Source: Erodium maritimum (Eukaryota; Streptophyta; Magnoliopsida; Geraniales; Geraniaceae). From it: a DNA stretch of 64,000 nucleotides. Where the stretch lies: positions 8,189,001 through 8,253,000 of the forward strand of contig OY997596.1 of the NCBI GenBank assembly GCA_963921825.1, in the 5' to 3' direction. The translations under genes were made by a program, and so were the position numbers. Each line of letters starts with the position of its first letter. Positions within the stretch are counted from its first letter, which is position 1. The notes beneath the pieces were generated by a model, which was not told the DNA's origin, did no database searches, and worked only from the letters and a program-made list of their open reading frames with translations. Of the stretch, positions 1-64,000 are shown in pieces.

Positions 1-2622
1 ACAAAACTGAAAAAGGTAAATAATATAAACCAACAGAAAATCCAAACCCTGAGTCCTACGCTCAGTCAAATACAATAGTCAAAAATAACAGTACGTCTCT
101 AAGAAACAAAAAAATAGACCCGGGCCTCCGCTAGCTCCCAAGCTCTGCGTCACCCTCTAATCCAGATCATAGCTAATACCTGTAGAAAACAAGGTAAGGG
201 GTGAGCTTAACACTCAGTAGAGAAAAGCCACGAAATCCACCTAATTACAGACTTACAAAGAAAGCCTTTCCAAAGTTTAAAGTTTAATCAAAAGGGTTGA
301 AAAATCGATACGACACTTAACCCTTTCAAAGACAATACCCAACTTGCTTAGACACTCACCAGACCAACAACCCCCAACTTAACTCAACACTAACTACTAC
401 ACCAGGGCAACACCGAAGGGACAACCAAGGAAAACAACCATAGCCACAAGCACAGCAGCACTCACACACAACCACACTCATTCAAAAAACAAGCATTCTC
501 AACATCAATTCACACACTTGCACGGTTTCGGGAGCAACCCGCTCGGCCCGGCGAAGCCACACGCAACTTTCCCCAACACACAGTCGGGAGAGGCGATCGA
601 CCTCATCGCGGAACAACCTCATCGCGGACACAGCGTTTTACCGTTACACGGAAGGCAGGGAAATCGCCTCTTCGCGGAACAACCTCATCGTGGACACAAC
701 GTTTTACCGAGTGCTAATCGGAAGGTAGGGAAACCACCTCTTCGCGGGACACAGCGTTTTACCGACTCTAGGTCGGAAGGTAGGGAAACCACCTTTCTCA
801 TGTAACCACAGTACCACAATCTCAATCACAATCACAATCACAATCACATTCTCAATTTACTCCCGTAACCGTCACACACTTACCATCACTTACCGACACC
901 ACACTCAACGTGGTAACCCCACCGGCTTAGCAGGTATCCATTCCCCAATGTCCACATTTCAATATATCATGTAAACAGAATCAACCAATCAAGTCACTAA
1001 TATGCATCACTAAGATCTCCTCTACTCGTTTTCATGTTCGTTATTTATTAACCGTTCAAACAACACAGAGTACACAATTAAAAACAATCATCAAATAATT
1101 CTATAGGCGCGACATGGCCTGATTCTACCAGCACGACATACCAACACCTACAACACGACATGGCTCGTAGGTGGTTCGCAGTTTATAAGGCTACTCTAGT
1201 TAATCACATCCTATATACATACTAGTTATTTATCCAATTATTAAGGTTTGACTATATGCGTTCTAGTACGTCCGGAATAAAGTAAGGTTCCGAGGTATTT
1301 CCCTACCTCTCAGTCTCTATCTGGATCGCCTAGCTGCTGACGTCCGGGCCTACCTCCGGTCTTCACCACGATCGAGGTCAAAGCCTTGTTTTAACAAAAA
1401 TGGGACGGTAATCAGTCCCGGTCCAGTCCGTAACAGTCCTCTAAATCATCAAGTAAGTCCTTTAATTAGTCAATTAAGTCCTTTAATTTATCTGATTTAA
1501 GTCCTTTTATTTAGTTAATTAATTAATCCAACTGTCCGATCCGGCCCCGACCCGAACCTGGCCCGAATCCGGAAATCGGATCCGAAACTGACCTGGATCC
1601 GAGTCCAGACCCGAACCCGACCCGAGCCCGACCCAGACCCGGATCCAGACCCGATCTTGACCCAGACCCGACCCAGACCCAAGTTCATGCCCGACTCAGA
1701 CTCGAGTCCGGGCCTGGTCTGTCCTGGCCCAAGTCCAGGGCATGCGTCTTGTCCTAGCCCAAGGCCCGTGACTTTGGCTCTGGCCTGAGCTGGAAACGAG
1801 GCACAATGAGGCTAGGGTTCCGGCGAAGCGAGGACGAGGGAGAGGTGGAGCCAGGGTGGGTTTTCAACGGCGGCGACGGCGTCAGGAAGGCTCGGAGTGA
1901 CCGTGGTGGTCGTTGGTGCGAGCCTGGAGCCTCTCCGTCCAGATCTGACGGCGTGAGGGCTTCGCCGGCGTTGGAGCTCAGATTTGGAGCTCGAGAACTC
2001 CGGCCGTGTCTCTCCGGCCGAGCTCGCCCAAATCCAGCTCGCACGCTCGCGATTCTCAGGGAAAGGTTGACGGGGATGGCGAATCAGGCCGGGAAAAGGG
2101 CTCATCGTCACCGGTTCTCTCGTTTCCGGTGCGGCATGGCTCGAGACACAAACGACGGCGGCGGCGACGAAGGAATTGAAGCGGCGTGGTTCGGTTTCTG
2201 ACACGGGGAGGAAGGGTGGAGAGAAGAGGGGCTTCTGGTGGTGAGGGAGGGTCGTGGGTGGAAGCAGAAGAAGAAGGAGAAGGGAGATCGGAGCTTTGGT
2301 GTCGTGCGAGAGAAGAAGAAGACGAAGGGGCGAGAGAGAGAAGAGGGAGGTGTGCCTCGGGAAGCGTGCGAGCAAATGAGGACAGAGACGAGACGATGCT
2401 AGGGTTAGAGAGGCTGGGCTGGGCTTAGCTTGTTGGGCCTGGTCCTCTTAAAGGGCATGGCAGCATGGGCCTGGCTCAGCTGACTGGGCTGGTCCTGCTC
2501 GGCCTAAAGTCCCCTTATCTTTTTTTTTTTGAATTTGATCCAAAATTCAACCCGTTCTCCAACCCGCAACGTTCCAATTTAATAAATTAAATATTAAACC
2601 TTTTAACCGGGGCGGTCTTTAC
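1..2622 (-). mobile_element. Large LTR, TGTAA...GGGGCGTGACA superfamily, left end outside window
   Basis: Read on the minus strand, this begins with TGTAAAGACCGCCCCGGTT (from 2622). It follows the same block order as the complete 2.7-kb LTR at 22614-25360: GC-rich leader (about 1800-2400), degenerate GGGTCGGG-type repeats (1545-1700), the AGAG|GTAGGG donor-like site (1306), the ACTAGTATGCAT-like block, short tandem repeats (about 590-800) and the CTACAG|GT acceptor-like site (180). The window starts about 100 bp before the expected TGACA end. No gag or pol coding sequence lies beside it. The open frames inside (for example 1812-2375 minus) are low-complexity, differ between copies and are not genes. 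It appears to have inserted into the older LTR remnant at 2623-4032. Confidence 0.85.
590..800. repeat. Short tandem repeats inside the LTR
   Basis: Diverged units of about 65-70 bp carry the core GGACACAGCGTTTTACCGA followed by GGAAGGTAGGGAAACCACC. The same block occurs at 15230-15420 in the second minus-strand LTR. A (CACAAT)n-like microsatellite follows at about 815-850. Confidence 0.8.
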
Positions 2623-4032
2623 AACAACTTATTCGCCAAGAGAAACAAACCAAAGAAATACACGAATACCGAAATATAAGATAAATAAACCACGAGAGTT
2701 CGATCCACACACGAGCTCAACATATCGTACCAGAAACGCACATCGGCCTAGATATCTTCTTGGAACACACAGCGTCGGGGTGAAACGGATACATCGTACC
2801 GGAATACCCCTCGGTCCAGATGTCTTCCAGGACCACACAACATCGGGGTGAAACAACATACATCATACCGGAAACGCACATCGGCCTAGATATCTTCCCG
2901 GAAACGCACATTGGGGCAAGCAACAATACACCATACCGGAAACGCACATCGGCTTAAGTGTCTTCCCGGAAACACACCTCGGGGAAACAACAACACACCT
3001 CATACCGGAAACGCACATCGGCCTAGAGATCTTCCCGGAAACGCACCCTTTGGGTAAAGTCAAACAACATATCATACCAGAAACGCACATCGGCCTAGAT
3101 ATCTTCCTGGAAACACACCTCGGGGCAAGAAAACAACACGTCATACCGGAAACGCACATCAGCCTAGACGTCTTCCCGGAAACACACCTCGGGGTAAGCA
3201 AACAACATAACACACAATACCATACCAAACATAAACACCGAACTCATCGTAACATCAAACTGCGTTAGGACGCTCGGAGTGGGTTTCTCGACGACGGCGA
3301 CGGCGTTAGGACGCTCGGAACGACGAGGGGAAGTCGTCAGAGCGATCCTCGAGCACCTCCGTTCCAGATCTGACCCGTGGGAGATTTGCCGGTGCGGGAA
3401 TCCAAGATCTGGAGCTCGGGGGCTCCGGCGACTCTCTCTCCGCTCGCGCTCGATCAAATCGACCTCGTACAGGCTCGATTCGCAGGTAAAGAGCCAACGG
3501 GGAAGGTGAAACGAGCTGGGAAAGAGCTCACCGTCTTTGGTGTCTCTTGTTGCAGGCGCAGCGAGGGATTGAACGAAGGCGGCGGTACTGGTTCGAGCGA
3601 TTCGAGGAAGAAGAAGAGGAAAATAGGGTTTCTAGTGGTGAGGTTTTGTCACGGGTGGAAGGAGAAGAAGGTGGAGGATGGAGGGAGGTCGGAGAAGGGA
3701 CGACGACGAGGGTTTGGATCTGGTTCGCGAGAGAGAGAGAGTGAAGGTGAGAGGAGGAAGAAGGTGCGTTGGGACGCGTGCGCGAGAATGAGAAATGAAG
3801 CGGCGTTGCGAGGGTGTAACACGTAGGGTTGGCATGGGCGTGGCTGAGTGGGCCTTGTTGGGCCCGGTCTGGCTCGGCCCAAGCCGCGTCTGATCAGGCC
3901 CAGGCCTGATCTCTCCCCTTTTTTTTTTTTTTTTTTTTGCACTCGTTCAAATTTTCAGCCCGATTTCCAACCACGACGTTTCAAGTCGATAAAATTAATA
4001 CTTAGAACTTTAACCGGAGCGGTCTTTACACC
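2623..4032 (-). mobile_element. Internally deleted LTR of the same superfamily
   Basis: The minus strand starts at 4032 with TGTAAAGACCGCTCCGGTT and runs through the GC-rich leader (about 3260-3800). It then jumps directly into the tandem-repeat section that normally lies downstream of the putative intron donor, so roughly 1 kb of the usual LTR is missing. The right end interrupts a LINE ORF1 (4033-5125). The left end abuts the LTR at 1-2622, suggesting three nested insertion layers. Target duplications cannot be tested because the left flank is outside the window. Confidence 0.75.
2700..3235. repeat. Amplified 60-70 bp minisatellite
   Basis: Eight or so imperfect units carry ACCGGAAACGCACATCGGCC, TAGATATCTTCCCGGAAAC and CACCTCGGGG motifs. 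The same motif is present only a few times in related LTRs (for example 25590-25720 on the plus strand), so this copy has expanded it. Units differ by a few substitutions and small indels. There are no unique spacers as in a CRISPR array. Confidence 0.85.
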
Positions 4033-5125
4033 AAAGCTCTTCCCGATCGATTCCCGGCAACTGAGTCGTGCAGCCCAAGATTCTGTGGGTTAGCATTCCA
4101 CACTTGCGGCAAAAATCCACTACCCTCTCATATTGCAATTCAATCACAGCGGATGTTGTGGTACCTGGGAATCTGAGGCGAAGCCTACGCCGTAGAAGCC
4201 GGTGCAGCTCCATCCGAACTCGTAGCCATAAGAACATGTCATCCCGTCGAGCCAACGGGATCGGGGCCGAAAGGACCTGGGTGCCAATACTGTCTGCAAT
4301 GAGGCCGCGAATGTAATCATTCTTGGCTCCCCCCGGGATATTGAGCGACCGGACACTGAGCTCCACATGGTTGAAATTAAGCTCCTTGGCCCGGAAAAAT
4401 TGTGTGAGTGGCTCCAGCAGTAGAGGAAAAACCTTGAAGCTCTAGGGACCCCTATGTCGGATATTTTCCATCGTCTCAGCGGACGGGAAATGATATCCTG
4501 TGACCTCCGGGGACATGAACTCCACCTGAATCCCAGTCACCTTCCACTTCTGCAGCATCATCGCGCAGACAACGTTCTGGTTGTAGGGCCGGTCCACTGC
4601 AACCTTGGCTGTGAGGGAGAACTGATACGTGCCCTTGGTGAAAAGTGGGATCCCCTCCTCCGAGACCACCACTTCATCATCCTCGTCCTCCCAATCCGGG
4701 ACCGGGGATATACAAGTCGAATGGATCTCAGATGGAGAACTCGTCGACCCCCGTCCGCCTGAGGACCCAGGGCTCGAGTCCGATATCCGATCAGACGAAG
4801 GGCGGTATCTAGGCACCACCGTTGAGGATTGAGGTCGAGGAAGGGGTGGCAGAACCCGATGGGACTCCCTTGCCATCAGTTGGCGTCCATCTTGAGCCGG
4901 GACCGTCGACGACGTCGCAGGATCCACGGGTTCTGCCTGGTTCGCACCAGGTTTATCCTTCAGAGCCAAGAGGCTTGGCGGCCGCCGGGGATCCAACACG
5001 GGGAAGGCTGGATCTGGCTCGGACGACAGCGTGATGACGTCGTCGTAGGGGAAGCTTCGCTGGTCGGGGATCGCGAGCTGGTGAACGTCGTTAGCATCAG
5101 GTTGTAAGTGGCCGCTGGACGTCAT
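4033..5125 (-). pseudogene. LINE ORF1 remnant (DUF4283 plus CCHC zinc knuckle)
   Basis: Two minus-strand frames make up an ORF1-type RNA-binding protein of plant L1-like LINEs. The first (5125 to 4442) has an acidic or Ser/Pro-rich N-terminus and a DUF4283-like section ending ENIRHRGP. The second (4366 to 4033) continues with FPGTTTSAVIELQYER and the knuckle CRKCGMLTHRILGC (CX2CX4HX4C). A frameshift near 4370-4440 separates them. The frame is cut off at 4032 by the LTR. ORF1 proteins bind element RNA during target-primed reverse transcription. No RT remains in frame here. Confidence 0.8.
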
Positions 5126-5926
5126 TTCCGACTGGGAATGACGGGGGATAGGTAGATCCGGCGTTGTGTGGGTAGAAATGATCGTGGCCGGCGGTAGGAA
5201 GGTGATGGTGGCGATGGAAGTCGAGCAGGTATAGCGTGGAGCAGCAGAGGAGCACGAGCGAGGACGGGCTCGAGGTTGGTTGTGTGACGGCGATGGTGGT
5301 GACGAGGAGGGAGACGGTGGTCGGCGAGAACCAGCGGCGACAACGAACCCCAGCTAAGATAGAGAGGACCTCACCTGGAGATAGAAGAGAGCGTTTTTTA
5401 AGGTATTGTATAATCATTTTGATTATTAGTTAATTACATCAAGGGTAGTATATATCATGTGTATTATACTGTGTCATTGACACATTGCAGTGTACGGTCT
5501 TGTGGACAATTTATGGTGCATAAACAAATTGTAACCATAAACCAGTATTTATTTACTATTGACCGTCCCTCAAACACAATGATATAGCACCAACCATATC
5601 TAAATCCAAAATATGGGTTATATTTTCATCATTTTTCTATAACATATGTCATTTTTGGCTACAAAAAACATCAACATTCTTGTATGACCTCGGAAGGGTT
5701 TTTCTCGTCAGCAGTGTTTGCCTCCTTCCTTCCCACAATGTATCCATAGCACATACAAACAGCCATGCCGAGCACAAATATCATTTCATAAATTATAAAA
5801 GGAGTTTTATCAAGCATGACATATATTTCCACATCTATTTCTGTCCTCTGACCTGTAAAACCGATCCCAGAACAAAAACTTGTTATGTCCGTTAGAAGAA
5901 GAATGACGTTGAATCACAAGTTATGA
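5126..5926. other. Intergenic, LINE 5' leader then unique sequence
   Basis: The first 270 bp are GC-rich and probably the 5' leader of the minus-strand LINE whose ORF1 begins near 5125. From about 5400 the sequence becomes AT-rich and I recognise nothing. Confidence 0.4.
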
Positions 5927-6003
5927 CTAAGTGGGCTCGCCGTTGGCTGCAAGCTCAATGACGATTTGTCCTCTTGACCTCATTATGCGAAGCACTTTTA
6001 CCT

Positions 6004-6116
6004 ACACGTGTGAATATTTAAAAAATCGCTAGGCACTAGTCGGACAATTAAGCCTTTTGGGGATTAATCGGATCGGTCAACAAAGAAATGACGTCTAGAC
6101 GAGGTCTGGTCGGGAA
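6004..6116. mobile_element. MITE inserted in a GP210 exon, 8-bp TSD
   Basis: A 113-bp insert is flanked by exact TTTTACCT copies (5996-6003 and 6117-6124). Removing one copy plus the insert reconnects the GP210 codons for YE and VKVLR. Internal sequence (ATCGCTAGGCACTAGTCGG, GTCTAGACGAGGTCTGGTCGG) matches the elements at 13160-13302 and 13382-13517. An 8-bp duplication fits a hAT-type transposase. Confidence 0.8.
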
Positions 6117-6712
6117 TTTTACCTCATACACCACGTGACCGCCAAGCCCAAAATCTTCTCTGCTAATAGGACTGACCTTTATGGGAGCCCATCCATTCAC
6201 GTGAATTTGAGCATCTGCAAATGCAGATAGCAGTATCAAGCATAACAAATACGAGATTAGCAAATATTTCTAGTCTAAGATTACCAGTATTCCCCACTAA
6301 AGTTATGAAAGTTGTGTTACTGTCTCCACTCAATCTCAATATACTTTTTTTGAATAAGAACCTCAACATCTTGGTCTCCTGAAACACAATGAATGCTATG
6401 TCATACACAATGCTAAAAGTAATTTTTCTACTTGAACAGAAACACAAATAATTAAAAACAGACTTGAACAAGAGCTTATTAGAGCACGTACGTCGTGCAA
6501 GACTTGCAATTCCGATTCGCTGATGGGTGAATTTCGAGTCGCGAGCCCCACTATTTGGCTCTGGTTTTGTGGGGTTTTGATTCACTATTTTGTGAATCGA
6601 ATTCGTGAGTCGCAACTCACTATTCACAAACGTAAATCAGGTGTGCGAGGTTCACGAAAGGCAAACTAAGGTTTCAACGGTCGTTGTTGAATATTAAGTT
6701 AGTTAGCATATA

Positions 6713-8820
6713 TTCAAATTCAACACCTCTCATCCTATGTAAGAGACCTACTTGAGTCTGAGAGACTACATATCTAGGGTTATTGCCCTCTCTATTCTCT
6801 CTGCCACTTTTCTCATCTCCATCAAAACCTAACCCAAAATCCTCCATTTCCACCATGGTCATACCAAATCAGTGACTCACTGACCAGAAATGATAAGGCC
6901 GACCGTCCCTCTCTTCCAAAAGGGATTCGGAGCCTTCAAATCTTCTGATACACCCTCATGCGGTCATGGAGAGTCCGAACCAACCGACCAGGAAGGATGT
7001 GCAGGTCGTCCTCCCCAATCTGCCCCTACAACAATAGCTGGAATCCATGGCGGCTCCGACCACTGTGGTTGTGAACGCGAAGCCAAACTCGGATCGGTCC
7101 CCCGCTCCGCAACCCGGTCGGTATGGCCACGTCTGCAACTCCCGTCTACAACATCGAGAGGGGTCGATTCTACCCCCACGAAACTGGCTCTCATCACCCA
7201 ATCTTTCACCGGGGAGGCCTCCTCGCCTGTTGTCGTTGTTGTCATAGTTGGTGACTGAGGAGGACCCGAATGAGGACAACGAGGTACTTATTGGCCTGGT
7301 GGAAGCTGTTCCGACAGCCATAGACGGTCAATATCGTCACTCGTTAGCAGGTCGGATCATGGGGGATGCCAAGTCCAACGTCGCCATCCTCTGCGGTCTT
7401 AGGATAAAAAACTGTAAGGTTCAGGGCTTGGCCGTGGAGTGCTTTAACAAAGAAGTAGCCGTCTTCCACTTCTTGTCCAGTGCTTCAGTGGAGAATATCC
7501 GACATAGAGGACCATGGTCCTATAGCGGATACCCGGTGTTGTTGGTCCCTCTTCTACCTTGCATGGAATAGAGGTCTATCCCATTTCGGTTCATGGAGAT
7601 AGGAGTTTGGGTCTTCAATGTCCCGAGGGACGCTCGTAATGCTGCAGTTCGATCGATCCTTGCCAACGCTTTGGGTAATGAGGTAATATCTGCTCCTATC
7701 CTGACTCCACGTCGGTTAGATTATTTTTTGCGGTTTCGGGTAAGCCTTGATGTGAACAGGTCTTTCCGTCGGAGGGTGCAACTCCGGTTCCCGGGGCGTC
7801 GGGATTCCTCCACTGTGGAGCTACAATATGAGCATTTAGCGGTTTTTGTGCAAATGGGTCTTAACTCTTAATATAGACCGTCTGATCCGTACAGACTAGG
7901 GAACACCTAGGGCACCGCGGGTGCTCCCGGTGGATGATCTTCCTACCTCTCTCACTCCGGATCCAGCTCAGGATCGTCAGGATGGAAAGGGACTTCCTTT
8001 ACTACCACCTCCGGGATAGTCCGCACTCGAAGAGGATAGGGAAGCCAGTTCAGAGACCTGTGACATGGCTAAGGAATGTCCCAATGGGATAATTCCATCT
8101 ACTCAGTGGGCTCATGTAGGATCGTTAGCTAGGGTCACGGGGACCATAAAGACCTGTGATCTGGCTAACGTCTCCGAAGATGAGTGCCTTTCATATTTTG
8201 CAAGACAAGTAACCAACATGGTGGCTGGTATGGGAAAAAAAAAGGAGCCTCGGGCACATCTGAATGGCCCGAGATCTATGAGGATGAATGCAGCAAAGAC
8301 CAAAGGAAAGGGCAAGGTAGGTTAATTATATACATGGACTACCAAGCTGAAAGACCTCTTTGGTATCTCTTCCCAATAGCTGGTGGACGAGGATGATAGT
8401 GATGATCACCATGCAATGGCACTGAAACAACCCCGTTAGGGCCAATGAAAGGACTTCAGGAGGGGGGGGGGGGGACTATTTCTATTCCCCTAGACTTGGG
8501 ACGGGTGGTGCTTGTTCGTCCTGAGAATAGCCTGGGAGTATTGGAGTTTTATTTCAATTTCAGATTTTTATGTATTCTATTTAGTTTGGCTTTCTGGTTT
8601 CGTTTGATGTTTTGGCTTTTCCCCTGTTTTTGGGACGGTCGAACGTGGTGTCAATTTCTTTTGTTGTCTGTGATGTCAAAGCAGGATGTTTCTACGGGTC
8701 CACAAGCGCTAGGTATCGTAAGCGGGACTCAGACTATATTCTGGAGCCCAGGACCTCGGTCCTTTTGTAACTGATATTGGCAGTAGTGCATATTGACCTC
8801 ATCAGCATTTCAAAAAATAG
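6713..8820 (+). mobile_element. LINE deletion derivative with 15-bp TSD
   Basis: Exact duplicates of GTTAGTTAGCATATA lie at 6698-6712 and 8821-8835. The insert starts with a CT-rich leader, then carries a broken ORF1. DUF4283-type sequence runs from 7248 to about 7570 (SVENIRHRGPWSY) and continues at 7593-7871 (FPGRRDSSTVELQYEHL). The zinc knuckle is destroyed just after. A 3' region ending CATTTCAAAAAATAG follows with no reverse transcriptase, so this is an internally deleted copy mobilised in trans or deleted later. A 13-G run lies at 8462-8474. It sits between two GP210 exons. Confidence 0.82.
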
Positions 8821-9203
8821 GTTAGTTAGCATATAAGAATCTTAGTGAACCTCTGCTTAAAAACTCACGATGTAAAAATTAGCAGATTTTAATTAAATGG
8901 TTCATATGTGCAGATTCCAATTCAGTTTTTATGACTTTTAACTATTAATAAATAAAAAAACTCAATGATGTATATGCTCTTACCTGTCCATTCTGCCCTA
9001 GTATAGAAAACCCACCGATAAAACGTGCAGATGCACATCGAGAGACTTGGTTAGCTTCTCTCAGCGAAGCAGTAATGGAGATAGATCTAACTGACATCAT
9101 GCCCTTCAATCTGGGCGCTAAACGCATCAAGAGCATAGGTGAATATGGAAAAAAGAGGCAGTAGAAGTTTCCAGTATCGCGATCTATCCAAGGCACAACA
9201 TAC

Positions 9204-11107
9204 CTTATTTTTTGAAAGAGAAAAAAATATTAAGGACAATACATTCTACTAAAACGAAAAAATAAGTACAAGAAGAAGCCTACATACATACCCTATATAA
9301 CGAGGCTCCGCTTTACAATCAAACGGGACTCTCTTATAATTTCCAAGAGCACCTCCAGACTTCCCTATAGTAAGAAGGAAAATCGTTGTGTCACCTTATT
9401 GTATTATGGTCAATTACCAAATCATAACTCATACGTATCATTTGTCTCACATAGTAACAAGTTTGACAAATTAATCCTCAAATGTATCAAATATGTTAAG
9501 TGTGACTGACTCCGTGAAATACCAGTCACATGCTTGTCACGTGCTCTAAAACTTTCCTAAAATAGCATGAGAAAACTTGATGTCATAACGTAGACCTTTC
9601 GTTTATTCTCAAATCATAACCTGGTACTCACTAAACGATCGTTAAACTTGAGGACGGAAAATGCAATAGGTTGCTGTCAACGTTACTACATCAGAACGAA
9701 CGTTTGCTCGGGTTAGGGATTAGTAATAAACGAAAGGTGAGGGTACGGACATCGAGTAACCCCTAGTAAGAATTAAAATAGAAAGGGAAATGATAATTCT
9801 TTATCCTCAACTATATTTGATTTATAATTTACTACCCTCGATTATGCTTGATTTACAATTCACAACCCCCCACTTACATTTTGTTGCACCGTTAATGAAC
9901 AGTGATGGAAAACAGCAACTCTTCAAAGTGAATACATTTGAAGTAAGGGTATTGATTTGCTATTTCCTCTTATCAAAATATATGTTGAGAAATTCCTAAA
10001 AAGTATACAAAAAATACCCTTTTGTTGGATACCTTAATGTCACATGGAATTTATATCCGTCTCCGGGGAAAGGAACATTTGTTAGCATCTCTTTTGGAGC
10101 ATCCACGAAAATATCCTTCGTTACCACTCTAACTGTTGTTTGCAGTTTCACACTAGAACTTTCAAAAAGGACTGTTCACAGTTCACGAGTTGAAACTTAG
10201 AAAGGATACCAAACCAAACAAAAGGCACATTCATTAACAATAACAACCCATTGCATCGATGTAAGCAAATAGATTTAACGGAAAACCTCATTTTTGGTCG
10301 ATATATTAAACATTATTTTCATGTATTATCTTCATTGTCAAGTCTTGTCAGTGATTTTTAGTTAATTTCCAACAAAAGACATGCATGTTTTGAAAATACT
10401 AGTATTATCTTTAACACATTTTTGTCTTTTCTTTAAATTAGATAAAATCACTAACATGACTTGAAAATGAAGGCCGCATGCAGTCAGGTTATGAAAAGCG
10501 ACCTTTGTCCATAGGTCGGAATGGTATTTACCCCAAAATTTAACAAAGTCGATGATTTTAGAAGAAACCTCATTTTCAGACGATGTATTTGCCATTGTTT
10601 TCATGCCTGTATTGTATGTGACCTTCATTGCAAGTCCTACACATGACTTTTTAAAAATTTCAAGTCTTGTCAGTGACTTTGAGTTAATTTTCCAAACTTG
10701 ACATGTATTTTTTGAATATATCCGTGTTAATTTTAACAGATTTTGTCACTTTTTGAAAATTAAATAAAGTCACACAAAGTATGAAAAGTAAAATTTATCC
10801 CCTGATCAAAATGATATTTATGCCATAATTTTAAATCAATACCTTGGGTTCTACCTTGCCCCACCGATGTAGCTCTTCCAGACGACACAGATACAGATAA
10901 AATACTTTAATTGCCACTAAACCATCGACCAGAAACTTGATCATTTAATCCTGCGACGACAACGACTACAGTCACAAGAATATCCCTTGATAGAATACAT
11001 TAATTTGGTTGTTAATGCGAGAAATATACTTAAGTTTTATTGATTGGGCTATATAAAAAAGGCTCGAGTGTCTATGATAAAAGGTGATATGTTATCCAAC
11101 CTTCTTC
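9204..11107. other. Non-coding spacer inside the GP210 relic
   Basis: This lies between the GP210 exons at 8984-9203 and 11604-11731, where many GP210 exons should be. I see no exon similarity, only AT-rich sequence, so it marks the internal deletion. A short direct repeat (TATCCTCAACTATATTTGAT / TACCCTCGATTATGCTTGAT) lies at 9800-9855. Confidence 0.5.
10280..10840. repeat. Two diverged tandem copies of about 280 bp
   Basis: Both copies contain, in order, AACCTCATTTT, CAAGTCTTGTCAGTGA, GTTAATTT, a run resembling TTAACACATTTTTGTC, and end near ATTTACCCCAAAATTT or ATTTATGCCATAATTTT. Copy 1 is about 10280-10555 and copy 2 about 10563-10840. Neither encodes a protein I recognise. Confidence 0.65.
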
Positions 11108-11353
11108 AACCATCAGTTATCACTTTCTATCTGAGGTTGACCTTTCGTAACAATTCATAGCTCAAAAGTGATTTTTTTACAATTCATAACCCAAAAGTGG
11201 TACGTTTTTACAAAAAAAAAATAGCTGCTTTTCCTCCGTTAGGAATTGAAAAAACATACCACCTTTGGGTTAGGAGTTGTAAAAAATACCACTTTTTGAG
11301 CTAAGAATTGTTACGTAAGGTCAACCTCAACTAGGAAGTGATAACTGAAGGTT
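11108..11353. mobile_element. Foldback (MITE-like) element with about 100-bp arms
   Basis: The left arm begins AACCATCAGTTATCAC and contains TGAGGTTGACCTTTCGTAAC. The right arm is its reverse complement with scattered mismatches (AACCTTCAGTTATCAC, TGAGGTTGACCTTACGTAAC). The arms leave a loop of roughly 40 bp. No clear target duplication is visible. Confidence 0.75.
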
Positions 11354-11757
11354 ACGAACGATTAGGAATCAGCGTTACCCCTTAAGTAATTGTTCACCAC
11401 GTACTCACCTTCAATGGTAAAGTTAAGGTCACTTCCAAGGAAAATGTTTGGATTTTGAGGATATAAATGAGTATTTACATAAGCCTGAAAAAAAATGTTG
11501 ACATTCTTTAAGTTGAAAAATAACTTAAAATTATAGTGATATGCAGATGAAAGGAGAATGCAAATATACCAAGTCTCTCCGAGTAGTTCGAGAATATACT
11601 AACATGGCTTCTGCTACCGTTAGAACAATCTTATCAACCAGGTCCTTCCAATGATGCTCAAGGAGTTGCACAGAAACAATTTCATGCCCAGTTCCAATTC
11701 CTTTGGCCGCATATAAATCTGAATATACACCCTGCATCAAAAATAATAGTTATATAT

Positions 11758-12040
11758 AGGGTTAGTTGTCAAAAATAACCCTAAAGTATTGTCCAAAAAC
11801 GAAAACATACCTAAAGTTTTGTCCATGTTCCTGGGCTAATATTTTGTCCACCAAATTTCGTTAGAAAAACGTAACAGGGAGAAACTGTGATGAATGTTCA
11901 GAATAAATGGTCTGGACAATTCTTTGCAGATCCAATAGATTTGTGAGCAATACATAATGCATTCTAAAGTTGTGGGCAATTCATAATGCATTCTATAGTT
12001 GTGTGGGCAATACTTTAGGGTAATTTTTGACAATTAAACC
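11758..12040. mobile_element. MITE-like element with about 35-bp inverted ends, in a GP210 intron
   Basis: The left end is GGGTTAGTTGTCAAAAATAA plus CCCTAAAGTATTGTCC. The reverse complement of the right end is GGTTTAATTGTCAAAAATTA plus CCCTAAAGTATTGCCC. It lies between GP210 exons 3 and 4. No coding sequence and no exact target duplication were found. Confidence 0.65.
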
Positions 12041-12985
12041 ATTAGAGTGAATACCAATCTGTTCAAAAGTTATTCATTCCGTCTTGCTACAAGTTAATAT
12101 ACATTATCTTCGAGATTGATTTGTATATCACAGTCACTCAGGAGAGAATACTTCAGGGGAACATGAACTAGGTGGTTGTCTGTTTTAGGCAGAAGTTCCC
12201 ACATGAACTGTATGCCCGCCAATGATGTAAACACATTGTATGTAATAAACAATTAAAATTGGTTTATATAGATCTGGGCAGGCTCCACGACTAAACTAAA
12301 CATTGAAAAATATAAGGGGTTTTGAATATAAAGATTTTCGAAGGAGTATGATCAGTCCAAATGTACCTTCCTTATCGAAGGCACGAACACGGAGAATAGT
12401 AATCTCATCTAAGTCAAGTTTAACAGGAGTGTGGAATATCTGGATTCGGGAAACATTGTCGATAAAAACTTTGCAGGTGATTACAATCCCCGTTGGTACA
12501 TGAGAAGCATAGATGGTAGTTTCCTTGCTGCCACTATAAGGGGCAATTGATCTCAACATTGCGCTTGTTGAGCAGTGGTTACTTGAGTTATATTCAGGTA
12601 GCACGGTCAGGACATCATGATCATTCCATGACCTGCCAAAAACCAGCGATTTTCTCGGTAACCAATCAGAACCTCAGTTTGGTTAGGTATCAGAAACTAA
12701 GACGAGGCAAAGCTAGTACCACTCGAAGCAACCATCAACGCCTTGAAGTTGATACTCTATAGGGTGAGTCATTTTGGGAGGCAAGAGAATGCTCACGTCC
12801 GCCAAGTGCGGACCAGAAACCTTGAGCGACACCACCGTCCCTTGCAGCACGAGCAGCACAACCATGAGCGACGGAACGAGCCACAACATCTTTACACGGA
12901 TGATTAGGATTATGCATGAGCAAATTAATTAATAATTAGAAATGGAATCCTAAATCAGCTAGGCGGTTCAGGGATGGTTGGCAAT

Positions 12986-13130
12986 TCTGTTGCATATGGG
13001 CTATAAATAGCAAGTGAGAAGGAGAGAAAGTAGATTCGTAGTAACCACTTGTTCATAAGTACAAACTTGCATATGGGCCATAAATAGGAAGTGAGAAATA
13101 ACCACTTGTTCATAAGTACAAACTATTTAT
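12986..13130. repeat. Short direct repeats upstream of the GP210 relic
   Basis: GCATATGGGCTATAAATAG (about 12993) recurs as GCATATGGGCCATAAATAGG (about 13070). AACCACTTGTTCATAAGTAC occurs at about 13043 and 13102, with a third related copy near 13328. This indicates local tandem duplication. Confidence 0.7.
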
Positions 13131-13159
13131 TCAACCAGTCAAGCTATCAAGTCCCAACC

Positions 13160-13302
13160 AAGGTTTTAAAAATCTTTAGGCATTGGTCGGACGGTTAGGA
13201 TCTTCTAAAGATCAATAACGAGGATTAATAGGAAATTAGTCGGGTCGGCCAGCATGACAATGATGCCTAAACAAGACTTAGTGGAGATTTTTAGAACACT
13301 GA
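13160..13302. mobile_element. MITE copy a (same family as 6004-6116)
   Basis: The ends are AAGGTTTTAAAAATC and GATTTTTAGAACACT, imperfect inverted repeats. Flanks are TCCCAACC (13152-13159) and TCCCAACA (13303-13310). The interior carries ATTAGTCGGGTCGGCCA. Confidence 0.65.
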
Positions 13303-13381
13303 TCCCAACAACATATAGGGATACTAATTATTCATAAGTACAGACTATTTGTTCAGTCAGTCAAGCAATGAAGTCCCAACC

Positions 13382-13517
13382 AAGGTTCTAAAAATCGTGC
13401 GTTAATTGGACCTTAGGATTTTTGAGGATTAATCAGAGACTAAACAAGGATTAATCGGGTCGGCCAACACGGAAACAGCGCCTAGACGGAGTTTAGTCGG
13501 GATTTTTACAACACTTA
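13382..13517. mobile_element. MITE copy b, tandemly duplicated with its flank
   Basis: This is the same family with ends GGTTCTAAAAATC and GATTTTTACAAC and flanks TCCCAACC / TCCCAACG. Because the left flank (CATAAGTACAGACTATTT ... AAGTCCCAACC) is also repeated, copies a and b arose by duplication of a block of about 215 bp rather than by two insertions. Confidence 0.65.
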
Positions 13518-13724
13518 TCCCAACGAGTTTATTTTTCATATTTATTTTTATCAAAATTTTAATACAATTTTATCTAATCATAAATGGACGGTAGTTTTCA
13601 ATTTGTATTTTGTAAGATAAAAGTGGTTTGCTGTAAATTTCAGACCTATAAACTCATCTTCATGTACTGTGTTCGATGCAGGGACGGAGCTACGTGGTGC
13701 CCGAAGGAGGCGCGTGCCCTCCTT

Positions 13725-14526
13725 AATTTTTTTTTGAGCGAAAGGTGCAGTATTATTTAATAATCATGATTACGTAAATGTGCATCGAGGAACAAGCTCC
13801 TCGACCACTGAAAGAGAGTCAGAATTAATGAACAATGGTTCTCTGACCCTTTTAGTACCATAACATCCACCGACGGTGTTTTGATGCCTCACGAGCAATG
13901 ATAGAAGACGAGTGGGGAGACTAGAAGACCGGAGATCTTGATGGACCTCAACAGTAAAAGTGATGGGGGGAGGCAGCGCATCATACAGGGAACCCTCCCA
14001 GGTTCAGTCCCTGTTGCATGTTTCACTAAGTCGAAGATGACTGCGGTTGCTCAAGGTCTTGCCTAAACGCCGCATGCACAGTAGAATATGACAGAACCTG
14101 CAATCATCCACTTCTAAACTCTGACCAAACTGACTATGGCTGCTCAAGGTATTGCCTAAACGCTACATACTCTGGAAAGTGCAACCGAACCTGCTATCGT
14201 CAATTTTATCAGAACCGTCACAGACAGTATTTTAACGCCCCATGGGCAAGGAGAGAAGACGGTAAGGGGGAACGGGGTACCGGAGATCCTGAGGGACCTC
14301 GACGGTAATGGTGATGGGAGATCCATGAAACGGGGTTCCCTTCCCGGGAAACAAAAGACAAACGCAAACAAAAGAAAAGAGGCCCTTCCGATTAGCCAGA
14401 TCCCTAGTCGTGAAAGGGGTCAAGGCGGTTGCAACGGTGGAGGCTAGGGAGAAGGACGTGCTAGCAGTGGAGATCGCAGAGAAGTCGGAGGCGAGAGGGG
14501 GCGGGGAGGCACGACCCATGGTTGTC
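13725..14526 (-). mobile_element. LINE 3' fragment, minus strand, with internal tandem duplication
   Basis: The T-run at 13728-13736 is the poly-A tail on the minus strand. The adjacent 3' end (GTCGAGGAGCTTGTTCCTCG) matches the plus-strand LINE tail at 53440-53475. Between about 13850 and 14360 a block of roughly 330 bp is present twice (TGCTCAAGGTCTTGCCTAAACG / TGCTCAAGGTATTGCCTAAACG in shortened form). The right boundary is the LTR at 14527. Confidence 0.65.
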
Positions 14527-15429
14527 TGTCACGCCCCAAATCCAGTATGGACCGAACTCGAGACGTGACTTAGTGAAATTAAATAGAAGTAATTTAAAAG
14601 TAAATAATATTTGATAATCGATGAAGATAATATAAAATTCACAAGAAGTTCAAACCATGAGTCATATGCTCAGTCAAATACAAAGTTGAAAATGCAGTAC
14701 GTCTCTAATAGTATAAAATAAAACCCCGGGCCTCCGCTAGCTCCCGAACTCTGCGTAACCCTCTAGTCCAAAGCATCTATCACCTGTAGAAACACGGTAA
14801 GGGGTGAGCTTGACGCCCAGTAGGGAAAACCACAAAAACTTCCTCATTTCGGATTTACCAGAACATCTTTCCACAATTTAAAATATATTAAAAGGTTTGA
14901 TATAACGATGCGACACTTAAGCCATTTAAAGACAATACCCCCCTTTACTCTGACACTCACCAGTCCAACCATATCAACCTTAGCTCAACACCAACCAATA
15001 TACCAGTCACACACCGAAGGGAACAACCCAAGTAAAACGCCCACAGTCACAAACACCGCAACACTCATTTAAATCCAAGGCAACACTCAATCAAAACCAA
15101 GGCATTCTCAACCACACAACTTGTAACCAATGCACGGTCTCGAGAGCAACCCGCTCGGCCCGGCGTAGCCGCACGCAACTTTCCCCTAACACACAGTCAG
15201 GAGAGGCGGTCGACCTCGTCGTGGAACACATATCTTCGCGTAACACATCGCGGACACAGCGTTTTACCAACACACGGAAGGCAGGGAAATCGCCTCTTCG
15301 CGGAACACATCGCGGACACAGCGTTTTACCGAGTACTAGTCGGAAGGTAGGGAAACCACCTCTTCGCGGGACACAGGGTTTTACCGACTCACGGTTGGAA
15401 GGTAGGGAAACCACCTTTCTCGGGTAACC

Positions 15430-15560
15430 ACAGTACCACAATCACAATCACAATCACACTCACAGCTAACCACAGTACCACCACCACAATCACAATCACA
15501 CTCACAGGTAACCACAGTACCACAACCACAATCACGGTCACACTCACACATGTCACACTT
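15430..15560. repeat. CACAAT/CACACT microsatellite cluster
   Basis: Three blocks of ACCACAGTACCAC followed by CACAATCACAATCACA-type repeats, inside the LTR. Confidence 0.8.
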
Positions 15561-15798
15561 GCCCGACACATAGCCACACATGCTTCACCGAATATAACAT
15601 ATCAAGCTTCTCAATTTACCCTCGTAACCATCACGCACTTACCATCACTTACCGACACCACACTCAACGTATCCAGTCCCCAACAACCCCACATTTCAAC
15701 ATATCATGACAACCGGAAATAACCACTCAAGTCACCAATATGCATCACTATTTCAACTCTACTCGTTTTCGTGTTCGTTATTTATTAATCGTTCAAAC

Positions 15799-17527
15799 TG
15801 TTGTAATTCTAGGGAGCAAAACGCAGCGGAAAATAAAAAAAAATCCCTAGAATAGCCTCAGGATCCATGTAATTCTGAGTAAACCGACAAACAAAATTAA
15901 ATGAGAAATTACCTCTTTCAATATTTCAGCTTGGTTCGAGACAGGGACCAACTTGCAGCTCGTATATCTCAGAAACGAACCGTTGAAATGCAAATTCCTT
16001 CGGTCAGATTGAATACCTATATGTCTAGAACGTTCACTCTAAGAATCAGATCGATCGGACCTTGGATGAACCTCCGATCGTGCTCATTACAGTGGCTGGT
16101 CGGACAGATTCTGGGCAGATTTTTCTTCTCTTCTTGCAAACAAAGAACACCCGAAACAAATTGATTTGGCTTGAGTCTTCCAAGACGCCTACGTATCCTC
16201 TTGGAGGAATCAAAGCCACGTAGTTCTTGAACAATTCTTCCCAAAATCGTTTGTGTGCTAGCACAAGATGAAGAACACATCTTCCTCTCTCTTTTATCTC
16301 TACTCGTTTTTCTCTCTACTCTTTGAGAACCATTCTCAACCCAAAATAAAAAATATGATTTTTCTCTCTTCTCTTTCATGCTTATCTAACTCCCAAAAAG
16401 TGACCACATTATGGCCTCTCTAAACATGGCTAGTGGAGACAATTTAGGAGTTAGTGGATGTGCAAGATAATCCTCTTTTAATTTCATAAATTAAAGAGTT
16501 ATTTTGTATTTTAAATTGCCTAATATAATCTAATTATATTAGCAATTGAAAAACGAGTTAATGAATAAATAAATATTATATCAAATATAATATTATTTTA
16601 TTCACTTAGCCGATCGGTTCGGAAGTATGACCGATCGGCTCGGACTTCAAAGTCCAATTCGATTTTGGGCTTATTGTTGGGTGCGACCCTACATGCTCAT
16701 ACAACGTTTGGTAGTGGACCCGAAATTCCCGTTTCGTCCACATGTCATAGTTGGCCTCTAGCAAGGCATTATGACTACCCAAACATGTATGATGATCGTC
16801 AGTACGAATTAACCTTTTACCGCTAATATCTTAATCCCTTTGTCATCGATATCTCGATCGAATAAGGCATAGGACCGTCATCCTTATTTTATTCGATCGT
16901 TGTTTCTTGATCTTAAGTAGATTGCAAGTGCTAACTCTTTTATCAATTCGCCTGGCCATGCATTTCCGCAATCTCACTTATCAAAGGGCCCAAACGATAT
17001 CTCTCATATTTACATGAGTGACAAATCCCTTATCAGTCAACCACGTCTCTCACATAGACAACCATGTGTCCAACAACAATCTTTATTGTTGCCCAGTTAA
17101 AGACAACGTTGAATTGTGTCAAGACACATAACCACCTATGTAGAAACAATGATGACTATAAGGTCAAAGAACTTAAGCCATATTACGATACTAAGAAATA
17201 CCCATGACAGTTCGTATGTGGTATTCTCACAATTGGTCATCCAATGTCATTTCCCTAAATGACATATATGATTTGGCTTCATATCCAATATGTATGATCA
17301 GTAAAACGCGACCATCAACCAACATCATACTAGTCTTAGTATATCAGTAAGACCAGGGATCAATGGAATAATACTCTTTTACTTCTAAGAGTTTTACTAT
17401 CAAATCACGTATTTGATGATCTTAGAAGGAGTCGATTATTCACGCTATTGATAATAGTAGTGCCAATGTATTAATGAAATGGTAATGCCATCCAAGATCA
17501 CGATTGGCCTAGGGCACAAAACCAACA
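15799..17527. mobile_element. Solo LTR of a second family, 1,729 bp, TSD CAAAC
   Basis: The insert starts TGTTGTAATTCTAGGGAGC and ends ACAAAACCAACA, so TGTTG...CAACA are terminal inverted repeats. Exact CAAAC duplicates flank it (15794-15798 and 17528-17532). The surrounding host LTR matches the uninterrupted copy at 1061-1080 across the junction. No gag or pol is inside. Length, termini and duplication identify a solo LTR left by recombination between the two LTRs of a full element. Confidence 0.88.
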
Positions 17528-19109
17528 CAAACAGCACAGAGTACACAATCCAACACAATCAGCAACCAATCCTACAGGCATGACATGGCCAAATTCTACC
17601 AGCACGACAATTCCCAAGACTATAATCGTAAAGGTTCACAGTTTATACGTCTACGCTAGTTATTCACATCCTACATGCACACTAGTTCTTTATCCAGTTA
17701 TTACGTTTCCCTACATGCATTCTAGTACATCTGTAATAAAGTAGGGTTTCGAGGTAATTCCCTACCTCTCAGTCTCTATTTGGGTCGCCTAGTTGCTGAC
17801 GTCCGTGCCTACTCCGGTCTTCTCCTCGCTCGGGGTAAAATCCTGGGTTTAACAAAAGGGAAGATAGTCAGTCCCGGTTCAGTCTGTAACGGTCCTCAAA
17901 TTATCAATTTAGTCCAGTAGTTTGTCCAGATGTCCTTTAAATTGTCCGATAAGTCCTTGAATTTGACTGATTTTAATCCAATTACTTAATTAATCAAATT
18001 AAATAATTGTCCTGACCCGGATCCGACCCGAGTCCGAAACCCGGACCCGAATCCGACCCGGATCCGACCCGGTCCAGATCTCAGATCCGGACCTGACCTA
18101 AGCCCGACCCAGACCCGGATCCAGACCCGAGTCCAGATCCAGTTCATGATTCGGACCCGAGCCCAGTCCACGTTTGGGCCGAGGCCCAGATCAAGCCAGG
18201 CCCAAGTACCCAGACTTGTCCTGGCCCAAGGCTTGGTTCTGGCCCAAGCCCGACGCTCGGTCTCGTCCTGGCCCAAGCCCAAGACTCGCGACTCTGGCCT
18301 GAGCTGGAGACGGGGCGGCGAGTTAGGGTTTGGCTCAGCTCCGGCGACGGCAGCGTCAGATGGCTCGGGTGGTTCTCCACGGTGGCAAGGGCGTCAGGAG
18401 GGGTTTGGTGCGAAGAGGGGAGGTCGTCAGGGCAGATAACGAACCTCTCCGTCCAGATCTGGTGGTGGGAGAAGCTTGCCGGCGAGGGAGTTCAGATCTG
18501 GAACACGAGAACTCTGACGAAGCTTCTCCAAACGATATTGACTCAAGAGAGCTCGAATCTCAGGGAAAAAAGGAACGGGGAAGGTGAATCGAGGTCGGCA
18601 CAGACTCACCGTCACTGATCTGGTTCGTTGACGGCACAGTGAGGTTCGAAGGTGCGGCGGCGAGGTTCGATTCGAAGGAAAGAAGGGAATGGAAGAGGCT
18701 GGTGGGTTTTCTGGGTTTCTGGTGTAGCGAGGAGGTGAGGGACGGTCGTGGGTGGAAGGGAGGAGTCCGCCGATGGTTCTGGATCTCCAGCGAGAGCGAG
18801 ACGAAGGAGAGAGAGCTCGGGAGAGAGGAGAAAGAGGCGGCCTCATTTTGTATGCGAAAAAGTGAGGAGTGAGAGGGGCATGTTTAGGGTTAGTGTTGGG
18901 TCGGCGTGGGTGTGGGCGTGGGTCAGGCTCGCTTACTGGGCTGGGTCTGGCTCGGCCCAATGCCTGAGTCTGGCCTGGCCCAGGCCCAATCCCCCCTTTT
19001 CCTTTTTTTGATTTCTTTTTAAAAAAAACGATCCAAAAATAAACCCGTTCTCCAACCCTCGACGCTCCAACAATAAAAAAATTAAATGTTAAAAACTCAG
19101 GCCATTACA

Positions 19110-19794
19110 ACAAAAACCAAGACCCATCTAGTTCATGCAAATTCCATGGAAGCCCATAACCTTAAATTGATTGAAAGGAGATTGTGAGAGCTTACTTACA
19201 TTTAGAATGATGAGATGATGAAGACTAGAAGGATTTGGAGAAGATTTGATGAAGAAATGGCTCTAAGCTTCCTTTTTTTCTCACTTTCTTCTTCCTCAAG
19301 TTAAGAAGCTTGCTCTTCTCTTCTCTCCCTTGTAGGTTTCGGCCACTATAGGAAAATAAGAGCTGAATTGTGACAAAATGGGGTCTTAAACCTAAGGAGG
19401 AGATGACTAAAATGCCCCTCCTTGCTTCTTCCTTCTAGCTTGTCACTTAGGATGGTAAATGGGTCATTAGAGACCCATTTCTTCTCCTCCAAGCCACCAT
19501 GGACAAGTTTCCATGTGGGGACCACCATGTCCTTAAGAAATTCCAGCACCTTTAATTTAATTAGGGTTTAGTCGCTAATTGGCCTAAGTTTGACCCGAGT
19601 TTGACTTTTTCACAAAGACAGTCAATTGAAAGGAAACGACCCAACTAAGTTGACCGTAATGTCGGCTAAGCTTTTTGGTTCACGGAAAGGTCCCGAATGA
19701 CTCCCGGAGTCATCGGTTGACTTTTTCTTGCCGAAAGTCAACTTTTGCCAAAAATCACCGGTTTGACCGGGATCGACCGGGGATGGTTCTTACA
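19110..19794 (-). mobile_element. 5' fragment of a superfamily LTR, minus strand
   Basis: It starts at 19794 with TGTAAGAACCATCCCCGGTC and matches the first several hundred bases of the plus-strand LTR at 20962 (CCGATGACTCCGGGAGTCA, TTAGTTGGGTCGTTTCCTTT). It then stops where the LTR at 14527-19109 begins. The rest of this copy is absent, probably lost by recombination between related LTRs. Confidence 0.75.
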
Positions 19795-20400
19795 ACTTGG
19801 AACTAGATTTGGATTTCAATCCCAGATCTAGTTTTCCCCTGTGCGGTTCTTTTATATCATCGCGGTCTATTTTGTCCTCTTCGGCTAGTAGCATGTTTGT
19901 TCCGGTCGAGCTTCGTGGTCTTACGTAGCCTTGCAGGGCTTCTGGATGTTCGACGGAATTTTTGGAGTCGTGGTTTGAAGCTCGGGGTTGACCCAGGTAG
20001 CTCGCCAACAGTATCACGGCAATGGGGTCTTGTTTCAAGGTTCTTTTAGTTATTTGTTGTTTAGGTTTTCGGTTTGTTTTGGTTTGGATTTAATCCCAAA
20101 TAACTGCACTTGTTTGCAAGTTGGTGTGCACTAGTGGTACTAGTTGCACTTTTGGTGTGCCCGTTATGTGGCACTTGGTCTGCATGTTTGTTGCACTATT
20201 GTCGTGCACTTTGTTCTGCACGATCTGGGATGCCCTATATGTTGCGTTCTAGATTTGGTTGGGAGTCGATAATATTATAGGCTAGTGTATGGAGTCTGTA
20301 ATATTTATTGTTTGCTTGTTCGCTTTCAACATATTGTACTTATATCATCGTTGATTGATATATAAAATTGATGCATTACTCCTTCAAAACAAAGTTGCAT
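19795..20400 (+). mobile_element. LINE 3' fragment
   Basis: This is a T/G-rich 3' untranslated-type region with repeated TTGCACTTTTGGTGTGC-like words. It ends ATTGATGCATTACTCCTTC followed by a short A-rich tail near 20395, as in plant L1-like elements. No ORF is recognisable, so the call rests on composition and tail form. Confidence 0.5.
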
Positions 20401-20535
20401 AGAGTGAGTCATATAACTAAAAATACTGAATCATTATCCAAACTTATTGATCTTAAAACATCCACGTTCCTTATTCTGATTGAGGTTGAAAGAAGAAAAT
20501 TAGTTTCTCTCTTTCCTTTTAATCTGGCTATTATT

Positions 20536-20961
20536 TTTTGAAACGGACGACGAGGAACTGAATTATTAGTGCAAGTCAAACCATACAAGTAGGACTAAAA
20601 GTCTTTGGAACAGAATATTGTCCGAGTCTCCCGTAGGGCACCCGGCGCTTATGAACTCGTAGAAAGAGTCTAGTTTTCGCCCTAGACAATAATTATTATC
20701 CTTACGTCCTACCTTGTGCTGGGAAAATAAATAGATGAAAATAGAACAGAAAAACTAGCAAGAGCCCAAAATAATGCAGAATCAAAAAAACAATTCGAGC
20801 TCCTTATTACAAACTCACTCCCTCAAGCCTAGGTCAGCAGACCTGATCCAGGGACATAAGGGGTATGCCACCATCTCTCTACCCCTCGAGCCTCAACCAG
20901 CTTCATGGGGCATGATGGGGCTATTTTGCAGCCCGCGCCATATCCAATTCATCCTCAGCCT
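20536..20961 (-). mobile_element. LINE 3' part, minus strand, interrupted by solo LTR
   Basis: The minus-strand poly-A tail corresponds to the T-run at 20530-20536. The fragment reaches the target duplication AGCCT at 20957-20961 and resumes at 26288. No intact ORF is visible. Confidence 0.5.
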
Positions 20962-21869
20962 TGTAAGAACCGCCCCCGGTCAATCCCGGTCGAACCGGTG
21001 ATTTTTTTGGCGAAAGTTGACTTTTTATTGGAAAATTCAACCGATGACTCCGGGAGTCAGTCGGGACCTTTCCGGGACCCAAAAATCTTAGCCTTCGTTA
21101 CGGTTAGCTTAGTTGGGTCGTTTCCTTTCAAACGGATGTAATTGTGGAAAAGTCAACCCGGGGTCAAATTCGGTCAAATCAAGGGTATTAAGGAATTAAT
21201 TTAATTTGCTGGATTTTATTTTGGATAGAGGTGGACCCCAACATGGACATGTGTCCATGATGGGTTGGAGGAGAAGAAATGAGTCTAAAAACACCCATTT
21301 GCCCTTGTTTTGTGCCAAAGTGAAAGAAGGGAGCTAAGGGGGCATTTTTGTCCATTCCAAAGTAGGTTAAAGGGACTAGAAAGAGAGCATTTCAGCTCAT
21401 TTCTCTAGTGCTGGCCGAAATTAGCAAGGGCGAGAGAGAGAGAGGAGTTCCATGGAAGCTTGAAGAAGAAGCAAAGGGAAAAGTGTAAGCTTTAGCTTGA
21501 TTTCTACCTCAAAACGTCTCAAAAACCTCATTTTCTTCTTCTATTCTCCATTCCCAAGGTAAAGCTTCTAAGAAAATTCGTTTTTGTTGAAATTGAATTT
21601 TGGGTTTGATAGAGAAAAGCTTGAAGTAGTTTGGGTTTAAGGTTTTATGGTTTAGATGATGTTTTTTTGTGAAGAAAGGTGGAGGTTTTGATAGAAATCT
21701 TTAGGTTTTTGCGTTGTTTTGATGAAACCCATTTGGGTATTGAAGTGTTGAAGTTATTGGGCCTGTTTTGGAGGTTTGGGAGGTCATCAATGGGTTTTGG
21801 AAGTGGAAATTCGTGAAAAACGAAGTTGAAAGAGGAAGAAGAAGGTGTATGCCTAGACTGGCACAAAAC

Positions 21870-21990
21870 GCCGCACGGACCGGGTCGGTGTGCCGCACAG
21901 ACCGTGCCAGGTACCGGGCCGGTGTGCCGCACAGACCGTGCCGGGTACCGGACTGGTGTGCCGCGCGGGCCGGGCCTGGTACCGGGCCTG
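21870..21990. repeat. CG-rich minisatellite in LTR variant A
   Basis: About three units of roughly 40 bp contain GTGTGCCGCACAGACCGTGC and GGTACCGGGCC. Confidence 0.8.
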
Positions 21991-22613
21991 TGGGCCACCC
22001 GGAATGGGCCTCATCCCGACCCATTTTCCCTTCGGCCCATGTCTTGATTTCGGGCGTAATTTGGTTGTTTTCTCGTTAAACCGAAATTGAATTAGCATTA
22101 ATTCTCGGATTGTTTCGTGAACTTAGACGTTGGACCCGAGCACGGTGGAGGAGGCTTTTAGGCATCTCGAAGTCACTAAGCGTTTGGAAAGCCATCGAGG
22201 TAAGGAAAGTAGCGGATACCAGTTTAATTGCGGAAAGTTACTAGTTTGCATATAGGTTGCGAATACTTGATATATTGATAGAATTGCATGTAGAATGTGA
22301 GGAACGAGTGAAATGAGGGATAGCTTATGATCCATGTCGTGCCGTAAGTTTGGGAATTGTCGTGTTGTAGAAATGCATATGGGCCATGTCGAGCCCTTAG
22401 GTTTGACTGTTGGTTGTGATGCTATGATTGATGATTGTGATGCTTGATGTGTGGTCCATCCGTTGTTGGATTAAGAATCATGATATGGTATGCTCGGTGT
22501 GGCATGTTGGTATGTTATGACGTGTGTGACATGTTTGGTATGACGTGAACCAGTGCTTGTGATATGATCGGGTGATTGATAGACCGATGTGATGTGTTGT
22601 GGTAAGATTGTTC

Positions 22614-25360
22614 TGTAAAGACCTCCCCGGTTTAAAAGTCTTGTTATTTCAATTGGTTCGATTGGGACGTGGAGGTTGAAAAACAGTGGAATTTTGGAAC
22701 GACTGCAAAAGAAAAGAAAAAAAAGGGAAAGAAGCAGTTTTGGGCTCAATCAACCAGACCAAGCCCAGGCCCGAACTGCACGATCGAGCCCAAAGCCCTA
22801 CGCGCGCGCGAAGTGAGGCCCAAGCCCAACTCGAACGTACCTAACCCTAACACACACTGTTCACCTCATCAGATGCGTGCACGTGAACCGAGACGACCTC
22901 CCTCTCTCTCTTTTCGCGAACACTCTTCACCCTCTCTCTCTTTCTCTGCAATTCTTCGCCGACGAGCTCGCCCTTCTCTTCCGGTCACGGCGTTATCCAT
23001 ACCTCCACAAGACGACGCTGAAGCCATCGCCGGGCCGTGTCAGGAACGGAGCACGCCGGTGAGACCTGCGTCGCGAACCATATCTGGTTCGCCATCGTCG
23101 CCGGAAACCTCGCGCGAGCTCTCCTCTCCCGGTCTCGTTTCGCACCTCTCCGGAGTCAGGGAAACACTCAGGTGATCGAGTGTTCGTTCATTTTCCTTCC
23201 CCGACCCTCTCTTCCCTTTTCCGAGTACCTGCCGTCGTCCACCGCCATGAGAAGATGAAGATCCGCCGGAGCAAAACCCTCGTCGTCGCCCCTCTTCGTC
23301 TCCAGCTTAGATGAATGGTTGGGCCGAGATGGCCTTGGGCCAAGGACGGGCCTTGGGCCCATAATGGACCTCGGGCCGGACTAGGCCTCGGGCCAGGCCC
23401 AGGTTCCAGGACCGGGTCTGGACTCGGGTTTGGGTCGGGTCTGGGGCCGGGTTTGGGTCGGGTCTGGGGCCGGGTTCGGGTCGGGTCTGGGGCCGGGTTC
23501 GGGTCGGTTCCGGGTCAGGTCCGGGTTCTGGGTTCTGGATCCGGGTTGGATCCGGGTCAGACAGTTTTATTTAATTATTTATAAAATTTAAATCATTTAA
23601 ATGGGAGAATTTAAAGGATTTAACGGATTTAAAGAGGAAAGACCCTTCGGACTTAATTGATAAAATTATAGGACTGTTACGGAATGGACCGGGACTAATT
23701 ACCGTCCTTTTGTTAAATCCAGGCTTAGACCCCGATCGTGGAGAAGACCGGAGGTAGGCCCGGACGTCAGCAGCTAGGAGACGTTGCTGTTGGTTCTTCT
23801 TGAGGTAGGGAAAGTAGCGAATATTGGTCTAATTACGGAAAGTTACTAGTATGCATACTAGGTAATTATAAAACTGGAAAGATCGTTTATATTATGATAA
23901 CCGGACGAGTCTTAGTAACATGTAGGATGTGATTCACTAGTGTTAGCCGCTTTCGATATTATGAGAATTTTCCGTGCTGGTAGAATGGTCATGTCGAGCC
24001 TTAGGATTGTTTGCTGATTGTTTGCTTGTGTGCTCTGCGTTGTTTAAACGGTTAATAAATAACTAGTATGAAAATGAGTAGAAGTGAACTTAGTGATGCA
24101 TAGTGGTGAATTGATTGGTTGGATTCGGTGAGTATGACATGTTAAAATGTGGGAATGTTGGGGAATGGATACCGGTTAAGTCGGTGGGGTTACCACGTTG
24201 AGGGTGGTGTCGGTAAGTACGGAACAGTTGTGAGTGTAATTAAGAGTCAAAACATTTTATATTCGGTGTAACATGTTGTTGCTATGCGTGGGCAGGTGTG
24301 CCGTGACTGTTATGATTTGAATCATTGGTTGTGATATGGTCGGGTGAGTGATAGACCGACGTGTCGTGTGATTGTGGTAAGATTGTGGGCTTGGTGAGCC
24401 GTATTTGATCTATGGCATTACGATGCGTGTTATTATCTTGATGTGTGTTCCAAAAGGATTGTATTCCGGTACGGTACCTACACCGAGGGGATGTGCCGGT
24501 GGAGGGTCGTACCTATGCCGACGATGTGGTCCCACATATGCGTGGTCCCCTAGTGAGTTATTCCGGTACGATGCCTACATCGAGGGGGTATGCCGGTGTA
24601 AGACATCTAGTCCGACGGTTTGTGTTGGGCCTACGGGTCGTATTGGGCCGACGGGCCATATCATATTGGGCCTACGGGTCGTGTTTCTACCCCGATGATC
24701 TATGGTCCTTTGGGGACATTTCCGGGCCGCCCCGATGATATGCGTTCCTAGAGAACGTTTCCGGTCGCCCCGACGCATGTGTCTCCTCTGGACCGAGGGG
24801 CTATCCGAGATGATACGATGACTTTCCGGTATGATTTGATGGAGTTCGGGGACTGCGGTACGGGACGTGTGTTGGTTTCTTTTGTGTGTGATGTGTGTGC
24901 TGTTCGGTTAATGTATTATTATGTGAAGGCGGTCGTTTGAGTATGTTGTAAGTTTGGCTATGAACCCCGGGTTGGCAGTTAGGTATGATGTATTAGTATG
25001 CTCTAATTGGACGGCTACTCGTGGTGGTGAGCCGATGTTCATTACCTTAACTACTTTCTCTACTGGGCGAAAGCTCACCCCTTACCTTGTTGTGTTTCAG
25101 GTGTTGAGCGGGATTTGTGCTAGCAGGACACAGCTGAGCTTGGGAGCTGGCGAGGGTCTAGTCTAGTAGGTCTAGAGACGTGCGGTTGTTTTTGGACTAT
25201 TTACTATTTTTACGGTTTCTTAAGAGATGTTGGCTCTTTTAATCGAATATATGAAATTACAGTTTATTATTTTAAGATTTATTACTTTAATTTTCGCGTT
25301 ATCTATTATTATTTTAGTTCACGTCTCGAGTCCGGTCAAAACCGGATTTGGGGCGTGACA
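22614..25360 (+). mobile_element. Intact solo LTR (variant B), 2,747 bp, TSD TGTTC
   Basis: It runs from TGTAAAGACCTCCCCGGTTT to GGATTTGGGGCGTGACA, with exact TGTTC duplicates at 22609-22613 and 25361-25365, inside LTR variant A. Blocks in order: leader with a CT- and CG-rich exon-like stretch (22860-23300), GGGTCGGGTCTGGGGCCGGG repeats (about 23400-23530), donor-like TTGAG|GTAGGGAAAG (GT at 23805), TACACCGAGGG repeats (about 24470-24610), acceptor-like TGTGTTTCAG (25091-25100), hairpin (25331-25346) and TGACA end. It is younger than its host LTR. Confidence 0.93.
23395..23550. repeat. GGGTCGGGTCTGGGGCCGG tandem repeat
   Basis: Several 25-30 bp units of GGGTCGGGTCTGGGGCCGGG occur within the LTR. 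Related degenerate blocks in the minus-strand copies lie at about 1545-1700 and 18017-18140. Confidence 0.8.
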
Positions 25361-26287
25361 TGTTCGGTTTGGTAGGATGTTAGTTGAACTATGGTATTGT
25401 AGTATTGTTGAGACATGAGGTGTATTCCATACGATACCTACACCGAGGGGGTATGCCCGTGTAGGGTGGTATCTAGGCCGACGATGTGGTCCCACATACG
25501 CGGTCCCCCGGTGTTACTAGTTCCGGTACGATACCTACACCGAGGGGGTATGCCGGTGTAGGGTATCTAGGCTGACGGTGTGGTTCGTACCCCGATGTTG
25601 TGTGGTCCGGGAAGACATCTAGGCGGATGTTGTGTGGTCCGGTATGATGTATCGAGATTGATACCCTAATGCCGTGTTCCGGGAAGATATCTAGGCCGAT
25701 GCTGTGTGGTCCGGTACGATATGGTTGAGTCGGGTTGTGGACAGTCGGCGAAGTTCAGGGACTGTTGTACGGGACGTGTGATTGTTTTACTGCGTGTGTG
25801 TGCTTGATGATCGGATAAGTGCTGTGATTTTGAGTGTGATATTGGTCATGTAAGTATAGTTTGCGATTATGTGAATTCCGAGGCGGTCGTTAGTTGTTGT
25901 GCCTTGCTAGTATGCCCTAATTGGACGGTTACCCGTGGTGGTGAGCAAATAACTCATCACCTTAACTACTTTTTTCCTACTGAGTGAAAGCTCACCCCTC
26001 TATTTTACTGTTCTACAGATTTCGAGCGGGATTTGGCCTAGCGGGATTCTCGGAGCTTGGGAGCTAGTGAGGGTCTTCGGCTAGTATGGTCTAGAGACGT
26101 ACTTTCTCTTTTGCACTAAACATTTTATTTACTTGTTTCCGAGCTGTTGACTCGCTTTGTCAGGATTTTAAGTATTGTTTGGTCGAATTATAATTTTGGA
26201 ACTTATTTCTTTTAAAAATCGTTTGATTTATTATTGTTTCTTAGTCCACGTCTCGAGTCCGGTCAAAACCGGATTTGGGGCGTGACA

Positions 26288-26460
26288 AGCCTCCACCTCA
26301 TCCACCATCTGATACCGAGAAGGTGGGTTGTCCATGGACTCCAGGGGCCTCTACAGTTGGTAGGCCCGACTAAAGACCTCGGTCACGATTTTTCCCACCA
26401 AAGACAATAGGTATCGTCCGTCGGACATGGCCGAAGCCGACTTTATCAGGACCATGACCT
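26288..26460 (-). mobile_element. LINE fragment resuming after the solo LTR
   Basis: It begins with the second AGCCT and continues the GC-richer LINE sequence left at 20961. It changes abruptly to AT-rich sequence near 26460. Confidence 0.45.
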
Positions 26461-27002
26461 AAAAGATGAAGATAAATGTCATTTTTTTATTTAAAAAAAA
26501 TTAACATAACTAAAATTGCATTATACTTCAAATATTAGACATTACATATGTATAATTAACAAATTTTATTAGCTAAAATACATAATTGCATCTACATAAA
26601 TAAATTCAATTATAAAATACAATTTACGACAAACTAATTATGTATTTTTTATCCCGATTTTATAAATATTTTTTTTATTAATGCTACGAAATATTTGAAT
26701 TATAATACAATAAGAAAAAAAGAAAACAAAGTGATATCTACATTTTATAAATATTTTCTATTTAATGATATGTATATTTAAATTACAAACCAATAAAAAA
26801 TAGGAAAAAGGAGTGATATCTAGATTTTACAAATATTTTCTATTTAATGCTATAAATATTTAAATTACAAAACAATTTGAAAAAGGAAAACAAGAGGAAA
26901 GCATCTCCTCTTTCGACATTTTTGTATGGCGGTATATTTGATTATACAACATTCATATATTTATTATCGTTGAGTTTTTCTTATATGTTTTTTTATATAT
27001 AA
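26461..27002. other. AT-rich spacer
   Basis: This is very AT-rich sequence with three loosely repeated blocks of the type GTGATATCTACATTTTATAA ATATTTTCTATTTAATG (about 26731, 26812). No gene is seen. Confidence 0.5.
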
Positions 27003-28025
27003 GCTCGATTTTTATAGAATAAAGACTCGTTCCAAGGAGGAAGAGGCCGAGAAAACTACAATAACAAGGAAACTCTGAAAAGAGCTATATGGACTTAGCC
27101 CGAAAAAACAAGCTACCAAAAACAAAGCAGACTGATGAACAATTTCTCAGGAGACCAGGAAGCAGGTGCCTCACCCGGACTAATGAACAGTACCTCAGGG
27201 TGAACTAGGTGAATCCTCTGGTCCTAGAAGGACCAAGTAATTCGTGTCCCTCCATTAAACAGTAGATCAACCCTAAGCGTGAGTACTCACCGAACCCAAG
27301 TGAGGACAAGCGAAACTGATCTGGTACCCGAACAAAAACTTATCGGACCTGCAAGACCAAAGACCAGGTCATAATAAACCTAGGACTCACACCCGGTCAT
27401 GTCTTCGCCTAGGCTGAAGACAGCACCCTAACTGCCTATACCAATCACCAAAGGAGGATCCAGATCTTAAAGAACCCGAAAACCACTAAACACAAAATGA
27501 ATGATTCAAGATCTTCCTGAAAACAATATCACCACTTTCCATGGCTCCATTAAATACTATTGCATTCCTTAAGAGGCAGATATGCCAAATAGTAATATAG
27601 AAAACTCGGACCCAAGCCTTTCCATAGCAATAAAATGGCAACGATAGACCCCGACACCACTTATGTTACCCCCCGCCAAGAGGAAACCCGACACATAACC
27701 ACCAGAAAATCGAACAATGAAGCAAAAGGTGATCAGAATTCTCCATAGCAACCTTACATAAAGGACAAAACATCTGATTGATCGTCACCGGAATACCACG
27801 ACTCTCAAGAAAAGTCGTAGGCGGGAGAGCTTTCTGGACTGCCAACCACACAAGAACACTATGTTTCGGGGGAATGCCCGAAATCCACAACACTGACGTC
27901 CACGGGTCAGCCACTAAAGCCTCCTCGTCTATCAATAAAACATACGCCGATCAAAACGAAAAACCAAACGAGCTCTTATGCCATAATAAAGTATCCTCTA
28001 AGTCCGGGGCCACAATATGATTGTA
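27003..28025 (-). mobile_element. LINE C-terminal fragment (zf-RVT domain)
   Basis: Minus strand: residues encoded at about 27935-27600 include GIPPKHSVLVWLAVQKALPP and CPLCKVAMENSDHLLLHC. This is the zinc-binding zf-RVT region that follows reverse transcriptase in plant LINEs. Stops interrupt the frame downstream. The 3' tail lies near 27003 where the plus strand becomes T-rich. Confidence 0.78.
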
Positions 28026-28379
28026 GAAGAACAACCTTGTCTTTTGCACGTTTATTTTTTTAATTTCTACAAATTCATTTCCAGGTATATTTTTAAAATA
28101 TTTCATTTCTTGAACAAATTTTGTTCTGGACTGGACCTCTCCTATTATTCATTACAAACTTTAAAGTTGTGAAATGTGTATTAACTTTAAACAAGGTTTT
28201 ATACAAAATAAGAGAGGAAAACATAAGTCTTGATTTGTAACTTCTATAGACGCATGTGTCCCGACGAATGGCGTGTCCTCAATTGTTTGTTCCATACATT
28301 CTCGTATATACGCCCAGACCCTGATCCAGGGTGGTCAACCAACAAGTATATCTGATTTATGCCCTATTGTCCTATGTAA

Positions 28380-29295
28380 TGTGTTATTTCAGATCATTTC
28401 CTAGGTTATTGTGAATATGCTTAAACTAATGTTGGATAAGGTGATCTGGCCAACAGAGGGGGCATTTGTTCCGCAATGCTCTATACACGATAGTTTCCTC
28501 ATATCTTTTGAGATTATCCATTACCTCAAGAGGAAGACCCAAGGTCAGGTGGGATATATGACGCTAAAATTCGATATGAATAAGGCCTACAAAAGGGTGG
28601 AATGAAATTTCTTGTTGGGGTGATGAAGAGGTTTGGTTTTCAGGATAGTTGGTTGAAACGGGTTGTAGGTTGCTTGCAAATGGTCAAGTATGAATTCCAT
28701 GTGGGTAGGAAGACTATGAGGTCGATTTTATTGAAGAGGGGGATTCGAAAAGGGGACATGTTGTCTCCATATTTATTTTTATTCTGTATGCAGGGTCTGA
28801 CTCGGATGCTTTCAGTTAAGGAAGAACACATGGATTTCATGGATGTAAGGTAGCGCGGGGCTTGCCGTCTATCTCGCACATATTTTTTGTCGATGACTCA
28901 TATCTTTTTTGTTGAGCTACTGAGCCGGAAGTGATTATCCTTGGGGGAAGTGATTATCCTTAGAGAGGTATTACATTCTTTGCACAGTTGTCCGGTCAGG
29001 TGATTAATGCATTTGAGTCCTCAATCTTCTTTAGTTCTAATACACAGTAGGGTATACGAGAGATATGTGTTATCAGTATTCGGGGGTTCGAGATACTTCC
29101 ACATGTTCCATATATTTGGGGTTCTTAACCTTATTGGCCATAATAAGCAACATGTATTGGGGTCAACTGGATAAGGTGCTGAAACACATGTCGAGTTGGG
29201 ATGAAAAACTATTATGTAGGGCATGTAAAGAAGTCCTCGTCAATTCGGCGTTACAAACAATATTAACCTACATTATGAGGGTTAGCGTTTGAAAC
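28380..29295 (+). mobile_element. LINE reverse transcriptase fragment, disrupted
   Basis: RT motifs are visible on the plus strand across a frame change at about 28605: LKFDMNKAYKRVEW, GIRKGDMLSPYLFLFC and FFVDDSYLF (28880-28920), the last matching the catalytic F/YxDD box. A later piece (29100-29295) matches the post-RT region (WDEKLLCRACKEVLVNSA, ILTYIM). Stops and frameshifts make it non-functional. It is opposite in orientation to the zf-RVT fragment to its left, so the two are separate insertions. Confidence 0.82.
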
Positions 29296-30251
29296 CTGTA
29301 TGTTCGGACTATGTCTCACTTTTTTATTTTCTATCATCTCGATATTGCTTATCTTCTGATTATCATGATTAGTAAAATATTTACTACTATGCTAAAAAAA
29401 TGATGTTGCCATAAGATCAAAAGAACCAGAAAATTTGTGGCAATGAAGATGGGTGAAGAAACTCTTTTTTAGTATTCGGGACGGGATCGAAATACAAAAC
29501 CCTCTCCGTCTATACCTTTTTTATAATATATAGGTGTGTATTAAACCTTCTTCACTCCATATTTCATCTGATGCGAGAATGAGATTTACACATGTACAAT
29601 GAACATAACAACCACCCTCTCACACCCTTGTTGTACTTCATATCTACTTGTTTTTTCATTAAACATATATAAAATCATGCAGAAGCTCACTGTCACTTTG
29701 GTACTTAAATAAGCTATGAGTCATGTGAATGTGGAACAAAAAAGAGAATAAGAATAAGCATCCATATTCAGATATGTATAGGCCATGACGCATCGCATAG
29801 CATGTCGAAAGAAACAACTTGTCTGTCAACTTTATTACAGTAAAATTAAACCCCATCTCACATGACCTTTCATCATTGTTGGCCCTTTGTGAGCAGTCAT
29901 AGATTTTCTTTTTCTTGGGTCTGCTGCTACCAAGTGGAGACAAATCACAGTATTCAGATTCATGCCAGTCCCAGATTGTCTCTTCTTTTCTTCCTGACAT
30001 GAATCTTAAATTTGATCTCAAACAACAAATTATACTAATTAATATCAAAACTTTATTAATAATCTCTTCTTTGTTCCTCAATCCCCATTGAAATCTCCTT
30101 TGTTGTAGGGGAAGAGGAAGCAATACAGTGGTTATGGAAGAAAGCTACAAAAACAAAACCTTAACTACCACAAATAATACAACTCTTACACAAAAAGTGT
30201 GTAGTAAGTTTAAATAACCAGCTACTCAATTTAAATACCCCGTAGTTGAAA
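29296..30251. other. Downstream flank of the desaturase gene, with one unassigned minus-strand ORF
   Basis: Mostly AT-rich. A minus-strand frame from ATG at 30000 to a stop at 29659 encodes 114 aa beginning MSGRKEETIWDWHESEYC and containing SSRPKKKKIYD. I recognise no family. It may be desaturase 3' UTR sequence or an uncharacterised small gene. No other feature is seen. Confidence 0.35.
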
Positions 30252-32746
30252 TTAAACAAGCTTCTTGGGATCGGATTTGAACTGCTCTGGATCAGTCTCG
30301 TAGAACACAATGTCTCCTGTTTCACTCACATAATGGTCTTCTTTGATGCTCCTCACCAGATTGTCAATCAAGTGATATGGGATTGGCCCTGATTTTTTTG
30401 GCTCCCTGTAGTACTTCCCCAGCACAGGTTTTGCTGCCTTTGTCTGTAGCAAGATTAGTGTTCAATTTAATCACCAAAACTATAAGTAAGCAAAAGGAGA
30501 AGCTAAGCTTGGATCAAAAGTGCTTACAGCTTCAACCAAGTGATAGTGAGGGATTTGAGGGAAGAGATGGTGAATGACATGGGTGCCAATGTCATGGTGG
30601 ATGCTGTTGAAGACTCCATAGTCTCTGTCAACTGTTGTGAGCCCTCCTCTTAAGTAACTCCATTCCTGTCATTTTATCACAAAAATCCATCAAATTTTAA
30701 TGGGATAACATTATTGATATACTCACTTTAACCTTTCGCTATCCAAAACACCCCCTAATGGTGAAGGGTTATCAGTAACACATTATCACATTTCGTATTA
30801 ATAAAAAACACTCAGATTTACACAGAAAAGGTAATGGTTTTATCAGGAAAGCAGTGTTACCTTTCTCATTTATCAGCGGTTTTTGTGGGACAAAATGATC
30901 CCAATCCGGGTGTTTTTTTTAATGATATACGAAAGGTGATTACGCCTCACCTTTAGTGTGTATGTTAGAAACAGAGGTCAATGGGTGTTAATGAAGTTAC
31001 CCCAATTTTAATTCATTTTGGCATAAGATTGTGATTTTGTCCTACATGTTTCAACACATACAATTAAATTGAGGTAGGAGACAAACATAGTAACTACAAT
31101 TCCTCAAAGACACCACTTGAATAGGACAAGTATTGCAGAACCTATTGTGTCAATAGCTCAAGAGAGTATCTAATGAACCTTTCAGTCATTTTCAATAGCA
31201 TCTTTAAGTGATTTGTTGGATTTTTCTCTAGAGTCTCTAATTAATTTACTAGGATCTTTACTTCTATAACTGTGAGCTCTAAAGAAACTCGGACACGTCA
31301 GAATCAACAGCAACAACAGAGAGACAATGTCTTAGCAAGCTTCACTACAGAGGAAACTGACCCAAATGTATGCAAATTCAAGTGTGAAAATGAAAACAAT
31401 ACCTTGCCACGGTACCAAGGAAGCTTTTTCTCATCACTCCCATGGTGGTGCAGATAAGTAACAATATCCAACCACATAACAAATATCTGCAGGTGATTTA
31501 GAGATAATAAGTTAACTACATAGGACATAACCTAGAGAACAATTAGCGTAAAGAGTATAAATAAATGAACCTACCAAGTAAGGAACGCCATAAAGCTTGA
31601 GCATTGGGACAAAACCGAAAACAAAAGACATGTAGCCCAGGAAAGCCACCATTATTGACCAACAAATGGTTGATGTTAACACATCACTCCTTTCACCTGG
31701 AGCAAACAGATCACTGTTTGGATTGAAATGGGAACCTTTTTTGCCCGGGCTCCTCGACCACTGTACATTATCGTTGTTACAACGAGTAAGAACAATAGAT
31801 TCATTTCAAAGAACAATACATAATCACATAAATTGTCCATGAATTGGGGTATTAGAAGCTCTCACCAAGTAAAAAGGGTATGCAAAGAAAGGGAAAGGGA
31901 CAGTGAATCTGAGGAGTCTAGTCTTAACATCCAAGCTCTTGTATGTCTTCTCTGTCAACTGAGACACATGATTGAGATCAAATCTCAGCAAAACAATTTC
32001 AACCAATCCAAAACAACATGCCCTTATATTCACAAAAAACCATGAAATGAAAAGATCATTTACCGGAACCCACGACTCGTCATTCTCAACATGTCCATGA
32101 TTCTGGTGATGAGTTTTGTGGCTAATTCTCCTGTTACAGATTTGGGTCAAAATAATTAGCAATGGTTACAGACAAACCAGCTCACAATAAATTAAATGGA
32201 AGCATTAGAGAAACATTCTTAAGCAATGTTGTAAGAACTAAGAACCCACCATCCATGGAAAGGCACAAGGATTGAAGAATGCAGGACATGCCCCACCACA
32301 CTGTTGAGGATGGAGCTGTCGGAGAAGCTCCCATGGCCACTGTAGAGAAATCAATCAAATCAAAAAGCACATTACACATAAAAACTTACCCAGAAACGAA
32401 AAGGAAGAAGAAGAATGATGAGATCGAAAAAGTACCAATCATGACCCAGAACGAAAATCGCCCAGAACATCGTGCCCTGAGCAGCCCAGTAGATCGGCCA
32501 AACAACCCAGGAGTCGAATAAGAAAGCCGCGGCGGCCAATGCGAAGACCACCGCCACATCCCTGAGGACGTAGCTCATAGATCCGAGAGGGCTCTTGACC
32601 CAGCAGTGGCTGGGAATGGCCGCACGGATCTCGCCTAGCCGGAACGGCGGCAAAGCACTCGGGTCGAAATCGAGATCGGAATCGGAATCGTGGGCATTGG
32701 CACTGGCATTGAGTTTGGAATCGCCGTCGGCGAGAGTAGCAGCCAT
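30252..32746 (-). CDS. FAD3: Microsomal omega-3 fatty acid desaturase (FAD3 type)
   Basis: It converts linoleic to alpha-linolenic acyl groups on ER phospholipid, using electrons from cytochrome b5. Exons, all with GT-AG borders: 32746-32436, 32339-32250, 32130-32064, 31958-31866, 31760-31575, 31486-31403, 30665-30528 and 30443-30252, giving 1,161 nt and 386 aa. The three di-iron His boxes are HDCGH (102-106), HKTHH (138-142) and HVIHH (306-310). The N-terminus is short with no transit peptide, which argues against the plastid FAD7/FAD8 paralogues. The last four residues KKLV form a dilysine ER-retrieval signal. Exon sizes match the FAD3 pattern as I know it, except that exon 6 has one extra codon (DEKKLPW). 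The start is the first in-frame ATG; the longer open frame upstream has only a TTG. The gene appears intact. Confidence 0.96.
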
Positions 32747-32821
32747 GGAAATGGAGAAAGGAGGGTTGAGAAGAGGAGGTGAAGCGGCCTCCTGAGGTGA
32801 ACCCTGAAATGGTGGAACCAA

Positions 32822-32831
32822 CTTTATAAAG
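32822..32831 (-). promoter_or_regulatory. Possible TATA box of the desaturase gene
   Basis: CTTTATAAAG lies about 80 bp upstream of the ATG. Position and sequence are plausible, but no transcript start is known. Confidence 0.4.
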
Positions 32832-34243
32832 CCGAAGAAGCAGAGGCAGTGGCGTTTTCGTAAATCGAGTGACTTTGTTTGTTAATTTCTGTTTTGGTGT
32901 CTCTGCCGAAACTGCCCCTGAAACTGAAATACCTGACCCAACCACAAATACAGCACTTGAAGGAAGATATTTTTGGAGGAATGAGCATCCGAGACAAGAG
33001 GCTAAAAGGACAAGGTCGGAGGGCATCACGTGAGTGGTCGACTCCATTAATGACGCTTCAATTTATCATCATTAACTATTGTATAATTTGCATTAGATCG
33101 ATCTCATTATACAATACTTATGAGTTATGAATCATGAGTGCTGAGCATAAAATGTTGTTGAAAAGGAGAGATAAGATTTTTATTTGATATAATTGTGCGT
33201 AAGGCATAACAGGTTGTTAGGTTTTATATTATAGTCCGGGACTTCGTAAGTGTATCGATGTTTTGAAACTTGTAAAATGAATGTATTTTGTATCGCAGAA
33301 ATGAAGAAAATATAGAAACACAATAATGAACACAAAAACTAAAGAGTTGTGATGTCAGTTCTTTTGAAACTCATAACTTTTTTTAGTGGGGCGTCTTTGT
33401 GTTGTCGATCCGTTGTCTTGATTTGTCACAGTAACCCGACCTGAGGTGAGGTGGAACGACACATCATCTTACTGTCTCACCCCGATCCCAAAACCATCGT
33501 CCGGATTGCTTCAATGTCTTCTTCAATTTGCTCGTATGGGTGTTCGAGTGATGGGTTTCAGCAAAAAAGACCATGGCCGGCCTATTGTTTCCGATCAGAT
33601 CCTTTAGTTATAGGCAATTCTTATTTGCCGTCAACTCACGACAATTTTATGCCATGAACTTCATCCTCGACGGTATATCCAATCAATTATAGAACTCTAA
33701 AAACACAACAATTACGAGAGAGAAAATATAAAGAAGTACTAATACACCTGAATAGTGATAACAGAGAAAAGATCTCCATCAACGTTAATCGGATCGACGA
33801 CACTCAACTCTAACCTATGCGGCTCGTGTACTACTAGTTGGGTTTCTATTTTTGGCCTTGTAGTCTTAAGCCTAATAGATTAAGGTTTTGTTTAGCATAC
33901 ACGTCTTGTACTCGGAGAAGCACAAGTGGGACCACCTTAACCTCCACTCACCCACCACCCATGCTATCTTATCACTCACCTCTTCTTTTTCCCAATAATG
34001 GTATATGGCACAAAGTACATGCCCTAAAGCTACCTTTACAAAGCTGCTTCTCTGAACAATTCATCCATCCATGTTCACAAGTTCGAAATACTGTACACTC
34101 AACGTAGAATACGGATACTGATACTATACTATACATACAACACAATTATACAAATCAACAACACCTCATTAAGATCTCATCCATCAATGTAGCTGACGAC
34201 CATGAAAAACTCTGTAATGTTACTTACACAAATAGTTACATCT
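32832..34243. other. Spacer between desaturase and dehydrogenase genes
   Basis: It contains the desaturase promoter (left) and the dehydrogenase 3' flank (right). No ORF or repeat is recognised. ORFs here are short and unsupported. Confidence 0.5.
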
Positions 34244-37200
34244 CTATATTCTGCTTATATCGCGCCCAAACACAAAGGTAGTAACCCAGTTGATAGTCAC
34301 ATAGAATCTGTTCCTCCAGCTCACTACACGTGTCAGGTAAGCAGAGCGCCAGATGAACCAGCTCGTAAAACCCGCCATAGATATTCCCTTCCCATCCTGT
34401 CCAAAATAGTTCATATTTATATATCTTTGTTATACACACAGTTTTATATTCTAACATATACACAGTTTTATATTCTAACATACGCTTTCATGAAATATAA
34501 GTTATGTTGTCATATTAAAAGACTGATTCAACTAAAGGTGAAACATGGGAGCGGGAGAATGTTAACCTTGCTCTGTCTAAGATCGACGAGAGCCTTGAAC
34601 CTGCCGACAGTGGCCATGCTACCAAGATGCTTGTAAACAAATGGATCTCCATATTCCATGTCTTGTGCACTGTTAGCTCGTCCTTTGCCAGCTTCACCCA
34701 TTTTGTTGACTAGTACCGATAAATATTTTCCTTGCCTCTCAGCAACCTGTGCCACAAACTCAGCACCAGTAACAACTAGAATGTGAAATTGGTTGAAACC
34801 TTAATTATCTTACCTGAGCCAAAGCCGGAAGGACCGGCCTGCCTGTGCTTTCCAGAAACCCGCAACAGTCACCTATTGCAAACACATCTTGCACGGACGG
34901 AACTCGTAGCCATTCATCAATGCCTATCCTGTAGATTTCAAATTAAATGTATTCAGGGTAGCGATTTGTAAAACGTGCATCGTCAGAGTAATAAATTGTC
35001 ATTTGTTAAGATACAAAAACACTAAACAGACCTTCCACCAGGGGATTTAGGGAGATCGAGGGCATTGACAAAATCCGAGGGGCCAACGCCTGTAGACCAT
35101 ACTAGCAACCCATATGGGACCTCGGTGCCATCGTTAAGTATTAACTTCTTTGGTTGAACATCCTTGACAATTCCACGAACAAGACGAACTCCTGACTGAG
35201 AAAACCCAGAACTCAAGTGAACTATATCAAATATGCAGCAACTCATTAAGAATCGTATTAATAAGGTAATGATCAATAAACATGTTGCACATACTTTTGT
35301 TAACTGTTTTGTGGCATAATGGCGAAGACGGTCATCAAATGAAGATAAAATCTCATTTGCCTGTGAGATTATAACAAATTAATCATGTAAAATGCTTCAA
35401 ATCTATTATAATTAGAAGGGTTAATTATGTTTACCTACACTAATGTATACATGTATTACACATGTACATACTAACATTTAAAAATTACACATACTTACAC
35501 TAACCTTTATATTTAGTATGTAGGTTAGTGTATGCATATGTAATTTTAACACATAAGTTAGTATAGGTATTTGTTAAAATCTTGAAAATGTATAAAGGTT
35601 AGTACAAGTATCAGTAATATCCAAACATTAATGTGTACTTGATAAACATAATAAACCATAATTAGAACCGAGATGAAGATAATGCAGACCTCGATCAAGG
35701 TGACATGGATGTAATCTTTGACATGGGAGTATCTCTGATGAACGTCCTTCATGATAAACTCACTAAGTTCACCGCTAAACTCAACTCCGGTCGGGCCACC
35801 TCCAACAACGACACAATGCAAAAGTCTGCATTTCTCTTCTTCGGACACTCCTATTCCCCAACCAAACCAACAAGTTAGAAAACAGAGAACTCAAATTCAG
35901 AGAACATAGTAAAAACTCTCATGGATCCTCGGAGTATATGCAGACCTGGTACGTCGGACAACATGAGATTGAGGAGCAGCTTTCTACGGATCTCTTGAGC
36001 ATGAGAAACTTCACGAAGAAACGTTGCGTGTTCTTTCACGCCTTGGATTCCGAAGGTGGAGGCTTGTGCTCCCAAGGCGATGACCAACTTGTCGTATGCT
36101 ATTTCAAACTTCCATGGCTTCAAGGTGCTTAATCCATCAGTAACAGTCTCGCAGCTTACCTATAATCAATGAATTATACTACTTTTGATCAAGCCAAGTA
36201 GCCTTCAATCCATAAATTTCAGTAATCACTGTCTTAACATCTATGTATGGCACTGGAAGCATAACAATCATCATTAAATGGTATTATGGGTTAATGTCAA
36301 TTATCAAACTGCTTTAGATACCCAACACAATTTTCAAATTAGAGAGAACAAAATAGATAACTTTTAAGGATAATCCTAAAACTTGCTGTTAATGTGCACA
36401 TTTTGCAAATATTATCACTGAATTATTTTCTTCATTTTTTCAAAAACATCCCCAATTATTTTCCGTCTACAAATTTGCTATCTTTAACGAAAATTAACTA
36501 TGAGACAGTCACATAAGTTCAATTTTTGAGAGACGTATATTATACGTGTTTTGCCATTGGTAACTCTCGTATATACGTATTCTGTAATTTGGAACCATTT
36601 GAATCACTACGCATTGATTCAAAGGGTTTTTCCAAGGGCAAAAGATTTTAGATTACAAATCAAAATTTGGACTCTTTTCTTTTACTTAAACCTAAGACAA
36701 AGAACCTCTTTTTTCTTATCGAAAATTTTACGTTTCCAGAAAACTTACAATATAGTGGTTGCTCATGGTTATTTCGGAAGACTTGTCTTCCAATATGCTA
36801 GTTTTAACAACTCATGTTCTTTACATTTCTTCCTGGCTACTTGGCATGTCGTGGGTATCTGGTTTAACGCTTTAGGTATCAACACTATGGCTTTCACTGA
36901 TTATACGCTTTTGCATGGTCACTTTCGACATTTTGCAACAAAAAAACAATAGTGGATTTGGAGACGAAAAATAATTGCGGATGATTTTACCAAAAAATTA
37001 ATAATAATTTACCGATTATATTTACAAAACGAACTTAGTTGGTGCAAGTCTTTGCAACCATCCCTAAATTTGAATACCCAATGCCATCAGTGTCCACATC
37101 TCAATTATGGACCAGAAACACTTGAAGAGGCAATCACACAGATTCTACAATCCAGGCTAAATATTCAAACAAAATCACAAATCCAAAATAAGAGTTAGCA

Positions 37201-37633
37201 GCAGTACCACATGTTTTTGAGTGTCGATGGCGGTTGAGTTAGCGAGGCAAAAGTAAGAACCCGGTTCGCGAGAAATGGCGGGTTGGATCCTGGCGATGGG
37301 CTCGGCGACGGACCTGAACTCGAGAGTGCCGACGCAGGTGGAGGCGAGGAGGGGAGTGAACACCATGTGGTTCCGCGGAGACACGCACACCACGTCGTAG
37401 ATGTTCGTGTCCAACGTCTTCATCAGCCGGCACCCGGCCCACCCGGACCCCAACACCACCACCCTCGGCTTCTCGTCGCCCTTTGTGGGTCCCAGACCCG
37501 AAAACGAGGTTTCCGGGTCGGGTCGGGTGCTGAAATGGGAGAGCCACGACTTCGCCGTAATGGCGGCTGGTTTGTTTTTGAATGATGATCTGGTAATGGC
37601 AGAGACTTGGACAATGTTCCTGAACCAACTCAT
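34244..37633 (-). CDS. NDA2: Internal alternative NAD(P)H:ubiquinone oxidoreductase (type II, NDA class)
   Basis: A non-proton-pumping, rotenone-insensitive NADH dehydrogenase bound to the inner face of the inner mitochondrial membrane. Exons: 37633-37208, 36159-35946, 35850-35690, 35360-35295, 35195-35032, 34928-34814, 34746-34567 and 34396-34244, giving 1,479 nt and 492 aa with consistent phases and GT-AG borders. Two dinucleotide folds are seen: GSGWAG (62-67) and GGGPTG (230-235). The Ser/Thr/Arg/Lys-rich first 50 residues suit a mitochondrial presequence. There is no EF-hand insert, so it is not the NDB class. The C-terminus SRI is PTS1-like, and dual mitochondrial/peroxisomal targeting is reported for Arabidopsis NDA proteins. 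Intron 1 holds a psbA fragment and intron 3 a MITE. NDA2 rather than NDA1 is inferred from synteny with FAD3. Confidence 0.95.
35418..35657. mobile_element. MITE in intron 3 of the NDA gene, 10-bp TSD
   Basis: A 240-bp insert is flanked by exact ATAATTAGAA (35408-35417 and 35658-35667). Ends GGGTTAATTATGTTTA and, reverse-complemented, GGTTTATTATGTTTA are inverted repeats. The centre can fold (ATTACACATACTTACACTAACC pairing with the TTAGTGTATGCATATGTAAT region, written in part). The duplication size suits a Mutator-like parent. It ends only 22 bp from the exon-3 donor. Confidence 0.82.
36741..36895 (+). pseudogene. psbA: Nuclear copy of a plastid psbA fragment (NUPT) in NDA intron 1
   Basis: About 50 codons on the plus strand read as photosystem II D1: [20 protein letters not shown], then [20 protein letters not shown] and [11 protein letters not shown]. 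Plastid D1 has the same string with a few substitutions (for example [20 protein letters not shown] as I know it). Similarity starts and stops abruptly, and the frame is embedded in non-plastid sequence antisense to the NDA gene. It is therefore a short, mutated transfer of organelle DNA and cannot make a D1 protein. Confidence 0.85.
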
Positions 37634-37761
37634 CGGTCTTGTCTGAAAATGGGTTTGTGAATTGAAGAAGAGTGTGACTCTTATTTTGGTTGGACGAAAT
37701 ATCCTCATTTCTCGGAGGAGAATATGCAGATAAATAATAAATTCAATACGCCACGCTGGCA

Positions 37762-37769
37762 CTTTATAT
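37762..37769 (-). promoter_or_regulatory. Possible TATA box of the NDA gene
   Basis: ATATAAAG on the minus strand lies about 130 bp before the ATG. Confidence 0.4.
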
Positions 37770-37812
37770 GGACGTGTTTGACTTATAGTCGGCTATGGAC
37801 CTATGGTCATTC

Positions 37813-37818
37813 CACGTG
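37813..37818 (-). promoter_or_regulatory. G-box CACGTG upstream of the NDA gene
   Basis: A perfect CACGTG palindrome lies 180 bp upstream of the ATG and about 45 bp upstream of the TATA-like element. Light responsiveness is known for Arabidopsis NDA1. That this site acts in light control is inference. Confidence 0.45.
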
Positions 37819-38440
37819 TTACTCTATCCTATTACTGGTTATGACAATTCAAATTTTCTTCTTAGATTCTACTAATAGACTGTAAATCAATCCATCTAAG
37901 TGCTTGTTAATTACTTGTTCTGGTTGTTCTGAAAACTGATATGGGAGTGAGCCGTGTATATGTGTTACTAATTACGTGTGAGGAAGAGTTTTTTCAAGAG
38001 AGAAATCAGTGGATTATGTATTATATCATTTGAACGAATAAAATAACAAATTCTAAACTTGTTACACAGATTTTATGGAACACAATATACTATATATAAT
38101 TAAATACACATAAATTTGTGATAAATATAATTATTTGTTCAAACTCAGTCGAACTCATTAAAAATATTTAAATGATATCAACTTTTTTTTTTTGAAAACT
38201 TCGTAATACCAAACTTTATATAGTAGTCAATACCTAATTTGTCTATGTAAATGGAATAGTACTTAGATTTTGATTATGCACGTTATATGATACCCAAGTT
38301 TAATTTCTCCCAACTCTAGTTGAAAATTCAATTTTACGGCGAAAAAAGGGTTGGGAACTTAATTCTTGTACTTAACTTTTTTCATCAGCAAAACATGTTT
38401 AAAAAAATATGTTCTTTAAAGAGAAGAGTAGGGATGAAAT
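37819..38440. other. AT-rich spacer upstream of the NDA gene
   Basis: Beyond the promoter I see no gene or repeat. Confidence 0.5.
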
Positions 38441-39030
38441 TAAACTTAAGGAGCAATTCGATGATAGATCCTCAACCAATAATTCTTTACACACAGTGAT
38501 AATCACCAGAAGAACACAATACATCAACCCAACTATGGGTGAAGAACACAAAGGAGAAAAGATACCAAACTAAAACAGCAACAAATTTTAGGTCTACAAA
38601 CCATATTTACCCACCATGAAGCACAATTTTAAAAATATGCCTAATATACCAGATTTGTCTATCATTAAGCACAACAAAAAATGATAGCCTCCAACAACCC
38701 GAGACACCCCTACCCTAATCCAAATCAGGAATTAAATGCACTATATTCCCAAAAGAACCACGAACCCCTTTAAGAGGGAACGATGGTCTTACCGGGCCCA
38801 ACACCGCGAGCGACCGAGAATTACCATAAGAAACCCATCGATGCCCACAATAACCTAAATATTTGACAAAGGGTTTTCATAAGCATCACTACCCAGTGAA
38901 CTCGCCGGCGACCAACACCAAAAATCTGGCGAGACCGAACCACAAACGTGGCCGGGAACACTAGAAGGCCTAATTGAAAAATATAGAGGTTTGGGAAGGA
39001 GTTGAAGACCGAAAAAGGACATAGTAGGGA
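38441..39030 (-). mobile_element. LINE 3' fragment, minus strand
   Basis: The minus strand shows a T/G-rich 3' region with the word GTGCTTCATGGTGGGTAAA, which also occurs in related form in the LINE copies at 45783-47747 and about 47930-49575. No usable ORF remains. Confidence 0.5.
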
Positions 39031-39591
39031 TGAAGGGCCTTACCGACCTCAAGAGCCCTAGATTAGGGGCGGAGCCACCAAGGGGAAGAAGACGGACTTC
39101 ACAACAGCAAAAGCAACCAAAATCGCATCAATCCACCAACGGGAAGTGCGTGCCACTTCCGGATTTAGAAGAATCGTCATCTCTAGTCACGACAACCTCT
39201 CTTCCATCCGTGGACTCGCTTGTTAGTCCTGGACGAGGACACTATCATCAAAGTTCCATACATACCAGTGGACAAAGCCTCTTCGGGCCATCTCCTGTTT
39301 AGGATGGTCGACCTCCTCCGCTTAAATCGGTCTTATAACCAACAAATCATGACAAGGGTCATAACCAAGGGGCGGGGCTCCTCGACCGAGCATATGGTGG
39401 TCAAGTACTTGGTTGTGTACGATATATATTTCACTTCGCAAGAGGCGAAGGATAGGGTGAGACGGGTTGAACCATGGTGCTTTGATCATGCCCCTCTCAT
39501 CCTCGCCGACCTCCCGCCATACGGGACGTCAGCCCCAATTGGATCGTATCTAGTTATAAGATCAAGCTTGGGATCTCCTGCTGAAGGTTAT
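39031..39591 (+). pseudogene. LINE ORF1 remnant, left half
   Basis: DUF4283-type sequence on the plus strand, best at 39220-39590: LLRLNRSYNQQIMTRVI, YFTSQEAKDRVRRVEPWCF and LILADLPPYG. The frame is cut by the solo LTR at 39592 and resumes at 42333. Confidence 0.72.
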
Positions 39592-42332
39592 TGTAAAACC
39601 CACGTCATTTTAAAAGGGTTTTATTGTGCAAACTGAAACTTGGGGTACCTTTTTGCATTAAGTTATTAAAAAAAAGGAAGGGGCTGGACCCGACCAGACC
39701 CAGCCAAGCCAGCCCACCCAGCCAGGCCCTCTACCTCCCATTGGGCCGCGCAGACAGGCCCGTTAGTGGCCCAGGTACACAAGTCGGGCTATATATTTCG
39801 GCTACACCATCATAACCCTAAGATTCACGTCTACAGACAGCGCCGTTTCCCCTTCTTCCACCTCTCCCATCTTCACCCAACTAGAACTCGTCCTCCCACC
39901 TCCTCTCCTTCTCGTCTCAATTGACCCGAGCCGCCGTCGGCGTCTCGTCCCCGGTCTCTCCCACTCCCACGAACCACCATCTCCGTCAGCTAAAGCTCGT
40001 CGCCCTCTCTCCTCCCTCTCTCCCTCAACCCGTCGTCTCCTTTCAACCAGAGTCGTCGCCGGCCGTTCCTCGTCCCGAGCTCCCGTCTCTCTCTCTCCTT
40101 GTTGGTTTCGGGCTCGCCGGCGAGGAAAGAACCACGCGTAGCTGGGCCGGTGCAGATCTGAGGCGTACTCCGCCGCCACCGCCCTTTCTACTTCCTACGG
40201 TGAGCGTTACACCGTGAAGCCCCGGCCGGGTTGGTCACCGCCGGTGGTCGGATTCTGACCAAAAACACTCCATCTTCCCTTTATTTATTTTTTCGAGTTT
40301 CTATTGTTTCTGTTCTTGTTGAAATGAGAACTCGTGGATCTGTTCATTTGGAGTTGATTTTTTTAATCTGGAAACTGAAGCAATTTCATTCTTGTATCTG
40401 GTTTTGTTCTTGAGAAAGGATTAACGATATCGGATTTAAACGGAGAGTTAAGAAATTGAAAGAGAAGAAAATTGATTTCAGTTTCGATTTGAAATGGGTC
40501 TTGAGACTGGAACTAATTCGAAGAGAAAGAAAAAGGAAAGCGGTTTTAATGTAAAAAGGAAAGATTTTTAAAACAAAAATCAGACTTGCTTTAAGACGGG
40601 TTTTGGACTGTAAACGGTTTTGGAACCATGGATGAATGAAACGGACTCTCAAACAAGACGATTAAAAATCAGACTTATACGGGACTAAAAGTGGAACAGT
40701 GAATCGTGCCTCGGGATCCGTACCTCGGGAAACGTGCATCGGGTTCTGGTGTCGAGGCTCGGGTACTCGAACCCGATTCATTTAAGTCCACTTTTATCCC
40801 GTTCAAGTTTAAAAGGCAGCGTATTGATTTTACTTGGGCCTTATATGATCTGAGTGTAATCTTTACCTGTTAAAATCAGACTCGGATTTCGCCCGAGGAG
40901 ACGAGGCTAGCCGGACAGTTGTTGATAGGAGTATTTGTTCGTAGGAAGACCACCAGGTAGGGAAAGTCCTAACTACTTGAGTATTTCATTACTAGTATGC
41001 CTACTAGGTTAATAAAATCGAAAATGTCCTCGAATTGCTTATAGGATGCGAATAACTAGAATAATCGTCTTTCAATTATTAATAACCGGACGTGTCTAGT
41101 ATGCATGCATAAGATGAGAATAACTAGTGTAATCGCTTTCAATACTTGGAAATTGTTTTACTGGTAGAGAGGCCGTGATGAGCCCTCGGATTAGTTGTGT
41201 TTTAGCTTCACATGCTCGTTTGCTAGTCATTAGGATAATTAAGAGTCTAATGAAACTAGTTAAATTTTATGCTTGAATGATTGATTGGATGTTTACATGA
41301 TTGGTTGATTGAATGATTGTATGCTTGGTTAATTGATTGAGTGTTGAATGATTGAATGTTTGAACGGATGATCGAGTATGACTGATTGTGCCAAACGGTA
41401 CGATCAGGTGATCGATGGACCGATCGATCGTGACAGGTAAGTATGACGGTAAGTGTAGAGGACTAAATGGATGTCTTGGGTGGGTTGTGGTGAAAGTATG
41501 ATTCGATAAGTGTTGGTTGGTTAATATGTTATAGTGTGACTCTCTTATTCTTGTTTTTGAGATGTTTGGTTGTTCGGTATGGTACCTACACCGTTGAGGA
41601 GTCCGGTGTAGGATGATATAATGATTATTGTTGATACGGTATGGAACCTACACCGTTGAGGAGTCCGGTGTGGGATGATAGAATGGTTACTTGAGATTCA
41701 ACTGAGTGTGTGCGTCCTGTGGGAGCATTGTCTCGGTTCCCGATGATCTATGGTCCTTTGGACCGAGGGAAAATCCGACATGACACAAGAACCTAGCGTT
41801 CCGGAGTAGTGGGATTGAAGTTGTTTGTGTGATTTTCATTTACTCTCATTTTTAATGGTTATCAAATATTTGCAGTACTTTCCTTTTTATTTCTCATAAT
41901 ACCGTTATTCTTAAGAATTGAATATTATTTCCTCTTTAGTCTTTTCATAGTATGTTATTGGTTAATGGTATTAACTGCACATTGTGCGACCGTACTAAAA
42001 CCCTTTTATTTTTTAAAATGAGGCTAACCTGTTTATGATTTTCCCTACTGAGCGTAAGGTCACCCCTATTTGTTTATGACTGTTCTACAGGTTTGCGTGA
42101 TGATTAGTGGACTCGAGGCTCGGGAGCTTCTAGGGTCCGGGTGCTTAGAGATGTTGGTCGTATTTTGTGGTCATGACCTTTTGTTAAAGGATTTATTATG
42201 AGTATTATTTGAGACTTTTTTATTAAATGAAAGTTGGATGATTTTACTGTTTTTATGTTATCTTATTGTTATACTCGTTTCCTCTTTAAGTCACGTCTCG
42301 AGTCCGGTCAAAACCGGATTTGGGGCGTGACA
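39592..42332 (+). mobile_element. Solo LTR (variant C), 2,741 bp, TSD GTTAT
   Basis: It runs from TGTAAAACCCACGTCATTTT to GGATTTGGGGCGTGACA, flanked by exact GTTAT (39587-39591 and 42333-42337). It carries a CT-rich leader (39840-40200), donor-like CACCAG|GTAGGGAAAG (GT at 40957), TACACCGTTGAGGAGTCCGG repeats (41580-41670), acceptor-like TGTTCTACAG (42081-42090) and the hairpin TCCGGTCAAAACCGGA (42303-42318). It splits a LINE ORF1. No gag or pol. Confidence 0.92.
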
Positions 42333-43170
42333 GTTATGATGGAAGTAACGGGGACTATGGTGGACAACACCCTGAGTTGATGTGTGAAAGTCCATTGTGA
42401 TCAATGAGGCCTCTTTTGGGGAGGCAAGATCAAAGTTCGCTTCTATATGGATCTTGACAAACCCTTCCGACATTCCATTATGCTCTAGTTCAAGGATATT
42501 CCTGATACTATATGGGTCAGGTTGGTGTATAAGCAGTTTCTTATATTTTGCTTCAATTGTGGTCGTCTTGCACATGCAACTCATGAGTGCAACACACCCA
42601 TACCCCGTGTGGCACAAATCGATCCCTCTCTTGTCGCCAATGACACCTCAAAGGTAGGACATCAATTTGAAACTAAATGGAAGCCGAAGTCGAGCCGTTC
42701 ATCGCTTGTGGTTCCCCTAGGTTTTCATCCCTTTCACCCACAACCCATGTCCCGCCATTGAAAACAAATTCCCCTTAAAGTGTTAGTATATTCTTGGATC
42801 CACACGTCCAGCTGGAATCCTCAAACCTCTAGAGGAACAAAGGAGGGTTTGGCCTGAAGACATCTGTTGACCGTGACAATCAATGTCTTGCCTAACCCAC
42901 AATTAGGAGAGACGGGTAACATGTAGCCCCTGGCTCCCCCACAATTAGGAGGGACATACAACACGGGGGAGCCAAGGGGACACCCCCTGGAGATGACAGC
43001 CTACACGAAGTCCGAAAAGGGGTTACTCCCATCCCATCATCGGGCATTAAACCAAAGAAGATCTTGGCCATGAAAATGGTACTCGGCCTTAATTCTATCG
43101 GGGCTGTCGAGGAGTCATACGAACAACAAACGATATCTGATAAACAATCTCGCCAGGACAAATAAGGAGT
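42333..43170 (+). pseudogene. LINE ORF1 remnant, right half with zinc knuckle
   Basis: It continues the ORF1 begun before 39592. Degenerate codons lead to FCFNCGRLAHATHEC (CX2CX4HX4C, about 42540-42590), then a Pro/Ser-rich tail in several frames. TCCCCCACAATTAGGAGGGA recurs in similar form at about 42896-42960. The frame is broken by stops near 42390. Confidence 0.72.
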
Positions 43171-43700
43171 CCTTAGAGATACGGGTCGTTGGGGAGGAAC
43201 AACATCCTGACCCTTATTTGGGTTCCTCCACCAGTTACTGTGTTAATCACACAATTTTTACAGAGGTTTTATAGTACTCTCCCAAGGAATAAACAATAGT
43301 TAGGAACCCATATTTGTATCCGGTTGAGCTAAGATTGGTTCCCTTTCCCTCTAAAATGTTTAAGTTCATATTTTTTTACGTTTAACTCTTATGTCAAGAC
43401 TGATTATACCTAGGTTTAGTCTTAAAATTAACTTGTAGGCTTCTCTTCCAACACTACATCCCTAATTCTTTTATACGTATTTTTAATTGACTTTAATAAA
43501 GAAAATACCTTTTGCTCAAAGCTGAAAAATAGGTCAAAAATTTGTTCCACACAGATATAATGGTTACAAATCACTCGTTCATTTATTTATCAAGTCCCGC
43601 GTATATAAGGGTTTATGCAATTGAGCGAGAATAACACACACAAATTAATGAAAAAAGCGTCGTCGTTTTGGTCGTTTTGACGCACATACAAACATATGAG
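43171..43700. other. 3' flank of the peptide gene
   Basis: AT-rich, presumed 3' UTR and downstream sequence of the PSY gene next to 43700. Nothing else is recognised. Confidence 0.4.
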
Positions 43701-44634
43701 CTAGCCTCTGCGGCCAACTCCGGTCCTTGTGCTCCTGCCGGCCGGAGGATCGTGTCCGCGATTGGCCGTCGGGTCGCCGTAGTCATCAGTGGTCACCATC
43801 AGGGACCTTTTTCCGGCTGCCATAACCGTTGACGACGGGCTTAAATGATAGTTCACCGACCTTATCCCCTTCATCGCTATCTCTGTCTCACCACCTTCTT
43901 CATTAACAGACAAAAACATTAATATCTTACATACTATATTAAACTCGGTGTCGGCAATGTAACGAACAAACTAAACCACACATATATAGAAACTTAGAAA
44001 CTCAGCAGATCGAGAAGAAAAGAAAAGGGAACAGTGTCTGTAGATTATTTTTAGTAACTTTGTGAATAACGAGGTTGTCTTGATTCGCCAGCTGTACTTC
44101 TATAGTCATCAAATTGCACATAGCTTGCACTCACTTCTATAGTTATATAGCCTTCTTTTTTCTTAAATACTATTTTAGAGAGACATTTAATATGAATCTT
44201 TTAGCAGATATCATCGGGAAAGAATATTCAAACCGATTCAATATATAACGGATTAGGTTCCAATAAATGCAAACAGACATAAATATATCCGGAAAAAATT
44301 ATTATTCGATCGTGTATTAACTTTTATGTATAATACTAACAATTTTCATGTATTGTATGCGTAATTGTTGTGTATTTGTAGTCTATATGTTAAGGGACTA
44401 TAGCTTTGATCATCTTTTATATATAAGATGATGAAGTTATTTAAATGAAATACGAACAGTATAAAATTATGTCCGATAAAAGATAAATATGTTACGGGAA
44501 AAGAAAGGCAAGTAAAAATAAATACCTGAGATTGTGGTAAGAGGAGAGGAGGACAAAAAAGCGAAAGAGACTAGAAAGAGGCAGAAAAGAAGGCAGCCGA
44601 GACGAGCTCCGCCTCCGGTGAAACCATACGCCAT
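43701..44634 (-). CDS. PSY3: PSY-type tyrosine-sulfated peptide precursor
   Basis: Secreted growth-promoting peptide precursor, perceived at the cell surface by PSY receptor kinases. Exon 1 is 44634-44526 (36 codons plus one base, donor CAG|GTATTT). Exon 2 is 43897-43701 after a 628-bp intron. The product is 101 aa. Residues 11-30 are hydrophobic (signal peptide, ending near LSSS). The conserved motif DYGDPTANRGHDPP lies at 75-88; Tyr76 after Asp75 is the expected sulfation site. Arabidopsis PSY1 has DYGDPSANPKHDP at the same place. A basic tail follows. The acceptor is AAGAAG (NAGNAG), so a one-residue variant is possible. Family assignment is firm; PSY3 orthology is inferred from its place between NDA and PHF5A. 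Confidence 0.88.
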
Positions 44635-44724
44635 TTTTGTTGAGCTTCCGGCGACTACTGATTAGTGTAGAGTTTTTTCTTGGTGATGGATCGATTCACC
44701 AACACTAGTAGTCTAAGTTTGTGG

Positions 44725-44732
44725 TATTTATA
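44725..44732 (-). promoter_or_regulatory. TATA box of the peptide gene
   Basis: TATAAATA on the minus strand lies about 90 bp upstream of the ATG, a typical core-promoter spacing. Confidence 0.6.
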
Positions 44733-45349
44733 GAGAGATGTGAATAAAGAAGGTGAGCTTTATGCTTTTTAACGGTTGTGACCGTGTCTGTGGTGGGTGG
44801 GTGGCACGTTACCCACATGATCTGACTCATCTCAACCCTCCGTTTACATCATTCATTTATTTAGTCAACGGTACCTTTTCAATTACCCACTTGCCCGACG
44901 ATCATTGAGATCGGAACCATACTATACATACATCTCCGTACCCACTATTGGTTACCCTTTTATTAACTTGGAGATTAAAGTAGTTCATATTACATCTATA
45001 ACATGATATATAATATATTGGTTTGTTAGGTCACATGTGATGTGATGTTGAATTTATATATCACCAACTTTCTTTTCGTGTGCTTCAGGTTGTCTTAGTA
45101 ACTGAATATCGACTGTTTATCCGGTTGAAAGAATATGTGAACTTGAATTGTACCTTACATCTTTAATATTTTTCATTTTTGTTTAAGTGTTTCTCAATTC
45201 AATTCTTAAAGTAATTGTTATCGATTTTTCTCAATAGATAGTTTTCAATCAAGAAATCGACGTTGCCTGTATTTGAGTGTCAACTAATTTACAACCAGAA
45301 GTGATTAAGTACGAATAGCCACCACCAGCCATTTAAGGAATTGTGCCAC
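44733..45349. other. Peptide-gene promoter region and spacer
   Basis: AT-rich upstream sequence with no recognised repeat or ORF. Confidence 0.45.
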
Positions 45350-45782
45350 TGAGGTTTGGTTGGTGGCCAACACAGGTCGATCTTAGTATTGTGCTAAAAC
45401 ATGAATCTTTATATACCATGAAATGTGGCTACCTAAACACTATTATATTACTTATACCTATGCTAGTAATTACAAGAAATTCATCCATCCGTGCAACAAA
45501 TAATGTCAGATAGGACAGCAGATCAGTTGACTTAGCAAAGTCTTAACCCATTATATATCTTCCATCTTAATCATCATACCTGCCGAGAATACCACCAACC
45601 AATTCCAGATTTGACTCTAAATCTGAAAGCATTAACAAAATAATAAAGGAGAATAATGAGGTATGATTTAATAAGAATACTCAACATATCATAGTTTTTT
45701 TTGGTAAGAAAGTTAACAAAGAAGCTTAATATGAGACAAACAAGAAGTTGACATCATAGTTGCCTTCTAATCCACAAAGTAG
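45350..45782 (-). pseudogene. Duplicate of the PHF5A 3' flank
   Basis: It is colinear with 53757-54165: GAGGTTTGG, GGCCAACACAGGTCGA, TTAGTATTGTGCTAAAACAT, CATCCATCCGTGCAAC, GAGAATAATGAGGTA. It continues, after a LINE insertion, at 47748. It represents the 3' untranslated and downstream part of a duplicated PHF5A locus. Confidence 0.8.
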
Positions 45783-47747
45783 AAAAAAAAATATATAAAT
45801 AGGAGCCTCCTTAACTCCATTTCTTCGCAGCCACCATCTTTGTTGCTCCCTACCAACAACAGTTGTGGCCTCAGGTCAAAGTTATTGTCGGTGGAGGCTT
45901 CTCCCTCTTCCCCTCTTCTTTGTATCCCCCCTTTTCTCTATGTGTTTTCAATCTTGGTTACATGTGATTCATTCATTTTCTACTCTGTCTCGCAACTTAT
46001 CGGAGACGGATGCCTCGCCAGAGCTGGGAATCAGTTCTGGGAGCTGATCGGGCCTTCTGACTTCATTTCTCCTCGCTGGATCTTGGAGCTTCCTGATATG
46101 AAACAGGTACTCCGAGATTCTTCATCGGAATACTCTGAAGGCTCTCGCCTTGCCGAATCTAGAGACGATGATGAGAGCTAGTCCGCCCTTGCCTCGTTGA
46201 AGCTTGGACCAATCAATTACTTGAACTAGTGCTTAGAGCATGTCCTCCGAGTCCTCGTCGGAGATCTCCTATCCTCTCGCTCGGTGGCGCGCGGTCGTGG
46301 GGTAAATTTTGGTTGTTGGAGCTTCACCACCATCTTCCACTAGTAAGGCTTTCTTCTAGTTATAGTCAGTATTGGTTGGGTTTTGTGAAGTTTGGTTCTC
46401 GCTGCCGGCCGCCAGAGTCTGAGAGGGGTCACGGGTTGGGTCTCATCAACTGGTTCGTCGGTTTTTGCTTCGTCTGAGCTCGTTGATGGTGTGATGACCT
46501 GGTCGTCTCGAGTTTTTGCGGTCCTTGTGCATCAATGGAGCTCGGCTCCTCTATTTCTCGTGGTTTGCGGCGTGGAGTGGCAGATCTCCGTGGTTTCCCC
46601 CTGTTCTCAGCTTCCAATCGTGACATCTTCATATCTGTCCTCTGTGGCTGGATTTCTGGTCATCGCTGGTTCTTCGTGAGGTGTGGTGGTTGCAGTGGTA
46701 GCAGTCCCAAGGTGTTCGGTCCGGTTCGGTGTTGACCACCAGAGTTCCCGACTTTGCTGTAGATCTGATCCCCTAGATGATATCGATGGAGCCTCTCCCG
46801 TGTCATAAGAAGTGTCTAGATTCAGTTCTGACCGTTGAACGCGTTTCTTCACCCTCTCGGGTGTTGATCATTGTGGAACTGATCTAGCAGCGGCTGGTGT
46901 TTCATTTGGTTGCCTAACATTTCGTTTCAGATCTGGTCGTGGCACGCATGTCTTCGTCCTCAAGTGTTGATTGTCATGGATATGGCGATTCGTCGTGCTA
47001 GTACTGATATTCCAATTTTTCTGCTTAAGACTTGTGTCACCTCATTGTCCCTTTATCGTTATCTGCTTGGTATACAATTTTTTCCTTCCAGATTCGTGGT
47101 TATGGCTCATCGGTTTACGGTGTTGGCCCCGATGAGTGGTTTGGCCGTTGTGCCTTTTAGTTGTTTAACCTCAAATTCGATATTTATTTGTAGTGTGTTT
47201 AAGTGGGTTTTACCCACCAGAATTATCTATGTCGCTTGCGGTGTTGAACGTCGAGTGTTATTGTCTGTCTTTCAGTTTGTGTGATAGGTTGATGGTTCTG
47301 ATGAGACTAGGTGTTCTCTTTCTAAGGTAGTTGGTTGGGTTTATGTCAGTTGTGTTTATGTTTAATGGTTGAAAAATCTGGGTTAAAGACCTTTGTTATT
47401 CTTGTGCGCTTCATGGTTGTAAAACCCAAGTGTTAGGACTTTTTTATTTTTACTTGTTTTGTGTCTAATGGTTGTAAAATTTGGTTATATAGACCTCGGT
47501 TGTCTAGTTTTCTCTCGTGTTGGGTTGTTGAGATTCCTATCATAGGCATGCTCCTTCGTTGAACTTCTTTAATCCTTTTAGGATTCGTTTGTGGTTGTTG
47601 AGATTCCATAGGTTGAATACTCTTTGGTTGTGTATTTATAGTTGATTGTGTCCTTCTTTGGATTTTTGTGGTCGGTAGCTAGACCATTATGTACTACTCT
47701 TTCACCTTCAAAGAGATTTTAATTTAAATTTACTTTGTCGATAAAAA
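45783..47747 (+). mobile_element. LINE insertion in the PHF5A duplicate, 14-bp TSD
   Basis: Flanks AATCCACAAAGTAG (45769-45782) and AATCCATAAAGTAG (47748-47761) differ at one base. The insert ends in a short A-rich tail (ATAAAAAAA). Most of it is T/G-rich untranslated sequence, and no RT is present. Open frames (for example 46910-47284) show no known domain. Confidence 0.75.
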
Positions 47748-47868
47748 AATCCATAAAGTAGCCTCGTTTCTCAACAGAGTTCCAAAACTCCAAACACCCT
47801 ATTGACGAGATAATCAGCCGTCATATTTTCTTAAAGCCATATTTCTTAGGCTCATAGAACAAATATGG
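47748..47868 (-). pseudogene. PHF5A C-terminal fragment, pseudogene
   Basis: After the LINE, the minus strand encodes LFYEPKKYGFKKI then a stop, matching the PHF5A end [13 protein letters not shown] with two substitutions. The preceding codons of PHF5A are absent. Only the last 13 or so codons plus 3' flank were duplicated or retained. Confidence 0.8.
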
Positions 47869-47929
47869 AACTATTAAAGATTATTATTAGAATAAACCAA
47901 TAGTTATCTTTTATAGGTACAAGGTATAT

Positions 47930-49559
47930 TTTATTTTATTTTGACCAACAAATGCAAATTTATATATAAAACCTCTTCAAAAGAAAAAGAAGTGCAAGTA
48001 GTATATGTCTATAAAACTCAAATAAGAGAGATGAATGAACAAGTTTCATCTCCAACTAACAGACAAGATTATGTCACATGCACCTCAAACCACCAAGCCA
48101 GATCCGTTCAAAGGATCAAACCAAACAACCAAATACAAACCCGAATACTGGCATGAAACCTCATCCTAAAAAAAACTTAACAAGGGAAGGAAACACAACA
48201 CAATGTTCTATGTACCATAAATTACCCGCATTGAGATCAAAGAAGTCAACAAGGGCACTACAAACTATGTCTGTAATCCAGGTTTTTCTACATTGAAAGA
48301 CATGAAAAAATGATCTTATATCTAAAATTTACCGCCATGAAGCACAAAGGAGTAGAAATGTCACAAACATTGTTCTCCAGACATACAACCCCCAAGCCTT
48401 ACTTGAACTTGTAGAAAACACTTCATCTCATCGGGACCACAAACTTAGAGAGTTGAATGGACACTAACACGCTGAAGATCGACACTACTAAACAGTAGAG
48501 ATAGTCTGGTGGCCAAGTACCACTGAAACTCTTAAAACTCATAGAAACTAAATCCCATTGACTTCTAAAAGAGACCCAAGGACCAATAACCACTCGTTGG
48601 GGGCCGATACCACAACTGACGAGCCCGCACCACCAAAGAGGCGAAGAAACAGAGAAATCGAACCGAATCTAGTTTTAGGGCAAGAGTAGAGATTTCACAA
48701 GAAACAAAGTAAGTGAAGGTAAAGAAAAGGACCTTACCAACCGGGAACAAGGAGACGCTTGAAGCACCATCAACCAACAAAATTGCAAGAAGATCCAACA
48801 GAGTTCTGCCATGCTATTGAGCTAGGGAAGGTTGGACCCGAGTTTGAACCTGCCATTAGAGGAGTAACGTTGCTCGAACAATGACCAAACCTTTAAAGTC
48901 TGAACAACACAGAACTACTTGAACTGAGAAGCCCCAAATCAGAAACTCAGAAAGTTCAACCATGACACCCAATCATAAGTCAAACCAAGGAGTAAGCCAC
49001 CGAACCCAAGAGCCAAAGAAACCAAACACAATGAATCCTTACAACTCAACCAAAACAATGAAGAACATAGCACTAAAGGGACAGCGACACCGACATAAAC
49101 CTGGAACACCGCCCTTCCTAGACACTTCCCTCCCCGGACAAAACCCATAGCAGATTGACAACTAGGGGGTTTTACCAATTGCCAACACCAGTAAATTGGT
49201 GAATACGTTCCCCGAGCCTCAGATCTAACATCTACTGAGTTGTGCCGACGATGAACGATTGTTAAGGAGCTGAGGTTGCCAATGGAGTCTCAACGTCAAG
49301 ACCATAGGAGGCAAAGCAGATCCAAAAGAATGATATACTAGCAGCTACTCTGACCCCAACAACGGATTTGAGTAGTCCGGAACATGACCAACATAACACA
49401 GCCGAACGAGACAAGAAGAAGGGTGATAAGAAGAAACAATGAGAAGGTGGAGGGAGAAGAATGAAGAAGGGACGCCGAGTTCCACTAACGACCACCAGCC
49501 AGTGGAGGCCAAGGCAGCTACCGACAACGCCATCAAAATTTAGATCTAGGGTTTCGGTT
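47930..49559 (-). mobile_element. LINE-like fragment, minus strand
   Basis: The minus strand begins CCCTAGATCTAAATTTTGATGG near 49560 and ends in TAAAATAAAATA at about 47930. It shares GCGCTTCATGG/GTGCTTCATGGCGGTAAA-type words with the LINE at 45783. There is no intact domain, so the assignment is mainly by composition. Confidence 0.4.
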
Positions 49560-50660
49560 TCACCTTCCAATTTTGTATTGTATATAAATATAGACAGTAA
49601 GCATACAATAAATCACAACACATAAAAGAGAATTCCTCTCAAAATTTACTTTTAAATCTAGCTTGGTATCAAAGTAGGTGTAATTGATGTTTTTGTATAT
49701 TTAATTCTAGACTTCAATCATCCACTGTTGCTTTACGTCAATTTTTTACTACAATGAGCGACATTAACACTAGTAAATGAGGTAAAAATGACACTCATAA
49801 TGGTTTGGATTCTTCGTTTCCAGATTATTTACACCCTTTCTTCGAACACAAATCGAAGTTTCTCTCCAGTGGTGCTTTGTCGGAATAACTAAAATCAATG
49901 GGCTTGATCGGTCTGTAATTCTTTCAAAACAAACAACAAATTTGGGTTTATTAATGACTCGATTCAGCCACCCAAATCAATAAAATCGACGATGCATTCT
50001 CTATGGGTACAAGTGAATTATATGCTCAGAGCTTGATTAAACAACACCCTTGATGCATCAATCCATTCTATTGTCTCTATTATTAACAATGTTAGGGATA
50101 TGTGAGAAGAAATTCATGAGCGTTTCTCTATTGGAAACAGACCTCGAATTCATGAATTAATGAGTCAATTGACTTGTCTAGAACAAGGTGACGACTTGGT
50201 GGTCGATTATTATGAAATTTTCGAGTGATTTAAGATAAATTAGCATGTTATTCAACCCCTTCATGTATATGTAGCTGTAATTATGGTGCGAATGGTGTGT
50301 TGGTGAAGAAAAATGAAGATCAAAAGGTTTACCAATTTTTAATTTGTCTTGACTCAGCCATACACGATATATTCCTTCCCTAGATTTTAATGCAAGAACC
50401 CATTCCTCCGTTGAACACAACATTTTCCAAGGTATTTTATAAGAAAAGCCGCCATTCAATTATTCGTCAAGGTGAAAAGAAAACTAAGGTCGTGGGGTTC
50501 GCGGTGTAAGGAAATGCTTGTGGGCGTGGTGCAATTCTTAGCATGGAAAGTAACAAGTCTCGCTTCATTGGCACATGCTCTCATTGTAACAAAGTTGGCA
50601 CCACAAAGACGCGGACAGTTGAGGACTCGTCCTCTCCCATGACAAGTAATTGGGCCCTCT
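49560..50660 (+). mobile_element. Copia remnant: LTR 3' end, primer-binding site and gag
   Basis: An LTR-like segment with TATATAAATA (about 49580) is followed by TGGTATCAAAGTAGG at 49664-49678, a variant of the initiator-tRNA-Met primer-binding site. A gag-like frame begins at 49753 and already has a stop after eight codons. Fragments such as EIHERFSIGNRPRIHELMSQ and CSHCNKVG (a damaged zinc knuckle) follow. Protease, integrase and RT are missing. Confidence 0.75.
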
Positions 50661-51835
50661 TGTAGGAAGGTCCGATAGGTGTGAGTAGGGGGTTGCTGCA
50701 ACGAACCCCGGTGAGAGAATTGTGTCCGAGAAGGGCGAGGGCTAGTGTTGGGGAGGCGAGCGGCCAGTTCTACCCGATTTCGGTGGGGAGTCTAGGGTCT
50801 TGTGTGGTGATCCGACCGAGAGAGTCTCTTCATGGTGGTGGAGAGGGCCGAGACTGGCGCTCGGGAGTGAACAATTTACTTAACGAGGAGGCTCAAGGAC
50901 CAAAAGTGTGGACGGCGACCTTTACGGTAGAGCCGTCTCCCGATCCGAGCATCAGGGGTTATTCTGTCATAGGGAGATCGGGCAGAGCTCAAGAGAGATT
51001 AGGAGACGTCCGAGAACTAGCTACGGTAACAGTCGAGGTGGAAGACTTGGGTTCATGTGGCTGGAGACAGCGGCATGGTCTGACTATGGGACATAGGGCT
51101 TCAATGAAATGGGTCGGCTCTTAGGGTGAACGAGGCCAGGATGTGGGTGGTCCTCCCAGAATTGGCTAAGGTTGGGCAGGCCCACCCATCTATGGGCCGA
51201 GTAACTTTGGGGGTCCTCCTAATTGTGGGCCGAGGATTTTTGGAGGTCTGTTGGGGCCAAATACTAGTCTCAAAGAGGAGGTCCAGGACTGAGAGACAGT
51301 GGGATTTTCACGTTCTGAGAGGGCATATCAAATAGCGGTAGGGGCGTTAAGAACCCTTGCCTCCAGCAATGAGGAGTTCGTGGTCCACTGGGGGGTCGGC
51401 TAGCAACACCTCCCTAGTTGACGTAAGGTGGCACTGGTTCCACCAATTTCTGGTACGGTACTCACCTACCATCTCGGATGCCAGTACTCTCGCGTTCTAG
51501 GGGCTATTTTATCAATCCAGGGAGGACAACGCACACTGGTACCTCGGAAGAGTTCATAGCCCACCATCGCACCTCTCCGATAATGGGTCGACTTTTCCCT
51601 AGCTCGCAGTTTGGCTCTACTGTGTCGGTGACTTCGGAAGCTACCGCAACACTAGTTGTTGAACGTCTTTATAGAGTATATCTGTTTCTTGAGCATTTAT
51701 TTGTTTTCCACTTTAGCCCCATGATGTTATTTGGTTATTTACCGTACTTGCTACTTTGTTGTGGTACTTACTTTGGGTTGGGTACTGTTGTTTTCTCTCG
51801 ATTAATATATCAATTCGTACATTTCAAAAAAAACA
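50661..51835 (+). mobile_element. LINE 3' portion
   Basis: GC-rich ORF1-tail-like sequence (TCCTCCTAATTGTGGGCCGAGG near 51216, similar to the tail at about 42900) leads to a T-rich 3' region. It ends ATTAATATATCAATTCGTAC followed by an A-rich tail at 51824-51835. No RT is present. Confidence 0.55.
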
Positions 51836-51943
51836 AAAAGGTACAAAAAACCCGTTATGAAATATAAAAATACTAAAAGTGTATTATCAATTGAAAAAAG
51901 ATACAAAATGTAATTAAACCTTCAATTTAAATATATCAATACT

Positions 51944-53528
51944 GGGTGTTAGGAGAGAATCCTAAGTCCAAAAAACTCTCTTCGCTCTCGTTGAGAACCA
52001 CACCCTAGCCCTAGTCGCGTTATGGAGCTTTCTCCTGCTGTCGCCGCTGCCATGCACCCTGCCTAGTTGCCACATGGGGCTAGGTCTGCTGGTCGCGCCT
52101 CCCCGGTGTCACCCCGTCCCATCCGGCCGGTTCCCTCGCAGACCACGCCTGGTGTGGAGGATATATATCAGTGGGAATGGCTGCCCTCGTCCCGATCTTT
52201 TCCTTCTTCCTCTTTCGCATCGGGTTGGTCCTCCTCTCTTGTGGGCTTTCCGGTTTCACGACCTCCGATGTTGCTGTCAGCGGGACGTCTTGGTTTGCGT
52301 CTGGGAGACTCGATATACTGCCCAAAGGTAACTTCTCCTCCAAGTTATGGCGTGGCCTCGCCTCGCCTGAACCCTAACCAGACTGTCGGGGCTAACCAAG
52401 ACCTATCTCTGGTGCCTAGGGTGGACGGCGGTCGTGCTAGGGCTCCAAGCCCTAGTCCTCCTCGTCATCAAGGTGGGGGATCACTCGGGTTGTGACGGTG
52501 TGTTCGGCGTATTCCACGATCACGACGACGTGGGTCTGGTCCCAAGTTTTGATCTGTGACGTCTCTGGGTGGAGGAGGAGGACGGTAGAGGCTGTTTCCA
52601 CGTTTTCTTGGCGAGGCTAGGCACGGAGGCAAATTAGGGTTTGGATACCCTACGGTGGGAGTGTTCCTGGGTCAGATGGTAGGGTCGATGACTCTCCGTC
52701 TATGGCCCCGGAGATAGATGCGCCGACTGGTGATGAGGACGAGGCTGCACGAAGACCGGTTAGGTCGTCGCCCTCGCTCCGGTATCCTTAGTGCCACCTC
52801 CCTGCTTATCGGAGAGCCTGCTGCGATATAATCCGACGAGAGGGCCTCGTCCCCGTGTGAGCCGGCGGGAGTCCCAATCATCCTCTCTGGCTTCGATGGT
52901 GCAGAAATCAACCGGGGATCGTGAAGTCGGCGCGACAATGCAACAGCTCGTGGAGGGAACTACTCAGAGCACACTGACATTGGACCCGATACCTAAGGCG
53001 AGGTTGTCTCGAGGAAGAGGAACCGACATGACAATGGACCTGATACCTAATCCGGGTCCCCGATCTCCTGCCAGGGACACCAGCCAGGCGCCCGTGATAG
53101 GCCTCCCTGGGCGGTCTACTCCAAACACAGGGTCTTTTGTACACGGGAACATCCGATAGGGGGTGGGTGGAGATCAACTCTCTGCTGATTCGATTGCTGA
53201 TCACCTTCCCCGGGAGCATGGTGGGTTTGGGGGTGGAGGACGCCCACATCCTGGGATGCGGGATGTTGAAGTTCCAGCGCCCATTCCTGTAAGGAGCGCC
53301 ACTGCTGGAGCGCTGAAGAGGACGGTGCCAGTCCCTATTTGAGGCGTCGAGCTACAAGTGGGAAAGAGGCATCCAAATACCGTCTGTGACGGTTCTGATA
53401 TGAAAAGGCTCAGGGAACCATTGTTCATTTATACTGACCTTCCGTAGTCGAGGAGCATGCTCCTCGACGCACAACAATGTAATCCTTTTTAACAAATTTA
53501 TAATACGGTACCTTTCACTAAAAAAAAT
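51944..53528 (+). mobile_element. Short LINE, 1,585 bp, 13-bp TSD
   Basis: Flanks ATATATCAATACT (51931-51943) and ATATATCATTACT (53529-53541) differ at one base. The insert has a GC-rich ORF1-like 5' half and a 3' end with GTCGAGGAGCATGCTCCTCG and an A-tail. The same 3' end occurs at 13725-13830. RT is missing. Confidence 0.75.
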
Positions 53529-53541
53529 ATATATCATTACT

Positions 53542-54249
53542 GCATGATAAAACTCAGATGTAGTTAAAATCGTCTTAATGGTTTCGGTGGTCAAGTGAGC
53601 AATCCATGCACAGAAGCGCACGCAATCAATGTCCAACCTCTATAGCTCTTCCGAATAAGAAGTTAAGAAGAAAACATGTGAATCCTGCGGTTCTTTACTT
53701 ATCAATCCACTCAGATAACGAGTAGCTTCAGCCTTTGGTGCAACGTATGTGAAATGAACTAACTTACTGAGGTTTGGTGGCCAACACAGGTCGACCTTAG
53801 TATTGTGCTAAAACATGTATCTTTTGTGCACCACGAAATGTGGCTATATTGATCATCACATAAAACCATGCTAGTAATTGCTAAAATCATCCATCCGTGC
53901 AACGTCAAATAAGACAACAGATAGTTGACTTAACAAAGTCACAATCCATTATCTTCAATCTTAATCATCGTACCTGCCTGGAATACCACCTGCCAATTCC
54001 ATATCTGACTTTGAATGTGAAAAATACTAACCAAATACTAGACGAGAATAATGAGGTACGGTTTAATAAAAACTATTCGGTATCATCGTTTTTTTATATA
54101 AGAAAGTAAACGAAGGAGCTTAAATAAAGAGACAAACAACAAGTTGATGGTACCTTCTAATCAACAAAGATGGAATCCTAATACCAGTAGCCTCATATTT
54201 CTCAAGAGAGTTCCAAACCTCCCAGCACCCTTTAACAATACAATACTCA
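53542..54249 (-). other. PHF5A 3' UTR and downstream flank
   Basis: The part next to 54249 is presumed 3' UTR. The stretch 53757-54165 is the intact partner of the duplicate at 45350-45782. Confidence 0.6.
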
Positions 54250-54582
54250 TCATCTTTTCTTAAAGCCGTATTTCTTGCGTTCATAGAACAAATCTGTTTT
54301 GGCACTTCCCAGATTAACAATCTTGGGACATCCATCCCTGTCTTTCTCCTGCTGAGTGCACTCTTTGCAGTAGTATGCATCTGAGATGCCCACTCCTCCA
54401 CAGATAACACACCGGCCCTGAAAAGATCCGTAGTTACATTCATCACAGACTCGAACAAGAGTGCAAGGACGGACATAGGAGTCACATATCACACACTTGC
54501 CGTCACATTTCTCACACAGCCTTCCAATCGCAATGCCAGGCTGTTTCCGGCACATAATCAAATCTGGATGATGCTTGGCCAT
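54250..54582 (-). CDS. PHF5A: PHF5A / SF3b14b, splicing factor 3B subunit (PHD-finger-like)
   Basis: A small zinc-binding subunit of the U2 snRNP SF3b complex that contacts SF3B1 near the branch-site adenosine pocket. Single coding exon, 110 aa, the full length of the family. It starts [16 protein letters not shown]; zinc knuckles include [27 protein letters not shown] and [17 protein letters not shown], and it ends YGFKKR. All expected Cys pairs are present and it appears functional. The 5' leader is split: a non-coding exon ends at 56545 (GGAGCAG|GTTAGA), the intron is 56544-54623 and the acceptor is CTGCAG|GT, 40 nt before the ATG. A partial duplicate lies at 45350-47868. Confidence 0.97.
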
Positions 54583-56544
54583 GGTCTCTGCTAGAAGTCT
54601 TCAGTTCAAATACGTATCTGACCTGCAGATGAATGAATGGCAATGTAAATGATGTTTAACACTCGGTTAAGCAACTTTGTAATGCAATTTAGAGATCCTT
54701 AGAAAGGTAGTGATCCTGCAAATGGAATGTATATGCAAAGGTCCATGTAAAATTAGCATCAAAATCATACCCCCAACAATCACTAAATGCAACAACCTTG
54801 TGATGTCTGCAGTCGGTGGAGTGTTGAAGCACAACTTGATAGTGACTTAATACTTTTAGGTGTAGTTTGAAACCTATTGGATAGACAAAATAGGAAAGGG
54901 GGCTAATAATGGTGCATATCCCATGAGCCTCCTTGTGGAGAAAAAACAGGAGAGCAAAATAGAGCTTGTAAAATGAAGCCTTATTCTTCAACTTACTGCT
55001 TTTATTCATTAACTCTGGTACACAGACCTCCATCTGTCTCATTTACTATCATATGCTCACTGCACCAATTTTAATCGATACTATTGTGAAATATAATAAA
55101 CTTATATGCCTTGGCGAATATATCTTTCATTCTTAAACTTGTATTTCAGTGAACTTCCAACTATAAGTTTATCAGTTAGAGAAAATATACGGAAAGTGAA
55201 TCGCAGCATGCATTTACACTCTCCATGCAACAAGGAACATGTTCAGCCACATGAGTTGGGCCACGTGTTAAAGAGCTAGCTTTAATACAAACAAGGTCTA
55301 GAATTCAGATCTTGATACATACACATCTCTATTAAAAAAAATATGGGACATGTTGAAATGAGGTTATTCTTTGTACAGTAAAACACAAGCAGGGGAACTG
55401 GCGGGCACTACACCAGAGGATTTCACTATGTTAGATAAACACGAAACGGCATACTAACCATTCAATTTTTGATGGAGCCAAGGTTAATGGGATTTCAATT
55501 TATAAAAGCTTAAACAGAAGAACATCCCAAATAAGTCCGCAAACTAGAAGATAGAAAAAAATGAATAGTTATGTTTGTTTCTGAATCAGCATCATAGATA
55601 AAATAAACAACCAAAAGCCTAGAATCCACAAAAACCGAATGATTCTGGGATCAGTAACAATATCTTCAAATTAATGTTGCATTGTAATGCTTGATAAGTT
55701 AACCAAAGAACATTATTATACACAGTATCTATAAGCAATGATACTAGGAATATGATATAATGTTGCACTGGCCAGCACAGTCCGAAAAAAAACTACAGAA
55801 CAATCCACTAGACCCACAACACCAATAGGTCTCACTATTCCTACAGGCCATGATTCATAATACCAATCAGACTCCCACTTGAAATCTCAAAATGTAATCT
55901 ACAAGCAATGGTGTGGGAATACAGCCGGTAACAATTTTTAAGACAAGAGAAGGACTGCTGACGATTAATAATCAATACTATCAAATTAAAAGAACTTCAA
56001 AACTTTCTCAAGGACAACACACAACAATTTTTAAGACAAGAGGTGAATGCTCATAATTAATAACCAATACCATCGAATTAACCAAACACAAAATCCCTCT
56101 CATGGACACCATACAAAAAGTTAAGATAAGAGAGGACTGTTTACGATTAATAATCAATACTATTAAATTAATTAAACCCAAAATCCAACCCAAGGAACTA
56201 TTATCAGAATCAAAATCCTTTTTGAGTGTTCATATTTCCTAACACATGGGTACATTAAATTCCTAATAGAGTTGGCTTACATGTACAAGAGCAACTATGA
56301 ACACATAAAGAACTAACAAACAATTGTTAACTGATTCAAACAAGCATACAGCAAAACTCAAAATGAGGTTCTAGGGTTTCGTCAATGTATCAACATTCTC
56401 TACACACAGTATAATTTTCTAGCTCGGGTTCCAATCAAACAAGGTGCAGAAAAAAGTGTAAACCCTAGAGCGCAAATGAAACTAAACCAAACCTACTTTC
56501 TTGATGATGGACAAAGGAATAAGAAAAATTTGGAAAAGTCTAAC

Positions 56545-56690
56545 CTGCTCCGGCGATTGACAGTCTAGGGTTCCGGGAAGCTCAAGCCTGTAATGGACGA
56601 AGACCACTGTGCTGCCCAGAAGAAGTCTTCAGTACCAGCGTCTGGAAGAGTCTGGTTTGTTAGAAGAGGGAAAGAGAACAACTGAGAGAG
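56545..56690 (-). other. Non-coding first exon of PHF5A (5' leader)
   Basis: CT-rich leader (CTCTCTCAGTTGTTCTCTTT) ending in a good donor. Its right end is estimated. The following 1.9-kb intron (54623-56544) contains AT-rich sequence with a roughly 80-bp repeated word (ATTAATAATCAATACTATCAA / ATTAATAACCAATACCATCG-like, about 55960-56175) and no ORF of note. Confidence 0.65.
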
Positions 56691-56715
56691 ATAGATATCC
56701 ATCATCGAGTAAACA

Positions 56716-56822
56716 TGGGCCTGTTATGGACTGGGCTTTAATAACTCACCACCACTGCATTGGCCCGTTTCATTATTAATAAAATGCAACGGCCCATTTA
56801 AATAGGCCGAAAGTAATGGGCC
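56716..56822 (-). promoter_or_regulatory. Cluster of site II (TGGGCY) elements in the PHF5A promoter
   Basis: TGGGCC at 56716-56721 and 56817-56822, TGGGCT at 56732-56737 and GGCCCA at 56791-56796. Site II elements are bound by TCP factors and are typical of housekeeping, ribosomal and splicing genes in plants. One lies in a near-palindrome, CGGCCCATTTAAATAGGCCG (56790-56809). Confidence 0.65.
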
Positions 56823-57194
56823 ACATAGGGTAAGGCATGAAATTAATGTTTTAATTTTTACAGCAACAACCTTAATGATCTCTCGTGTCTAACTAATTCA
56901 AGTTGTCTTCCCAGTAATTTTTATTTTGGGTAATAGAGAAATCTGTTAAATAGCAGTAAGTGGTAATAGAACCGGAAACAGATACGAAAGGTGAGTTATA
57001 GTTTCGGACATGTACAAAACGCTTATTTGTAATTGAATCGTTCGACTAATCCAAGTGACTTCTAAGAGGATGGATCCTCATTCTCATGGAGGCACGCTAC
57101 TATCACAACTTGTATTTTTTCTGACTCAACTCGGATGAACTTGGTTTGCCTAATGAACACGTTGGACCCTCGATGATGAGCCTTGGGGGAGGTG
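56823..57194. other. Spacer upstream of PHF5A
   Basis: No gene. The last 70 bp are GC-richer and may be LINE sequence into which the LTR at 57200 inserted. Confidence 0.35.
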
Positions 57195-57199
57195 ATGCT

Positions 57200-58929
57200 C
57201 GGATCCGGGTCAGGACAGTTTTAATTAATTATTTAATTAATTTTTAAATGGGAGTTTTTAAACGGATCTAAATCGGAGGACTTAAAGGACTTAACTGATA
57301 AAATTAGAGGACTGTTACGGACTGGACCGGGACTGATTACCGTCCTTTTGTTAAACCCAGGCTTGGACCTCGATCGTGGAGAAGACCGGAGGTAGGCCCG
57401 GACGTCAGCAGCTAGGAGACGTAGTTGTTGGTTCTTCTTGGGGTATGGAAAGTAGCGAATACCGGTTTAATTACGGAAAGTTACTAGTATGCATGGTAGG
57501 TAATAATAAAACTGGAACGATCGTTTATATTATATAATAACCGGACGAGTCTTAGTAACATGTAGGATGTGATTCACTAGTTCAACCGCTTTCAATATTC
57601 TGGGAAATTGTCGTGCTGGTAGAATAGCCATGTCGAGCCTTAGGACTGTGTGCTGATTGAGATACATGATGTGTGTTATAACCGCTGATTGAGAGTCATA
57701 ATAAGATTGATTCGGTGTTGCATGTTGTGACTGTGTGTGGGCAAGTGTGTCGTGTGTGATGTAATGTGAACCCTTGATTGTAATATGACCGGGTGAGTGA
57801 TAGACCGGTTTGTGTGTTATGGTGAGTTTGGCTTGGTTGGTATACCGGGGTCGAACTATGTTTCCGTGATGCGTGTATTCCCTTGAAACTCTGTGTTCCA
57901 AGAGGATGTGTACCCGGTATGATACCTACACTGAGATAGTATGACGGTGTAGAGTATCGAGGACGAGGACGGTGAGGCCGTTATCCCGATTCTCCATGAC
58001 GGGAAGGCGTACGACCGAGGTATGTGCCGGTCCAGTATTCGTGAGGCCCTGATTCTACGTGACAGGAAGACGTCCGACTGAGGGATTTCCGGTCTGGGAT
58101 GTTACCCCGATTCTACGTGACGGGAAGATGTCGGGACCGAGGCTTCGTGTTCCGGTACGATATAAATGGAACGGGTTGTATTGGGCCTACGAGTCGTATT
58201 GGGCCTACAGGTCGTATTGGCCCTACGGGTCGTGTTTGGAACTAGGTGTCGTGTTTCTACCCCGATGATCTATGGTCCTTTGGGGACATTTCCGGTCCCC
58301 CCGATGAGATGTGTTCCTAGAGAACGTTTCCGGTCGCCCCGACGCATGTGTCTCCCCAGGACCGAGGGGCTATCCGAGATGATACGATGACTTTCTGGTA
58401 TGATATGATGGAGTTCGGGGACTACGGTACGGGACATGTGCTGGTTGCTTTTGTGTGTGATACGTTTGCTGTTTAGTTAATGTTTTATTGTGGGAAAGCG
58501 GTCGGTTGAGTGTGTTATAAGTTTGGCTATGAACCCCATTTTGGCAGTTAGTTGTGTTGTACTAGTATGCCCTAATTGGACGGTTACTCGTGGTGGTGAG
58601 CCGATGTTCATTACCTTAACTACTTTTTCTACTGGGCGAAAGCTCACCCCTTACCTTGTTGTGTTTCAGGTGTTGAGCGGGATCTGTGCTAGCAGTACAC
58701 AGCTGAGCTTGGGAGCTGGCGAGGGTCTTGGCTAGTGTCTAGTGACGTACCGTGTTTTGAACTAAGTACCGTTTTACGGTACACTTAAGAGCTATTGACT
58801 CTTTTTATTCGATTTTATGATTTACATTTTATTATTCTAAGCTCTATTACTTTAACTTCGCTTTATTTATTTATTTATTATTTTAGTTCACGTCTCGAGT
58901 CCGGTCAAAACCGGATTTGGGGCGTGACA
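57200..58929 (+). mobile_element. 5'-truncated LTR of the superfamily
   Basis: It starts within the GC repeat section (CGGATCCGGGTCAGGACAG), lacks the TGTAA end and leader, and ends GGATTTGGGGCGTGACA at 58929. It retains the donor-like GT (57443, context CTTGG|GTATGG), TACGGGTCGTATTGGGCC-type repeats (about 58180-58250), the acceptor TGTTTCAG (58662-58669) and the hairpin (58900-58915). ATGCT occurs immediately on both sides (57195-57199 and 58930-58934). It is very similar to the LTR at 22614-25360. Confidence 0.82.
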
Positions 58930-60155
58930 ATGCTGATGTCAAGCATCCGAGGAGGTCCTTAGAAAAAAGAGGAGGCTTGAGATCGAGTTGTGCTAGATCC
59001 CATTTGGACGAGGTGTGCCTCCTCTACAGCATCTTGTAGGTCCCTATGGGCTCATTGGTTCTGACGAGACTGCTTCGTAGACCTCGTTTCCCTCCCCTCG
59101 AGGCAGGCTTGCAAATTCCTGGACATGAATAGGACCACCTCTTGGTTAGGCATAAGATCATGTGTTCCTCCGTCCTCAAGTGTCCATAACCTCATCGGTC
59201 TAGGATGGTGGGGCAAGTAGGAGAGGCGCAACCTTCCAGCTCCACGGGCATACTAGGTCATAATGGGCTAAATTCTGGCAGGCATTCCAAACGCTTCAGG
59301 TTGGGGAGGAGGTCTTGTGGATGAATAAGGTCCAACCAATCACGGAGAACACTCATGCTCATGCTTGGGGCCTCTACCATCATTAGTGATAGATTAAACC
59401 CGGGGCATATGAGCTTTCCATCCTCTTTCCCCAATGGGCATGCTACGTTAAGATGCCATATGCATCCACATATGAAGCAGAAGCATGAGAGGTTCTTTTA
59501 CTACAATTGAGCCTGAGTTAGGACCGTGTGTACCGATTGCAAGCAGATGGTCTGGTAAAGCGCGGTAGCCAAGTCCTTCTAAAATCGCACACGGAGGGTA
59601 CCTCCTCAGGCTATGCTCAAGTCACCAGTCTGGACGTCCACAAAGCCTCAAAGGGATTTCCTGACTTGGAATTTAGAGGCGGCAGCGAGGCTGTCCAAGG
59701 AGAGGTCAAAGATCTTCACCCACATCTATAGCCGAGACAATGGGAGATTTTTCAAGTTAATGTGCGGATATAGGTCCTCTAGGATGATGGGTGCGCGTTT
59801 GAATGACCATGGCTCACTATGCCTGCGGGGTGAAGAAGAAGCCGAAGATCCCCTAGTTTATATCCTCAACAACCAAACCCTCATAATTCCAGACTTTCAT
59901 CATGAGACCTTCCATAGTTGGTCGGTCATAGTTCTAGTGAAGATGCAGCACGCCAGACCAAACGTTGTTTGGGCCTCGCATCGCTCGGGCAACGGATCCC
60001 CTGGAACCACGACCACCCGATCTTCCTCTGTCTCTATCGAGAGGGCAACAAATCATTATTGGAGGGTGAGAAGACCCTCCATCAAGAGGAGGCCAGCCGG
60101 AAGAGTCACCCTCGTGGGAATTTGGTGGTGATCTAAGGCAGAGTTGGGGCGACAT
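58930..60155 (-). pseudogene. LINE ORF1 remnant, minus strand
   Basis: On the minus strand a DUF4283-like core is recognisable across stops (EPWSFKRAPIILEDLYPHIN, MWVKIFDLSLDSL, FVDVQTGDLSIA), followed by the zinc knuckle FCFICGCIWHLNVACP near 59440-59490. Several stops and frame changes make it non-functional. Confidence 0.68.
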
Positions 60156-61317
60156 GATGTTGGTTCGGTCGTGGAAATGGTGGAGACGACATCATAGAGA
60201 GAGGGAAGAAGGAACAAAGAGGGTCTAGATGGCCTCCTCCGAGGCCATTACGATTTTATGAATCCTACGAAGGAGCTTTCAGGGCATCTCCCGATGAGTC
60301 TCAGACTTGCGGTCGTAAATCATGCATGGTGGATCCGAGATAGTGTGTGGAAAAGGATGGCCACGTGGTTTGTGGGTAGAGAGGAGAGTTGGAGACTTTT
60401 GGTAGGGGCGATGCTATTGGTAAATGGAGAGGAGGAAGATCTCGAGAGAGCAAAACCCTAGCACAGGGGTATAGTTAGTCAACTCTTGCTAGTAATTAAT
60501 GTAATTTTGATGGATATATTTTCGTTTAATCTGATATTAATTTTATATCTATTTTTACCAGATAATTATAATTTTTCAAGTTGTCATTCTTATTGTGTTG
60601 TATTGACAATCGTTAAATGAGTATACCAAAAAAAAGGAGGAGGCTAGGGGACATATAATGTCTGTTCCTTAGGGTTTGGTGTGTGGCTCCTCTAGGGAAC
60701 CTTATGGTGTCGTAACGGTCTCATGAGACCAGCGAGGCCTCCTTGCGAGCCTTGAGTTTGTCCCATCGAGGCCCTCTCCCCTCTAGATGGGAACATTCCA
60801 AGATCCTTCGTCCCAATTTAGAGGGACAATGTGGAGGATCGACCAGGCTTCGTCAGAGCGAAAATATTGTCTGGTTGCCCTCATTGCACAGGGAAGGGGG
60901 GTGTGGTTGGTGGAGGGTCATCGAGATTGGAGGTAGGAGAACCTCTGATGCCGTGATAGACTCGTAAGAGTGGTGGTGGCGATGGATCCGACCTAAGAGG
61001 AGGGCGGCGTCCAGTTGGTGAACCTACGATCCGCATTACACCGGACAAACTATGGTTGGACGACGTTGATTGCATCAGGGAGGGAGAGGGGTTGATGGAG
61101 GAGGAAGTGGTGTTGCCATGAGTGGTGGTGTCGACACGATTGACCCGCACAGATCAGTAGGGGCAACTGAGAAATTGAAAGGGACTGATGTACCAGTGAA
61201 TGACCCGATAAAGAAAGCATAAACAACAATGAATTGAGTCCTCACAAGATGGAGAAAGAGAGAGTGATGGTATGCTCTTTAAGACGGATAAGAAATTTTC
61301 AAATTTAAATCAAAATG
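60156..61317. other. Repeat-derived spacer
   Basis: GC-rich parts (60160-60460, 60640-61150) resemble LINE untranslated sequence in composition, but I cannot place them in a family. An AT-rich stretch lies at 60470-60630. Confidence 0.35.
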
Positions 61318-61497
61318 TGTATTAGAGATTAGGTTGAGAATTGTGAATAAATTTTTGGAATTTAAACCGTGGCTTGTTTATTCCTTTTCTTGTGTATTTG
61401 TATACATTTACAGATAAGGAAACTATATTCAAAAGCCTATACAATATTCACTTGAGAGTTTGATTTTATTCAAACTCTGTGTACAATATCTCTAACA
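61318..61497 (-). mobile_element. 3' LTR of the Copia element, about 180 bp
   Basis: The minus strand runs TGTTAGAGATATTG ... AATCTCTAATACA, with matching inverted ends. It directly follows a G-rich polypurine-like tract (GCAGGGGCG, 61498-61506). The short LTR with TG...CA ends is typical of small Copia lineages. The 5' LTR is outside the window, so the target duplication (AAATG at 61313-61317) cannot be confirmed. Confidence 0.8.
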
Positions 61498-64000
61498 CGC
61501 CCCTGCAGTCTGAACGGGAGGTTCACAGACGTTCAGGCTGGACCGAAAATCAAGAAACAAGATTCGCGGTAAGCCTTTGGTAAAAATGTCGGCAATCTGA
61601 GAGCGAGAGGGGACGTGAAGAACCCGAACTTGGCCCTCAGCAACTTTTTCTCGAACAAAGTGAATGTCGAGCTCAATGTGCTTCGTGCGCTGGTGTTGGA
61701 CTGGATTGCCAGAGAGATAAATGGCGTTAATGTTGTCACAATAAACCAACGTAGCTCGGGAGAGTGGACAGTGAAGCTCTAGTAGAAGATTCCGGATCCA
61801 ACATGCCTCGGACACAACGTTTGCAACACCACGATATTCGGCTTCGGTGCTAGACCTGGATAGAGTAGGCTGTCGTTTTGACGACCAAGATATCAGGTTG
61901 TCGCCCAAGAAAACACAGAAACCGGATGTAGATCGACGGGTGTCAGGACAACCAGCCCAATCAGCATCTGTGTAAGAGACAAGATCAGAAACGGGGGACG
62001 AGTACAGATGCAGGACAAGATGTGTCGTTCCTTGGAGATACCGAATAATGCGCTTCAACGCTCCCATGTGACTCACCCTGGGATCATGCATATGTAAACA
62101 CACCTGCTGGACTGCATACGAGATGTCTGGTCTCGTAAATGTGAGATACTGAAGCGCTCCTGCAAGACTGCGATATAACGTCGGGTCCTCAAATGGGGAA
62201 CTGTCAGAGGCTCCAAGTTTGCCTTGAGTGTCAACCGGTGTGGCCGAAGAGGAACATGTAGCCATACCAGCACGGGCTATGATCTCGGTGGCATATTTCT
62301 GTTGAGAGAGAAATAGACCACCAGAATGACGCGTAATTGCGATTCCCAAGAAGTAGGATAAGGGCCCCAGATCCTTCATAGCAAACTCTGAGCTAAGACG
62401 AGACATGATAGACATGCGGAGAGTCTCACTCGAGGAGGCAAGGATGATATCATCAACATAGAGCAGGATGTAGGCGGTGTCTTTCCCATGACGATAAATG
62501 AACAAGGAGTGGTCGGACCTGCTGTGAGAAAAACCAATCGAAGAGACATAGTCAGTAAAACGTTGGTACCATGCCCGTGGAGCTTGTTTGAGACCGTAGA
62601 GAGAACGGCTCAACAAGCAAACATGATCAGGATGAGAGGAGCTGCGAAATCCAAGGGGCTGGTGCATGTAGACTGTCTCGTTAAGATTGTCGTGCAGGAA
62701 TGCATTCTTGACATCCAATTGATGAATGGACCAAGAACGGGAGACCGCAATGCTGAGCACCGTACGAATGGTAGATGGTTTGACAACGGGGCTGAATGTC
62801 TCATCGCAATCCACTCCAACCTGCTGAGACCTGTCATCACAAACAAGACGAGCCTTATACCGCTCAAAAGAACCATCAGATCGAGTTTTGTGGCGGAAAA
62901 TACACATGGAACGAATAACGTTCACACCCAAAGGACGTGGAACCAGAACTCACGTCTTATTATTAATCAAGGCAGTAAACTCGTCTGTCATAGCAAGTTT
63001 CCAATTAGGATCAAGAAGTACATCTTTGGGATTTCGGGGAATAGGAGATAGGGTAGAGGATGAGTGAAGGTTGAAGGGTACCTTCGGTTTGGTGATACCA
63101 GACCTGCTTCTAGTGACCATGTTATGTGTTGGTACAAAAGAATCTGGATTAGGGGCTGTAGGTGCGGGCTGGGTAGGTGAGCTGGACTGGCGAGCTGGAC
63201 AGGCTTGTTGGGTTGGCGAGCTGGGCAGGCGAGCTAGACAGGCGAGGTGGGCTAGCGAGTTGGGCTGGCGTGGGAGCAGCTAGTGCGGGCTGGACCGGTA
63301 GTACAGAGTTGACCAGCGAGCTGGGTCGTGGGTCATATTGGCGAGGCTGAGGGATGGTCTGGTGTGGGGCCGCACATGGATCAGGCCCAGGTGGGCAAAT
63401 AAGGTCTGGGTTTGGCTGTAAGGGTGTGTCTGGACCAAAAAATAGTTGGGCTTGGGCAGTTGGTGAAATAACAGGTTCAGAGAGGAACTCATATGTAGGG
63501 GGTGACAGGGTAAATGATGACGAAAAAGGAAACACCGATTCATCAAACAAAACATGCCTCGAAATTATAAATTTATTTGCTTTTAAATCAAAACAAACAT
63601 ACCCTCTATGGTTTGGATGAAATCCAAGAAAGACACACGGCGTTGAACGAGCCTGCAGTTTGTTAATAGACACAGAAGGAAAGAGAGGAAAACATAAACA
63701 ACCAAAAACACGAAGATGGGAGTAAGATGGGACGCGGTGATAAAGAGCAAAAGTAGGAGATGAGAAATGAAGTAATTTCGAAGGAAGGATGTTAGACATA
63801 TATGTGGACATAGCAAGGGCATATTGCCAATAAGATGGGAGAATGGACGCATGTAGGAGTAAAGTACGAACCACATTGTTGAGACTCCGGATTTTACGTT
63901 TTGCACGTCCATTCTGGGAGGAGGTATGAGGACACGAGAAGCGGAACACCAATCCTGAGGAAGAGTTGAATGTACGAAACTGAGAATTGTCAAACTCCTT
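61492..64000 (-). mobile_element. Ty1-Copia polyprotein: integrase C-terminus, RT and RNase H, disrupted
   Basis: From the window edge, minus strand: the integrase core end (KEFDNSQF at 64000, then HTSSQNGRAKRKIR) and its C-terminal region (VFGCLCFPLF, CVFLGFHPNHRGYVCFD) continue into a Pro/Ser-rich linker. RT follows with the LYVDDI catalytic box (about 62460) and FSPVVKPSTIR, then RNase H with YTDADWAGCPDTRRSTSG and SSTEAEYRG. The frame shifts inside the linker (63150-63290), where the first frame ends in TAA at 63149-63151. TGA at 62950-62952 replaces the usual Trp codon before VLVPRP. The pol stop codon (61492-61494) overlaps the first bases of the LTR. Gag and protease are outside. Confidence 0.93.
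63170..63300. repeat. Short tandem repeat in the Copia linker
   Basis: GAGCTGGACTGGCGAGCTGG-type units of about 20-27 bp, five or so copies, encoding a repeated Pro/Ser/Leu linker on the minus strand. The frameshift of the element falls in or next to it. Confidence 0.75.

Follow-up and report, generated by a model that had tools for sequence, protein, structure and literature searches.

In Erodium maritimum, four intact genes encoding FAD3, NDA, PSY and PHF5A lie consecutively on the minus strand of chromosome C9, and a second set of these genes, in identical order, occupies one strand of chromosome C3. This arrangement is very probably microsynteny of an ordinary, ancient kind that segment duplication has propagated. 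The observations underlying this reading are the gene models, the C3 set, a partial set on C4, and a longer collinear run on C9.

Gene models and spacers on C9

The window, meaning the whole stretch of DNA analysed (64,000 nucleotides), contains the following four genes, listed by rising coordinate:

30252-32746, minus strand: FAD3-type omega-3 fatty acid desaturase, 8 coding exons, 386 aa
34244-37633, minus strand: NDA-type internal alternative NAD(P)H dehydrogenase, 8 coding exons, 492 aa, C-terminus SRI
43701-44634, minus strand: PSY tyrosine-sulfated peptide precursor, exons 44634-44526 and 43897-43701, 101 aa
54250-54582, minus strand: PHF5A (SF3b14b), one coding exon, 110 aa

The four models have no internal stops, and all 15 modelled introns have GT..AG borders. 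Pfam domains are FA_desaturase and DUF3474 in the FAD3 product, Pyr_redox_2 and NDH2_C in the NDA product, and PHF5 (E 6e-50) in the PHF5A product. Gene models and Pfam together confirm the preliminary description of four intact genes on one strand in the order FAD3–NDA–PSY–PHF5A. That description extended the block to 56690, past the PHF5A coding region, which the 5′ leader may account for. No additional genes were recognised between the four (Pfam searches of eight spacer stretches; open reading frame list), and scanning the window with Rfam and for tRNAs yielded no matches.

The coding regions are separated by 1497 bp (FAD3–NDA), 6067 bp (NDA–PSY), and 9615 bp (PSY–PHF5A). The last two spacers contain the following features:

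40897-42342, no strand assigned: repeat with an LTR-like 3′ end in the NDA–PSY spacer, matched in parts, with related stretches elsewhere in 264 kb
42489-42758, plus strand: open stretch, possible retroelement remnant (zf-CCHC_4, E 2.2e-5, below the Pfam cut-off)
45348-45779, minus strand: copy of the PHF5A downstream flank (like 53766-54169, 77%)
47757-47867, minus strand: truncated copy of the PHF5A 3′ coding end and trailer (like 54186-54296, 80.5%)

The last two features represent a truncated second PHF5A 3′ end within the PSY–PHF5A spacer. The earlier proposal that the spacers grew by solo LTRs and LINEs is supported only in part: repeats within 264 kb match 1227 of 6041 bases of the NDA–PSY spacer. 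Solo LTRs are unproven: the repeat has a shared 3′ end, no target-site duplication was found, and nowhere in the NDA–PSY spacer stretches scanned is a TG..CA pair flanked by a 5-bp duplication. Among the eight stretches searched, no LINE match exceeded the Pfam cut-off in either the NDA–PSY or the PSY–PHF5A spacer.

Longer run on C9 and related sets on C3 and C4

The block had been presented as a unit of four genes. This is rejected because TBL, PP2C, a MAPKKK-like kinase, and RanBP1 prolong the collinear run past PHF5A, giving FAD3–NDA–PSY–PHF5A–TBL–PP2C–(MAPKKK-like kinase)–RanBP1. The run spans about 120 kb, with genes for an Agenet/PHD protein and an RRM protein, as well as repeats, interspersed; besides RanBP1, an ankyrin-CCCH gene and PI-PLC are also found in the neighbourhood of the window. 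Partial scans for ORFs and motifs across 100 kb on the far side of FAD3 did not recognise SMXL7, and no stretch of the 264 kb matched motifs for the SMXL P-loop, SEC13, cyclophilin, KT/HAK, or ZIP. Matches to a five-residue SMXL motif at 61314 and 128968 (minus strand) lie in frames with stops and were taken as chance.

It is highly improbable that the four genes form a functional cluster acting in one pathway. All four do share one strand in both the C9 and C3 sets, but their products belong to disparate families: FAD3 is a lipid desaturase, NDA an NAD(P)H dehydrogenase found in mitochondria and peroxisomes (excerpts of PMC3716789), PSY a secreted peptide, and PHF5A a splicing factor (excerpts of PMC545797). 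Beyond the block the conserved run continues with unrelated genes on the opposite strand. As judged from their sequences, there is no evidence of shared function among the four genes.

A genome search located the second set at C3:14670281-14714777, an independent copy with the same order and strand. PP2C also follows the block on C3, which makes five genes collinear between C9 and C3; no TBL turned up next to the C3 genes. PSY on C3 is matched only weakly in its first exon (41%, E 0.15), and the C3 spacers measure about 16 kb (FAD3–NDA), 7.5 kb (NDA–PSY), and 14 kb (PSY–PHF5A). On C4, PSY, PHF5A, TBL, and PP2C remain within about 31 kb, with only 2.3 kb between PSY and PHF5A; FAD3 lies 1.7 Mb from this group, and no NDA was found on C4.

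The pooled Ks between C9 and C3, taken over 1024 codons, is about 0.67, with values of 0.35 to 1.03 for the individual genes. Ks is higher for C9–C4 than for C9–C3 in all three genes compared: 1.22 versus 0.35 for PHF5A, near saturation versus 0.61 for FAD3, and 1.91 versus 1.03 for PSY, the latter C9–C3 value resting on 60 codons. On these values, the C4 set is apparently older than the C3 set. The C3 set and the older, broken C4 set together indicate, therefore, that the block was in place before at least one large duplication of the lineage, which bears out the earlier suggestion that it predates a duplication. These duplications may have been whole-genome events, and the older of them may correspond to the core-eudicot triplication.

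The recurrence of the same four genes on C3, in order and strand, means that the block in the window is more than chance. Hardly any weight can be given to the idea that the likeness to Arabidopsis is coincidental or that the second set is an assembly artefact: the C9 and C3 sets differ at 44% of synonymous sites (1024 codons), sit on separate chromosomes, and have spacers that differ.

In the favoured microsynteny reading, an ancestral segment would have carried FAD3, NDA, PSY, PHF5A, TBL, PP2C, a MAPKKK-like kinase, and RanBP1 in this order. An earlier duplication of the segment would have produced the C4 set, from which genes were then lost or moved, and a more recent one would have produced the two sets of four genes on C9 and C3. 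The genes would remain linked because adjacent genes are seldom separated by rearrangement, and not through any joint function, and the spacers would change freely through insertion and local duplication; selection for linkage is probably absent. This reading is supported by the C3 set, by PSY lying beside PHF5A in each of the three places found, by the four genes kept close on C4, by PP2C on C3, by the Ks values, and by the continuation of the C9 run as in Arabidopsis. The wide variation in spacer size among C9 (1.5, 6.1, and 9.6 kb), C3, and C4 supports it too. The unequal Ks among the C9–C3 genes, the missing TBL, and the weak PSY exon at the C3 block count against it.

A further point against it is the adjacency of PSY and PHF5A, which could mean some constraint. 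Selection may hold part of the block, above all this pair, for example through PSY control DNA in or behind PHF5A, which as a splicing-factor gene is likely to be expressed everywhere. The two are adjacent in all three places found (C9, C3, and C4, a count confined to places that the search detected, since it would miss diverged PSY genes), even on C4, where FAD3 lies 1.7 Mb off and no NDA was found, and also in both Arabidopsis blocks by locus number (At2g29995/At2g30000 and At1g07175/At1g07170). Such selection is nonetheless unlikely: TBL and PP2C, with no evident link, are likewise kept on C4; the distance between PSY and PHF5A ranges from 2.3 to 14 kb; what C9 and C3 have in common in this spacer is limited to a repeat and to the PHF5A 3′ end and its remnant; and a PHF5A on C8 has no PSY match nearby.

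Comparison with Arabidopsis and other plants

Gene order in Arabidopsis was read from locus numbers, and gene names were taken from the literature, which in the excerpts available assigns NDA2 to At2g29990, NDA1 to At1g07180, PSY3 to At2g29995, PSY4 to At1g07175, and PHF5A to At1g07170 and At2g30000, both with the duplication code ‘>1-2a’. With FAD3, which we take to be At2g29980, the segment At2g29980-At2g30060 contains FAD3, NDA2, PSY3, PHF5A, TBL45, AP2C1, MAPKKK14, and RanBP1b, in the same order as on C9. The earlier statement that FAD3, NDA2, PSY3, and a PHF5-like gene are consecutive at At2g29980-At2g30000 agrees with these numbers. Unlike this segment, the C9 run extends across about 120 kb and has other genes and repeats in between. 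At2g29970 is presumably SMXL7.

A second Arabidopsis block, previously given as a PHF5-like/NDA1 pair at At1g07170/At1g07180, does exist, but is a trio with PSY4 in between; PSY4, though overlooked, strengthens the original case. The segment At1g07140-At1g07180 has MAPKKK13, PHF5A, PSY4, and NDA1 in order, as in the C9 run. At1g07140 and At1g07160 presumably encode RanBP1 and PP2C, respectively, and FAD3 is assumed to be absent from this segment. The arrangement supports Arabidopsis PSY3 and PSY4 as duplicates of one segment.

A third segment, At5g58590-At5g58670, groups RanBP1c, a CCCH gene (At5g58620), PSY1, and PLC1 by locus number, resembling the RanBP1, ankyrin-CCCH, and PI-PLC genes of the Erodium neighbourhood, whereas the order of PSY, CCCH, and PLC is not that of Erodium. 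FAD3, NDA, and PHF5A are, we assume, absent from it. It is conceivable, if doubtful, that FAD3 and FAD7/8 derive from one duplicated segment and that Arabidopsis PSY1, PSY3, and PSY4 likewise duplicated via such segments. In the Erodium genome, a TBL gene lies within 80 kb of all three FAD7/8-like loci (so labelled from their lower identity to FAD3), and a related PP2C within 80 kb of two, the nearest PP2C to the third being 853 kb away. Random genome points, a control that ignores gene-rich arms and tandem arrays, lie within 80 kb of TBL in 1.3%, of PP2C in 0.33%, and of both in 0.08% of cases. The TBL genes near the FAD7/8-like loci are only 43-53% like that of the block, and the proximity to TBL and PP2C may be taken as a lead only.

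For the soybean FAD3A region, 52 syntenic regions are reported from 27 of 47 species and none from the other 20, and the soybean FAD3 regions are conserved blocks, duplicated in soybean, whose neighbours the available excerpts do not name (PMC4810023). A Liriodendron PSY gene has no synteny in Arabidopsis, Magnolia, or poplar (PMC13074997). Both this and the limit of at most 27 species for FAD3 count against microsynteny. A literature search for the FAD3–NDA–PSY–PHF5A gene order found no paper.

Identity of the PSY gene

The PSY gene has no Pfam domain and was named from its core, DYGDPTANRGHDPP; the family motif is DYXXXX[AP]NXXHXP (excerpts of PMC7913133). By eye, the core lies near the C-terminus with a hydrophobic N-terminus upstream, as in the family. 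A second in-frame AG lies 3 bases beyond the splice acceptor, so the precursor may be 100 aa long. Phytoene synthase, which shares the abbreviation, is ruled out by the sequence, a 101-aa peptide precursor.

Nine PSY genes are described in Arabidopsis (excerpts of PMC11534595). When the core alone is compared, its first 13 residues are identical to those of PSY1 and PSY3 at 10 positions, PSY2 at nine, and PSY4 at eight; with 10 of 13 identical to both, the core is not decisive for PSY3 versus PSY1, and neither is the grouping test proposed earlier, PSY3 against PSY1/2. Residue 14 agrees with PSY3, as does the position between NDA and PHF5A, which PSY4 shares by locus number. No PSY1-like gene was found outside the three PSY–PHF5A places by a genome search insensitive to diverged PSY genes, and an extra weak match on C5 (E 0.43, residues 8-36 alone) was set aside.

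Otherwise a normal case of gene order outlasting duplication, the block offers position as a means of identifying PSY genes, which are small, change fast, and are difficult to place from their sequences. The three PSY genes found in Erodium have little conserved besides the core.

The FAD3–NDA–PSY–PHF5A block and its prolongation on C9

In the window, at C9:8189001-8253000, the block genes lie consecutively on one strand, as the preliminary description had proposed. Each of the four gene models runs from start codon to stop codon in an uninterrupted frame, and the introns are of the GT..AG type.

Block genes (window numbering)
30252-32746, minus: FAD3, Pfam FA_desaturase and DUF3474
34244-37633, minus: NDA, Pfam Pyr_redox_2 and NDH2_C
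43701-44634, minus: PSY, named from its core DYGDPTANRGHDPP
54250-54582, minus: PHF5A, Pfam PHF5 (E 6e-50)

The 101-aa PSY product matched no Pfam family, and its core agrees with the motif DYXXXX[AP]NXXHXP given for PSY peptides (PMC7913133). PSY here is a tyrosine-sulfated peptide; phytoene synthase was rejected as the meaning of the name, given the short product and its core.

To either side of the window, 100 kb was fetched and its open stretches inspected. The resulting 264 kb holds 1045 open reading frames of at least 70 aa, and 28 stretches outside the window were tested against Pfam; the choice followed codon use, length or appearance, and genes may therefore have been overlooked.

Flanking genes on C9 (window numbering; negative positions lie beyond FAD3, those above 64,000 beyond PHF5A)
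-25554 to -22428: PI-PLC, past the ankyrin-CCCH gene and followed outward by PDX1 and a GT90 gene
-7475 to -5406: ankyrin-CCCH gene
76797-79130, plus: Agenet/PHD protein (Pfam)
about 85.4-87.8 kb, plus: TBL gene, PMR5N and PC-Esterase
from 102486, plus: PP2C (Pfam)
136132-137751, plus: protein kinase, a long open frame, "MAPKKK-like" from position only
140874, plus: RRM protein (Pfam)
near 150.1-151.9 kb, plus: RanBP1 exons (Ran_BP1 E 9.6e-21 for the exon at 150.3 kb; outer exons placed by eye)

Comparison with Arabidopsis and a possible wider segment set

Arabidopsis gene order was deduced from locus numbers, FAD3 being At2g29980. The cited papers give NDA1 as At1g07180 and NDA2 as At2g29990 (PMC3716789), PSY3 as At2g29995 and PSY4 as At1g07175 (PMC7913133, PMC11534595), PHF5A (SF3b14b) as At1g07170 and At2g30000, each coded '>1-2a' (PMC545797), TBL45 as At2g30010 (PMC6359015), AP2C1, MAPKKK14 and MAPKKK13 as At2g30020, At2g30040 and At1g07150 (PMC7382375), and RanBP1b and RanBP1c as At2g30060 and At5g58590 (PMC3594182). 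On these assignments, At2g29980-30000 has the same order as the block, and TBL, PP2C, kinase and RanBP1 of C9 follow the order of At2g30010, 30020, 30040 and 30060; the conserved run thus exceeds the four genes. The second Arabidopsis PHF5-like/NDA1 pair named in the preliminary description has both genes in place but is no mere pair, since PSY4 lies between them (PHF5A–PSY4–NDA1).

No description of the FAD3–NDA–PSY–PHF5A order was found in the open-licence literature searched. The four FAD3 regions of soybean are reportedly syntenic to 36-53 regions in 21-27 of 47 species, which implies none in the remaining species (PMC4810023). The Liriodendron PSY gene reportedly has no synteny with Arabidopsis, Magnolia or poplar (PMC13074997); this counts against universal conservation, though the gene may be another PSY locus.

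By locus number, Arabidopsis PSY1 (At5g58650) is surrounded by RanBP1c (At5g58590), At5g58620 (CCCH) and PLC1 (At5g58670), so that CCCH, PLC and RanBP1 families occur both there and around the block. This suggests, as a lead, that PSY1 is part of the same segment set. The PI-PLC and ankyrin-CCCH loci at -25554 to -5406 belong to two of these families. A genome search, which diverged PSY genes would escape, found no PSY1-like gene outside the places on C9, C3 and C4.

Three lower-identity desaturase loci (C1:107.13, C9:59.71 and C3:3.96 Mb) are here labelled FAD7/8-like, and weaker matches FAD2-like. TBL lies within 80 kb of all three and PP2C within 80 kb of two (853 kb off at the third). The resemblance of their surroundings (C9:59.71-59.76, C1:107.06-107.13, C3:3.95-3.96 Mb) to the FAD3 neighbourhood is a lead; it is rather unlikely, if conceivable, that FAD3 and FAD7/8 come from one duplicated segment and that PSY1, PSY3 and PSY4 are likewise segmental duplicates.

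Copies within the genome and their ages

The genome (763 Mb, 40 contigs) was searched for the block genes, scoring best candidates only. On chromosome C3, reading of 14669001-14719000 revealed FAD3 (14670281-14672503), NDA (14688873-14691361), PSY and PHF5A, all minus and in the order of the window, which upholds within this genome the proposal that the block predates a duplication. All eight FAD3 and all eight NDA exons have C3 counterparts; for PSY, the match is 79% over the core exon and weak over the first (41%, E 0.15). C4 carries FAD3 (74622929-74627892) and PSY (76339147); NDA was found neither among best candidates at 74-76 Mb nor on reading 76332001-76341000, where PSY is present. PHF5A adjoins PSY on C9, C3 and C4, with identical PHF5A proteins. 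PP2C has its top two other matches, among 17, at C3:14740278 (81%) and C4:76369340 (80%). The closest other match to TBL is C4:76353888 (72%), and none of its 69 matches lies beside the C3 block.

Further copies
C8:10165020-10165346: divergent PHF5A, open, 89% protein identity, synonymous sites saturated against the C9, C3 and C4 copies
C9:5944990-5950167: NDA, exons 73-93%, 2.3 Mb from the block
C2:57.86 Mb: remoter NDA

Among best candidates, no other block gene was found near the C8 PHF5A or the dispersed C9 NDA. An extra PSY match on C5 (E 0.43) was discarded.

Between C9 and C3, Ks (NG86) is 0.61 for FAD3, 0.77 for NDA, 0.35 for PHF5A and 1.03 for PSY (60 codons only), and 0.67 pooled over 1024 codons (Ka 0.069); the PHF5A Ka of 0.004 despite identical proteins reflects averaging over codon paths. 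With divergence of this order, it is exceedingly improbable that the second set is an assembly artefact or the likeness to Arabidopsis a coincidence. Between C9 and C4, Ks is 1.22 for PHF5A (0.98 for C3–C4) and 1.91 for PSY (61 codons, with a questionable alignment of the first-exon part, on the opposite strand), and FAD3 exons 4-8 approach saturation (pS 0.746). C9/C3 is therefore the younger pair and C4 the older. Judged by typical Ks ranges, the younger event would be a lineage duplication and the older the core-eudicot triplication.

Segment duplication with slow loss very probably accounts for these data: a young duplication would leave the four genes together (C9, C3), an old one a thinned, broken set (C4), and unrelated neighbours would be retained beside the block genes. 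Gene order and sequence give no apparent sign of a working gene cluster. The PSY–PHF5A adjacency alone might hint at constraint, as it recurs in all three PSY places found (diverged PSY genes would go undetected in such a search) and, by locus number, twice in Arabidopsis, which has nine PSY genes in all (PMC11534595); against this, the spacing varies and other neighbours are retained as well.

Spacers of the C9 block

Coding-to-coding spacers on C9 are 1497 bp (FAD3–NDA), 6067 bp (NDA–PSY) and 9615 bp (PSY–PHF5A). Compared within the 264 kb, FAD3–NDA has no repeat match, and NDA–PSY has matches over 1227 of 6041 bases. A 3′ end is common to several copies of the NDA–PSY repeat, but no target-site duplication was found for it, and one open stretch in this spacer has a weak zinc-knuckle match. 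In PSY–PHF5A, matches cover 1836 of 9591 bases, 947 of them falling in a PHF5A 3′ copy or in the matching stretch downstream of intact PHF5A. Growth by solo LTRs and LINEs, as earlier proposed, may therefore have occurred, with partial support from these spacers.

PHF5A remnant (window numbering)
45348-45779 and 47757-47867: a second PHF5A copy, truncated to 3′ end and downstream flank, its two parts about 2 kb apart

This remnant sits between PSY and intact PHF5A, and its sole counterpart on C3 is the 3′ end of the intact C3 PHF5A. The two may go back to an old tandem pair in which intact PHF5A was the outer gene. Farther along the window, 61495-62949 is a Copia-type reverse transcriptase stretch (RVT_2), and the open stretch at 63152-64000 resembles, by eye only, the preceding part of the polyprotein.
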